Below, in pieces: positions 1 through 64,000 of a DNA stretch of 64,000 nucleotides. The notes beneath the pieces are model-generated. The model was not told the origin of the DNA, made no database searches, and was given only the letters and a program-made list of their open reading frames with translations. The position numbers and the translations under genes are program-made. Position 1 is the first letter of the stretch; each line of letters opens with the position of its first letter. The stretch comes from Platerodrilus igneus (lineage: Eukaryota > Arthropoda > Insecta > Coleoptera > Lycidae), in contig JARFIW010001364.1 of assembly GCA_036346225.1 (NCBI GenBank), forward strand, positions 992,001 through 1,056,000. The letters are read 5' to 3'.

Positions 1-1217
1 ATTCAATGTTTAGAATAATCCTCCGTTTTGTGTTTCGATGCATAGATGCAAACCAATATTTTTATGCAATTTTAGATCGATTTAAATTGGGATTTATTTG
101 CAAAGTTAGATTTATGTATTCAATCTAGAGTTTTACTTAGATTTCTACTTAGATTTCAGATTTTTACCTAGATTTTCTCAGAGTTCCCCAGAGATTCCCA
201 GAGTTGCCCAGAGATTTCCAGAGTTTCTGAGTCGTTATCCAGTTAACGGCAAAACTTCTCGCGTATATTTTTCAATATAAATTTTAAAATTTCTCTATCA
301 CGACTTTCACGAAATATAATTATTTAATTTTTCTATGTTCACTTTTACGTAAATTTTTAATTTGAACTAATGTAAGCGTGTCTCAGGTTGACGGAAGACT
401 GCTGTTTATCAAGTTTGAGTGAAATATAAAGCAACGCCTCCATCTGACACCTATTGGTTATCGGCGTCCTTCGGTCAAAGTTTAAGGCACGCTATAGGAT
501 ATTTTTAATACTCTACACTTTCTCAGGTATGAATTTTATAATAGCCCGCCAAAACAATACTGTCGGTCAGGTAGTATTTAAGTTCTATATGGTGTACTTT
601 CACCCGTCTGTTTTGTGTTGTTGTAGAAAATTTTAAGTCGATTTCTCACGTAGACAAACTTATGGCATTATACTTGTCAAGATAATGTTTTGGGTTTTGA
701 ATTTACTTCATGTTAAAAATCACCTAGACGAAATTTCTATAAATACGTAAATTAAAATGCGTTTCTAAAACTTATTTGTTTTAAAAGATGTGTTTATTAC
801 GAGATAGCTTTGTTATTTTTTTACACTATTGCGTGTTTAATTTTAACAGAATTCGTATCATGATTTTCTAGCTTTCGATGTTTTTAATGCGTATTTATTT
901 AGAATTTATAAATGCTTTTCTAGTTTGATTGCGTACAGAGTTATTTATCATACTGAATGTGGTTGTATTATTGAAGGATGAGCTTTTCTGCATTAATTAA
1001 AGTTAAGTGTGATCCTTATAAAGTGCGTTAAATGTTTGCTTTTTGCGTAATTTGCGAATTACGTACTTTTTATGATAAAATTGTTTGGTTTTCTAGCTTT
1101 TAGTACTATTTACATGTAGTGTTTGACCCAAATAACTCTATATACCCCTAAATAACCCTATTATCATTGCATTATTCACCCAAATTGGAATTTAAAATTT
1201 TCGATTAATGCCATTCT
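1..1217. other. AT-rich stretch without a recognisable gene
   Basis: No convincing coding region is present; the longest frames are short, low-complexity and without family resemblance. The sequence is strongly AT-rich. It lies immediately left of a retroelement primer-binding-site-like motif at 1218, so part of it could be an LTR of a plus-strand retroelement, but no second LTR copy is visible in the window, so this remains a guess. Confidence 0.5.
118..232. repeat. Short degenerate tandem repeats
   Basis: Two adjoining short-period repeats are visible. At about 131-175 a TACTTAGATTTC-like unit occurs about four times. At about 176-232 a unit resembling CCAGAGATTCC occurs about five or six times with alternating GAGATT and GAGTT versions. 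Copies are imperfect, as expected of an old minisatellite. Confidence 0.7.
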
Positions 1218-1233
1218 TGGCGCCCAACGTGCG
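1218..1233 (+). other. Retroelement primer-binding-site-like motif
   Basis: The 16 bases TGGCGCCCAACGTGCG match the form of primer-binding sites complementary to the 3' end of a lysine tRNA, a class used by many Gypsy-type elements and retroviruses. Such a site should sit just after a 5' LTR, with the element running rightward. However, the coding remnant to the right (1414-2490) is on the minus strand, so the site and that remnant belong to different insertions or to a rearranged element. Confidence 0.45.
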
Positions 1234-1413
1234 TTCAAAATCCATTTTGGTCCAAAATTCTTATATTTTTGTTAGATTGTATCAAAACTAATTCCCCTTT
1301 TTAATTCCCCTATTTACACCTAACTAATCTAATACCTATGTTCTTATTCTACTCCCCTAGTTCTACCTATGCCTAATTTATCTTACAATCTGTACAATTA
1401 TCCCTATCCTTGC

Positions 1414-2490
1414 TTAGATGCTATCCATGGTTGGTGGACAATTGTATTGCGGTTTAGTTAGCTTATTTATCTCTCTCGCATCGAGACATAACCTGATGCT
1501 ATTATCACTTTTCTTGACAACGACCAATGGATTCACAAAGTGCGTACTCGATTTTTCAATGATATCCTCTCTTAACATTTGTTCAATCTCTCCTCTCACT
1601 CTATCCCTGTATGCTGCTGAAATAGGATATAATTTTGTGTTAAACGCTTCTGTGTTTACTACATCTAACTTGTGTTTATAACCTGTGGCAATTCTGAGTT
1701 CTGACCTTATCAACTCTGAATATTTTTCTAATAGTGAATTAATCCTACCTTTTATTTCATCTGGACCCTTAATTTTTGCCTCTGTATTCCCCCTATTATC
1801 TATTTCACCCTCAAATTGATTTATATTTAAGCACTTATTTTCGACTTCTATGTCCCCCTCTTCGTGCCATTTAATATGCTCCCCCTTACATCTTATTTCC
1901 TTGCTTTTAGCATTTATTCTTAACCCCAGCTTATCTATAATGTCCATCCCAAATATAGCGTCCATCTTCAGCCCAGGTACAACTATAAATTCATTCACAC
2001 TTCAGAATTACCATATTATCTATGTTCGCAAACTTCTTATTGTTTGGTATTACCAAATTACACTTTCTTAGAGGTATTGTCTTCTCCATTAATTTTCCCC
2101 GTTTAACAAAATCTTCCGCAACGTGCGACGCTTCCGCTCCTGTATCAATGAGTATTTTAACTACATTATCTTCCACATTTAAATTAACTATAGGTAATAA
2201 GTTCCCGTTTAATTCATTATCCACTTCATGTTTAATGAATTCGCGCTGATGTTCGTATCTGTTTATCCTTAAGGCTTGCTTGGTTTGTCTGTGTTTAAAA
2301 ACTATGAGTTGGTGTGGATGGTCTTGCCTGACTCGTGATTCCAGCGTATGTGCGGTTAATTCTCTTTGATTCTGTTCTTTCTTTCACGTTTTCTTGTCCA
2401 TGCGTATCTTTTTGTTGCTTTCCTCATGGTTGGTCCGTTCCGTTTCTCGCCTTGTCATATTACCCGTGTTCCAATTCCTAAAACCATTAT
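1414..2490 (-). pseudogene. Ty3/Gypsy pol fragment (protease and start of reverse transcriptase)
   Basis: Reading leftward, 2224-1991 encodes a retropepsin-like segment with the active-site motif IDTGAEAS. After a one-base frame change, 1998-1414 continues with the linker motif FGMDIIDKLGL and the N-terminal part of a Gypsy reverse transcriptase, including a basic segment ending PLVVVKKSDNS and the RLCLDAREIN motif. The reading frame stops at 1414, far before the catalytic YxDD box. Upstream (about 2490-2230) a basic region with one internal stop probably represents the end of gag. The copy is frameshifted and truncated, so it is dead. Assignment to Ty3/Gypsy is firm; the lineage is not resolved. 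Confidence 0.85.
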
Positions 2491-2579
2491 TATAATTATA
2501 GTAGTTGCACTTATTGAAATGTCACAGTTGTGATTATTCCATCGATAATTACGTGCTTACGTGCGGTCGTGCGTACTTG

Positions 2580-3177
2580 CGTGAGTGCGCGCGCGTGCAT
2601 GTGCGTGTACGTGTGAGTGTGCATGCGTGTGCGTGTGCCTCTGTGTGCGTATGTGTGCGCGCTTGTATGCGTGCGCGCGTGTGTGAGTGTACGCTTGCGT
2701 GCGTGTGAGTGCGTGTGCGTGTGCCTGCGCGTGCGTGTGTATGCGTGTGCGTACGTATGCGTGTGCGTGTGCATGTGCGTGTGCGCGTACGTGTACGTGT
2801 GCGTGTACATGCGCTTGCGCGTGCGTGCGTGCGTGTGCGTGTGCGTGTACGTTTGCGTGTGCGTGTGCGTGAGTGTATGCGTGTACGTGTGGGTGTGAGT
2901 GTGCGTGTGCGTGAGTGTATGCGTGTACGTGTGGGTGTGAGTGTGCGTGTGCGTCTGCATGTGCGTGTGCGTGTGCGTGTGCGTTTGCATGTGCGTGTGC
3001 GTGTGCGTGTGCGTCTGCGTGTGCGTGTGCGTGTGCGTGTGCGTGTGCGTGTGCGTGTGCGTGTGCGTGTGCGTGTGCGTGTGCGTGTGCGTGTGCGTGT
3101 GCGTGTACGTGTGCGTGTGCGCGTGCGTGTGCGTGTTCGTGTGCGTGTGCGTATGTGTGTGCGTTTGGGTGTGCGTG
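2580..3177. repeat. Long TGTGCG-type simple repeat
   Basis: About 600 bases consist of GTGTGC and GTGCGT hexamers with scattered single-base variants, becoming almost perfect at 3004-3110. The strand is nearly pure alternating purine and pyrimidine. All six frames stay open for long distances as strings of Val-Arg, Cys-Val, Ala-Cys, Thr-Arg or His-Thr. These are by-products of the repeat and not genes. Confidence 0.97.
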
Positions 3178-6100
3178 AGGTTAATGTGGGGTTGGTGTGG
3201 TTGAGAAGAGTATACAAAGCTTTCATTCAAGTTTTTATGCTCTGGTGCAGTATAGGTCGAACAACCGAATGCAGATGTATAGTGCTGGTTTGTAATGTAT
3301 GTTCGTGCTTAGGAATCAAAAAAGTACTTACGTGATAAATGCATAGTACGGTAACGGTAATAAGTATTCTTGTGTCTTGTTGATGTGAGAGTAAACATAG
3401 ACAGCAGGGACGTAGATTGTGCAATACGAATTTTGTTTTGTTTTTGAAATTTGTTATGATGGTGTTAACTTGAGCTGATTTTCTTTGTGTATGCAATATT
3501 GTGTGATTTAGAAAGTGTTATCGACGTTTCTAGTAGATAAAATGGAATGTGTCGCATGAACTCTTGTTTTTGTTTAACAGTAACAGACCTTTATATTCTG
3601 CAGCAGTGTGTTAGCAGTAGACAAAGAACTGGTGTTCAAGTGCTGTGGTCACCCTTCCAGCTGGATGTTCCATATCAGTTCAGAAATCTTCCATTATTTT
3701 TGCTTATGATATAAGTAATGGACATGGAATTTGGAACATTGACTGCGAGGAAGTGTATTCATTGTGAAATGTCATAAGCTGACCGCAACGATCGTCTCTT
3801 ATGGGTGTTTCCGTTGCACAGGAGAAGTTTGTAGTAATGCTGCAGGTTTGTATTGAAAGTACGTATCGTAACAAGCTTAGTTGCTGCACTCTGTAAATTA
3901 CAGTATAACAACAACACACTAAGACAAAATTCCAATTGTTTTATTAAACGGCCTACTAACTAACTTAACCTAATTACATATGCATACAAAATTATACAGT
4001 AATTAACATTATTTACAATAGGGCGCCTCCATGGGAATTAAACGGCCCATGGACCGATCGCGGTAATAGCTTTCGTCGCACTTTGTTCGTGGCGATGAAC
4101 CAAGATTGCAGGACAGAAAATACTTCACTTCACAGGGGCAAATCTTATAAAGTCTCCGGCTAGCACAAACACAACTTAACTAAACAATTCTAAAGTCTTT
4201 ATTTTATGAATATTAACAACAGTTCTGGGTGCAAACACCCCAATACATATAATTAATTAACGCTACCGCAGTCTACTTAACTTGCATACTGAAACGACCT
4301 TCCTTTAATCACGGGGTCATCAATGACAGGAAAAACATGACCTTCACACGGGTCAAATAGTACAGTAATGGAATTCGTGGCTTAGTTATTACAAGCCTTC
4401 GGACAACGTCGAAACACAATAAAATAAGAAACCCTTCAAAAGATGCGGTCTTTAACAATAACCTAACGGGATTAAATTACTGGAACGGGGCTCTAACCCG
4501 AAGTTGTATGCTACGAAAGTCGACGGATATTGTATTTAAACAAATAAATGACTTATGATGCATAACACAGCCTTGAGTTCATAGTAATACCATATATAAT
4601 AATTACTTACTCAGAGAAATAAACTAACTTTGAACATGACGGCACGCACTTGAATTCAGAGAAATAAAACACTTACTCAATCTTGCAAGTCCGCGAGCTT
4701 TAGACTACAACGCGTCTGGAAATAAACCCCGATTACCACCGGCTGGCATCCTTATATACATTTAAGTTAATTGAAAAATAAACCCTTTCTTGGCTCTCAT
4801 ACTCGGCTTAGGATACGCCGGTCGTAAATCTTTAAGAATAATTAAACTGCCAATTGCCCTAAGATAGCCACACAAGTAGATTTCGGAACTAATTTTAGTT
4901 GAGTACTCCGCTAATTGAAAAATTGCTTCCGACCACCCTGACATAAATAGGATCCTAAAACATGATTGACATCTAATCATAGATAGCAACTAATCTGACA
5001 TGTGTAGTGCCTTTGAAGTAAAGTGCCTTTAGAAAAATTGATTAACTCTTGGATTAGACCTTCCTGGAAACTTTGCTAGGACGCTACTTGGGTAGTCTTG
5101 CAACCGTTACAATTACAGACATATTTATGTTACCAGACCTTCATTCTAATAATTAGAATGCTAAAATTAAACTAGAAAATAACTATTTTTAGAAATCATA
5201 GAACTAATTAGAGCGTATTAAAACAGTATGTTACAAAGTATTCAGATCTGCACCTCATTTATGTTACTAATTAAATTAATTGAATGTACTTAGCCATTAT
5301 TTCAAATCTGAACCGCACCCTTTTGGATTATTCTTGTATATATTTTATTACCCGTAAGACAAAGCGAGCCAGTATGAAAAAAGCGAAATTACTAACGGAA
5401 TACTCGCCCAGATTATGAGTAGTAAAAGAAGAGGAAATATGCCGTGCTAGCTAGAAAGTCGTACAGTAGAAACTGCTATCATTAGCATATTCATAACACT
5501 AAAGCAAAACAATTAAAATGTACCATATTGTTCTTTACAAATTTAGGTTTGTCTTGGTGTGACTTGAAAACAATCACGTATCCATATTTTGTATACCTAA
5601 ACTATTACTTTATAAATACAACTTAATTATGCAAAATTTTTCACACAGTAAAACCAAATATAAACAACATATTCTTATCTAATTTTCTTTAAACAAAAAG
5701 AAACGCTAGAACGATTGCATGGTTATTGATCTTCATCCCTAAAATTTAAATATTTTTGTCCTGTAAATTTTAAGGTGACGTAAATAAATAAGCCAACTGT
5801 GTGATCTGACTTAGAAAGAAACCAAAATCTCAATACAGAGAAAGATAATCTGATAAACATACACTGTTGGGATTGATGCCTTTGAAAGGTGCACTTTCTG
5901 ATGTCCTGTCTTCGCCCCTTGAAAATTCTACGACGCTTGAACCATCTTCAAAGGAATTCAGTGAAAGAAACGCAGCCGCTTCTCTCATATGGTCGCTCAG
6001 ATCTTACCATATGTTTTAAGACCAGGATCGACGATGTGTAAAAAGACAGAGGTAAAATTTGTAGCTGCAGGTAAAAAAAAACCCTCGTAATAATCAAAAA

Positions 6101-7459
6101 GTCTGTAATGATTATAGTATTGTATAATTTGTAGGGATATTCGTGTTCACTCGCAATGGCTTTAAACATATTTAAACCGGTATTAAAATACGCCAAAATA
6201 ATTGCTTGTAGAATTGTACAAGCTGATAACGTATTTTTTAAAACTTTCGTGATTTAGCATTTAAGTCAAACACGCTGTGGAAATGTACAAGGATATGTTA
6301 CTACACTGTATTTGTATGTATACAAACCGATACGAAGTGCATTCAAACTGTATATGTGAATTTCGTCCAAAATATTTCGTAATTCTTACCGTGACAACCT
6401 ATAAAACGGAACTTCACTTTTAAAAGCATAACACACCTTTTTAGTATTTGAAAGAGCGTGAACTGCATTACTTGTAACACCTAAAATAACAATCAGACAA
6501 CAATAACCGGTATCGTAACATTAGAAAAATTCCTAACGAACTACAACACTATACGGCGTAACCGGGCTTCGAAACAACACGTATTTTTATAATCGAAAGC
6601 AATTCTATTCTAGATCTGTATTTGAAAATCAAAATTTTACTTTATTTGATTAATAGGAATACTTTATTGGGTAATACTCAGCATTTTTGGTTATTTTACA
6701 CAAAGTACTAAAAGCTAGTAAGTTCTAATTTTTGTAACATTATTTTTGCTTAGGTTGGATCACAAATAGCGACCCCGTTATATTTACTTACTATAGCTTT
6801 CTTTTTAAGATGCAGTCCCTCTTAGTGTAAACCGTTATTGAGTGTCCCCAGGGTGTTTGTTTAAGCATGAAAATTTCTACCTCTCCCTTTGTGCATTGTT
6901 CCATCTTTATGTAGGTGTATTAAAGATCGAGGCATCTTCTTTTTTTCAATAGACGTGTTAGCTTACTACGTAAAAAATAAATCTACGACCACTCTTGTGC
7001 CTACAGCAGGAGCCGTGCCGGAACTATGCCTTGGTTGCGCTTTACCTACTTCCAAAACCGTTCACCACCTCTCATCTAGGCTCTCTTTTGTGGTAGGCAA
7101 TACGTTTTTGACCTATCAGTGCAAAAGATAGATAAATAGGCTTTAGTTCCATCCTTAGATTCTCAGGTAAAAGGGGTGAGAGTTTGATACAGTTACAGTA
7201 AGTACAATGTCGTGTATGTTTGACCGGGAGTTGGTTTTAGTAAGTATGGCATGTTTTGCCACCACACCAAAAGAGGGTTTTATATCATTGAAAATGGCCA
7301 AAAAGTACTTGGTGAGTACGTTGTTATGTGTTGTGTAGGAACTGTGAATTGCCTGTTTCGATTCCTCTTCGCCAGCCAAATTGATAGAGGGGTGACTTAG
7401 TGAAATAAAAATAAAGCACGCCACATATAAGTTATATATTAGCACCTGTTTAGATATCA

Positions 7460-7461
<2 letters not shown>
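3178..7461. other. Long stretch without a recognisable gene
   Basis: About 4.3 kb of AT-rich DNA. All frames are short and none resembles a protein family I know. A small hairpin with 7-bp arms CCATGGG and CCCATGG lies at 4029-4052. The segment at about 3930-4780 is richer in GC than its surroundings and could be an old mobile element, but I see no terminal repeats, PBS or coding remnant to support that. Confidence 0.5.
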
Positions 7462-7520
<59 letters not shown>

Positions 7521-7548
7521 AGACAGGTTATTTGCAGTCCGCAATAAG

Positions 7549-7583
<35 letters not shown>
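7462..7583. repeat. Two TA microsatellites
   Basis: An almost perfect TA repeat occupies 7462-7520, followed by 29 bases of ordinary sequence and a second TA run at 7550-7583. Translation of this region on the minus strand gives Tyr-Ile repeats without coding meaning. Confidence 0.97.
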
Positions 7584-7585
<2 letters not shown>

Positions 7586-9574
7586 TAAAAGAAAATATCT
7601 ACTAGGGTGTACACAAGATCCTTCTCTTGAAGCTCCGCTTGACTTTATTGAAATAGGAAACCACCTAAAGTGCTACAATTCAAAATATGGTAATTGACGG
7701 TAAATGATAATATTAAAATAATTTAGTCTTAGAGCGAACTTTACGAAAACAAGACATTTGGAAATCGGATTAAATTTTAATTGCAAATGAAAATAAATTA
7801 ATCATTTTCTATGGCTCTAAAATCGCTAAGTATAAACGCGATTTAATTTCAATAATTTCCCAGTGGAATAACTAATCCAAAGGGATTTAAAAGTCCATAG
7901 TGTATTGGAAAATAAGATTTATGCACTCAGGATTTTGCTGTCTTTATATACCAAAAAGTGAAATTTTATCGATATATAAGTGTTTTAAGCAAACCTATAG
8001 ATTTCTGCTAAATTTGTTCGACAATGTGTCAAATATTGTATTTATTTAAAAGATAAGATAAAATTATGCGAGGGTTATCATTGTACGTACATTGGGTGTT
8101 CCGCCCGATGCATTTTATAGGAGGTCGCTCATCATGATACAAAGCTGAAACTTAAAACATGTAAGTGGCTTATGCTTTTGGATAGCTTAACCTGCCTATT
8201 CTGCTTTAATTAGCAATTTAAGTCAAATCGTGAATTTCTCTAATGCGTAACTACGCAATCTAAGTGTCTAGATTCCAATCAGTTTTGTTTTGTTGACCTA
8301 AATCAAGGTTTGATTATTTATGAGGCCTGGTCCAGGGGGTTTTTGTTTCCGAGTGCAACAGGCTGATTCCGCACTTAATTAAAACTATGTGTCTGAGAGG
8401 TAACGATTTAGAAATCTTATGCAGTTTATTTTAATAGAGTGATAACACTTTAGAATCCCAAACCTCTATTTACACAAAACTAATAGCATTGTGTGAAATA
8501 AATACAGCATAGAGGTCTTTATTGGGGTAATGGAAGTAATGTGATGCAGTGATTCTAGAATTTTACTCATATATTCATATCAGCAAATATAATTAAGTTT
8601 AATAGTAAGTAACATACACGTTTTTTATGTAGTTCTTAGTAGGTATATCACATAATCAATGCAATAATTGAAATATATGATGTATCAATATTGTACTAAT
8701 TCAGAAATTTTATGTGTTTTTAAAATTATTATGACATTACTGTTAGAAAATATGTTATTGCAGCAAAGAGCTTCTAATAAAAGATTTTTGTGAAAACGTT
8801 TATACTGATTTGAATTTCAGAAACTTTATTGAAAGCAATAAATTAAACGCATACAAATAAACGCATATATATCACCAAAGCACGTAATCTAATCCCATCA
8901 ATATCTGTTGTCGGGGTACAACACTAGACTATAAGTTTGAAGTTAATTTTAACTACAACTGTTTATGACAAAGTTGACGTAAGTTTACTAAAGTATCTGT
9001 TGTTTCCAACGCTTCTAGACAAAACGGATGGAAAGTTTCTAAAGATATACCATATGTTATGCTCCTGAACACTAATATAAGTCTACAAAGATTAGGATAT
9101 AGTAGAGAGAACAGACTGTAACACTTTTAATTTTCAGACTTTTTCGGGTAATTCAAACTATGTTTTAATTTGTTCTGACCAGGACCTGAAAATTAAAAAA
9201 AAAAACATACACAAGAATCCACCTCAATGAAGCACAAGTGGTTTTTTTTTTTGTTTGTGGCTGCAATTGATCACAATTGTTATAAGTTCCAAACTGTACT
9301 TTTGCTGAATAAATGATATATAAATAAAACTGCTGATATTTTAACTTACTAAATCCTATATATTATAAAAGACCAAAATAATTATGCTCACAAGTAAGTA
9401 ATCTCCGTTTAGCTGAAATTTCTACATACAAACAATTTCAGATAAACTAAACACCTTCAAATATGGATATATAAAATATTATTTTTAATCTCCCTTAACC
9501 CTAAATTACTATAATGGTTTTGATATACGTAACTACTATATCGTCGTAAATTTTACGATCATTAAATAACCACC
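7584..9574. other. AT-rich stretch without a recognisable gene
   Basis: About 2 kb of AT-rich sequence with frequent stops in all frames. I see no coding region, RNA gene or terminal repeat. It ends where the truncated LINE starts. Confidence 0.55.
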
Positions 9575-9580
9575 AGTTCG

Positions 9581-10230
9581 GTGGCCAGAGGCGGGGGATT
9601 TTTGGAGTGGAGACTTCAGGGTAATTCATACAGGAGCAGAGGAAGGATTTTGGGTGTGGGGATAGTTATGCAAAAAAAGACAGGATACTGTGTAGAAAAT
9701 TACTTACAAAAAAATGAAAGAGTACTCATGGTTAGATTAGAATCTAAACCGGTAAACACAGTAATAATACAAGTAAACATGCTCACCTCTAGCTACAGTG
9801 ACGAAGAGGTAGAAGCGATCTACAAAGATATCGAAGACATATTAAGATACGTAAAAGGACATGAAAATTTAATAATTACGGAGGATTTTAATGCCGGGGT
9901 AGGTGAGGGTAGGGAAGGACGGTAGTAGGTTTATTTGGTTTAGGCACGAGAAACGACAAGGGAAATAAGCTGGTAGAATTTTTACGACAAGAACAATTTA
10001 ATCATCACAAACACATTATTTCAATTCATGCTAGAAGACGATATACGTGTAAGATGCCAGGAGATATAGGAAGATATCAAATAGATTACATTCTTGTTAG
10101 ACAACGGTTTAGGAATCAAGTATAAGACTGTTGCAGTTACCCAGAAGCAGATATAGATACTGACCACAACATCGTAATTATGAAGGCCGCATTTAAATTT
10201 AAGAATGTGAAAAAAAGAAACGGAAAAAGG
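9581..10230 (+). pseudogene. LINE endonuclease domain (broken)
   Basis: The endonuclease-type domain would nick target DNA to prime reverse transcription. Visible landmarks are VIIQVNMLTSSYSDEE, then LIITEDFNAGVGEG, which is the GDFN block of the family with the Gly changed to Glu, and further on RYQIDYILVRQRF and a D-D-H-type end near 10160. The frame is lost near 9925, so the domain is spread over several frames. Its N-terminus is missing because of 5' truncation. The domain is recognisable by motif order but cannot be functional. Confidence 0.8.
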
Positions 10231-10596
10231 CACTTGGACTTAGAGAAACTAAAAGATAAAGATATACAAGAAAGATTCGAAAAAAATTCAAATGAATTGC
10301 TCAAAGATATCGGGAAAATATCTGATACTAAGGAAGTAGAAACAGGATGCAATAACATTACATCCAGCGTAGACATGGCAGCCAGAGATATTCTGGGGTA
10401 TACACAAAAAGAAAATAAGGAACCATGGATAACAAAGGATATCCTGAATTTAATAGAAAAAAGACGAAAATACAAAAATGAATCAGACGTAACAGGAAAA
10501 CAGAGATACAAAGCCATAAAATGGGAAATTATTCGAAAATGAAGGAAAGCTAAAGAACAATGGATTGATGAAAAGTGCAAAGAGATACAAAAGAAG

Positions 10597-12410
10597 ATGG
10601 AAATAGGAAAGACAGACGAAGCATACAAATTAATTAGAATGAATTTTAGGGATATAAAACCGTATAGCAAAAATATATGGGACGCACAAGGAAACGTCAT
10701 TATAGAAAACGTAGAGAAAGTGAGTAGATGGCAAGAATATATAGGGAATTTATATGCAGGAGAGGAACTAACTGCATTAGAACAGGAATTAGACATTGAA
10801 AATGATGACTTGGGATATCCTATACTTAGAGATGAGTTTGAATTAGCATTAAATTGTCTGAAAAATGGTAAGGCGCCGGTTACAGATAAGGTGCAAGCAG
10901 AAACTCTAAAAACCGCTGGACAGGCAGTAACAGAACGTCTCTTCCGACTTGTAAACTATACGTATGAGACAGGCGAGATACCCAAAGATTTCAAACGTAG
11001 CATCATAGTAACTATACCAAAAAAGAAAGGCGCGGATAGATGTGAAAATTTTCGAACAATAAGTTTGACAGCACACGTGTCAAAAATATTAACTAGAATT
11101 GTGCAAAGACGAATGGAAAAACAGGCGGAAGAAATACTATGAGAAGACCAATTTGGGTTTAGGCGAAACAGGGGAACACGCGAGGCTATTTTAGCTCTGA
11201 GAGTGGTAATGGAGAAAACAATAGAAAAAGGGGAAAACGTGTATATAGGGTTTTTAGATCCGGAAAAAGCATTCGACAATGTAAAATGGAAAAAAATGTT
11301 TGAAATACTCAAAAAAATTGGAATGAGTTATAGGGATAGACGAATAGTACATAGCTTATACAAAGAGCAAACAGCAGTAATAGAATTAGAGCAGGAACGT
11401 AGAAAACTAAACATTAGGAAAGGGGTGAGACAGGTATGTGCTCTATCCCCATTAATCTTTAACTTGTACATTGAAGAGGCAATGAATACTGTCAAATGCA
11501 GGAAGACATTTGGAATTACTATGCAGGGAAAAAAAATTTATATGCTTAGATTTGCAGATGATATAGCGGTATTAGCGTCTTGCAAGGAAGTGTTAGAAGC
11601 TTCTCTTAATGAAATGGAAACGGTTCTAACAGAAAGATACTTTATGGAAATTAACAAAACTAAAACTAAAGTACTAGTGTGCAAAGGAGGGGAAAATAAA
11701 TCAAAAACAAGAATACAAGTATGAACCACGAACTTACAAGAGGTTAAGCATTTCTGCTACCTAGGAAGCCAAATAACGCAAGATGGTAAAAGCACAAAAG
11801 ATATAAAACAAAGATTAGCACTAGGCCGTGCTACATTTAACAAGAAAAAGCAACTACTGTGTTCAGAGACAACAAACATAGAAACAAAGAAAAGATTACT
11901 TAAAACATATGTGTGGAGCACAGCACTGTACGACTGTGAAGCCTGGACAGTAGGAGAAACGGATTAGAAAAAATAGAAGCCATTGAAATGTGGTGCTACA
12001 GACGTATGATGAAGATATAATAGACAGACAAAGTTAAGAACGAAGAAGTACTAAAAATGGTAGAGGAAGAAAGAAATATGTGAAAAACGATAAAAAATAT
12101 GAGAAATACGATGATAGGCCACGTACTACGGCATGAGGGGATAGTACGGAATATATTAAAAGCAGAAATAGGAAAAAAGAGAAGTAGAGGTAGACCTAGG
12201 TTAGGCTACTGCTTACAAGTAGTGAAAGTTGTAGGCTGTAGGAATTTCAGGGAAATGTGTAGGCTAGCTCAGAATAGAAATCAATGGAGTTACGCACCCA
12301 AGATAGATAAATTAATGACGAAAAAAGTAACTGCACTTAAACATGATGATTATTATACGCAACTACAAGTATTGGTTTCACAATACTCTCGAATAATGTT
12401 AATTGTGTGA
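10597..12410 (+). pseudogene. LINE reverse transcriptase and C-terminal domain (broken)
   Basis: The catalytic landmarks of a non-LTR reverse transcriptase are in order: AFDNVKW (near 11270), RKGVRQVCALSPLIFNLYIE (near 11410), and the active-site block MLRFADDIAVLAS (near 11540), with both catalytic Asp residues intact. After it come a HFCYLGSQITQDG block (near 11750) and, at 12099-12410, the segment with MIGHVLRHEG and RGRPRLGY. A stop near 11141, a stop at 11722-11724 and frame changes near 11960 and 12080 split the gene. A separate open stretch at 10180-10542 is the linker between endonuclease and reverse transcriptase and ends at a TGA. Confidence 0.9.
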
Positions 12411-12526
12411 AAGTGTTTACTGGAAAACTATTAATTCGGCAAATGTCTAGGTGTTGAAGGATCTAGGGAGCCACAGGCTGCTTAACCCCTTTCAATGGAT
12501 CTCGGCGAAATAGTTGTTACACACCC

Positions 12527-13402
12527 AAAATTTAAAACATTTTTGGATGAATTGGAAACTGAGTATGGAGATCTGCTTTTACATAGTAACGTTCGTTGGT
12601 TAAGTGCTTGAGGAGATTCTTTACACTTTGAAAAGAAGTTTATATTTTTCTCACAGAAATTACCGTCGATGAAATTTTGACAGAAAAATAGTTGATAAAA
12701 ATTTTATTTATTCATTTGTTTTCCTAACGGACATTACAAATTATTTAAATATTTTGAATACATCTTTGCAAGGACAAGACCAAACTTTGTGTTGCCTTTA
12801 TAAATATGTTACTGGATTTAGAAACAAATTAAAAGGTTTAATTTGGAGTAAAATAATTGACTTCTTTTGAATCTTGCAGAGAGATCTATGAAGAAATGAA
12901 AGAATGTAATATAGAAGCGAATTTTAAAATATTTCTACTAAAATTGATGCTAGTTACAGATTTCAATGAAAGATTTTCTCAATTTGATGATCTTAACCGT
13001 CTATTGATTTATTTTGTGATCCAATTAATATTGATATCAACTCCGTTGATCTTAAATATCAAAGAGAATTATGCGACCTGCAGACTAACCCATTTTTTAC
13101 ATCTTGTGGAGTAACTGGAATAGAAATATTCAAATTTTTAGATAAGGACAAATATCTAAACAGTTTGAAAGATTCCACTCTTGAAGATATTGATGTGGAC
13201 ATAAAGGATATTGTTGCTAAACAATTACGGCCAGAATGTTCTCATTAATATATTACGAATATTTTAAAGTTTTCCTTTTAGTATAAATAAAATCTTTTTT
13301 TAATTAACATAAACTGACTTTCCATTTATCAACCTTCTTGGCCCCTGAAATGTTTGGTGAAAAAAAAATGGCCCACGTGCTATAATAAGTTGGACAGCGC
13401 TG
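12527..13402 (+). pseudogene. hAT-family transposase remnant (GTF2IRD2/ZBED-like) with terminal repeat
   Basis: Pieces in three frames resemble the C-terminal half of the hAT transposases that gave rise to animal GTF2IRD2/SCAND3/ZBED-type genes: LLLHSNVRWLS near 12570, then ITNYLNILNTSLQGQD near 12735, then DFNERFSQFDDLN near 12960, and a final NPFFTSCGVTGIEIFKFL piece near 13095. The right end has the usual noncoding tail and closes with CAGCGCTG at 13395-13402, which fits a hAT terminal inverted repeat. The 5' half and left terminal repeat are missing; the LINE abuts instead. Stops and frameshifts make it a pseudogene. Confidence 0.75.
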
Positions 13403-13855
13403 TTCTACAGCATCCAACCATACGGAAAATGTATGCTCAAAGGCCTCTAGGTAAATTATAATTTTTAAGGTGATTCCGCCGTATTGGAAAATCAAATAAC
13501 AGATTAGGTGCTAAAAAATGCATACGCGACAATGATTGTATTAATGCAAAGTATAATATGGATCTTACCTCTAACAGGCTTTGCAAAAAGTTTACGACGG
13601 GAGAAATGATCTTGACCATGTCGTGATTATAATTCAATCTAAATTGTCCCACCCGACATCGACCAAATGTCCAGTACCACGTAGGGATGAACGCGCGCAC
13701 ACAATCTCAAACAATCTTATTCCCTCTGGTTCCTACTTAAGTACGCGACAAGGTACTAATTGCATTCCAAACTACATGCATTATAGTGTACATAGAGTTG
13801 CCTAAAACTTTCCTGTCGTAACAGGAAATGATACTGTTATAAGATCGACGCTATA
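13403..13855. other. Stretch without a recognisable gene
   Basis: Between the hAT end and the 5' LTR of Gypsy element A. Open frames exist on both strands but show no family resemblance and overlap each other. I see nothing further. Confidence 0.5.
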
Positions 13856-14709
13856 TGTAAGAGTATGCAACCAACCATACTCTTAAGTCACCAATAAGCA
13901 CGCAGCATTCAAATAAATAGCATGTACGCCTAAAACACTTTTCAAACAATAATGGACACTTTCAACACCCCCCGAAAAACATAATAGAACCGTCCGAACG
14001 CACAATACAAACATCCAATATATAAAAGGAGCTTCAAGAGATAGGGCAAACTGATTTTTTAATTGTTCTCATTTTAAGGTAGTGACCAAGCTTCTTGGAG
14101 AAAACTTAAAAATAGTGCAAGACGGAAGCCAGTAAGCTGCTTGTACACTAAGCGTTATCCTTAAGATTATCTTATTGTAACCACCAAATCTAACGAGAAG
14201 TATGTTCTTTAAACCACACTACGGATGCATGAGCCCGCCATAAAACAGCTTGGATCGACTCCATTTCCGAAACCGTCAGGACTACTTCCTAGAAAACGTG
14301 ACGTCAACAAGCACACCTGGATTGGGACTTTCGTCATCGGCTTGCTCTAAATTCTACCGACCAAGCATGACTCCACTTGCCAGTCGCAAAATACTGAAGC
14401 AAAGAAATTTTTTCCCAATCACCGCCGTTAGGTGCCCTTTTGCATTCAGCGTATCCATGGATATCATTCTCTACACAGCACAGATCCAGGTTTTCGCTCA
14501 TTCTGTAACTTTATAAACTAAGGCACTTTCGATTCCAGTGTTAAAAGATATTTGCGGCACAATCACGCACACAAAACCTTTGCAAATATTTTCTTTGTGT
14601 GTCATGCCTGTAATGCGTAATTGGTTCATACCTTTAACTTGTAAATAAATGTTATCTCTGGTGCTATGAAGTATTAACAAGTTGACCCCAGACAAACCAG
14701 AACGCTACA
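13856..14709 (+). repeat. 5' LTR of Gypsy element A
   Basis: About 854 bases align collinearly with 18045-18911. Shared landmarks include AAATAAATAGCATGTACG near the start, TTGTAACCACCAAATCTAA in the middle, TTTGTGTGTCATGCCT towards the end and GACAAACCAGAACGC at the end. The copy begins TG and ends CA. Divergence from the 3' LTR is large, by eye roughly one base in five, so this is an old insertion. Confidence 0.85.
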
Positions 14710-14713
14710 TAAA

Positions 14714-14724
14714 TGACCCCGACG
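14714..14724 (+). other. Primer-binding-site-like motif of element A
   Basis: TGACCCCGACG starts four bases after the LTR end. It matches the core of a known LTR-element primer-binding class of the form TGGTGACCCCGACGTG. The first bases are mutated, so the assignment is tentative. Confidence 0.4.
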
Positions 14725-14825
14725 AATTCATCTGAAAGGCTATTGCGCCATAGTTAACTCGTGTTAATTTAAGTGTATAAAGAATATTTAAACCGCTAAA
14801 AATGATCGAGTACGTAAACATGTTT

Positions 14826-15560
14826 GTCATAAAAATTCCACATTTCTGTTCAGCGGACCTAGCATTGTGTTTTCCCAAGTGGAACACAGCTTTAAAATAA
14901 ATAGTATTACAGAAGGCGTCACAAAATACGGGTACGTAATACCCAATCTTGAAGCTAAATTTGCAGAAGTGGTCCGGAACATCATAATTAAACTGCCCGA
15001 GACCGACAAATACACGAAAACCAAAGCCCAATTAATCAACGACAAAGCTCATCACAAGAAAAACGAACGAGAAAGCTGTTGGAGAGACGAAACGTTAGGC
15101 AGCAGAAAACCCTCACAATTCATGAAGGGCCCTACAACAACTGAGTGGAACAACCGTGCCAAATGCATCACCAAAATCTATCTTGTTAAACCGTTTGTAA
15201 GTACAAATGCAAGCAACTCTAGCTACTTAATCTCAAGCATCCCTGGAGGACACAGCACGTTTAGCAGATGCCATCTACGAAACGCTGCCTGCGCGTAACG
15301 CTAATACAATTGTAGATACGAACTCTACACTCTTTGAAAAGCTTACAAAAGAAGTAGCCGTACTCAAAATCCAGCTCCAGTAAATGCAAAGCGATACAAA
15401 TGGCATAGCTTAAAGAGCGCAGCCAAGGCTTTTCTATACCATTGCATCGAACACAGCAACGTAACCAAAGCTCACAGGGGCAGCGACAATCCAAAGATTT
15501 ACGCGTGTTCTACTACAAATGCGGCGCCACAACACGCAAGCGCACACAACCTTGCAATTT
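14826..15560 (+). pseudogene. gag of Gypsy element A (DUF7041-like, broken)
   Basis: The open stretch from 14867 contains KYGYVIPNLEAKFAEVVRNI and then ETDKYTKTKAQLI, the pattern of the capsid-like DUF7041 domain in insect Gypsy gags (KF..V...L......EV.D.L..PP...PY..LK..LI). A remnant of a Cys-rich segment, with CGATTRKRTQPC, lies near 15515-15560 and may be the nucleocapsid end. The frame is interrupted after about 15110, where a frame change replaces the rest of gag. Resemblance is from remembered family patterns, not a search. Confidence 0.65.
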
Positions 15561-15599
15561 TACGACCCAAGGAAACTCCGAACATAAGAATTAGAGGCG

Positions 15600-17812
15600 A
15601 ACAATTCCTTGTAATTCATTTGACGCCGCTTATATATAAAAGATCACACGACATATTTGGAGTTTTTAATCGACACTAGTGCACACCTTTGTGTATGCCC
15701 AAAACGCGAGGTTCCTAGACTACTCAAACCGACGAACTATCAATTGTTCGCTGTAAATGAGACTATCATAAACACATATGGTATTATCGCATTAACATAG
15801 GATTTGAGACTAAGGTGACCATTCACCTGGCAACTTGTCATCACCCACGTTAAGAAACCCATTATTGGAATGAATCTTCTCACACACCATGAATTACTGG
15901 TTAATGCAATTAAAAACAATAACCTTGTCGACTCAGAGACAAAACTTTTAACCAAAGGTCAACCCGTAATAATAAACGTAATGCATTATCAACCACGGTA
16001 TACAGTTCAAAACACCATAAAATTTTACCCAAATACCTGAACATAACCCCCTTCCGAGAGGCCTTCCCACTTCAATAATGCATATTACTAAACATTACAT
16101 TCTAATAACCCAAAAACCACCAGTATACAGTCGTCCACCCAGATTGGCACCCGACAAACACAAAGTCGCAAAAGATGAATTCACAACAGTGATTCAGTTA
16201 AGAATAGCAGGGCCATCCAAATGACCATGAGCACCACCCCTGCATTTAGTGGTCAAGCACATCTAAAGGTATCAACACATTGGAGACTACAAAGTTATAA
16301 ACGTTCACACAATTACTAATAAGTATCCTATGTCGCTTGTGTAAGATTTTGTACAAAGACTACAAGGCTGGAAAATTTTTTCTACAATAGATCTTGCTAG
16401 AGCCTATAACCAATTACCCGTAGCTGAAAAAGACATAAAAATGACAACTATAGCAACACTTTTTGGGTTATTCGAATTTCTATACGTAGCCTTTGGATTA
16501 CGAAACCCCGCAAAAGCATTTCAGCGATTTATGATTGAAGTTTTAAGCGGATTGGAATTCTGTTATGCCTACATGGGCATTTTGGTAGCATCTCATTCTG
16601 AAGAATAAAACAGAAAATATTTAAAAATTCTCTTTAACAGATTAAAAGATTACGACGCGGTCACAGACCCTGCTAAATGAATCTTTGGGCAAGATGTAGT
16701 TAAATTTCTTGGTTGCTTCATCCCTAAAATTAGTTGGCAACAAACGACTACCAGAAAAAATCAGCATTATATAGAATTTAACAATTCCTGAGACAGCCAA
16801 AACCTCAGAGGATTCTTAGGCATGTTAAGTTTCATACCATAAGCAACTGAGTCACAGGTTACGCTGAACGATCCACTAAAAGGCCAAATCAAATGCAGCG
16901 CGACTATAAATTGGATAAGCGAAGTAAACATAGCTCTCGAGAAGCGTAAAGGACAGCTAGTACAAGCTCGGCTGCTGACGCAGTGTTGCTGTCAGGGGAG
17001 TAACACAACAATAAGCAATCAACAATTTTTATTCTAAAAAACTAACTATTTCCAAACAAAATATTTCGCATATAAACGAAAACCTCTCGCAATTTACCTA
17101 ACTCTCAAACACTTTAAAATCATGTTAAACAGTAGATATTTCACGATCCACACAGACTACAACCTCTAATCCTCGTTTTCTAACAGGAGTTTAGAAAATG
17201 TACTGGCAACTTATTTATCTGGATTACCGGACTCAATATTCGACACACATCAAACACTTCGGGGAAAGAAAACATTGTCGTAGACACACTTACAAAAATG
17301 GATAGCTTTTACATGTTACTCAGAGTTACAACAGATTAAGGCTATCAGTTTGAATCACAACTATTGAAACAACTAGCAACCTAGATCGGACTCAAAAGAA
17401 TCCGCACAACAGCATATCACCCGCAGTCCAATAGCATAGTGGAACGATTCCAAGCAATAACTGAAGTCTGCATTGATACGCTACGAGACAAAAAATGGAC
17501 AGAAGCATTAGCTTTAGTTCTACTCGAAATCAGAAACGCTTGGAGCTGCAGGGCTTACACTTGGTGAAACGTTACGACTATCAGAAGAATCTCTCTCAAG
17601 TTCGACTAAGCCAACAGAACAAACACATAATGAGGCGCTTGCAAACCAGCCACTTTACCACTTTTAACGGCTATAACCAGTCTAAGGCACCAAGCACAGC
17701 GGCAGGCAAATATTTCTATTCAAATTGTTTAAAAACTTATGCTACATTTCTGTACACTTTGAAAGCAACCAAAATGTTTTACAATGTACATAGAATGGAC
17801 CAAACAAGGTAA
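15600..17812 (+). pseudogene. pol of Gypsy element A (broken)
   Basis: Domains can be followed across frames. Protease: LIDTSAHLCVCPKR near 15665, where the usual DTGA is DTSA. Reverse transcriptase: STIDLARAYNQLPV near 16380 and VAFGLRNPAKAFQRFM near 16490. The catalytic YxDDxL block near 16565 reads CYAYMGILVAS, so both Asp are gone. RNase H: a short AIYLTLKHFKIM-like piece near 17090. Integrase: TAYHPQSNSIVERFQAI near 17405 and the following helix, which ends at a stop near 17565. Many stops separate the pieces. From 17420 onward the sequence also exists in the right arm. Confidence 0.85.
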
Positions 17813-18044
17813 TTCACATGGACGACAAAACAGTCATAATCGACTAACAAGGTAAGAATTCAACTGTTACAATCGACAGAGTCAAACCAGCATATATGGC
17901 CAACAAATCCTCAAAAAAGTCAACACGAGCCCAGAAGAACAAACTTATACTCCTACAATGACGATTACTAGGAGCGGTAGAAGAGTACAGTTCCCAAAAG
18001 AATGTATCACCTTTTATCGTTACCAACTCAGAATGGAGGTATAT

Positions 18045-18911
18045 TGGAGTAAGCAACCAGCCATACTCCTAACTAACTGACCAATAGGCTTGCAGCATGC
18101 AAATAAATAGCATGTACGGTTAAAACATCCCTTAAACAATACTTGACTCATTCGACACATCTCAAAATACATAATAGAAGCATCTGAACGGGCACTGCAA
18201 ACAAACCCAGGACACAAAAAGAGCTTTAAACGCTAGGACAACTTATTTCTTATTTGTTCTGCTTTTCAAGTTGTTACCAATTTCCGTGAAGGAAACTTAA
18301 GAATAATGCAGGACGGAAGTCACCAAGCTTCTCGCGTACTAAGGATTTTCCTTCAGATTATTTTTTTGTAACCACCAAATCTAAGGGGATAAAATGAAGC
18401 AAACCTCTATAACTACACTACGGTCGCAGGAGCCGGTCACAAAATAGCTTGAAACGGCTTCATTTCTGAAGCCATCTGAACCACCGTCTAAAACACATGA
18501 CGCCAACAAGCACGCCAGGATTGAGAACATTTCGCCATCGGCTTGCTCCAATTTTATACCAACCAAGATTGACGCCATTATGCCAGCATATACACCTACC
18601 AAGTGCAGGGTACCAAAGCGTGGAAATTTTTTCCCAGTCACCATCACTAGGTGTCGCATTGCCTTCAGCGTAACGATAGACATCATCCTTTGCACAACAA
18701 AGAACCAGGTCTTTATCGTAAAGATACAAAATTCAGATTTAAAATGTAGAGACTCATTCAGCAACTTTACAAACTAAAGTGCTGTCTATTCTAGTGTTAA
18801 AAAACATTTGCGATTTAATTTTGTACACAACCACTTTTGTAAATATCTTGTTTGTGTGTCATGCCTTTAATATAATCAGCAAGGTGACCCGAGACAAACC
18901 AGAACGCCACA
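18045..18911 (+). repeat. 3' LTR of Gypsy element A
   Basis: Partner of the 5' LTR at 13856-14709, with the same landmarks in the same order and about 13 bases longer. It lies wholly inside the left arm, and its inverted duplicate at 48742-49608 is far closer to it (about 1 percent different in the stretch compared) than its own 5' LTR. That dates the arm duplication well after the element insertion. Confidence 0.85.
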
Positions 18912-19302
18912 CTGCATAAATTCAAGAACTGATTCCATATCTAAACACAAGGAGTGCCTGAAGCCTGTTATCGAGAGCAAAGTATAAAATGGTAATTACT
19001 TTTTAATTACTAGTAGTTATTTTAAAAGATTACCATTACCCACGCTAAAAAGTAGTAATCCCAACGGGACAGGCACATTTGTAGGTATACATACGTTCAT
19101 ATAGAGGTTGCACGTTTAAATCGCTTGGTGACCTATAGATTTATGCGGCCGCAGCACAGTATTCTTATATAGTATTCTCTAAGAATTTCTTTTATTTGTA
19201 TGCAATAGACTAATTTTTAAATACAAATATATTTTTGTAAAGCATATACACCGCCTCATTTATTTATATGTATGCGACCGGATTGATGTTTTGTTTCGTA
19301 AT
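18912..19302. other. Unassigned stretch between two LTR elements
   Basis: AT-rich, no coding region. A loose inverted repeat with arms ATGGTAAT and ATTACCAT lies at about 18989-19038 with a TA-rich loop. The BEL/Pao element was inserted at its right edge. Confidence 0.5.
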
Positions 19303-19307
19303 GTTTC

Positions 19308-20024
19308 TGTAAATTAATTGCAGTGTAAATTTCGACAACTAATATGGAAGAGAGAATGGACTGTATATAAATTTAAATGATATTGTAACCAACGACAAAT
19401 AATTAAATGTCTTAAAACAAATCAATTAATCAAAGCGTATACTATGAGCACTCACCTGGTTAATGATGCGGCCGTGCCGATAAAAAAAAACGTTGTAACA
19501 AATACGACTCTACCTTTGGCAGATGAAGTGAAGCACAACTTTAACGATAACGATTTAGCAAAGCGGTTCATAAGTGTAATACTTATTATAAATCACGGCG
19601 GCGTGTAACAAAGCGGTTTATCCAATTAATTCTACATAGCACGTGTAAACTCGATGCGGTGTAATCGACAGCGGTGCATACACAATAGCGATGCGAACAG
19701 TTTTCACGACGAAACGAGAAACTCTCAACAAAGCGGATCATACGTAATTAGTTTTACGTATAATGAGTACAAAATGCGATGCGGTCAGTTCGAAAAACGA
19801 AACTATCCTCTTCTGGCTTCGTGGATTTTCCAATCGATATTTGTTTGCAGATGCGCACTAACACACAGAATTTTATCACTCACGACAGTTTTTGGCGCGT
19901 CCTTAGTAAACACATGGGGCTTTTGCAATAACAAATTTTAAATATACACGCGGCGAATTTAAAATAACCAACAAACTCAATGAAATAAAATTTAACTATA
20001 AATTATTTACATAAAAACGGAACA
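19308..20024 (-). repeat. 3' LTR of BEL/Pao left copy
   Basis: Near-identical to 24732-25447. On the minus strand it runs from TGTTCCG at 20024 to TTTACA at 19308. The few differences from the 5' LTR (for example near 19500 and 19590) show moderate age. Confidence 0.93.
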
Positions 20025-20160
20025 TATTGCCCACCAAAATGCAAAGCATTTAAAAAAAATAATTATTAGGCTGGGGAGCGGAATGACCAAGCGAAAAAAA
20101 GCGAACAAGAAACAAAAAAAGGATCTACAAAAACAAAAGAAAGAAAGGAGAATTTTTTTT

Positions 20161-21105
20161 CTACATTGCGGGCACAGGGCAGAGCTTTGACCCAGTAATA
20201 GAAAAGGGACCAGCGAAGTCGACGCCAGAACACAAAAAAAATCTAACTTGAGTAACTCGACATGAAGGCAGATTGCCCATGGGAGGTTGCAATGCGACAG
20301 GATTGGTCTTCCAGCACGTTAGACAGTGACTCAAAATACGACGGATGGATCGCCTTCCAGAAATAATCCAGAAGTGCTGACTGACGGAAAAATGAACCAT
20401 TTGAGCACCCGCGTGGAAGTATTTCAAATGAACGTAAGTAACATACAGATCGGTGAATCGATCTTTGCTAGGTAACAAAGCGGGAAATTTACGGTCAGAG
20501 GACAAAGGTGCGTGAGCCAGGCGACCTCCGACGCGCAAGATTCCATCACGAATAAAAGGAGACAATTTGCGAAAGCTCTTTTTTAAAGAGGAATCAGAAT
20601 GAATTGCTTCAAGTGCGATAGCAAAATAAGATTGTTGAGTATACACAGGCAAAGGGATCAGAGCATTGTGCAACTCAGAAGACGACAAAGGTCCGGAGTA
20701 CCTTTCGAGTGGGTGACGCAGATTATGACGAAAACGGAAAATCCAAGCAACAATGCGAATAATACATGGAAAAAAAAGAGTGATTTTTTAGAATTGATTC
20801 AATCCAAGAGGATGCTACGACAGCGGATAAAACAATAGAGCGTTGTTCAGTGAGAACTTCAAAAATATCAAAAAAGCGGAATAAGTGGAGTGTAATTTTC
20901 GAAAGACCGATACAAGGTTGGTGAAGCCGCCCACCATAGAGAACATTGGCACAAGTCGGTAGGGAATAAACCACGTAACCCCACATTGACAGGATTCTCG
21001 GTGGAGGCGATGTGATGCAAAGAGGCGCAAGACGTGTTTTCCTGAATGTAAGCAACACGATTGGCGACGAAAGTCTTCTAACGCTGCGGCGTGGAACGAA
21101 TTCAC
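20161..21105 (-). pseudogene. BEL/Pao RNase H end and integrase N-terminus
   Basis: The frame 20688-20161 carries the N-terminal zinc-binding part of a BEL/Pao integrase: LRVGGRLAHAPLSSDRKFPA, then HLKYFHAGAQMVHF and ILSHCLTCWKTNP, giving the H-H-C-C set, and then SGVDFAGPFSI, which holds the first catalytic Asp. The protein stops there, 137 bases from the LTR, so the rest of the D-D-E core is missing. Frames at 20723-21105 carry the preceding RNase H and linker region (STENPVNVG-like pieces) in two frames. The truncation is shared with the right-arm copy. Confidence 0.85.
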
Positions 21106-21285
21106 AAAAGCACTACCATGGAGTCAGACCAACAGTAAATTTTATAAAAAGTAAGGTTCGAATCAAAAGTTTTGAGGACAAAGGTTAATAATTTTGATGA
21201 CAAAGTGGCGGCCAACAATTCGAGACTAGGTATAGTGATTGTACAAAGGGGTGCGACCTTTGACTTAGCGCACGCTAAGCGAAGC

Positions 21286-22611
21286 TCAACGGCGGAAGGA
21301 GTAACAAAGTGAAAATAAACAACAGCACAGTATCGGAAGCGTTAGCAAAGCAGAGAACTTCGCACGTAGTAAACTGTGGCGGGATAAGCAAGCGGGGTAA
21401 AGCGAAATCCGAAAGAAGCGGTAACTCATGCAAGTATCTCTCCCACAAACGGAGGAGGTCGGGGGAGGAGGAGCATCCCAATCTAATTTTAATGACCATA
21501 AACGTTGAATTAAGTAATTTACCAGAAAAGTAAGGGAGATAAAAGTCCCATGGGGGTCAAAAATACGAGCTAAGTTAGAAAGTAGGTTACGTTTAGTACA
21601 GCGTGTACTTAGTGGCTGAACTAGAAAACAAAAATTATCTGAAGTGGGATTCCATTGAAGACCCAAAACTTTTAAAGGTTGAGTATCAGGATCCTCAAAG
21701 GAGCGGGGTTGCGCGAATTGCTGCGTAGCGGAAAGATCTTTTAACAATGCGCGGGATGGTTACTTGACCGTTTATGAAGTCCGAAACCACCAAGTTTTAA
21801 AACAGCAATTAGTTGGTTACGTAGAGCGAGGGTTGATTCAAAAGAATCTCCACCAGTAGCGATGTCATCAATATAAGTATGGTGGCGAAGTGCAAAAGCG
21901 GCTAACGGATAAGAATTTCCTTCGTCCACGGCCAACTGCTGAAGCGTTCGTATGGCAAGAAAGGGAGCACAATTGATTCCGTACGTAACGGTATTTAATT
22001 TAAAATCCTGAATGGGCTCCTCAGGGGAGAAGCGCCAAACAATTCGTTGATAGTCACACTGAGCGGGATTTACAAGAATTTGTCTGTACATCTGACGAAT
22101 ATCGGCAGTGACAACATAAGGATGAAAACGAAATTGTAACAAAATTGCGGTAATATCAGGTTGCACCTTCGGCCCAACGAACAAGTGATCGTTTAAGGAC
22201 GATTGAGATAAAGTTTTAGCGGAAGCGTTGAAAACTACTCGTAATTTCGTACTTACGCTTTCGGGTTTCACAACGCAATGATGCGGGATGTAATAATAAA
22301 AGTTCGAATGAGACCCAATAACAACAGATTGCATATGTTGAGAATCAAGATATTCACGCATAAACTAAACGTATTGTTCGTAAATACGAGATTGCTTGGG
22401 TAGACGATTTTCTAAAGCGACAAACCGTTGTAAGGCAAAATCACGACTATGTGGAAAAAATGGTTCGTGATCTCTAAACGGCAGTGAGACGACATATCGA
22501 CCTTGTTCATTGCGGCGAAACGTATCGACAAAATGTTTTTCAACAAGAGTTTCTTCAAGCGTGAAAGGTTGAGCACCGGGGACAGTTTCGACTTCCTAGA
22601 ATTTAGCGACA
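21286..22611 (-). pseudogene. BEL/Pao reverse transcriptase (broken)
   Basis: The frame 22361-21741 has RVVFNASAKTLSQSSLND, VVTADIRQMYRQILVNPAQ, YGINCAPFLAIRTLQQLA and the active site HHTYIDDIATGG with both Asp intact. After a frame change at about 21745, KVLGLQWNPTSDNFCF and LLSNLARIFDPHGTFI follow, the thumb motifs of this superfamily. Upstream, at 22611-22370, the pre-RT segment reads HFVDTFRRNEQGRYVVSLPF in another frame. A TAG just before it stands where the family has the Trp of an FWEVE-like motif. The stop and the frame change occur in both arms. Confidence 0.9.
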
Positions 22612-23348
22612 ATATCTTCCAATGGGTAAGTAGAATCTGTCATACAAGACAAGCTAGTTATTTCAGAAGCGGGCGAGGAAGGTATGTTTCCCATTAAAAC
22701 ATATCCAAAGATGGCATTAATAGCAACAGGTTGATCGCTATCACCCTGGATGCGACCGTCTAATAACACTTGGGGGAAAATAACCACGCCAAGTAAGAAA
22801 TCAATGGGTTCAGATTGAGCAAATAGCGGATCTGCTAGCTTGAGGTTAGCCAGATGATTGAAATGTTCCAAAGAAATATTAGAAGTAGGTAAATTCTCAC
22901 AAATTTTGGGAAGTACTACAATTTGAAAATTAATAATCGGTGAAGAAACACATATTGGTTTGAGCGAAACGGCGACAGTACCATGCCGAGCAGCAGAGCG
23001 CATGGAACCTAAACCACTAAGGGCAAGAGAATGTGGGGTAGTACGAAAACCTAAACGTTTCACACTACCTTGCGAAATAAAAGAAGTCATGCTTCCTGAA
23101 TCGAGTAAACCGCAAAATTGCTGGAAAGAACCAGAGCAATCAGCAATTTCCACTTGAACGGTGGAAAGTAAAACAACTGAAGGTTTAACTAAAGAATTAA
23201 ATAAAACGACATTCAAAGTTGACGGACCACTGCAGCTAAACGAAGTCGATGATTCTTCAGAAACACGTGGTGCGGAAGACCTGTAGCGGTTTTGAGTAGC
23301 GGGAATAGTGCGAGATGATACCTTAGAGGCGGAGGTGTCCGGGCTCAA
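22596..23348 (-). pseudogene. BEL/Pao aspartic protease region (DUF1758)
   Basis: An open frame of 250 residues. The protease active site is FCGLLDSGSMTSFISQGSV near residue 85, followed by the flap-like region and FLLGVVIFPQVLLDGRIQ, then the linker to the reverse transcriptase. The Met at the start is not a true start, because the polyprotein continues from gag across a stop at 23349-23354. In the right arm a 4-base deletion breaks the corresponding start. Confidence 0.88.
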
Positions 23349-23354
23349 GCGAGC

Positions 23355-24503
23355 CTAGTTGCTAGCAGCGAAAGCGGATTTAGACGAAACGCGATCGAAG
23401 TGCAATAACGAATTATGACGTTGATTGCATTGGCGGCATGAAAAAGTAGACTTAGGTTTATTTAAAATGTGATAATTACTAAGGCAATTAATACACAGAT
23501 GTTGGTTTTTTGCAAAGTTGTAGCGATCTTGCGACGAAAGTTTAACGAAATCATTACAGCGATAAAGATTGTGATCTTGGTTGCAAAGCGGACATTTATT
23601 AACACTATGTTTTGTCTGGATTAACTTGGAAACAGCGGAGCGAGGTTTAGACGGATTGCTAGAATGAATAACTTTGTTTAAATCAGTTTTATGATTTATC
23701 GACAAATTCGATAAGGATTTACACGTATTTTCCAGATAAGCAATTAACTTTTTATAAGATGGGATAGCGGTCGGATCTTGGCGAATTTCAAAACTACAAG
23801 CAGTGTGTACATCCAAGCGGTTTAATATCATTTGTACAAGAATGAAATCCCAATACTCTACGGGCAAATCAAATTTTTTAAGCGCCTGTAAATTATCCAC
23901 AAAAGTATCAACTAATTTTTGCAAACCGACGGGGTTATCAGAGTTTAATTTAGGAAATTTATCAATTTTGTTCTATAGAGCAGAGGTAATGTGACGAATA
24001 TTACGATATTTTTCACGAAGTTTTGTGTATGCAAGAGCGTAATTGGCTTCAGTAAGGTCGAAGTTTTTAATGGTTAGGAGTGCGGAACTTTCAAACAGAG
24101 AACTTTCCCCATCAAATGTAGGCAGCGTCAGCGGCGGTAATAATACTTTTAATCTTAAGTTATCTAGCGGCGGCGGGGACACCTCAACCTGAGGTGAAGA
24201 TTGGCTGGTAAGCAGCTTGAAATATATCGCTTTTATTTTAAAATAGTTGTTAAAACGTTTTCGTATAACGTCTTCTAACTCAAATTTTTCATCAGCGTCA
24301 CCGGCTGAAGAAATTGCATCCACAGCTCAATTGTGATGCGTGAAGAAATTTTTCTTAACGGTCTCCAACGAGTCATATTAGGCGCGAAATAAATCTAAAA
24401 AAGCGGGTTTGACGGTAGATTTTTTAGCAATCTCCAACACTTCTTCTAGCGACTTAATTGCAGTGTTACGTAAAAAACAATTACGCTTTAGCTTTTCTGC
24501 CAT
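23355..24503 (-). pseudogene. BEL/Pao gag (broken)
   Basis: The likely gag start is MAEKLKRNCFLRN at 24503, since the longer upstream frame begins in leader sequence. The DUF1759-like capsid part contains LPPLTLPTFDGESSLFES. The C-terminal Cys-rich part has CPLCNQDHNLYRC, CINCLSNYHI and CRQCNQRHNSLLH, as in BEL/Pao nucleocapsids. Two stops shared by both arms, one TGA after a THHN motif and one TAG after ITSAL, interrupt it. It was therefore dead before the arms were copied. Confidence 0.88.
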
Positions 24504-24731
24504 AGTTAAATATAAATACAAAACAAACGCAGAGGAAACAAGAACGAAAAACTTGATGATTTTAATAGCCAAGCGGCGACAACAGACGTAAACCTATTGC
24601 ACGAAAGATAAGGAATACTCGCAACTAACTTAACGATACAAATTATACTAATTGGCTGTCACTGCTTTGACGAGCAGTATAATTAATAATGAGTTTGTTA
24701 TTTATTCCAAATCCGGCGAGAAGCATAACAA

Positions 24732-25447
24732 TGTAAATTAATTGCGGTGTAAATTTTGACAACTAATATGGAAGAGAGAATGTACTATATAAATTTAGAT
24801 GATATTGTATTCAACAACAAATAATTAAATGTCTTTAAACAAATCATTTAATCAAAGCGTTTACTATGAGCACTCACCTGGTTAATGATGCGGCCGTGCC
24901 GATAAAAAAAAACATTGGAACAAATACGACTCTTCCTTTGGCGGATGGAGGGAAGCACAACTTTAACGATAGCGGTTTAGCAAAGCGGTTCATAAGTGTA
25001 ATACTTATTATAAATAGCGGCGGCGTGTAACAAAGTGGTTCATCCATTTAATTCTACGGAGCACGTGTAAACTAGATGCGGTGTATTCGACAGCGGTTCA
25101 TACACAATAGCGATGCGAACAGTTTTCACGACGAAACGAGAAACTCTCAACAAAGCGGTTCATACGTAATTAGTTTTACGTATAACGAGTACAAAATGCA
25201 ATGCGGTCAGTTTGAAAAACGAAACCATCCTCTTCTGGCTTCGTGGATTTTCCAGTCGATACTTGTTTGCAGATGCGCACTAACACACAGAGCTTAATCA
25301 CTCACGGCAATGTTTTGGCGCGTTCTTAGTAAGCACATGGGGCTTTTGCAATAACAAATTTAAAATATACACGCGGCGAATTTAAAATAACCAACAAACT
25401 CAATGAAATAAAATTTAACTATAAATTATTTACATAAAAACGGAACA
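24732..25447 (-). repeat. 5' LTR of BEL/Pao left copy
   Basis: Starts TGTTCCG at 25447 and ends TTTACA at 24732 on the minus strand. It contains several copies of an AACCGCTTTG motif, for example around 24990, 25030 and 25160, which may be promoter elements or internal repeats. Target duplication GTTTC follows at 25448-25452. Confidence 0.93.
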
Positions 25448-25452
25448 GTTTC

Positions 25453-27162
25453 TCTAGTAGATACACAGAGCATCCAGTTTAATATAATGTATATGTGAAT
25501 ATTGAAAGTCGTTTAAGATACGAGATTAGTTATTCATCATCAGGTTCTCAGTTCTGAAACTGGTTGAGCTAACCTACACATTTTCCTGAAGTTCTTACAG
25601 CCTAGATACAGCTAGGTTCCGATTCTATTGTTTTCTAAATAAATATCCTATTTCACCGCTATTCAGTGATATCTGAAGGGGGAAGAGGGTAAGCAATCTG
25701 CGGGTATCAGGATTCTAGCGGCTCCGCAGGGTAGTGGTGTGTATGTGACTACTACGCCCAAGGTCCCGGGTTCGAATCCCGACACGATCCGCTTGAAAAA
25801 TGTTAGGCGAGCATTTTTCACAAAAATACACCCTCGTTCGGACGAGAGGTAAAATGGAGGTACCGCGTGTGAGTGTTGTCACGCACGTTAAAGATCCCTA
25901 CCTTGCTTGGAACAGCAAGGGTTCGGCAAAATTCCAAATTTTTCAGGTAAAAAGAACTCGCTTCCTGGCCAATGTAGTACCTTTGGTTGGAGCATTAGAA
26001 AGTCACATCTAAGGCTACCAGGATCCCCAACACTTAGACATTTTCCAAATTAATAGGTTTCTAATAAATCCATTCGCACAATTAATATTTGTTGAGAATA
26101 TTGCAGCACCAACAGCTGTAGTTGCATATAATAATGATCAGGTTTAAGTACAATTATTTTTTTCGTCATTAGGTTTTTAGTCTCGGAACTATTTAGACGC
26201 GTGTCTCCATTGATTGCTACTCTGAGCTAGCCTACACGATTTCCTGAAATCTCCACAGCCTACATCTTTGACATAGTTTTATTTTATTGGTTTGTGGATG
26301 ACGAAAATAAATTCAATTAGCAAATTAAATTCAACTGGTTAGACGCGTACCATCATTGTTACCTATTCTGATCTAACTTCCACGTTTCCCTTAAATTCTC
26401 ACAGTATGTATCTTTCACTATCTGCGTGCAATAGTTTGATCTAGGTTTACCCCTACCTTCCTCTTTTTCCATTTGTGTTTGTAATATATTCCACACTATT
26501 CCCCAAATGCCTTAGAAATTGCCCTGCTTTCCTACTTGTCCTTTTTCTTTGTTTTTTAGAATCTTTTTCTCATTAACTTTATCTGTCCATGCCATCGTCA
26601 TCATCATACCTCTGAAGCGCAACATACCAAAAGGCATCTACCTTTTTCCTGTTTGTTACTCCTACTGTCCCTATTCCATTGCCGTAGAGAGGGTGCTCCA
26701 CACATACGCTTTCACCAATTTTCTCCTTAGTTCTGTGTTTGTTCTCTTCAAACATTAGCGCTGACTTATCTTTTTAGATATAGGGGAACCCTTCTATTTT
26801 TTTCACCAATATTCAGTAGTATGTGAATGGGGTTAATTGATCTGAGGCTGCCAAGATCCCCAGCACTTGATCATTTGCCGAAGTAATAGTTTCCAATAAA
26901 TCCTTTCGCACAATCACCATTAGTTGAAAATATTGCAACACTAACGCATGTGTTCTTTATAATAATCATTAGGTTTAATTGTATTTGCTTTTCATCAATA
27001 AAGTTTCTGCCTTGGAACTGGTTGGACGCGTACCTCCACTGATTTCTATTCTGAGCTATCCTACATATTTCTCTGAAATTCCCACAGTTTAGATACAGCT
27101 CGGTTCCCCTTCTAATGTTTTCTAAATATTTATCCTATTTCACCGTTGTTCATTGGTATGTG
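25453..27162 (-). repeat. Row of RTE LINE 3' tails
   Basis: At least three partial copies of the RTE-like LINE tail lie head to tail on the minus strand (about 25490-25712 continuing at 26016-26290; 26810-27080; 27160 onward). Each repeats the landmarks ATTAATATTAGTTGA-like, ATAATAATCATCA-like, a segment around GGAACTGGTTGGACGCG, and GCTTAACC on the complementary strand. The SINE at 25714 interrupts one. The piece at 26519-26758 contains a diverged C-terminal coding remnant. Confidence 0.75.
25714..26015 (+). mobile_element. tRNA-derived SINE
   Basis: The head (25714-25795) looks like a tRNA: an A-box-like GCAGGGTAGTGG and a perfect B box GGTTCGAATCC, both parts of an internal RNA polymerase III promoter. 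A body of about 220 bases follows with CACGTTAAAGATCCC and a TTCCAAATTTTTCAGG end. It sits inside a LINE tail and is flanked by near-perfect 9-bp target duplications (TATCAGGAT at 25705 and TACCAGGAT at 26016). In the right arm both copies of the duplication are perfect. Length and structure exclude a true tRNA gene. Confidence 0.85.
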
Positions 27163-28716
27163 AAAGGTGGTTAAGCAATCTGCGGCTAGCAGGATCTCTA
27201 ACACTTAGACATTTGCCAAACTAATAGTTTTTCTGTAAATCATTCGCACAATTAATATTAGTTGATATTGCGAAACCAACACCTGTAGTTCATTATAATA
27301 ATCATCACGTTTAGGTACAATTATTTTTTTCGTTATTAGGTTATATGTCTCGGAACTGCTTGGACGCCTACCTCCATTGATTTTTACTATGAGCTCGCCT
27401 ACATGATCCCCTGAAATTTCCACAGCCTACATCTTTGACTATCTGTGTGCAGTGGTCTAATCTGGGTTTACCTTTACCTCTCTGTTTTCTTATATTTGCT
27501 CCTAATACATTCCGCACTATTCTCTCATGCATTAGTATGTGACCTATCATTCTATTTCTATTATTTTTTACTGTTTTCCACTTATTTATTCTTTCCCAGA
27601 CCATTTCTAGAATCTTTTTGTTCTTAACTTTGTCTGTCTATTACTTCATCATACGTATGTAGCACTACACTTCAAAGACTTCTATCTTTTTCCTGTACGC
27701 TTCTCCTGCTGTCCAGGTATCACAGTACAGTGCTGTGCTCCACACATATGCCTACAGTACCTTTTTCCATGCTTCTGTGTTTGTTCTCTTTGATCACAGT
27801 AGTTGCTTTTCTTGTTAAATGTAGCGCGACCTTGTGCTAATCATTGTTTTGTATCCTTTGCGCTTTCCCAATCTTGCGTTATTTGGCTTCCTAGTTTTTG
27901 ATTTATTTTTCCCTCCTTTACATACTAGTACTTTAGTTTTATCTTTGCCAATTTGCATACCGTGTCTTTCTGTTAGAAGTTTTCATTCTTTAAGAGCCGC
28001 TTCTAACTCTGCCTTGCTAAATGCTATTACTGCTATATCATCCACAAATCTAAGCATATCAATCTTTTGTCCCTGCATAATAACCCAAATGTGTTCCCTG
28101 CAATTGACAGTTTCTATTGCATCTTTGATGTACAAGTTAAAAATTAACAGAGAAAGTGCACATTCCTCTCTCGCCACTTTCCTAATATCTACTTCTCTAA
28201 GTTCCTGCTCTAATTCTATTACCCATGTTGGCTCTTTGTATAAGCTAAGTACTTCCGTTTACCTCTAAAATCCATTCCAATCTTTTTGAGTATTTCGAAC
28301 ATTTTTTTCCATTTTATCAGTTATTAGATCCTAATTAAAACTTATCTTTAGGTATAGGGTGCCCCTAGTCATCTTTTTCAATGCCAGATTCCTGTTCTAG
28401 TGCTGCTAGTTCCTCTCTGCATATAAGTTCTCTATATATTCTTGCCATCTAACTAACCACTTTCTCTACATTTCCTATAATGATGACTTCCTCCATGTCT
28501 GTTATATTTTTGTTAGTTGATTTTATATCCCTAAAATTGATTCTAATTAGTTTGTGTGCTTCGTCTGTCTTTCCTATTTCCATCTTAGTTTGTACCTCTT
28601 TGCACTTTTCATCAATCCATTGTTCTTTAGCTTTCCTGAGTTTGAGAATAATTTCCCATTTTATGGCTTTGTATCTCTATGAACGAATGTATACTTCACT
28701 AAAATTAGATTTGTAG
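27163..28716 (-). pseudogene. RTE-like LINE fragment, left-arm copy
   Basis: Reading leftward: an endonuclease-RT linker remnant near 28700-28480, a collapsed palm near 28330-28260, SLLIFNLYIKD near 28165, the active-site block MLRFVDDIAVIAFS near 28060 with Val replacing the usual Ala before the two Asp, a CYLGSQ-type remnant, and the C-terminal NRMIGHILMHERIV and RGKGKPRLDHC near 27530-27470. Compared with the copy at 9575-12515 it has lost the middle of the RT and carries many stops. Same family by shared motifs and tail. Confidence 0.85.
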
Positions 28717-29494
28717 CCACTTTCCGAAAGCTTTCATTTTTTTATGAATGTTGCATATCTTCTAAATAAAATTATTAAACATAAAAGGAATATGAATTTA
28801 TTAAAGGAATAGCTTAAACTAAATTTACTGTTTTACTTTGGAAAAATACGTTCAAAAGTCGGAAAGCTTAATACAATTCTTTGATCTATATTGCTAAATA
28901 AGTGACATATTAATGGGAAACTACCGATAATCATTTTTACAGTGTCTCCTATCAGGTGTGGTCAGTAACAGTGTATGGTTTTTATACTAGATAGAGTTTA
29001 AAATGAAAAGGTCTTTGGTACTATTGTCTTACAGTAGTGCTCAAACAGTTCCAATACTATGGTTTGATAACAGATGTTTCATTTACGGAAAATGATTTTA
29101 AATGTTGCTTCTTTTGCAATGGCAAGGTAGTAAGCAAATGCCTCTTATGTGCTTTCTCTGGCCTAACTATATTGTTTTAGTACAGGTGCTACACACTTCT
29201 TTTTGATACGCATTGATTCCGATATTTTTTTCGGAGGGTTCCAAGTTCTCCTTTAGTGTGCAGTTTGCTTTTATAGGTCTAGGACTTGGTGGCACTCTTT
29301 TTAGTGTTGTTGTAACTTTAGTTTCTATTGTGTCCTACGAAAAAGAATAGCATTTGAAGAGCCACGACCATCCTTCGTTGCCCTACAACTTGCCTTAGAA
29401 GTGAGATTTCGTAATTAGCCACTCACTCACCACAAGGTGAGATTTTAAATTTCGTTTCGCTAGCGCTGGCAACGTGGGTCACGATGCCATACGG
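28717..29494. other. Stretch without a recognisable gene; PBS-like motif at its end
   Basis: AT-rich up to about 29330, then more balanced. At 29467-29482 the sequence GGCAACGTGGGT resembles a lysine-type primer-binding site lacking four bases. Since a Gypsy gag starts near 30061, the DNA left of this motif may be the remains of its LTR. No second LTR copy is visible. Confidence 0.35.
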
Positions 29495-29645
29495 TCTGGT
29501 TTTGCTTAATTAGCTTGATTTGTTTCGCTGACACGTCTCGTTTTACTGGTAACGTTTTGTTCTACTGGTCCGTTTTATTTCGCTGGTTCGACTTGTTTCT
29601 CTGGTTCGATTTAGTTTACTAGCCATATTTTGTGTCGCTGGCTTC
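29495..29645. repeat. Degenerate TTTCGCTGGTTCGA-like repeats
   Basis: About eight imperfect units of 14-20 bases, alternating TTTYGCTGG or TTTACTGG with TTCGAYTTG-like parts. In position they would be in the untranslated leader of the Gypsy gag fragment that follows. The right arm has the inverted copy at about 38015-38165. Confidence 0.6.
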
Positions 29646-30060
29646 ACAACGCGGTGCACGTGTTAGGCTAGATACGACACAAGGTGATTTGGTCGCTCTA
29701 GCAGTGCATTAGTATAGGCGAAACACGTGTTGAGTTCGTCGCCTAGCAGTTTTCATCGTTCTCTAGGTCGAGAATGCTATAGTTTTTTGGTGAGTTAGTC
29801 TAGGTAAGGCTCGTAGTGGAGTCGGTCATTCTAGCAAGTATATGCGTTGTAGGGCTGTTTTATTTGTATTAGCAGTTTAGTTTATAATTTGGACGAAGTT
29901 TTAAATTTTGGCCTCAGAATCTTCTCCTACTGAAATTATTTTATTAGTCGTTGCCTGATTAAGTAAATTTTGGCGTTTTCAAAAGAAATTTTAGAAATTC
30001 TTAAGTTTTTAGGATTGTTTGTTTTTTGAAATTTTTAAAAATATATAAAATACGGCGAAT

Positions 30061-30900
30061 ATATTTACTTGAAGAAGAACTTTATTACGAACTTCGCATA
30101 CGTAAAGTCGAGAGTAGTAAGCCAGTTGCAGATAACCGAAAGATATTAAGTTGTCTCTTGGCAAAAGAGTCAGGAAGTTAGATTGTCTAATAGACATTTC
30201 GGATTACAATATTAAGTTCTTAGTTGAACATGAGGAAGTTAATACTACTATGGAGTCAATTAGAAATGTGTTGTCAGAACTTGAAGATAATTCTTCTGAA
30301 TATGTCTTTAAAAGGATGCAGTCGAGATTGGCACACCTAATCGGTCGAGTTAGAGGGATGAAGCTACCAGTAGAGAATCACGAGGAGACCGTCGAGTTTA
30401 AAAAAGAGGCATTGGCAACTGTCCTTGTTCTTGGATCGGAATTGTTTTATAGGGTGAAGGAGAATATACGGTTGAGTGCTCATTGGTTACTAGTGTGCCC
30501 ATCCACACGGTCACTGTTGCAACACCACGTATACTTTCTGGATCTTGGTCTATTAAGTTTTCTGGGTATCCTAAACAACTTTATTCATTCTTGGAAAAAA
30601 ATTTATCAGTTAGCACAATCGCGTAAAATAACTCAGAATGCTCTACATGATGTTTCTGTTGAGTTATTTGCAAATGATGCTTTAATTTGGTTATGACGAG
30701 TTAGAAATTCCGTAAAGTATTGGAAGTCTTTTGTATGTCGGTTGGAGGAAGAGTTTCTTAGTACTGAAACGAAAAACGTGTCACCAGCGCAACGAGGAGT
30801 CTGTAGTTTTGATTGTGGCGCACATAGAATACCTAAACTTATTTAATAGATTACTTAATATGCCTGCTGGATTATCCAATTAGGATTCCTGTATTATTTG
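30061..30900 (+). pseudogene. Gypsy gag fragment related to element B, left-arm copy
   Basis: Residue patterns match the gag of element B (53190-54548) in order: ELRIRKVESSKPV, then LDCLIDISDYNIKF, then SEYVFKRMQSRLAHLIGRVR, then KKIYQLAQSRKITQNALHDV and FANDALIWL, and in another frame NEESVVLIVAHIEYL. Identity is modest, so this is a related but distinct Gypsy lineage. A stop at 30694-30696 and a frame change near 30790 break it, and it ends abruptly near 30900 with no protease or pol. The insertion is a truncated remnant. Confidence 0.75.
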
Positions 30901-31646
30901 AAATAAATAATAAATGCCCATCCTTCATTCTGTGGTTGTTTTAACTTTTCTTTCAACACGAGTCGCTTCGTTAGTTCATCAAACGGTCCGGCATTCGCTT
31001 TCGTTTTTTGAAATAAGTAAGTGGGTTTTAGAAGAGATCGAGTGTGCGATATGCTTATTGCAATTTTAGATTTGCACGTTCAATTGAGAAGGTCCCATTA
31101 AGCTCTGCTTTCTCTGCTAATGGTACTTAGGTAAAAATATTCGATTCGTTATTCAAATTCGGTTTCAATTACAGCGTTTTTCCCACGGATGGTTTTAAGA
31201 AGGCTACCGTGCCAGAGGTTAGTTCCTTGTTACCCTATATCAAAGTACGCATGCCGAACATAGAACAAAGGCCTAGAAAATCGGAATCTCCAACTCATTT
31301 TTTGTGCTACCCTAAAAGTAGCAAATCTTTTGGATGCCCATTCCACTAACTTTTTTTCAACACACCTTGCATGCATAGGGGAAGAAAGCATATAAATATG
31401 ATTGCAAATCCTGCAAAATTCAGTACCCTTAGTGCTCACCAAAACCTGAGGACTTAACTACAGTGCTCACCATTGCCTGTAAACCGCCTCAACAAGCAGT
31501 GCTCTCCATAGCCTGTTTAATTCTTAAAGCCGTTACGCTGCCCGATGCCGTACCTGGGGCACGTCGCCATATTTCAGCACGCAGTGCTCCTTACAGCCTG
31601 CTTAAATCTCGACCACTTAAACCTGCCCGTCGCCGCACCTGGAGCA
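30901..31646. other. Unassigned stretch with a GC-rich tandem pair
   Basis: No recognisable gene. At about 31490-31645 two diverged units of roughly 85 bases follow each other, each beginning GCAGTGCTC and ending in CACCTGGAGCA or TACCTGGGGCA. This piece is much richer in GC than its surroundings and borders the A-rich end of the LINE to the right. Confidence 0.5.
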
Positions 31647-32116
31647 TTTATTTATTTTTTTTTTATTTATTTACTAACAGTTTTGTTTGGTCTATCGTCT
31701 AACAATTAAGTTAGACCGGGCTTTTAGAGTTAGTGTAGTGTGTGTGGTTACATTGGTGCTTTGGCCGTGTCTAGGATTTTTATTCCAGTCTTGCAGCGTG
31801 GAGACATTGTGTGCACCGTTGAGTTGTTGCAGTTGTTCTGGATATGGTTCACCCTTACTCCGTTACTATAGTCGCGGAGTCTATGTGTTCCCCAGGTCAT
31901 CCGCTGTCCTTCAACTGTTATTGCTAACCCCTTCTCCAGTCTGTCTGTAACCTAGACTTCGTTACCGTCCCTGCCACGAGGAAGCAGCACTTACTTATTT
32001 TTGTGTTGGTTTGTAATATGATTGTTGTATGTGCTGAACGTAGTGTTTTGTGTTTGCGTTTGTATGTACCATTGGCGTTGTTGTTTTGTTACTTTTAGTC
32101 TTTGCCTTCGCTCCCG

Positions 32117-32158
<42 letters not shown>

Positions 32159-33365
32159 GTGTTTGTGTGCTTGAAGTTGGAATTAGCGTAGCGCTTGTGT
32201 TTATATGAGTCTTTGCCTTTGATCTCGACCATCGGCAGCCGAAAATCTGGATTATTGGCTACGACTTGGCCTATTTGCGTGCTCCGTGACTATCGGCCGC
32301 CGGAAATCACGGATGCATCGCAGGCTTTGCGACTCTGGCACTTTGTGTGGTTTGTGTCTTTGTTGTGTTATGTGTGCAGGTTATGTGCGTTTGTGCTTTA
32401 TGCGTGAGTGTTTATGATGTTTTGCAATCCCAGTACGCAGGTAGTGTAGGTGTTGTTTGGTGTTTAGTGTTAGTGCTATTTGTTATTTCAAAAAGTTAGT
32501 TTGTGCTACTTTACCTATTTTACTACAATTTTATATGTACATTACATTTTGTGATTTCTTACGTGCTATTTTTTGAGTTTTGCTCTATACCTTATTCAGA
32601 TGTTATTTGTTTTGATGCGATCTACACTAATTCTAAAAGATATTGTTTGATAGTTTTTGCCTCATATTGGTTATTTGATACCTAATACTACTCTTATTCT
32701 GTTGTTAGTAAAAAGCCTTAATCTACTAGTTTATTTTCCACCACCAGGTTAGTAATTTCTTATGACTAATTATAACTATGCCCCTATTGGTGCATATCTT
32801 ATGTCTTTGGCTCTCATTGTTGCAATGCACTTGGCATTTTGAGTCCGTTGAGTGCGCGGTTCCTGAGGAGTATTTACTCCTGGTATCCGTAGCACTTGTC
32901 ACATCCGGTTATATGTCACTTCTAGTAAATTAGTCACTTCCGGGATTGATTGTATTAGTTTAATTGGTCTCTTCGAGGTGTCTTTTGTGCAGTATTGTCG
33001 TTGTTATTTTTGCAGCTCTGTTTATGTATGGGAAGCTGTCTTCGTTCCAAATCATGTCTTTAATGTTCATATTTGTAGTGCCCGTCTATCAGTTTGTAGT
33101 TCTTGCTGTAATTCTGTGCAGTTTAATACTAAGTGTTCAGGCGTTCCTACCTGTCCGCATGTGCATTGGTTGCCGTCCGTTAATTTCATGCTGTATTTGT
33201 ATGTTGGATACGGTCCGTGTCCTGTTATAAAGTGTATTAGTCCTTGCGGCGGTATGAGGTGTTTTGTGTTCAGTCTTTTTCTTATGTTCGGTATTAGTGT
33301 GTATGTTCGTGTTCCTATGCTGCTGTTTGTCCATCGTGTCTGCCATTCGTCATGTATTTTGTCCT
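31647..33365 (-). mobile_element. R1/I/Jockey-type LINE 3' end, left-arm copy
   Basis: The inverted counterpart of 34261-36010: the last part of the LINE ORF, its 3' untranslated region with a GT run, and a T-rich (A-rich on the coding strand) end at 31647-31673. It begins abruptly at 33365 in the middle of the C-terminal coding region, where the plus-strand LINE starts. Frames called on the plus strand here are antisense by-products. Confidence 0.85.
32119..32148. repeat. GT microsatellite, left arm
   Basis: Fifteen or so GT units. The right-arm counterpart (35463-35538) is about 31 bases longer, which accounts for the first shift in arm register away from the centre. Confidence 0.95.
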
Positions 33366-34260
33366 CTGTTGGCCCACATTATTTAGTATATTTATAAACA
33401 AAAATTACCCACAACAACTATACCATATACTAAGAAGCCACTGTAGAGACAGATACGTCACATTACATGGCACACACACAATAACGACACATACTAGCAA
33501 GGAATGCCCACAGGGCTTTGTCTGCGGCCCCATCTTCTGGGACATTGTTATTGAAAATCTACTGGAGAAACTGGATACTGTTGGAGAGGTGTCGTCTGTA
33601 GTGGCGTACGCAGACGACATCTTACTAGCGGTGGAAGGGACTCCAGGAGGGAACTCAAAACAAACGCAAACAAAGCACTACATACAGTACAGAAATGGTG
33701 TACAGAAAACAAAATGAGTATTGCCCCACAAAAAACAACTTACATAATCATGAAAGGGACCCTCGCACGAGACCCAAACATAAAACTACACGACTCCAAA
33801 ATCAAACGAGCAAAATCCGCAAAATACCTAGGGGTAATACTCGACGAAAAACAAAATTACGAACAGCACATAAACACCGTATGCACAAACGCCACAGTCA
33901 CAATGCATACAATAGCGAGCCTAGCACAAAGACAATATAAAATACCACTCCAATGCGTAAGACTTTATCTCAACAGCGTACTTGCGGCCATGATTTTTCA
34001 TGCTGCAAGTGTCTGGGCGGATAAGACAAATTATATAAAACCCACATTGAAAATAAACAGCGCACAACGAACAGCACTCATACGATTGACAGGAGCATAT
34101 AGAACAGTCGCACACGACGCACTTTACGTAACACTCGGGACATTACTACTAGACTTAAAAGTCAAGCAAAGAGCAGCAACATATTGGTTAAACAAAAATG
34201 AACCGGACAGAATCGCACAACTTCTCAAAACAAATAACATAAGGGCAAAGAAACAAATAA
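33366..34260. other. Spacer between the inverted arms
   Basis: 895 bases that occur only once. They are LINE reverse-transcriptase and following coding sequence that runs unbroken into the right arm. Immediately to the left the same LINE is present in opposite orientation but lacks this portion. Confidence 0.92.
33367..33717 (+). pseudogene. LINE reverse transcriptase, palm part (frameshifted)
   Basis: Contains PQQLYHILRSHCRDRYVTL, then the ECPQGFVCGPIFWDIVIENL block and the active site VVAYADDILLAVEG with both catalytic Asp. These are the classic RT motifs of R1/I/Jockey LINEs. A one-base frame change at about 33645-33655 throws it out of frame; the continuation is the next entry. The open frame starts at 33352 inside the left arm, but LINE sequence proper starts at about 33367. 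Confidence 0.88.
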
Positions 34261-34559
34261 AGGACAAAATACTTGACGAATGGCAGACACGATGGACAAA
34301 CAGCAGCACAGGAACACGAACATACATACTAATACCGAACATAAGAAAAAGACTGAACACAAAACACCTCATACCGCCGCAAGGACTAATACACTTTATA
34401 ACAGGACACGGACCGTATCCAACATACAAATACAGCATGAAATTAACGGACGGCAACCAATGCACATGCGGACAGGTAGGAACGCCTGAACACTTAGTAT
34501 TAAACTGCACAGAATTACGGCAAGAACTACAAACTGATAGACGGACACTACAAATATGA
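33714..34559 (+). CDS. LINE ORF2 C-terminal part (open, 281 residues)
   Basis: Continues the reverse transcriptase in a new frame: KSAKYLGVILDEKQNYEQHI (thumb) near residue 36, a LNSVLAAMIFHAASVWAD block near residue 90, and the terminal knuckle CTCGQVGTPEHLVLNC near residue 251, which is C-x-C-x7-H-x4-C. The Met at the start is not a real start. The frame is open to its natural end, so only the upstream frameshift and 5' truncation disable this LINE. From 34261 it lies in the right arm and its inverse is at 33365 and leftward. Confidence 0.85.
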   Translation: MSIAPQKTTYIIMKGTLARDPNIKLHDSKIKRAKSAKYLGVILDEKQNYEQHINTVCTNATVTMHTIASLAQRQYKIPLQCVRLYLNSVLAAMIFHAASVWADKTNYIKPTLKINSAQRTALIRLTGAYRTVAHDALYVTLGTLLLDLKVKQRAATYWLNKNEPDRIAQLLKTNNIRAKKQIKDKILDEWQTRWTNSSTGTRTYILIPNIRKRLNTKHLIPPQGLIHFITGHGPYPTYKYSMKLTDGNQCTCGQVGTPEHLVLNCTELRQELQTDRRTLQI

Positions 34560-35462
34560 ACATTAAAGACATGATTTGGAACGAAAACAACTTCCCACAC
34601 ATAAACAGAGCTGCAAAAATAACAACGACAATACTGCACAAAAGACACCTCGAAGAGACCAATTAAACTAATACAATCAATCCCGGAAGTGACTAATTTA
34701 CTAGAAGTGACATATAACCGGATGTGACAAGTGCTACGGATACCAGGAGTAAATACTCCTCAGGAACCGCGCACTCAACGGACTCAAAATGCCAAGTGCA
34801 TTGCAACAATGAGAGCCAAAGACATAAGATATGCACCAATAGGGGCATAGTTATAATTAGTCATAAGAAATTACTAACCTGGTGGTGGAAAATAAACTAG
34901 TAGATTAAGGCTTTTTACTAACAACAGAATAAGAGTAGTATTAGGTATCAAATAACCAATATGAGGCAAAAACTATCAAACAATATCTTTTAGAATTAGT
35001 GTAGATCGCATCAAAACAAATAACATCTGAATAAGGTATAGAGCAAAACTCAAAAAATAGCACGTAAGAAATCACAAAATGTAATGTACATATAAAATTG
35101 TAGTAAAATAGGTAAAGTAGCACAAACTAACTTTTTGAAATAACAAATAGCACTAACACTAAACACCAAACAACACCTACACTACCTGCGTACTGGGATT
35201 GCAAAACATCATAAACACTCACGCATAAAGCACAAACGCACATAACCTGCACACTAACACAACAAAGACACAAACCACACAAAGTGCCAGAGTCGCAAAG
35301 CCTGCGATGCATCCGTGATTTCCGGCGGCCGATAGTCACGGAGCACGCAAATAGGCCAAGTCGTAGCCAATAATCCAGATTTTCGGCTGCCGATGGTCGA
35401 GATCAAAGGCAAAGACTCATATAAACACAAGCGCTACGCTAATTCCAACTTCAAGCACACAA

Positions 35463-35483
35463 ACACACTCACACATACACACA

Positions 35484-35538
<55 letters not shown>
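35463..35538. repeat. AC microsatellite, right arm
   Basis: AC units with a few CCC and AT interruptions at the left side. Longer than the left-arm counterpart, in line with slippage after duplication. Confidence 0.95.
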
Positions 35539-35540
<2 letters not shown>

Positions 35541-36010
35541 CGGGAGCGAAGGCAAAGACTAAAAGTAACAAAACAACAACGCCAATGGTACATACAAACG
35601 CACACACAAAACACTACGTTCAGCACATACAACAATCATATTACAAACCAACACAAAAATAAGTAAGTGCTGCTTCCTCGTGGCAGGGACGGTAACGAAG
35701 TCTAGGTTACAGACAGACTGGAGAAGGGGTTAGCAATAACAGTTGAAGGACAGCGGATGCCCTGGGGAACACATAGACTCCGCGACTATAGTAACGGAGT
35801 AAGGGTGAACCATATCCAGAACAACTGCAACAACTCAACGGTGCACACAATGTCTCCACGCTGCAAGACTGGAATAAAAATCCTAGACACGGCCAAAGCA
35901 CCAATGTAACCACACACACTACACTAACTCTAAAAGCCCGGTCTAACTTAATTGTTAGACGATAGACCAAACAAAACTGTTAGTAAATAAATTTAAAAAA
36001 AATAAATAAA

Positions 36011-36756
36011 TGCTCCAGGTGCGGCGACGGGCAGGTTTAAGTGGTCGAGATTTAAACAGGCTGTAAGGAGCACTGCGTGCTGAAATATGGCGACGTGCCC
36101 CAGGTACGGCGTCGGGCAGCGTAACGGCTTCAATAATTAAACAGGCTATGGAGAGCACTGCTTGTTGAGACGGTTTACAGGCAATGGTGAGCACTGTAGT
36201 TGAGTCCTCAGGTTTTGGTGAGCACTAAGGGTACTGAATTTTGCAGGATTCGCAATCATATTTATATGCTTTCTTCCCCTATGCATGCAAGGTGTGTTGA
36301 AAAAAGGTTAGTGGAATGGGCATCCAAAAGATTTGCTACTTTTAGGGTAGCACAAAAAATGAGTTGGAGATTCCGATTTTCTAGGCCTTTGTTCTATGTT
36401 CGGCATGCGTACTTTGATATAGGGTAACAAGGAACTAACCTCTGGCACGGTAGCCTTCTTAAAACCATCCGTGGGAAAAACGCTGTAATTGAAACCGAAT
36501 TTGAATAACGAATCGAATATTTTTACCTAAGTACCATTAGCAGAGAAAGCAGAGCTTAATGGGACCTTCTCAATTAAACGTGCAAATCTAAATTTGCAAT
36601 AAGCATATCGCACACTCGATCTCTTCTAAAACCCACTTACTTATTTCAAAAAACGAAAGCGAATGCCGTACCGTTTGATGAACTAACGAAGCGACTCGTG
36701 TTGAAAGAAAAGTTAAAACAACCACAGAATGAAGGATGGGCATTTATTATTTATTT
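36011..36756. other. Right-arm counterpart of 30901-31646
   Basis: Inverse of the unassigned stretch with the GC-rich tandem pair. The frame at 36200-36427 matches the one at 31230-31442 almost residue for residue, but it has no recognisable family and appears to be conserved only because the arms are young. Confidence 0.6.
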
Positions 36757-37596
36757 CAAATAATACAGGAATCCTAATTGGATAATCCAGCAGGCATATT
36801 AAGTAATCTATTAAATAAGTTTAGGTATTCTATGTGCGCCACAATCAAAACTACAGACCCCTCGTTGCGCTGGTGAAACGTTTTCCGTATCAGTACTAAG
36901 AAACTCTTCCTCCAACCGACATACGAAAGACTTCCAATACTTTACGGAATTTCTAACTCGTCATAACCAAATTAAAGCATCATTTGCAAATAACTCAACA
37001 GAAACATCATGTAGAGCATTCTGAGTTACTTTACGCGATTGTGCTAACTGATAAATTTTTTTCCAAGAATGAATAAAGTTGTTTAGGATACCCAGAAAAC
37101 TTAATAGACCAAGATCCAGAAAGTATACGTGGTGTTGCAACAGTGACCGTGTGGATGGGCACACTAGTAACCAATGAGCACTCAACCGTATATTCTTCTT
37201 CACCCTATAAAACTATTCCTATCCAAGAACAAGGACAGTTGCCAATGCCTCTTTTTTAAACTCGACGGCCTCCTCGTGATTCTCTACTGGAAGCTTCATC
37301 CCTCTAACTCGACCGATTAGGTGTGCCAATCTCGACTGCATCCTTTTAAAGACATAGTCAGAAGAATTATCTTCAAGTTCTGACAACACATTTCTAATTG
37401 ACTCCATAGTAGTATTAACTTCCTCATGTTCAACTAAGAACTTAATATTGTAATCCGAAATGTCTATTAGACAATCTAACTTCCTGACTCTTTTGCCAAG
37501 AGACAACTTAATATCTTTCGGTTATCTGCAACTGGCTTACTACTCTCGACTTTACGTATGCGAAATTCGTAATAAAGTTCTTCTTCAAGTAAATAT
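36757..37596 (-). pseudogene. Gypsy gag fragment, right-arm copy
   Basis: Inverse of 30061-30900 with the same motifs. It carries one additional frame break near 37210 (the left copy stays open from 30151 to 30696, whereas here the frame splits), a change that arose after the duplication. The stop after FANDALIWL is shared. Confidence 0.75.
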
Positions 37597-38945
37597 ATTC
37601 GCCGTATTTTATATATTTTTAAAAATTTCAAAAAACAAACAATTCCAAAAACTTAAGAATTTCTAAAGTTTCTTTTGAAAACGCCAAAATTTACTTAATC
37701 AGGCAACGACTAATAAAATAATTTCAGTAGGAGAAGATTCTGAGGCCAAAATTTAAAACTTCGTCCAAATTATAAACTAAACTGCTAATACAAATAAAAC
37801 AGCCCTACAACGCATATACTTGCTAGAATGACCGACTCCACTACGAGCCTTACCTAGACTAACTCACCAAAAAACTATAGCATTCTCGACCTAGAGAACG
37901 ATGAAAACTGCTAGGCGACGAACTCAACACGTGTTTCGCCTATACTAATGCACTGCTAGAGCGACCAAATCACCTTGTGTCGTATCTAGCCTAACACGTG
38001 CACCGCGTTGTGAAGCCAGCGACACAAAATATGGCTAGTAAACTAAATCGAACCAGAGAAACAAGTCGAACCAGCGAAACAAAACGGACCAGTAGAACAA
38101 AACGTTACCAGTAAAACGAGACGTGTCAGCGAAACAAATCAAGCTAATTAAGCAAAACCAGAACGTATGGTATCGTGACCCACGTTGCCAGCGCTAGCGA
38201 AACGAAATTTAAAATCTCACCTTGTGGTGAGTGAGTGGCTAATTACGAAATCTCACTTCTAAGGCAAGTTGTAGAGCAACGAAGGATGGTCGTGGCTCTT
38301 CAAATGCTATTCTTCTTCGTAGGACACAATAGAAACTAAAGTTACAAAACAACACTAAAAAGAGTGCCACCAAGTCCTAGACCTATAAAAGCAAACTGCA
38401 CACTAAAGGAGAACTTGGAACCCTCCGAAAAAAATATCGGAATCAATGCGTATCAAAAAGAAGTGTGTAGCACCTGTACTAAAACAATATAGTTAGGCCA
38501 GAGAAAGCACATAAGAGGCATTTGCTTACTACCTTGCCATTGCAAAAGAAGCAACATTTAAAATCATTTTCCGTAAATGAAACATCTGTTATCAAACCAT
38601 AGTATTGGAACTGTTTGAGCACTACTGTAAGACAATAGTACCAAAGACCTTTTCATTTTAAACTCTATCTAGTATAAAAACCATACACTGTTACTGACCA
38701 CACCTGATAGGAGACACTGTAAAAAATGATTATCGGTAGTTTCCCATTAATATGTCACTTATTTAGCAATATAGATCAAAGAATTGTATTAAGCTTTCCG
38801 ACTTTTGAACGTATTTTTCCAAAGTAAAACAGTAAATTTAGTTTAAGCTATTCCTTTAATAAATTCATATTCCTTTTATGTTTAATAATTTTATTTAGAA
38901 GATATGCAACATTCATAAAAAAAATGAAAGCTTTCGGAAAGTGGC
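37597..38945. other. Right-arm counterpart of 28717-30060
   Basis: Holds the inverted degenerate TTTCGCTGG-type repeats (about 38015-38165) and the PBS-like remnant. No gene is recognised. Confidence 0.5.
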
Positions 38946-40499
38946 TACAAATCTAATTTTAGTGAAGTATACATTCGTTCATAGAGATACAAAGCCATAA
39001 AATGGGAAATTATTCTCAAACTCAGGAAAGCTAAAGAACAATGGATTGATGAAAAGTGCAAAGAGGTACAAACTAAGATGGAAATAGGAAAGACAGACGA
39101 AGCACACAAACTAATTAGAATCAATTTTAGGGATATAAAATCAACTACCAAAACATATAACAGACATGGAGGAAGTCATCATTATAGGAAATGTAGAGAA
39201 AGTGGTTAGTTAGATGGCAAGAATATATAGAGAACTTATATGCAGAGAGGAACTAGCAGCACTAGAACAGGAATCTGGCATTGAAAAAGATGACTAGGGG
39301 CACCCTATACCTAAAGATAAGTTTTAATTAGGATCTAATAACTGATAAAATGGAAAAAAATGTTCGAAATACTCAAAAAGATTGGAATGGATTTTAGAGG
39401 TAAACGGAAGTACTTAGCTTATACAAAGAGCCAACATGGGTAATAGAATTAGAGCAGGAACTTAGAGAAGTAGATATTAGGAAAGTGGCGAGAGAGGAAT
39501 GTGCACTTTCTCTGTTAATTTTTAACTTGTACATCAAAGATGCAATGGAAACTGTCAATTGCAGGAACACATTTGGGTTATTATGCAGGGACAAAAGATT
39601 GATATGCTTAGATTTGTGGATGATATAGCAGTAATAGCATTTAGCAAGGCAGAGTTAGAAGCGGCTCTTAAAGAATGAAAACTTCTAACAGAAAGACACG
39701 GTATGCAAATTGGCAAAGATAAAACTAAAGTACTAGTATGTAAAGGAGGGAAAAATAAATCAAAAACTAGGAAGCCAAATAACGCAAGATTGGGAAAGCG
39801 CAAAGGATACAAAACAATGATTAGCACAAGGTCGCGCTACATTTAACAAGAAAAAGCAACTACTGTGATCAAAGAGAACAAACACAGAAGCATGGAAAAA
39901 GGTACTGTAGGCATATGTGTGGAGCACAGCACTGTACTGTGATACCTGGACAGCAGGAGAAGCGTACAGGAAAAAGATAGAAGTCTTTGAAGTGTAGTGC
40001 TACATACGTATGATGAAGTAATAGACAGACAAAGTTAAGAACAAAAAGATTCTAGAAATGGTCTGGGAAAGAATAAATAAGTGGAAAACAGTAAAAAATA
40101 ATAGAAATAGAATGATAGGTCACATACTAATGCATGAGAGAATAGTGCGGAATGTATTAGGAGCAAATATAAGAAAACAGAGAGGTAAAGGTAAACCCAG
40201 ATTAGACCACTGCACACAGATAGTCAAAGATGTAGGCTGTGGAAATTTCAGGGGATCATGTAGGCGAGCTCATAGTAAAAATCAATGGAGGTAGGCGTCC
40301 AAGCAGTTCCGAGACATATAACCTAATAACGAAAAAAAATAATTGTACCTAAACGTGATGATTATTATAATGAACTACAGGTGTTGGTTTCGCAATATCA
40401 ACTAATATTAATTGTGCGAATGATTTACAGAAAAACTATTAGTTTGGCAAATGTCTAAGTGTTAGAGATCCTGCTAGCCGCAGATTGCTTAACCACCTT
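38946..40499 (+). pseudogene. RTE-like LINE fragment, right-arm copy
   Basis: Inverse of 27163-28716. The active-site block near 39600 again reads RFVDDIAV. The C-terminal frame 40058-40294 with NRMIGHILMHERIV is identical to its left-arm partner over 78 residues. A small private change near 39565 removes a TG from the HIWVIMQG segment and breaks the frame. Confidence 0.85.
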
Positions 40500-42207
40500 T
40501 CACATACCAATGAACAACGGTGAAATAGGATAAATATTTAGAAAACATTAGAAGGGGAACCGAGCTGTATCTAAACTGTGGGAATTTCAGAGAAATATGT
40601 AGGATAGCTCAAAATAGAAATCAGTGGAGGTACGCGTCCAACCAGTTCCAAGGCAGAAACGTTATTGATGAAAAGCAAATACAATTAAACCTAATGATTA
40701 TTATAAAGAACACATGCGTTAGTGTTGCAATATTTTCAACTAATGGTGATTGTGCGAAAGAATTTATTGGAAACTATTACTTCGGCAAATGATCAAGTGC
40801 TGGGGATCTTGGCAGCCTCAGATTAATTAACCCCATTCACATACTACTGAATATTGGTGAAAAAAATAGAACGGTTCCCCTATATCTAAAAAGATAAGTC
40901 AGCGCTAATGTTTGAAGAGAACAAACACAGAACTAAGGAGAAAATTGGTGAAAGCGTATGTGTGGAGCACCCTCTCTACGGCAATGGAATAGGGACAGTA
41001 GGAGTAACAAACAGGAAAAAGGTAGATGCCTTTTGGTATGTTGCGCTTCAGAGGTATGATGATGACGATGGCAGGGACAGATAAAGTTAATGAGAAAAAG
41101 ATTCTAGAAAACAAAGAAAAAGGACAAGTAGGAAAGCAGGGCAATTTCTAAGGCATTTGGGGATTAGTGTGGAATATATTACAAACACAAATGGAAAAAG
41201 AGGAAGGTAGGGGTAAACCTAGATCAAACTATTGTACGCAGATAGTGAAAGATACATACTGTGAGAATTTAAGGGAAACGTGGAAGTTAAATCAGAATAG
41301 GTAACAATGATGGTACGCGTCTAACCAGTTGAATTTAATTTGCTAATTGAATTTATTTTCGTCATCCACAAACCAATAAAATAAAACTACGTCAAAGATG
41401 TAGGCTGTGGAGATTTCAGGAAATCATGTAGGCTAGCTCAGAGTAGCAATCAATGGAGACACGCGTCTAAATAGTTCCGAGACTAAAAACCTAATGACGA
41501 AAAAAATAATTGTACTTAAAACCTGATCATTATTATATGCAACTACAGCTGTTGGTGCTGCAATATTCTCAACAAATATTAATTGTGCGAATAGATTTAT
41601 TAGAAACCTATTAATTTGGAAAATGTCTAAGTGTTGGGGATCCTGGTAGCCTTAGATGTGACTTTCTAATGCTCCAACCAAAGGTACTACATTGGCCAGG
41701 AAGCGAGTTCTTTTTACCTGAAAAATTTGGAATTTTGCCAAACCCTTGCTGTTCCAAGCAAGGTAGGGATCTTTAACGTGACAACACTCACACGCGGGAC
41801 TTCCATTTTACCTCTCGTCCGAACGAGGGTGTATTTTTGTGAAAAATGCTCGCCTAACATTTTTCAAGCGGATCGTGTCGGGATTCGAACCCGGGACCTT
41901 GGGCGTAGTAGTCACATACACACCACTACCCTGCGGAGCCGCTAGAATCCTGGTACCCGCAGATTGCTTACCCTCTTCCCCCTTCAGATATCACTGAATA
42001 GCGGTGAAATAGGATATTTATTTAGAAAACAATAGAATCGGAACCTAGCTGTATCTAGGCTGTAAGAACTTTAGGAAAATGTGTAGGTTAGCTCAACCAG
42101 TTTCAGAACTGAGAACCTGATAATGAATAACTAATCTCGTATCTTAAACGACTTTCAATATTCACATATACATTATATTAAACTGGATGCTCTGTGTATC
42201 TACTAGA
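40500..42207 (+). repeat. Row of RTE LINE 3' tails, right-arm copy
   Basis: Inverse of 25453-27162, with the SINE inserted at 41649-41946 between its two target duplications. Confidence 0.75.
41649..41946 (-). mobile_element. tRNA-derived SINE, right-arm copy
   Basis: Inverse of 25714-26015, about four bases shorter. Flanked by perfect copies of ATCCTGGTA at 41640-41648 and 41947-41955. The A-box-like and B-box elements are intact (41870-41946). Confidence 0.87.
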
Positions 42208-42212
42208 GAAAC

Positions 42213-42928
42213 TGTTCCGTTTTTATGTAAATAATTTATAGTTAAATTTTATTTCATTGATTTTGTTGGTTATTTTAAATTCGCCGCGTGTATATTTTAA
42301 ATTTGTTATTGCAAAAGCCCCATGTGTTTACTAAGAACGCGCCAAAACATTGCCGTGAGTGATTAAGCTCTGTGTGTTAGTGCGCATCTGCAAACAAGTA
42401 TCGACTGGAAAATCCACGAAGCCAGAAGAGGATGGTTTCGTTTTTCGAACTGACCGCATTGCATTTTGTACTCGTTATACGTAAAACTAATTACGTATGA
42501 ACCGCTTTGTTGAGAGTTTCTCGTTTCGTCGTGAAAACTGTTCGCATCGCTATTGTGTATGAACCGCTGTCAAATACACCGCATCTAGTTTACACGTGCT
42601 CCGTAGAATTAAATGGATGAACCACTTTGTTACACGCCGCCGCTATTTATAATAAGTATTACACTTATGAACCGCTTTGCTAAACCGCTATCGTTAAAGT
42701 TGTGCTTCCCTCCATCCGCCAAAGGAAGAGTCGTATTTGTTCCAATGTTTTTTTTTATCGGCACGGCCGCATCATTAACCAGGTGAGTGCTCATAGTAAA
42801 CGCTTTGATTAATTGATTTGTTTAAAAACATTTAATTATTTGTTGTTGAATACAATATCATCTAAATTTATATAGTCCATTCTCTCTTTCATATTAGTTG
42901 TCAAAATTTACACCGCAATTAATTTACA
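42213..42928 (+). repeat. 5' LTR of BEL/Pao right copy
   Basis: Inverse of 24732-25447, with the same AACCGCTTTG-type motifs and TG/CA ends. Confidence 0.93.
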
Positions 42929-43156
42929 TTGTTATGCTTCTCGCCGGATTTGGAATAAATAACAAACTCATTATTAATTATACTGCTCGTCAAAGCAGTG
43001 ACAGCCAATTAGTATAATTTGTATCGTTAAGTTAGTTGCGAGTATTCCTTATCTTTCGTGCAATAGGTTTACGTCTGTTGTCGCCGCTTGGCTATTAAAA
43101 TCATCAAGTTTTTCGTTCTTGTTTCCTCTGCGTTTGTTTTGTATTTATATTTAACT

Positions 43157-44305
43157 ATGGCAGAAAAGCTAAAGCGTAATTGTTTTTTACGTAACACTGC
43201 AATTAAGTCGCTAGAAAAAGTGTTGGAGATTGCTAAAAAATCTACCGTCAAACCCGCTTTTTTAGATTTATTTCGCGCCCAATATGACTCGTTGGAGACC
43301 GTTAAGAAAAATTTCTTCACGCATCACAATTGAGCTGTGGATGCAATTTCTTCAGCCGGTGACGCTGATGAAAAATTTGAGTTGGAAGACGTTATACGAA
43401 AACGTTTTAACAACTATTTTAAAATAAAAGCGCTATATTTCAAGCTGCTTACCAGCCAATCTTCACCTCAGGTTGAGGTGTCCCCGCCGCCGCTAGATAA
43501 CTTAAGATTAAAAGTATTATTACCGCCGCTGACGCTGCCTACATTTGATGGGGAAAGTTCTCTGTTTGAAAGTTCCGCATTCCTAACCATTAAAAACTTC
43601 GACCTTACTGAAGCCAATTACGCTCTTGCATACACAAAACTTTGTGAAAAATATCGTAATATTCGTCACATTACCTCTGCTCTATAGAACAACATTGATA
43701 AATTTCCTAAATTAAACTCTGACAACCCCGTCGGTTTGCAAAAATTAGTTGATACTTTTGTGGATAATTTACAGGCGCTTAAAAAATTTGATTTGCCCGT
43801 AGAGTATTGGGATTTCATTCTTGTACAAATCATATTAAACCGCTTGGATGTACACACTGCTTGTAGTTTTGAAATTCGCCAAGATCCGACCGCTATCTCA
43901 TCTTATAAAAAGTTAATTGCTTATCTGGAAAATACGTGTAAATCCTTATCGAATTTGTCGATAAATCATAAAACTGATTTAAACAAAGTTATTCATTCTA
44001 GCAATCCGTCTAAACCTCGCTCCGCTGTTTCCAAGTTAATCCAGACAAAACCTAGTGTTAATAAATGTCCGCTTTGCAACCAAGATCACAATCTTTATCG
44101 CTGTAATGATTTCGTTAAACTTTCGTCGCAAGATCGCTACAACTTTGCAAAAAACCAACATCTGTGTATTAATTGCCTTAGTAATTATCACATTTTAAAT
44201 AAACGTAAGTCTACTTTTTCATGCCGCCAATGCAATCAACGTCATCATTCGTTATTGCACTTCGATCGCGATTCGTCTAAATCCGCTCTCGCTGCTAGCA
44301 ACTAG
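43157..44305 (+). pseudogene. BEL/Pao gag, right-arm copy
   Basis: Likely start MAEKLKRNCF at 43157. It has the same two internal stops as the left copy (TGA near 43331, TAG near 43685). The Cys-rich part differs from the left copy at roughly eight of 189 residues, for example RHHSL against RHNSL. It ends at a stop just before the protease region. Confidence 0.88.
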
Positions 44306-44308
44306 GCT

Positions 44309-45059
44309 CGCTTGAGCCCGGACACCTCCGCCTCTATCATCTCGCACTATTCCCGCTACTCAAAACCGCTACAGGTCTTCCGCACCTCGTGTTTCTGAAG
44401 AATCATCGACTTCGCTTAGCTGCAGTGATCCGTCAACTTCGAATGTCGTTTTATTTAATTCTTTAGCTAAACCTTCAGTTGTTTTACTTTCCACCGTTCA
44501 AGTGGAAATTGCTGATTGCTCTGGTTCTTTCCAGCAATTTTGCGGTTTGCTCGATTCAGGAAGCATGACTTCTTTTATTTCGCAAGGTAGTGTGAAACGT
44601 TTAGGTTTTCGTACTACCCCACATTCTCTTGCCCTTAGTGGTTTAGGTTCCATGCGCTCTGCTGCTCAGCATGGTACTGTCGCCGTTTCGCTCAAACCAA
44701 TAAGTGTTTCTTCACTGATTATTAATTTTCAAATTGTAGTACTTCCCAAAATTTGTGAGAATTTACCTACTTCTAATATTTCTTTGGAACATTTCAATCA
44801 TCTGGCTAACCTCAAGCTAGCAGATCCGCTATTTGCTCAATCTGAACCCATTGATTTCTTACTTGGCGTGGTTATTTTCCCCCAAGTGTTATTAGACGGT
44901 CGCATCCAGGGTGATAGCGATCAACCTGTTGCTATTAATGCCATCTTTGGATATGTTTTAATGAGAAACATACCTTCCTCGCTCGCTTCTGAAATAACTA
45001 GCTTGTCTTGTATGACAGATTCTACTTCCCCATTGGAAGATATTGTCGCTAAATTCTAG
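44309..45059 (+). pseudogene. BEL/Pao protease region, right-arm copy
   Basis: Contains the LLDSGSMTSFISQGSV active site. Near 44335 four bases present in the left copy are missing, so the N-terminal part is out of frame and the open frame starts only at 44502. It ends at the shared TAG that replaces the FWEVE-type Trp. Confidence 0.87.
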
Positions 45060-46368
45060 GAAGTCGAAACTGTCCCCGGTGCTCAACCTTTCACGCCTGA
45101 AGAAACTCTTGTTGAAAAACATTTTGTCGATACATTTCGCCGCAATGAACAAGGTCGATATGTCGTCTCACTGCCGTTTAGAGATCACGAACCATTTTTT
45201 CCACATAGTCGTGATTTTGCCTTACAACGGTTTGTCGCTTTAGAAAATCGTCTACCCAAGCAATCTCGTATTTACGAACAATACGTTTCTTTTATGCGTA
45301 AATATCTTGATTCTCAACATATGCAATCTGTTGTTATTGGGTCTCATTCGAACTTTTATTATTACATCCCGCATCATTGCGTTGTGAAACCCGAAAGCGT
45401 AAGTACGAAATCACGAGTAGTTTTCAACGCTTCCGCTAAAACTTTAACTCAATCGTCCTTAAACGATCACTTGTTCGTTGGGCCGAAGGTGCAACCTGAT
45501 ATTACCGCAATTTTGTTACAATTTCGTTTTCATCCTTATGTTGTCACTGCCGATATTCGTCAGATGTACAGACAAATTCTTGTAAATCCCGCTCAGTGTG
45601 ACTATCAACGAATTGTTTGGCGCTTCTCCCCTGAGGAGCCCATTCAGGATTTTAAATTAAATACCGTTACGTATGGAATCAATTGTGCTCCCTTTCTTGC
45701 CATACGAACGCTTCAGCAGTTGGCCGTGGACGAAGGAAATTCTTATCCGTTAGCCGCTTTTGCACTTCGCCACCATACTTATATTGATGACATCGCTACT
45801 GGTGGAGATTCTTTGAATCAACCCTCGCTCTACGTAACCAACTAATTGCTGTTTTAAAACTTGGTGGTTTCGGACTTCATAAACGGTCAAGTAACCATCC
45901 CGCGCATTGTTAAAAGATCTTTCCGCTATGCAGCAATTCGCGCAACCCCGCTCCTTTGAGGATCCTGATACTCAACCTTTAAAAGTTTTGGGTCTTCAAT
46001 GGAATCCCACTTCAGATAATTTTTGTTTTCTAGTTCAGCCACTAAGTACACGCTGTACTAAACGTAACCTACTTTCTAACTTAGCTCGTATTTTTGACCC
46101 CCATGGGACTTTTATCTCCCTTACTTTTCTGGTAAATCACTTAATTCAACGTTTATGGTCATTAAAATTAGATTGGGATGCTCCTCCTCCCCCGACCTCC
46201 TCCGTTTGTGGGAGAGATACTTGCATGAGTTACCGCTTCTTTCGGATTTCGCTTTACCCCGCTTGCTTATCCCGCCACAGTTTACTACGTGCGAAGTTCA
46301 CTGCTTTGCTAACGCTTCCGATACTGTGCTGTTGTTTATTTTCACTTTGTTACTCCTTCCGCCGTTGA
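45060..46368 (+). pseudogene. BEL/Pao reverse transcriptase, right-arm copy
   Basis: Same motifs as the left copy, with HHTYIDDIATGG near 45775. Directly after the active site one T of a four-T run is lost (near 45813), so the frame ends at 45845. The thumb part continues at 45907-46368. Confidence 0.9.
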
Positions 46369-46548
46369 GCTTCGCTTAGCGTGCGCTAAGTCAAAGGTCG
46401 CACTCCTTCGTACAATCACTATACCTCGTCTCGAATTGTTGGCCGCCACTTTGTCATCAAAATTATTAACCTTTGTCCTCAAAACTTTTGATTCAAACCT
46501 TACTTTTCATAAAATTTACTGTTGGTCTGACTCCATGGTAGTGCTTTT

Positions 46549-47490
46549 GTGAATTCGTTCCCCGCCACAGCGTTAGAAAACTTTCGTCGCCAATCGTGTT
46601 GCTTACATTCAGGAAAACACGTCTTGCGCCTCTTTGCATCACATCGCCTCCACCGAGAATCCTGTCAATGTGGGGTTACGTGGTTTATTCCCTACCGACT
46701 TGTGCCAATGTTTTCTATGGTGGGCGGCTTCACCAACCTTGTATCGGTCTTTGAAAATTACACTCCACTTATTCCGCTTTCAGATATTTTTGAAGTTCTC
46801 ACTGAACAACGCTCTATTGTTTTATCCGCTGTCGTAGCATCCTCTTGGATTGAATCAATTTTAGAAAATCACTCTTTTTTTTCCATGTATTATTCGCATT
46901 GTTGCTTGGATTCTCCGTTTTCGTCATAATCTGCGTCACCCACTCGAAAAGTACTCCGGACCTTTGTCGTCTTCTGAGTTGCACAATGCTCTGATCCCTT
47001 TGCCTGTGTATACTCAACAATCGTATTTCGCTATCGCACTTGAAGCCATTCATTCTGATTCCTCTTTAAAAAAGAACTTTCGCAAATTGTCTCCTTTTAT
47101 TCGTGATGGAATCTTGCGCGTCAGAGGTCGCCTGGCTCACGCACCTTTGTCCTCTGACCGTAAATTTCCCGCTTTGTTACCTAGCAAAGATCGATTCACC
47201 GATCTGTATGTTACTTACGTTCATTTGAAATACTTCCACGCGGGTGCTCAAATGGTCCATTTTTCCGTCAGTCAGCACTTCTGGATTATTTCTGGAAGGC
47301 AATCCATCCGTCGTACTTTGAGTCACTGTCTAACGTGCTGGAAGACCAATCCTGTTGCATTGTAACCTCCCATGGGCAATCTGCCTTCATGTCGAGTTAC
47401 TCAAGTTAGATTTTTTTTGTGTTTGGGCGTCGACTTCGCTGGTCCCTTTTCTATTACTGGGTCAAAGCTCTGCCCTGTACCCGCAATGTA
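46549..47490 (+). pseudogene. BEL/Pao RNase H end and integrase N-terminus, right-arm copy
   Basis: Zinc-binding part with HLKYFHAGAQMVHF and LSHCLTCWKTNP. A change near 47363 creates a stop before the PMGNLPSCRV segment, which the left copy reads through; VDFAGPF follows in another frame. The integrase core is absent as in the left copy. Confidence 0.85.
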
Positions 47491-47627
47491 TAAAAAAAAT
47501 TCTCTTTTTTTTCTTTTGTTTTTGTAGATCCTTTTTTTGTTTCTTGTTCGCTTTTTTTCGCTTGGTCATTCCGCTCCCCAGCCTTATAATTATTTTTTTT
47601 AAATGCTTTGCATTTTGGTGGGCGGTA

Positions 47628-48345
47628 TGTTCCGTTTTTATGTAAATAATTTATAGTTAAATTTTATTTCATTGAGTTTGTTGGTTATTTTAAATTCGCC
47701 GCGTGTATATTTAAAATTTGTTATTGCAAAAGCCCCATGTGTTTACTAAGGACGCGCCAAAACACTGTCGTGAGTGATAAAACTCTGTGTGTTAGTGCGC
47801 ATCTGCAAACAAGTATCGATTGGAAAATCCACGAAGCCAGAAGAGAATAGTTTCGTTTTTCGAACTGACCGCATCGCATTTTGTACTCATTATACGTAAA
47901 ACTAATTACGTATGATCCGCTTTGTTGAGAGTTTCTCGTTTTGTCGTGAAAACTGTTCGCATCGCTATTGTGTATGAACCGCTGTCGAATACACCGCATC
48001 GAGTTTACACGTGCTACGTAGAATTAATTGGATAAACCGCTTTGTTACACGCCGCCGTGATTTATAATAAGTATTACACTTATGAACCGCTTTGCTAAAT
48101 CGCTATCGTTAAAGTTGTGCTTCACTTCATCCGCCAAAAGAAGAGTCGTATTTGTTCCAACGTTTTTTTTTATCGGCACGGCCGCATCATTAACCAGGTG
48201 AGTGCTCATAGTAAACGCTTTGATTAATTGATTTGTTTTGAGACATTTAATTATTTGTCGTTGGTTACAATATCATTTAAATTTATATACAATCCATTCC
48301 CTCTTCCATATTAGTTGTCGAAATTTACACTGCAATTAATTTACA
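47628..48345 (+). repeat. 3' LTR of BEL/Pao right copy
   Basis: Inverse of 19308-20024. Target duplication GAAAC follows at 48346-48350. Confidence 0.93.
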
Positions 48346-48741
48346 GAAACATTACGAAATAAAACATCAATCCGGTCGCATACATATAAATAAATGAGGC
48401 GGTGTATATGCTTTACAAAAATATATTTGTATTTAAAAATTAATCTATTGCATACAAATAAAAGAAATTCTTAGAGAATACTATATAAGAACACTGTGCT
48501 GCGGCCGCATAAATCTATAGGTCACCAAGCGATTTAAACGTGCAACCTCTATATGAACGTATGTATACCTACAAATGTGCCTGTCCCGTTGGGATTACTA
48601 CTTTTTAGCGTGGGTAATGGTAATCTTTTAAAATAACTACTAGTAATTAAAAAGTAATTACCATTTTATACTTTGCTCTCGATAACAGGCTTCAGGCACT
48701 CCGTGTGTTTAGATATGGAATCAGCTCTTGAATTTATGCAG
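48346..48741. other. Right-arm counterpart of 18912-19302
   Basis: Unassigned AT-rich sequence, nearly identical to its left-arm partner, no gene. Confidence 0.55.
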
Positions 48742-50233
48742 TGTGGCGTTCTGGTTTGTCTCGGGTCACCTTGCTGATTATATTAAAGGCATGACGCACA
48801 AACAAGATATTTACAAAAGTGGTTGTGTACAAAATTGAATCGCAAATGTCTTTTAACACTAGAATAGACAGCACTCTAGTTTGTAAAGTTGCTGAATGAG
48901 TCTCTGCATTTTAAATCTGAATTTTGTATCTTTACGATAAAGACCTGGTTCTTTGTTGTGCAAAGGATGATGTCTATCGTTACGCTGAAGGCAATGCGAC
49001 CCCTAGTGATGGTGACTGGGAAAAAATTTCCACGCTTTGGTATCCTGCGCTTGGTAGGTGTATATGCTGGCATAATGGCGTCAATCTTGGTTGGTATAAA
49101 ATTGGAGCAAGCCGATGGCGAAATGTTCTCAATCCTGGCGTGCTTGTTGGCGTCATGTGTTTTAGACGGTGGTTCAGATGGCTTCAGAAATGAAGCCGTT
49201 TCAAGCTATTTCGTGCCCGGCTCCTGCGACCGTAGTGTAGTTATAGAGGTTTGCTTCATTTTATCCCCTTAGATTTGGTGGTTACAAAAAAATAATCTGA
49301 AGGAAAATCCTTAGTACGCGAGAAGCTTGGTGACTTCCGTCCTGCATTATTCTTAAGTTTCCTTCACGGAAATTGGTAACAACTTGAAAAGCAGAACAAA
49401 TAAGAAATAAGTTGTCCTAGCGTTTAAAGCTTTTTTTGTATCCTGGGTTTGTTTGTAGTGCACGTTCAGATGCTTCTATTATGTATTTTGAGATGTGTCG
49501 GATGAGTCAAGTATTGTTTAAGGGATGTTTTAACCGTACATGCTATTTATTTGCATGCTGCGAGCCTATTGGTCAGTTAGTTAGGAGTATGGCTGGTTGC
49601 TTACTCCAATATACCTCCATTCTGAGTTGGTAACGATAAAAGGTGATACATTCTTTTGGGAACTGTACTCTTCTGCCGCTCCTAGTAATCGTCATTGTAG
49701 GAGTATAAGTTTGTTCTTCTGGGCTCGTGTTGACTTTTTTGAGGATTTGTTGGCCATATATGCTGGTTTGACTCTGTCGATTGTAACAGTTGAATTCTTA
49801 CCTTGTTAGTCGATTATGACTGTTTCGTCGTCCATGTGGATTACCTTGTTTGGTCCATTCTATGTACATTGTAAAACATTTTGGTTGCTTTCAAAGTGTA
49901 CAGAAATGTAGCATAAGTTTTTAAACAATTTGAATATAAATATTTGCCTGCCGCTGTGCTTGGTGCCTTAGACTGGTTATAGCCGTTAAAAGTGGTAAAG
50001 TGGCTGGTTTGCAAGCGCCTCATTATGTGTTTGTTCTGTTGGCTTAGTCGAACTTGAGAGAGATTCTTCTGATAGTCGTAACGTTTCACCAAGTGTAAGC
50101 TCTGCAGCTCCAAGCGTTTCTGATTTCGAGTAGAACTAAAGCTAATGCTTCTGTCCATTTTTTGTCTTGTAGCGTATCAATGCAGACTTCAGTTATTGCT
50201 TGGAATCGTTCCACTATGCTCTTGGACTGCGGG
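48742..50233 (-). mobile_element. 3' end of Gypsy element A, right-arm copy
   Basis: The 3' LTR of element A (48742-49608) and the end of its integrase (49609-50233, with PQSKSIVERFQAITEVCI near 50220-50170) in inverted orientation. The element has no 5' half here: at 50233 its integrase is cut just before the PQS motif and joined to the integrase of element B. It is therefore an orphan end created by the duplication. Confidence 0.88.
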
Positions 50234-52880
50234 GCGACTACCACGAATGATTTCAACATCAGCTTCAGGAATAAATCCACTACCGTAGAATTTACCGGAT
50301 ATGGGGACGTGTCGGCCAAAAACCAAAAAATTCGGAGTATAACCCGTCAACTCATGCTTAGCAAAATTAATAGCTAATTGAATCTGCGCTAACTCAGTAT
50401 CCCAGGTATCATGTTTTTCGAGATAGGATCGAATAGCTGTCCCTACCGTCCTATTAATCCTCTCAACAAAATTACATTGTGTCGCATAAACAGCATTATA
50501 CCATATCTTTTGAATTTCAAACCTATTACATAATGACCTAAAAATTCGACCAGCTAAATTTGAACCATTATCGCAAATAATAAATTGGGGCACACCAAAC
50601 ATAAAAAAAACTCTCTGTTCCATAAACTGTTCAATAACATGTGACTTTGCACTGCGTAAAGGATGTAGAATTGTATATTTTGAGAACCAGTCTCCTACTA
50701 CCAACAACCATTTAAATCCTAATTTTGACCGAGGGAATGGACCCATAAGATCTAACGAGATAATTTGAAATGGAAACTTGGCCTCTTTTTCCTTTCCCAT
50801 TAAACCTAAAGGACCTGCATTAGAAGATTTTTGCGCACCACACACTAAACATGCACGACAAAATTTCAACACATCTAAACTCATTTTGGGCCAATAATAA
50901 TGTTCTTGGACTCTAGCAATTGTCTTCGAGAACCCAAAATGTCCTGCAACTAAGGGGTCATGACACGATCTGATGACTTCTTCTCTTTGAACTTTCGGCA
51001 CCAAATATTTCCACTCTACTACATTTGACGACATAGGCAGGTTTGACGGAATAAACTTAAAAACTAACCCATTCTCAACTTTCCATTGAGGGTAATTCTC
51101 AGGCGACGCCAAAATTTTCTTACGCAACGACACATACCAATTTTCTAAATTATCAAGCTTGACATCTATTAAGTTTACGACATGTTTTTCTTCCGGAGTT
51201 GCACGACTAAGACAGTCAGGAACTACGTTAAACTTTCCCTTCCTGTGTACCAAATCAAACGAATGTTGTCTTAACCTTACAGCCCATCTTGCTAGTTTTC
51301 CTGTAGGGTTCTGCAAATTACTCAGCCAAAGCAACGAAAAATGATCTGTTACGACCGTGAAACGAACTCCTTCGACCCATGGACGGAACTTTTCAATGGC
51401 AAAAATTACCGCAAGGCACTCCTTCTCTGTCGTTGAATAATTTCGTTCAGCACGATTAAGGGTTTTGCTGGCATACGATATAACACGTTCTTCTCCACTG
51501 ACATTCTGAATTAATACGGCACCTAGACCCGTATTACTTGCATCACACTCAATAATAAAGGGAACGGAATAATCCGGCTGCGCCAGAAGTGGTGCAGACA
51601 CTAAAGCCTCTTTAATCGACACAAAGGAAGACTCTGCTTCCGAAGTCCACGTAACGACTTGACCTTTTTTTCTTTTCTTGACAAGATCATTGATTGGTGA
51701 AACTAAAGATGAAAAGTCCTTAATGAAACGACGGTACCAACTACACATACCAAGAAATCTCTTGACTTCAGTGGTGGTCTTTGGGCATAGAAAATTGACC
51801 ATAGCTGACACCTTATCCGGATCCGTCCTTAAAGAATTTGACCCTACTATATAACCGAGAAATTTGAGTGACTTCTTTAAAAACTCGCACTTTTCTAGAT
51901 TCAACGTTAAATTTGCTTCTCGAATGCGTTCCTTGACTTTGTACAATAACTTTAGGTGTTCTTCAAACGTCGATGAGCATAGAATTATATCATCCAAATA
52001 GCAGAAAACGTATGGTTCGAATTTTGGACCGAAAATTGCATCAACTAAACGCTGTTGAGTCTGTGCAGCATTTTTTAGACCAAACGGCATCGTCACAAAT
52101 CTATACTGTCCCCGCGAAATAACGCTAAACGCTGTTTTATCCTTCGACGATTCACTAAGAGGGACCTGCCAAAATGACTTTCGCAAATCAAGACTGGAAA
52201 TATAATTTGCATTACGCAACATCCCTAGGATTCTGTCTATATTAGGAAGAGGGTAGCTGTCATGGACCGTAACATCGTTTAATGCTCTACCGTCGAAGCA
52301 AAATCTATATTCTTTACTATCTTTTTTCTTGACTAACAACACGGGCGAATTCCATGGACTCTGACACGGTTCCACTACTTTTAATCGAATCATTTCATCT
52401 AACTCCTTATCCAACTCTTTACTAATATAGGGAGACATAACATAGGGTCTTTTCCTGAAGGGTTTTGTATCACCTGTATCGATATCCATCTCAATCATAT
52501 TAGTACGCCCTAATTTATCAGCACTAGAAATTTCCTGAAATGAATCTGCGGCAGCTTGCGCCTGTGACCTCTGATTAATTGACAAATCATCCAAATTGAG
52601 TAAACAGTCACTATATTTTAAGGGAACTGATGATGGACCCACATACGGAACAATACTTTCCGTATCGCCTTGCACATGCCACGAATTATTTTTAAAATCT
52701 GCTATCAATCCAAATAGCTTAGCAAAATCACTACCGAATATAAATGCGTGTGGTAAAGATGGCACTACAAGAGCACTAAAAACACGATATTGTTTTCCTA
52801 TTGAAATGGGCAAATCTACGATTCCTTCAACTGGTTTCAAAGCTCCATCTGCTGTAAAAATACCTTGTTTCTGTGACCTG
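50234..52880 (-). pseudogene. pol of Gypsy element B: RT, RNase H, integrase (truncated)
   Basis: Open for 883 codons (52840-50189), of which the last dozen or so come from the fused arm. By residue: RT about 130-400, with LVKKKDSKEYRFCFDGRALN at 169, VTMPFGLKNAA at 249 and catalytic YLDD at 281-284; RNase H about 425-545, with ECDASNTGLGAV near 430 and VVTDHFSLLWL near 495; integrase zinc part with His626 and His633 and Cys660 and Cys663; integrase core with Asp696, Asp756 and Glu792, giving the classic D-D-35-E spacing. All catalytic residues are intact. The apparent Met start is caused by an upstream frameshift near 52870. The C-terminus is replaced at 50233. Confidence 0.93.
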
Positions 52881-53217
52881 AAAATTTTAACTCCAACTTA
52901 TCGATTAAAGGAATAGCATGAGACCCAACTACCGACGTGGTACATCCCGAATCCAAAAGACCAGTGACATCTATGTCAAATAATTTAACCATCACATATG
53001 GCCGATTATCACCAGATTTTTCAACAAATAACGAATCAGTTTTGGGCTGTGGGTTAGTACGACAAAAAATTTTTACTACACTTAACCATTCAGACCACTC
53101 TTTTCTACAAAAATAATTCTTCTGTTCACAAATCATAATTGCCGCCTTTTGAGAAGGAATGGAATGCCGGCCGCGCAACATCCATCTCCTCACTCGTTTT
53201 TTGAACATGATGGACAC
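52837..53217 (-). pseudogene. Protease of Gypsy element B (frameshifted)
   Basis: The retropepsin active site appears as VTGLLDSGCTTSVVG. The frame overlaps the end of gag by 28 bases in a different register, consistent with the usual gag-pol frameshift of many Gypsy elements. At the other end it runs out of register with the RT frame at about 52870, one base out, which is more likely decay than programmed shifting because it lies inside the protease-RT linker. Confidence 0.8.
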
Positions 53218-54548
53218 TTATCACGTGTAACTCCTTTATGACCGCAACCGTAGCAAAAAATTCTTTTTGGGAATCTACAATACCGAAATGAATGACCATG
53301 TCGCGAACAATTCCAACACCCTGAAATAATCCTTGTTGGACCTGAAGAACTAGCATGAGTAGGTACTGGAAAAGCCTTATTATTACTTATAGTCTGAACT
53401 TGTGGAGCACACGTTTTTTGATTATCAACACGAGCTTCTGATGTAGAAGAATACTTCAAATAAATAGGGTATTTATTCTTTACTGGCGATTTAACATTAT
53501 TATGAAATTTAGCTGAACTAGTCAACTGAATGAAAACTGATTTTTGTTTCAACATCAAGGCTTCTTCCAATTTTTTGCATAATTTTATTAACGTAGCTAT
53601 ATCCTTAATATCAAAAAGAGCAAGTTGCGATATGAATTCTGGTAATAAATTTTTCCTAAGTATCCTCACTTTTGTAATCTCCGCTGGGGTATTGGGTAGT
53701 CTACTAAATAAACTTTCTACATGAGCAACGAATAGAACAATTGGTTCATCCCTTTTCTTACGACGATTTTTTATTGTCTCCCAGATCTCTTCCTCTGAAT
53801 GAGTGGGTAAAAAATCTTCTATCAACCGACTCTCAAGGGCTTCCCAATCTTTTAAGGAATCTCTAACACTTCTAAACCACACCAAAGCATTTCCAACGAA
53901 CAATTCGACGGATGACTCAAACAAGTCTTTATATGATACTTTACGTGATTGGGCCAACTCCTTTATCCTATCTAAAAAGAAATACAGCTGCTTGGGGTCT
54001 CCTGAAAATTTAACTGACCAAGAGCCAACGGGGATCGGTGGTGTAAAATATGGGAAAGTATGCATAGGCGCAGCTACTGCTAACGAAGTTGTGTGCATCA
54101 CTTGCACTGCTTGACCCTGGGCTCGGCTTCACCTTCTCATACAATTCAGCTTCAACAGTAAAATAGTTGCTAATAATTCTTTTTTGGATAGTTCAGCTTC
54201 CTTCAAATTGTCAGACGGAAGTCTCATACGTTTAACTCGACCTGATACATGGACAAGCCTAGAAAGTACTCTTTTAAAGATAGAATCTCCCGAATCACCT
54301 TCAAATTCTAACACCAAATGTTTTATTCAATCGATGGTAGCATTTATCTCTCTACATTCTTCCTCAAATTCTACTCTGTATACCGACAGATCTACTAAAC
54401 AATCAGGTTTCCCTACTTCTTTCGCTAACAATCTACCTAGAATTTTTCTCTTTTCAAAAACCGGCCTAGCACTTTCTACTCCACGGATTTTTAATTCATA
54501 TTCCAGCTCTTCTTTGAGTAAATGAACAATTTGAAATGTTTCAGCCAT
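53190..54548 (-). pseudogene. gag of Gypsy element B with two in-frame TGA codons
   Basis: Starts MAETFQIVHLLKEELEYELK at 54548. The frame continues to 53190 but is interrupted by TGA at 54327-54329 and TGA at 54129-54131; the downstream open frame of 305 residues starts with Met at 54107. The middle part has WSVKFSGDPKQLYFFLDRIK and WEALESRLIEDFLP, as in Gypsy capsids. The C-terminus has a CCHC knuckle CWNCSRHGHSFRYC and a second Cys cluster CYGCGHKGVTRDKC in which the His is replaced, then CPSC. Both stops being TGA in a single register is notable but decay is the simpler reading. Confidence 0.88.
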
Positions 54549-54756
54549 TTTAAAAAAATTATTATGACAACCTAAAAGTATTTTATTTCATGACCAACTC
54601 AATGTTGATATGACAAAATATTTCTTTAATGCGCATCAAACCTGTTGGGACATTCAAATAACTAACGCTTAAAAGAGTTGAGGTTCCAGACACGATAACA
54701 CATTAAGTGATATTGAAATAACTTATTTTTAGAAATCGAGCACCAACAAAATCGAG

Positions 54757-54775
54757 CCTCACACGTTGTGCGCCA
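54757..54775 (-). other. Primer-binding site of Gypsy element B
   Basis: On the minus strand the motif TGGCGCACAACGTGTGAGG starts one base after the probable LTR end. It is the same class as the motif at 1218 (TGGCGCCCAACGTG) and probably pairs with a lysine tRNA. Confidence 0.6.
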
Positions 54776-54776
54776 G

Positions 54777-55133
54777 TGAGCCTTTTTTTTTCTTTAATGG
54801 GGAGTGAGTCAATTAGTGAACAAAACCTCGGTGGACCCACGTGCTTTACTATATTCGCGGCTTAGTCTGGGAATTGCCCCAAGGGTGAACAATGAGATTG
54901 GGCGTGGATATAGAGTGGGCTCAACTATAAACGGGAACTAAAAAAGGGAAATGAGCGCCACCGCATCTATATGGACAATAAATAAAACTAAAGTATCCTA
55001 CAGGAAGACGCAGAAACCTATAAAATATAATGACTATCAAAAAGCATACAAATTAAAATAAGCAATTCCTCTGGAAACCTCTTGGATCTCTGCTTCAGCT
55101 TCTGCGATGTCGGACCTGCAAGAAAATGTCACA
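54777..55133 (-). repeat. Probable 5' LTR of Gypsy element B
   Basis: Defined by the primer-binding site on one side: the sequence before it ends CA. A plausible start TGTGACATTTTC lies at 55133 on the minus strand, giving about 357 bases with TG/CA ends. There is no second LTR in the window for comparison, so the outer boundary is uncertain. Confidence 0.4.
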
Positions 55134-56939
55134 CAAAAAAATAAAATATAAGACACTGTTTGTGTCTTACGACAACAAAATATTTCGGTCTTTATAGATC
55201 GGCTGTCCTGAATTCAAAATCTCAACAACACCTTACCTGTGAAAAAGTACTCTACTGAAAATTACTTACTCTGTTTCTATTACCTAATGCTGTATCAACT
55301 TTTTTCTAGTTTCCACATTCAAAATTTTGTTTATCTAATTTGGATATTAATAATTTCAATTAGTGAAATAAAAAGACGAAAGTTTTAAACCAAAGTATAA
55401 TCTAAATATAATTCTCTTTGTTGCAAAAATTATATATAAAAAATCTGATAATCAATATAAAATAAGTTTCAAAAATCTCTGAATTTTTTCCTCTACATAG
55501 AGAGATCTTAACATTATTAAATTCTTTAGTGCAGTCGGGTTCTTAAACATCCATAAAACAGATCTGTTCTGGCTTACAAAATTTCTCTAATGAATTTAGT
55601 ATACAAAAAGTTCATATGGCTAAAACATTATATGAAATTAAAGAAAGTTAGTTCGTCATATGTTAGAAGCAGCATTGATATTCTACTCATCATATGGCAT
55701 ATTGTAGTTAAACATCTTTTAATTAAAAGTAAACTTTATACTTATTTTTCTCAATCAACATGTGCATTCCTTACGTGCTTTGAATAACAACTTTAAATTA
55801 ATTATTCTAAAAGTTAAAAAATTTCTCTTATGTCAAAAAAAATTTAGTTCTGAACAAAAAGGTATTTGACCTATTAGGTTACTAGGATATAATTCTCTAA
55901 CTGATTTTTATTTGGGATTTAAGCATAAACATATCTTGCAAAAAAATTTAACATTAACATTCGTTTAACAAAAGTTTCTTATAATTTGGAAACCGTAAAA
56001 GTAAAGCTTTGACCGTAATTAATACATAAAATTAATTCACTCAATAAATAGTTTTATAAGTACCTGGATGGTTTTGTTTTAACTGCTTGATGGTGATGCT
56101 GCAAAACGCTCTAGACCAACCAAAACAACATTATACTCCATCTTATTGAAGTTTTAAAAAGGTACGAAGTTGGCATTTGCTAGATACAGCATTCTTACAT
56201 GAACAGCCCCACAGACAGCTTTAAAACGAGTGATTTCACAATACATAATTACGTTCCAATAACATTACATAGAATTCTGCTCGACATACAAACCACTTAA
56301 ATTCTCAATTCTACCATTCTCAAACGTGCTTTCTTAAAATTTTTATTCTTTAGATGAGCATACCTAGATGTGTCTACTTAGATGTGCTAAGGAAATTAAA
56401 GCATCTATTAGTTTTATATAAGGTAGTTTTATTACACAATCTCACCATTAACGGACTTCACACCAGCACGTGTTGCTACATTCTCTTCTTTATTGTTCGG
56501 GGCAGCTTTACAAAAGTTCCCCCCCCCCACGACAACCTTTACACCCTCTTCGATAGTAGGGCAATCCTAATGCCCCACTTGGAGTTTGGAAAACTCCGCA
56601 TTTTAAAAACGAACCGTAGCTGCTCGTTGCTGCTTGCAAGATGGCCGCGCTCTCGCTCGCCTTGCTGTCAACCAGCCATCACCCTACCTGTAGCGTCACC
56701 TTACGCGCAGACGTTGTTTCTGTCCAGCAATTGCACAAGTGGGCTTAAGAATACCTGTAGCTTATGCAACACAAGTTACGTTCAGGATATTTGCAGATAT
56801 CAAAAGCGCAGGAGTCACTATTAAATGCTTTATATAGGTAAAGATAATGTAAAAAAGGAAAGAGGTGTTCTTCCTTATAGTAAATTAAACTATTTAACGA
56901 TTTCACGCTAAATGACAATTTCGTATGCTGTAGAATAAC
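55134..56939. other. AT-rich stretch with one GC-rich island, no recognised gene
   Basis: Mostly AT-rich without coding features. At 56500-56830 the composition changes: a run of C at 56521-56531, a palindrome with arms GGAGTTT and AAACTCC near 56581-56597, and AAGATGGCCGCG near 56638, which resembles a YY1-type binding site often found just inside 5' ends of animal genes. The 156-residue frame on top of it (56354-56824) has no family resemblance and I do not call it a gene. Confidence 0.45.
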
Positions 56940-56944
56940 AATGG

Positions 56945-57336
56945 CTAGAAATGTTTTTCTTTAAAGGATTTTACTATAACAAAAGTTTTTGTTACAACAT
57001 ATCCCATCATTATAGACGTTAATCCAGGATTCCGAACACGACCTACAATGACACCACCAATCACATATCTAATTTCATCAAAAAGCAGCAAAACCCCATT
57101 ACTTACAAACTTTGCTGTCTGAGACGGTGTTACATCTGTTTTAATTAATTTGATTTCTATGTACAGCATACTCTTCGATAGTAAGGTGTAAACATATTGT
57201 TGTTGTATAGGGATTCGAATTTCATCATTATTGTTTAAAGATGTTTTAGCATAAGGATGATGAGTATGTTTTTCAATATTAACAATTGCATTGTCGAAGT
57301 AAACTTTTCACGCACGTTCAGTATTTCACTATTCAT
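56945..57336 (-). pseudogene. Polinton major capsid protein, N-terminal fragment
   Basis: The segment reads as the start of a Polinton double-jelly-roll capsid protein: NNNDEIRIPIQQQYVYTL near 57230, then MLYIEIKLIKTD, then NGVLLLFDEIRYVIGGVIV and RNPGLTSIMMGYV. A possible start MNSEILNVRE at 57336 is one base out of register with the rest, so there is a frameshift near 57300. The protein ends at a stop at 56945 after about 120 residues, where full-length versions have several hundred, so more than half is missing. Family assignment comes from recalled Polinton capsid patterns. Confidence 0.8.
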
Positions 57337-57344
57337 TCTACTTT

Positions 57345-57497
57345 TTAATTAAATAAATGCAGTCCTAACGATTGTAGAAACTGCCGGTTTTGTGTTGTTA
57401 ACGGTTTTGAAACAATTAATCGTGTGTCAATTGCTTTGAAACTTCCAGTATTTATAGCAATTCTTGACATGTTGCGTGCATTATACTTAATACCCAT
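57345..57497 (-). CDS. Small intact ORF in the Polinton capsid cluster (50 residues)
   Basis: Starts MGIKYNARNMSRIAINTG at 57497 and ends RQFLQSLGLHLFN, with no internal stop. It overlaps the end of the minor capsid-like gene by 11 bases in another frame and ends 9 bases before the major capsid start, a compact viral-style arrangement on the same strand. It is basic. I do not recognise a function; a small structural or scaffold protein would fit the location. It is one of the few unbroken frames in this element. Confidence 0.5.
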   Translation of the reverse strand: MGIKYNARNMSRIAINTGSFKAIDTRLIVSKPLTTQNRQFLQSLGLHLFN

Positions 57498-58192
57498 GGC
57501 TATTGCAGATTTTTTTTAAATGCAACCTTACAGTTAGCAGTTCTCCTCTGAAATTAACTAAATTTCCATCTTGATCTAACACTTTAACTATTATGTCATA
57601 TATTATACGTGACCTGATTGGTAGATATATAATCGTAGGTAGGCACTCGACAATTTTAAAACCTGCAGGTACTTGAGGAAAAAATTCATGTATTACATGC
57701 GCTGGTTTACTATTTAAATAGGATCCACTTGCAATATTACAGTCGATTTAAACTACATTCACTTTACAAATGTTGATTGAGTACTCTGCTTGATGCGTGG
57801 CATATGCTAACAATTTTCGTGAATTGAAACCGAGTAGAAAACCAATTGAATCCTTTTTGGTAAAATCCACATCTTCACTACATTTAAGTGCATTATTGTC
57901 AGCTTCGTGATTGTTCCATACGACCACGTCATCTTTTATCGCCTAAAGCTTTTTGAAGATATTTATTAATTTCTCTAATCTCATAAGCACCTTCAGGTAT
58001 TTCTATGAATTCTCCGTTAGGTCCATAATAAAATTTATTATTTATTCCTTTTTCTATGTTTGGAATTGTGTTATAAGACTCAAAATTTGTTAATCCTAAT
58101 ACGTACTCCGAATCATTTTCCAAGTTTATAGGCGGATTAAAGTTGCTTGTTAAAACTGAAGTGCTTCCCGTTAGAGTAAAAGTGTACGACAT
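57487..58192 (-). pseudogene. Polinton minor capsid-like protein (frameshifted)
   Basis: The N-terminal part (58192-57929) begins MSYTFTLTGSTSVLTSNFNP and includes YVLGLTNFESYNTIPNI. The reading frame is lost near 57929-57935. In the next frame the protein continues with CNIASGSYLN, HVIHEFFPQVPAGFKIVEC and DQDGNLVNFRGELLTVRLHL, and ends at a stop at 57487-57489. An extra in-frame TAA lies at 57748-57750. The two halves match one conserved protein commonly encoded beside the major capsid gene of arthropod Polintons, thought to be a penton-like minor capsid protein. Function is inferred from context. Confidence 0.75.
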
Positions 58193-58211
58193 AACAACTT
58201 CATACCCAGTT

Positions 58212-58664
58212 CTATGTACTGCTTAGAAATTGCATGCATAAATGTCCGCAAAACACAGTACCGTACGATTGTTCTTGGTTAAAGTTATAAAGAATTTTAC
58301 ATTTACCCCCGCTATTCAAATAACTTGTCAACTCTGTTGGCGGTCGCAGGTTTCCGTAGCTGTCATAGTAAATAGCGCTACCACCGTACTTTTTATAAGA
58401 GGTCCAATGCGTGCCTAAACCTCCTATTCCATCTAAATTAATTATACCACATTCTTTTAAATTAACCTTCTTGGGAAGATTGTTTCTCATGAACACTCCA
58501 CGGAAATATGGTACTTCTAATTGCTTAACAAACTCTATTAATTCTACATTGCTTAGCTCTCGATTCGGTGAAATCAAGTTGCATTCCTTTGAGGTTCTGC
58601 AGTGGCTAAAAAAGACCAAAACCTTTTTTATAAGATTTGATGTACATGCCGTTTCCGACTGCAA
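58212..58664 (-). CDS. Polinton maturation protease (adenain/Ulp1-like cysteine protease)
   Basis: Would cut capsid precursor proteins. The landmarks of the adenovirus-type protease are in order: IGGLGTHWTSYKK with the catalytic His, AIYYDSYGNLRPP with the acidic partner, NFNQEQSYG with the Gln, and FCGHLCMQFL with the nucleophile Cys. The open frame starts at 58664, but its first 20 or so residues overlap the end of the preceding gene and look unlike a protease, so the true start is probably nearer VELIEFVKQL and may be lost. The catalytic region itself is unbroken. Length from that point, about 115 residues, matches short Polinton proteases. Confidence 0.85.
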   Translation of the reverse strand: MQSETACTSNLIKKVLVFFSHCRTSKECNLISPNRELSNVELIEFVKQLEVPYFRGVFMRNNLPKKVNLKECGIINLDGIGGLGTHWTSYKKYGGSAIYYDSYGNLRPPTELTSYLNSGGKCKILYNFNQEQSYGTVFCGHLCMQFLSST

Positions 58665-59040
58665 TGTCCTCTATTGCCTTGTTATGACGTTGTTTTTCCG
58701 CTAGTTGTTCCTTAGCTATTTTAGTATCTGAAACTGATTTTGCAACAGCAACTGCACCTCCAGTAAGAGTACCAAGGGCGTTTAGGCCTGCAAAAATTGG
58801 TATTAGTGGTAGAAAACCTCCTGTTTTAGAAATTGATATAATACGAGCTGATTTAATATGCTCCTTTTGTTTTGCTGTATTGGCGGCCTTAATTGCTATG
58901 TTGATTGCATCCACAATATTAGTTCCTTTAACCCCTTTTAAAGCTGTACGTGCTTGTTTGATAATAACTTTTATACCTAGGGTACTTCTTATTTTACGTT
59001 TATTTATCAGTTTTCTTATTTTACTGATATGTCCTCTCAC
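58606..59040 (-). CDS. Polinton small structural protein with hydrophobic segment (pVI-like position)
   Basis: 144 residues, open. A very basic N-terminus (MRGHISKIRKLINKRKIRST) is followed by Lys-rich helices, a hydrophobic stretch GFLPLIPIFAGLNALGTLTG near residues 73-92, then a Lys-rich helix and a Gly- and Lys-rich end YIKSYKKGFGLF. The hydrophobic stretch and basic tail are typical of a small conserved Polinton protein next to the protease, compared by others with adenovirus minor capsid proteins such as pVI. Its frame overlaps the protease frame by 59 bases. It could be a membrane-active or DNA-binding capsid component; that is inference. Confidence 0.7.
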   Translation of the reverse strand: MRGHISKIRKLINKRKIRSTLGIKVIIKQARTALKGVKGTNIVDAINIAIKAANTAKQKEHIKSARIISISKTGGFLPLIPIFAGLNALGTLTGGAVAVAKSVSDTKIAKEQLAEKQRHNKAIEDIAVGNGMYIKSYKKGFGLF

Positions 59041-59102
59041 GCTGTGCGGTAAATATATTATAGTGAATTAATGATTCTTTATATACTCGCCGTTTCTTAT
59101 AT

Positions 59103-59149
<47 letters not shown>

Positions 59150-59288
59150 TATATATATGTATATATATAATTCCACTTCTTTACAATCGAATTTAGTACT
59201 TGCAAACATGCGTGTTGTGAAACAATCAACATCTTTAACCATAAACAATAATGACGTTGACGTGCAATCCTTAGCTTAAAAAAAACAT
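59041..59288. promoter_or_regulatory. Divergent spacer with TA microsatellite
   Basis: Separates the leftward capsid cluster from the rightward ATPase cluster, so it should hold both promoters if the element was ever active. It contains a TA-rich run at 59095-59170 with TATATATA blocks on both strands. No specific promoter motif can be singled out from that background. Confidence 0.4.
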
Positions 59289-59894
59289 AGCGTTCTTCTG
59301 CCTTCTTCTATTCGATGTCTAGTTGTTGGTCTATCAAATTGCGGTAAAACGAACGTTTTGATTGGGTTGATAGAACATCCTAATAGTTTAAAGTTAGAAA
59401 ACGTATATGTTTATTCTAAATCACTTTATAAACCACAGTATCAATAGCTTGAAAGTCTACCGCGACCAATAAAAGGGATCAAAAATTAAACATTTTCCAG
59501 TTCTGATAATATTATATCACCATTTGATGCTCGAAATAATTCTATATTTGTTTTTGATGATGTAGCTTGCGATAAACAAGGTAACATTAGGGAATACTTT
59601 AGTATGGGGCGTCATAAACAAGTAGACAGTTTTTACCTTTGTCAAAGTTATACTCGTATACCTAAGCACCTACTATGTGATAATGCTAATTTTTTAGTTT
59701 TATTTAAACAAGATGATTTAAACTTAAAACACATATATGACGATCACGTCAATACTGATATGAAGTATGATAAATTCCGTGAAATATGTGCTGCTTGTTG
59801 GCAAGACAAATACGGTTTCTTAGTTGTAGACAAAGATAGTGATCCAGGTCAAGGAAGTTACGGAATAGATTTTGATCACTTCATACATATTTAA
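59289..59894 (+). pseudogene. Polinton packaging ATPase (two in-frame stops)
   Basis: An FtsK/HerA-type DNA packaging ATPase. The Walker A loop GLSNCGKT is encoded at 59328-59351, the Walker B region reads SIFVFDDVAC near 59540, and downstream are SMGRHKQVDSFYLCQSYTRI and NFLVLFKQDDLNLKHIYDDH, the sensor and arginine-finger regions of the family. The frame stays in one register from 59289 to 59894 but has TAG at 59445-59447 and TAA at 59487-59489. The true start upstream is not recoverable with confidence; the open part begins at 59604. Confidence 0.9.
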
Positions 59895-59960
59895 ACCTTG
59901 AGGAACGCAAGTATCATTAGTATCCAAGAATTTTTTTTATTACAATAAACTTCTTATGCA

Positions 59961-60981
59961 ATGAACAAGGAGGCGATAAAACTTAAAAGAATTTTAATTA
60001 AGAAAAGAAACAATGTAAAAAACAAATTACGCCAGTTAAAAGATAGTCATCTAAGGGAATCAATCTTACCCATAACATCGCGATTAGAAACTATTGCTAA
60101 TAAACTGGAAGAAGAAAGTATGGTAAAGAAAGAAAAGTAAAGAAAAAGAAGAAGAACTGCCTCATAGCAGTGTAAAAGAATTTAAACCTAAATTGATAGA
60201 AAGGAACGTTGACTATATTGATTCGCCGGTTATTGCTCAGCATATACCGAATATAAATGATGCCATAGATGAAGATGATGATTATGATGACAATGAATAC
60301 GAAACAGAAGTTAATCAAAATGCTCAAGAAGTCCATAAATATATAGAAAACTTTGTCGATTCACCTGGTATGACACATTATCTCGAACAGCTACATCCGC
60401 TACCTCGAGAATATATTTACAATATGTTTAAAGATTTAAAGAACGAATTTGATCATAAATGTGGTATTAGGTTTAACCCTGATTTAAATGGTCTTATGAT
60501 AGGCAATTCGAATTTCGCGCTGGATAATGAAAATGTACTAATAAATGATTTGAAATATAAAGGTCCTCCTGGATTATACGAACTATTATTTAAAAAATAT
60601 CCTGTCGGGTACAGACCGCAAGATCTATAGTCATATATTGATATTGTGAAAGGAACAAATGCTAATAGCAGATATTATTCTGAAACAGAACAAGTTCAGG
60701 GTAATAATTCATATAAATACAAAAATATAATATCTACATTCAACATACTTCCAAAAACACCTCGTAGACCTAGAACATTACCCTATAGAAAGCGTCTTGG
60801 AGACGGTATGACAATGGAAGTATCAAATAACGCCATAGATTATTTATATTGGAATGATCCCAATGAACTTGTTGATAGATTACGGCTTTTAGTTTCATCT
60901 CAGACTGCTGGACACACAGGTCACGGCAACGAAATAAATTCGATCAATGAAGAATTGCGCGAGGCGAAAGTGATTAGATGA
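59961..60981 (+). pseudogene. Conserved Polinton protein (DUF8207-like), frameshifted
   Basis: A start MNKEAIKLKRILIKKRNN at 59961 leads into a Lys-rich coiled-coil-like N-terminus that loses its frame near 60130. The gene continues from about 60140: an acidic low-complexity segment (DEDDDYDDNEYETE), then GMTHYLEQLHPLPREYI, GIRFNPDLNGLMIGN and KGPPGLYELLFKKYP, a TAG at 60628-60630, and then the C-terminal part with YLYWNDPNELVDRLRLLVSS and INSINEELREA. This is the standard gene between ATPase and integrase in arthropod Polintons. Its role is unknown. Confidence 0.78.
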
Positions 60982-60982
60982 T

Positions 60983-61078
60983 ATGACAATTGACAAATTT
61001 GGAAGGCACTTAAATAACCGTAATATAGATATAAGTGAACAGAAATATGAAAAAAAAATGAAGGTTTTGAAACCTTGA
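60983..61078 (+). CDS. Short ORF with TIDKFGRHL motif (31 residues)
   Basis: Starts MTIDKFGRHLNNRN directly after the stop of the preceding gene (2-base gap) and ends at 61078. Similar DKFGRH starts belong to a minor, possibly structural protein in arthropod Polintons as I recall them, but here the rest of the protein is missing or out of frame. Best regarded as the start of a broken gene. Confidence 0.35.
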   Translation: MTIDKFGRHLNNRNIDISEQKYEKKMKVLKP

Positions 61079-61471
61079 TTGAGTACAAGTTACATGTGCT
61101 ACATTACACGGTAGTAGCAACGCTTTACTCTAGTACATTCCTCGACAGTTGCAAGACATTCCTTGTTTCTAATATTAAACATAATTATGAATTTCCTTAT
61201 GAGGAAGCAGTCATTGAGAATATTAAAGGATACCCGCAAAACATTGAAATTCTTATAAACGAAAAAGTTATGTAATTGCACAGTTACAAGGCTTTTTGCT
61301 TAAACATATGGATGTAATCAGCTTTCGTGACAGCCATGCTATTATAAACAATACCACACTGTTTCTTGATTTTATAGTAAAAGTTCCTTTCAAAGCAAGT
61401 GGAGTCCTCGCCATCTAAACGTAGAAGTATTTATTAATTGTATTTAATAAATCCTGTTTAGAAAAAGTATT
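61079..61471 (+). other. Broken coding remnants between Polinton genes
   Basis: An open stretch of 66 codons at 61075-61275 and shorter pieces in other frames occupy this interval. None matches a family I recognise. It may hold the remainder of the DKFGRH-type gene in a decayed form. Confidence 0.35.
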
Positions 61472-62413
61472 ATGATAGTTGCTCAATCAAAATTGAAAGA
61501 GGGTAAAGTAAATCAGTTTTAGAAACCAGCAAGAATAAATTTCAAGAGACGCTAAGTGATAGTAAAAGGTTTAAATGACGTTCTTCAGACCGATTTGATT
61601 GAAATGCTACCATATTTGCAAACAAACAAAGGACTGAAATACATTTTAGTAGTTATTGATTGTTTCTCCAAATACGTATGGGCTGTACCACTTAAAAGTA
61701 AAACGGGTATTGATGTTACTGCTACAATGAAAACAATTTTAAATAAATTTAAAAATCCACCAAGAAATTTGCGGTCTGATTTTGGTAAAAAATATTATAA
61801 CAAACACTTTCAATCCTTAATGCAGACATATGGCATAAACCATTATAGTGTTTTATCTACAAAGAAAGCATGCATTGTGGAACGTGTAATTAGAACTTTA
61901 AAGGGAAAAATGTGGCGCTTGTTTAACCTGAACGGTTCTTACAATTGGATAAAAAATTTAAGCGATATTGTGAAACAATACAACAATACAGTTCACAGTA
62001 CTATCAGAGTCAAGCCTGTAAAAGTTGATAAATCAAATGAAAAAACTATTCTTAAATCATCATTTACCCACATCAAACTTGCAACCAAAATACAAAAATA
62101 TTCAATTAAAGACAGTGTGAGGATTAGTAAACACAGGGAAGCATTAACGAAAGGTTACACATCAAACTGGTCAAATGAAATTTTTAAGATTAAAAAGGTA
62201 AACGTAACCAATCCGACAACATATATATTAGAAGATCAAGACGAGAAAGAAATCAAAGGTGCATTTTATGAAATGGAGTTGCAAAAGGTTAAACATTCAG
62301 GAGTTTACCTGGTAGAAAAAGTCTTAACGAAGAGTGGAAATAAAGTCTTTGTAAAATGGTTAGGCTTCTCTAACGTACACAATAGCTGGATCGATATAAA
62401 TATAGTTTGCTAG
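61472..62413 (+). pseudogene. Polinton integrase with chromodomain-like C-terminus
   Basis: A retroviral-type integrase that would insert the element. From the open part at 61556: first Asp at residue 13 (QTDLIEM), VVIDCFSKYVWAVPLKSKTG at 33-52, second Asp at residue 75 (RSDFGKKYY, where TDxG is usual), Glu at residue 109 (ACIVERVIRTLKGKMW), so the D-D-E triad is complete. Then TSNWSNEIFKIKKV and NPTTYILEDQDEKEI, an SH3-like part, and a C-terminal VYLVEKVLTKSGNKVFVKWL with NSWID, a chromodomain-like module. In-frame stops at 61520 (TAG) and 61550 (TAA) cut off the N-terminus that starts at 61472. Confidence 0.93.
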
Positions 62414-62491
62414 AAGTTGTTATAATAATAATAGTTAATAAGGCTAACATTGTAAAATTAAATTAAAATAAATAATACAGACACAATCTTT

Positions 62492-62991
62492 CTATTGTTT
62501 TTTATTATTATTAAACCATTCTTTTAATAAGAAGGTATTTTGTTTGGCACATTGCAGATTTTTATTGCTGTGTCTATAACAATGGATGTTACATAGTAAA
62601 CGATTGTTGATTTTGAACTCCGATAGCTTAGGACAACCTAGTGCAAGCATATTAGTTACAACGTTCTGCACTAGATAGGTTTCCATCCATTTCTTCTTTT
62701 CTAGATCCTTCACACGTACTTCTTCACCGGGTCGGATAATTTGCTTCAAATAAAGCGCTATATATGATGACACCGTTCCAGCCGTTGAAGATTCATCCCA
62801 AGAAAACCATAAATATTCCTTGTCACCCAGTCGTTATGTTTTATATGATCTTTGCTCAAACACCTAGACTGCATTGGCAGTTTAAAAATTTCATGCCAAA
62901 CAACACCTTCCAACAAGTCCAAAACCGCAATTTCTTTGCAGACAAACTCGTTTTTCTTGTATTTAAATCTCTGAATATCAATTATATACAT
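62492..62991 (-). pseudogene. Conserved arthropod Polinton-associated protein (frameshifted)
   Basis: The N-terminal part (62991-62758) starts MYIIDIQRFKYKKNEFVCKE and contains EIAVLDL and a WVTRNIYGF segment. The frame changes in the 16-base overlap at 62758-62773, and the C-terminal part carries VRVKDLEKKKWMETYLVQN, ALGCPKLSEFK, a C-x3-H pair (CNIHCYRH) and KQNTFLLKEWFNNN. The two halves form one protein type that I associate with arthropod Polinton copies, transcribed towards the integrase. Function is unknown; the ID-Q-F start and the order of acidic residues could fit an RNase H-like fold, but this is speculation. Confidence 0.6.
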
Positions 62992-63090
62992 GTTTGTATA
63001 TGTAGGTATTTAAATATGCAGTAAACTTCGACTAATTAAATTAATATTAGGAGCAATCTCTTTATATAGCAGATTACCACCATCTGCGTA
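62992..63090. other. Junction between Polinton remnant and repeat array
   Basis: AT-rich, with a short CATATACA-rich run. No terminal inverted repeat of the Polinton can be seen here. Confidence 0.4.
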
Positions 63091-63990
63091 GTTTGCTAAC
63101 CTACTTTTCAACCTATCACAAGAGTGAACACATTTTGAATTGAAACCGGCTCATGTGAATTTGCAGAGTGGTCGCACTTTGAATTCAAACCGGCCTTAGC
63201 ATATTTTGCATCCGACCTACTTTATAACTTCTCGCTAGAATTCAAAACAGCTCCACATTTTTTCTGCACGCATCTACATTTTTTCAATGTAACATACGAG
63301 TGGACACGTTTTGAAGTCAAACCGGCCTATGTGTATTTGCAACTTCTAAACAAAAGTAAAAACATAAATCAGAATCCACTTTAATTAAATACAGCATTCT
63401 TTATACAATTGACTTAGATGTGATATTATGAATCTGACCTACTTTATAACTTCTCGCTAGAGAACCGAATTCAAAACAGCTCCACATTTTTTGCACGCAC
63501 CTATATTTTTCAATGTAGCATTCGTGTAGACACGTTTTGATGTCAGACCGGCCTATGTGTATTTGCAGAGAGACCAATCTTACCTATTTTATAACTTATC
63601 GCTAGAATTCAAAACAGCTCCACATTTTTTACGTGCACCTACATTTTTTCAACGTAGCATACGCGTGGACACGTTTTAAAGTCAAACCGGCCCATGTGTA
63701 TTTGCAGCCTCTAAACAAAAGTAAAAAACATAAATCGGAATCTACTTTAATTAAATACAATTGACTTAGATGCAATATTCTGCATCTGACCCACTTAATA
63801 GCTTCTTGCTAGAAAAACCGAATTCAAAACAGCTCCACATTTTCTCTGCACGCACTTTCAACGTAGCATACGTGTGTTTTGAAGTCACACATGTATGTTC
63901 CATTGAAAGTAATATAAAGCCGGTCTGACTTCAAAACGTGTCCACCGTATTTTACATTAAAAGTATTTAAGGCCGGTCTGACTTCAAAAC
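63091..63990. repeat. Irregular tandem repeats with inverted core motifs
   Basis: Units start with TTCTCGCTAGAATTC-like sequence at 63229, 63451, 63596 and 63803 (spacing about 222, 145 and 207 bases). Each holds AAAACAGCTCCACATTTT and then GACACGTTTTGAAGTCAAAC followed by CGGCC. Longer units add AACAAAAGTAAAAACATAAA and an AT-rich tail. Diverged core motifs also occur at 63126 and 63174. At 63918 and 63971 the core motif is present in the opposite orientation (GCCGGTCTGACTTCAAAACG), just before the window ends. No coding content. Confidence 0.88.
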
Positions 63991-64000
63991 GGTGCACGCG

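Follow-up and report, generated by a model that had tools for sequence, protein, structure and literature searches.

Most work on fold-back inverted duplications concerns patients, tumours, and yeast assays. All 21 of the human fold-back junctions that were sequenced have a disomic spacer between the inverted copies (766 to 70,466 bp, with a median of 3,428 bp); 13 of them show 2 to 8 bp of inverted microhomology, 3 show about 300 bp of repeat homology, and 5 contain insertions (Hermetz et al. 2014, PMC3907307). Human Y palindromes also have inverted arms around a unique spacer, with arms that are more than 99.9% identical and a mean minimum conversion tract of 2,068 bp in palindrome P6 (PMC3723533, in part). 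The inverted duplications inside genome scaffolds of the springtail Folsomia candida and the rotifer Adineta vaga are made of blocks of genes (PMC5490193, in part). In Drosophila subobscura, staggered-break inversions leave inverted duplicated fragments on either side of the reversed segment (PMC5080602, in part).

Here, we describe a palindrome in a stretch of 64,000 nucleotides ("the window") from the beetle Platerodrilus igneus (contig JARFIW010001364.1). It belongs to an already described class, and both of its joints can be read to the base. As in the human fold-back duplications, there are two inverted copies, a spacer (895 bp) whose length falls within the human range, a 3-bp inverted microhomology at one end of the spacer, and a join to different sequence at the far end of the copied arm. 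Unlike the patient cases (PMC3907307), the beetle copy has aged to 1.2% divergence, and its recognisable content is transposon DNA. The most likely origin is a fold-back at a chromosome break, which placed a mirror-image copy of a 16-kb transposon-rich stretch next to the original.

Results

The original prediction was a giant inverted duplication with two 16-kb arms and a 0.9-kb spacer. When the window was compared to its own reverse strand with blastn, we obtained identical coordinates and the same collinear coordinate sums (67626 for the centre, 67653 for the outer edge). The features are as follows:

13854..18871, + strand: older Gypsy-type element spanning arm A's outer edge, with LTR-like repeats at 13854-14614 and 18040-18871 (70% alike) and DUF7041 at 14792
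17420..33365, + strand: arm A of the inverted duplication, from self-alignment
19308..25447, - strand: BEL/Pao element in arm A, with LTRs at 19308-20024 and 24732-25447, target duplication GTTTC, and decayed frames
32054..33028, no strand: substitution-free stretch of arm A versus arm B, a possible conversion tract, with indels at 32138 and 32371
33363..33365, + strand: inner joint, with 3-bp microhomology CCT common to arm A and the LINE; its inverted counterpart is AGG at 34261-34263
33366..34260, + strand: unduplicated spacer, the central part of a LINE reverse transcriptase gene (from a LINE homologue and genomic copies), native to arm B
34261..50233, - strand: arm B, the reverse complement of arm A, from self-alignment
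42213..48345, + strand: arm B copy of the BEL/Pao element, from self-alignment and LTR comparison
50231..50233, - strand: outer joint, where arm B meets a truncated Gypsy; 2 bp of microhomology (CC), or 3 bp if the copy that broke carried the C variant
50234..54128, - strand: truncated Gypsy of the right flank, with Pfam reverse transcriptase, RNase H, and integrase, a gag match below the cut-off, and the part after the cut missing

The two arms (17420-33365 versus 50233-34261) are 98.474% identical over 15,987 columns, of which 55 are gaps, and the match scores 28,120 bits; the top reverse-strand match was 49.1 bits in 20 simulated windows of matched dinucleotide content. In a global alignment, the arms differ by 189 substitutions (132 transitions and 57 transversions) across 15,932 aligned sites. 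There are also 16 indels, the largest of which (32 bp) lies inside a GT microsatellite. The longest exact run common to both arms is 656 bp.

Both arms carry private changes: 3 in arm A and 5 in arm B in the stretch covered by the LINE (compared to 11 LINE copies), and 14 and 10, respectively, in the BEL LTRs. With the Gypsy LTR-like repeat as an outgroup, arm B resembled the outgroup at 7 of 16 differences and arm A at 6, with 3 unresolved, so there was no bias. The LINE copy at 10502-12494 polarised just 2 substitutions, which is too few for use, and its indel columns showed no clear lean (2 in which arm A agreed with the outgroup versus 2 for arm B, after we excluded 10 of 12 columns of the first kind that were the end overhang of the slice).

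The arms had also been described as made wholly of transposon DNA. This holds for all of the identifiable arm content, but it is based on six of the seven arm A frames of 150 amino acids or more, which had either retroelement domains or no match in Pfam; no host gene was found in these scanned frames. Across the whole window, there were no matches to Rfam at gathering scores, and a tRNA scan found no tRNA. The complete BEL/Pao element was borne out: it has two LTRs, each about 717 bp long, and a target duplication of 5 bp; its frames are interrupted. Integrase_H2C2 and Peptidase_A17 were above their Pfam cut-offs, while DUF1759 and RVT_1 were below theirs. The left and right LTRs of this element differ by 5.5 to 6.0%, but each LTR differs by just 1.1 to 2.2% between arms, which shows that the BEL insertion predates the duplication. 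Among the best 40 of 12,097 candidates, a probe over the BEL end and its flank had full-length matches in the two arms only.

At the inner joint, copies of the LINE stand in for the ancestral sequence. A LINE homologue (P0122) aligned at 33364-33675 and 33633-34508. Of the 19 genomic copies that we fetched, 17 cross 34261 collinearly from the spacer into arm B, and the matches of the other two (L010 and L019) stop before it. Past 33363, all 19 copies run on in sequence that is unlike arm A. The LINE flank at this joint is CCT in 18 of the copies and TCT in L011, and the native arm sequence was read from arm B. Another homologue (P0125, a distant LINE relative at 30%) aligned from 33310, which is 54 bases inside arm A; we read this as an over-extension, given that the match ends at 33363-33365 in all 19 genomic copies. 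These copies strongly indicate that the spacer LINE is natively continuous with arm B and that arm A is the joined side. Among the scored places in the 2.71-Gb assembly, the only whole-probe match for the inner joint was the window itself.

At the outer joint, 19 fetched Gypsy copies part from the window sequence at 50231-50233. The other Gypsy matches among the best 40 of 1,256 candidates all end at window positions 50231-50234 (39 of 39), and all 15 listed homologues of the right-flank element extend beyond the cut. This strongly identifies the cut Gypsy of the right flank as a native side. Of the places that were scored in the assembly, just one holds the entire outer joint. The two arms alone had suggested a 12-bp microhomology here, but comparison to the 19 copies left just 2 to 3 bp in common. 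At the other end of the palindrome, the older Gypsy-type element has an integrase-like frame, with stops nearby, that reads across 17420. By themselves, this frame and the LTR-like pair point, less strongly, to the outer edge of arm A as native. We also rejected a transposon with giant terminal inverted repeats, as both outer edges lie inside older elements. No target duplication was apparent by eye in the edge sequences.

The differences between the arms are clustered (dispersion of 2.55; none of 5,000 random placements was equally high). The stretch at 32054-33028 is free of substitutions, and a longer zone (27051-29342) has 2. In the first stretch, there were 0 substitutions at 638 sites beside 8 at 338, although the two parts have diverged to a similar degree from 11 LINE copies (Fisher P = 2e-4, for a region that was picked after seeing the data). 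The 11 copies were hand-picked from those of the 19 that cover the stretch, and the counts leave out the rows at 32390, which are the end overhang of arm B. These data suggest that gene conversion has taken place between the arms in at least one stretch. The clustering could also stem from mutation or from the history of haplotypes, and two indels do lie in the substitution-free stretch.

Discussion

Fold-back with an unduplicated spacer, followed by joining to a second break, is the best explanation for the palindrome (we estimate a probability of roughly 0.6). Two inverted copies flank an unduplicated spacer, the spacer is natively continuous with one arm, 3 bp of inverted microhomology (CCT/AGG) lie at the inner joint, and the copied arm is joined to other sequence at a second joint. 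First, a double-strand break inside the LINE would have left a chromosome end that was resected. Second, the single strand would have folded back so that CCT paired with AGG 895 bp further in, and its extension would have copied the adjoining DNA in reverse, with the LINE loop staying unduplicated as the spacer. Third, the long inverted and possibly dicentric duplication would have suffered a second break within the older Gypsy, at the present position 50233, and microhomology end-joining would have linked this end to a broken end within another Gypsy copy. The arms would then have diverged by mutation, with conversion over at least one stretch.

Random joints have at least 3 bp of microhomology in 6.2% of cases and at least 2 bp in 17.9%, so neither joint alone proves the pathway. 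In particular, a two-step replication template switch (FoSTeS/MMBIR) leaves an identical anatomy: a fork copying arm A would stall at 33365, jump 895 bp ahead onto the opposite strand, copy back through the spacer and arm B, and then jump by microhomology into the right-flank Gypsy, with no break or dicentric stage. The 2 to 3 bp of microhomology at each of the two joints fit this route, but inserted or templated bases are absent from both, and a 16-kb reverse copy with two jumps is no simpler than a fold-back. We consider template switching to be rather unlikely. The anatomy of the joints is why we read the origin as either a fold-back or a template switch with a single-copy spacer.

A staggered-break inversion, in which the 895-bp segment was inverted and each of its ends received a copy of the 16-kb overhang next to one break, would also place inverted duplications around an inverted segment, as at the D. 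subobscura breakpoints. However, it requires that the LINE cut (33363) once directly adjoined the Gypsy cut (50233), and this former neighbourhood is unsupported here. The LINE copies all run on past their cut, and the Gypsy part after the cut (about 1.5 kb, from 19 copies) has no match in the arms or within 10 kb of either window end (E of 1e-8); a 195-bp match of copy L045 falls at 56803-56996, outside the arms. Such an inversion is very improbable.

Least probable of all is an artefact of the library or the assembly (a fold-back chimera from whole-genome amplification, a missed adapter, or two haplotypes placed head to head): amplification chimeras are often palindromic (such reads made up 43.6% and 47.8% of two amplified data sets; PMC6218980, in part), two haplotypes would also give clustered differences, and 8 of the 16 indels lie within 26.1 to 29.3 kb, with arm A shorter in 7 of these 8 (6 of them by one or two T), which resembles base-calling noise, but the fold-back of one molecule would give near-identical arms, not 189 substitutions with a transition excess and private changes on both sides; the 656-bp limit on exact runs means that reads of a few kb suffice to tell the arms apart; the contig is 1,688,325 bp long, in an assembly of 1,723 contigs; and the long overlap that misassembly usually needs is absent from both joints.

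Returning to the inverted duplication itself, the original prediction considered it unusual, and unstable unless the spacer or the arm divergence protects it. Rarity is only partly right, given the spacers in all 21 human cases (PMC3907307) and the 11 gene-block palindromes in one springtail genome (PMC5490193, in part). As for stability, yeast data answer the concern in part, since a spacer does lower recombination there: for Alu-sized inverted repeats, which are far shorter than the 16-kb arms here, recombination was about 300-fold lower with a 100-bp spacer than with a 12-bp spacer, and a 1.5-kb spacer reduced gross rearrangements by 31-fold. But spacer length gives no protection once the region turns single-stranded (PMC10164571, in part).

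A palindrome without a host gene might also be partly homogenised by ongoing arm-to-arm gene conversion, which we propose tentatively. The arms, at 98.5% identity, fall short of the Y-type level, and no host gene was found in the scanned frames, unlike in the Y palindromes; the substitution-free stretches of about 1 kb can be set beside the P6 tract (PMC3723533, in part). If this proposal is true, then geometry by itself is enough for inverted arms to undergo conversion, and selection for genes is not needed.

The fold-back duplication described here has persisted in a genome for long enough to reach its present divergence. Each cut falls in a many-copy transposon family, so no ancestral genome is needed to read the two joints and to tell which side of each is native. 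In other repeat-rich assemblies, similar scars could be classified in this way, with repeat copies taking the place of the lost ancestor.

An inverted duplication and its genomic location

Opposite-strand blastn of the window reproduced, at its exact coordinates, the giant inverted duplication of transposon DNA that had been read from the sequence: 17420-33365 (arm A) aligned to 50233-34261 (arm B) with 98.474% identity over 15,987 columns (28,120 bits), and the best opposite-strand match in 20 simulated windows scored 49.1 bits. Over 15,932 sites there are 189 substitutions between the arms (1.19%), in addition to 16 indels.

The window is positions 992001-1056000 of contig C1292 (1,688,325 bp), in an assembly of 2.71 Gb and 1,723 contigs. 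A probe from the end of the BEL/Pao element and its flank (25200-26100) had full-length matches in the two arms only; the rest were partial. In this single genome search, no third copy, second-haplotype copy, or ancestral locus was seen among the 40 of 12,097 candidates that were scored. A unit of about 295 bp at 25718-26012 gave 92-95% matches in 34 of the 52 matches listed; some of its copies adjoin one another (on contigs C884, C289, and C1010), and several related copies lie within 10 kb to the right of the window (fetched region L054).

Contents of the arms

We submitted six of the seven arm A frames of at least 150 aa to Pfam: four matched retroelement-related domains, and two (22596-23354 and 30136-30696) had no match. 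Because of this coverage and these matches, we say only that the arms likely lack a host gene. The organisms named among the listed protein relatives are beetles (Sitophilus oryzae and Ignelater luminosus).

Both arms contain the BEL/Pao element (19308-25447 in arm A). Its left and right LTRs differ by 5.5-6.0%; when each LTR is compared with its counterpart on the other arm, the difference is 1.1-2.2%. Since the first difference is the larger, the insertion predates the duplication, and the element was already old at that time. The LTRs have 53 gap-free variable columns. In 29 of these, both arms show the split between left and right LTR; the other 24 hold a change private to a single copy (14 in arm A and 10 in arm B). 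No column points to left-right exchange.

The window has other repeats as well. A LINE at 10502-12494 is related (79-84%) to a LINE in both arms at 27161-28678. Frames at 58212-62413 resemble what we take to be Polinton/Maverick proteins (protease-like and minor-capsid-like); one of the four submitted matched Pfam, as an integrase (rve, 61556-62413). A frame at 1414-2001, with no Pfam match, is weakly similar (25-26%) to Gypsy polymerase, a further element remnant. There is also a GTGCGT hexamer array (2709-3177; 78 copies, 80% matches), and 63201-63855 contains direct repeats that are about 140-290 bp long and 83-86% alike.

Two joints

First, at the inner joint (33363-33365), arm A meets a spacer that is the middle part of a LINE reverse transcriptase. 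A LINE protein homologue (P0122) aligns to 33364-33675 and 33633-34508; its match thus begins where arm A ends, covers the spacer, and extends into arm B. The alignment of a more distant homologue (P0125, 30%) begins at 33310, which we take to be over-extension. When we searched the genome with 33150-33750 (40 of 586 candidates scored), the full probe matched the window only. Its LINE part matched at 39 other places, 35 of them beginning at query 214-216 (window 33363-33365) and 4 further in; two additional matches were to the arm part alone. In 19 fetched LINE copies, the sequence upstream of the joint is unlike arm A; 18 have CCT at the joint and one (L011) has TCT. Seventeen cross 34261 collinearly, and the matches of L010 and L019 stop before it. 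Arm B shows how the parent of arm A went on: it has the same CCT, followed by different sequence, so that 3 bp are common to both sides. Because 17 of the 19 LINE copies cross 34261 and all 19 differ from arm A upstream, the spacer and arm B are native to each other, and arm A was joined on.

Second, the outer edge of arm A has this neighbor on its left:

Left of 17420: Gypsy-type element with a DUF7041 domain
13854-14614 and 18040-18871: LTR-like repeats of this element, 70% alike

A frame of this element, integrase-like by its motif, reads across 17420, with stop codons a short way upstream. Because this frame and the LTR-like pair span 17420, that edge looks native to arm A. Arm B abuts a different Gypsy at 50231-50233, and the 15 homologues shown extend beyond the cut. 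With probe 50060-50500 (40 of 1,256 candidates scored), the full match was to the window only, and all 39 other listed matches stop at 50231-50234. Most of 19 fetched Gypsy copies have GTCGCC then CA at the cut; three (L034, L047, and L051) have CC after GTCGCC, and GTCGCA is seen in L039. At the joint itself the sequence is GTCGCC then CCGCAG, and in the arm parent it is CACCCGCAG. The two sides thus have 2 bp in common, or 3 bp if the broken Gypsy copy carried the C variant. The fetched copies include about 1.5 kb after the cut, and this part had no match (E threshold 1e-8) in the arms or in the 10-kb flanks to the left and right of the window. One copy, L045, has about 1.3 kb past the cut point a 195-bp match to 56803-56996 (84.6%), outside the arms; the 18 other copies lack it. 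The Gypsy copies do match the arms at 29677-29878 and 37779-37968 (75-80%), in both cases with their pre-cut part.

Divergence between the arms

Substitutions between the arms are clustered: their dispersion in 500-bp bins is 2.55, where a value near 1 is expected and none of 5,000 random placements reached as high, and the longest run without a substitution is 1,063 bp (P = 0.0008). Within one LINE, there are 8 differences in 338 sites at 33028-33365 versus 0 in 638 at 32390-33027 (Fisher P = 2e-4, for a contrast chosen after looking). Compared with 11 LINE copies taken from the 19 fetched, the two parts are similarly distant (4.5-5.1% versus 4.1-4.2%); judged by these 11, three of the 8 changes arose in arm A and five in arm B. 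The zero-difference stretch, picked after looking, fits a conversion tract between the arms; haplotype history is a possible alternative source of the pattern. The wider substitution-free stretch, 32054-33028, contains two indels. Half of the indels (8 of 16) fall in 26142-29309, a region in which substitutions are sparse from about 26.9 kb on. Arm A is the shorter in seven of these eight, six times by one or two T; this cluster may be polishing noise, and it counts against a clean conversion reading. A tentative and somewhat doubtful idea is that two arms lacking host genes undergo mutual conversion just because they face each other.

Origin of the structure

We favor a fold-back origin, with a probability of roughly 0.6. 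This model predicts the layout left flank - arm A / spacer - arm B / right flank together with the short microhomologies seen here, which are 3 bp and inverted at the inner joint and 2-3 bp long at the outer one. Random joints have at least 3 bp by chance in 6.2% of cases and at least 2 bp in 17.9%. In PMC3907307, all 21 sequenced human fold-back junctions have a spacer (766-70,466 bp); 13 show inverted microhomology of 2-8 bp, 3 show repeat homology, and 5 carry insertions. That paper also allows that a broken dicentric may become joined to another end. Template switching during replication would leave the same marks, which is why we do not rate fold-back higher; we consider template switching unlikely. 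An artefact is very improbable: amplification chimeras are often palindromic (PMC6218980), but a single-molecule chimera should give near-identical arms, and these differ every 84 bp on average, share no exact run longer than 656 bp, carry private changes on arm A and arm B alike, and have non-homologous joints.

By analogy with yeast data (PMC10164571), where the arms were much shorter, the 895-bp spacer would make a structure such as this more tolerable in double-stranded DNA, a benefit that would not extend to places where long single strands form. The inverted duplication is real and well preserved, and it belongs to the fold-back type, a kind that is already known.
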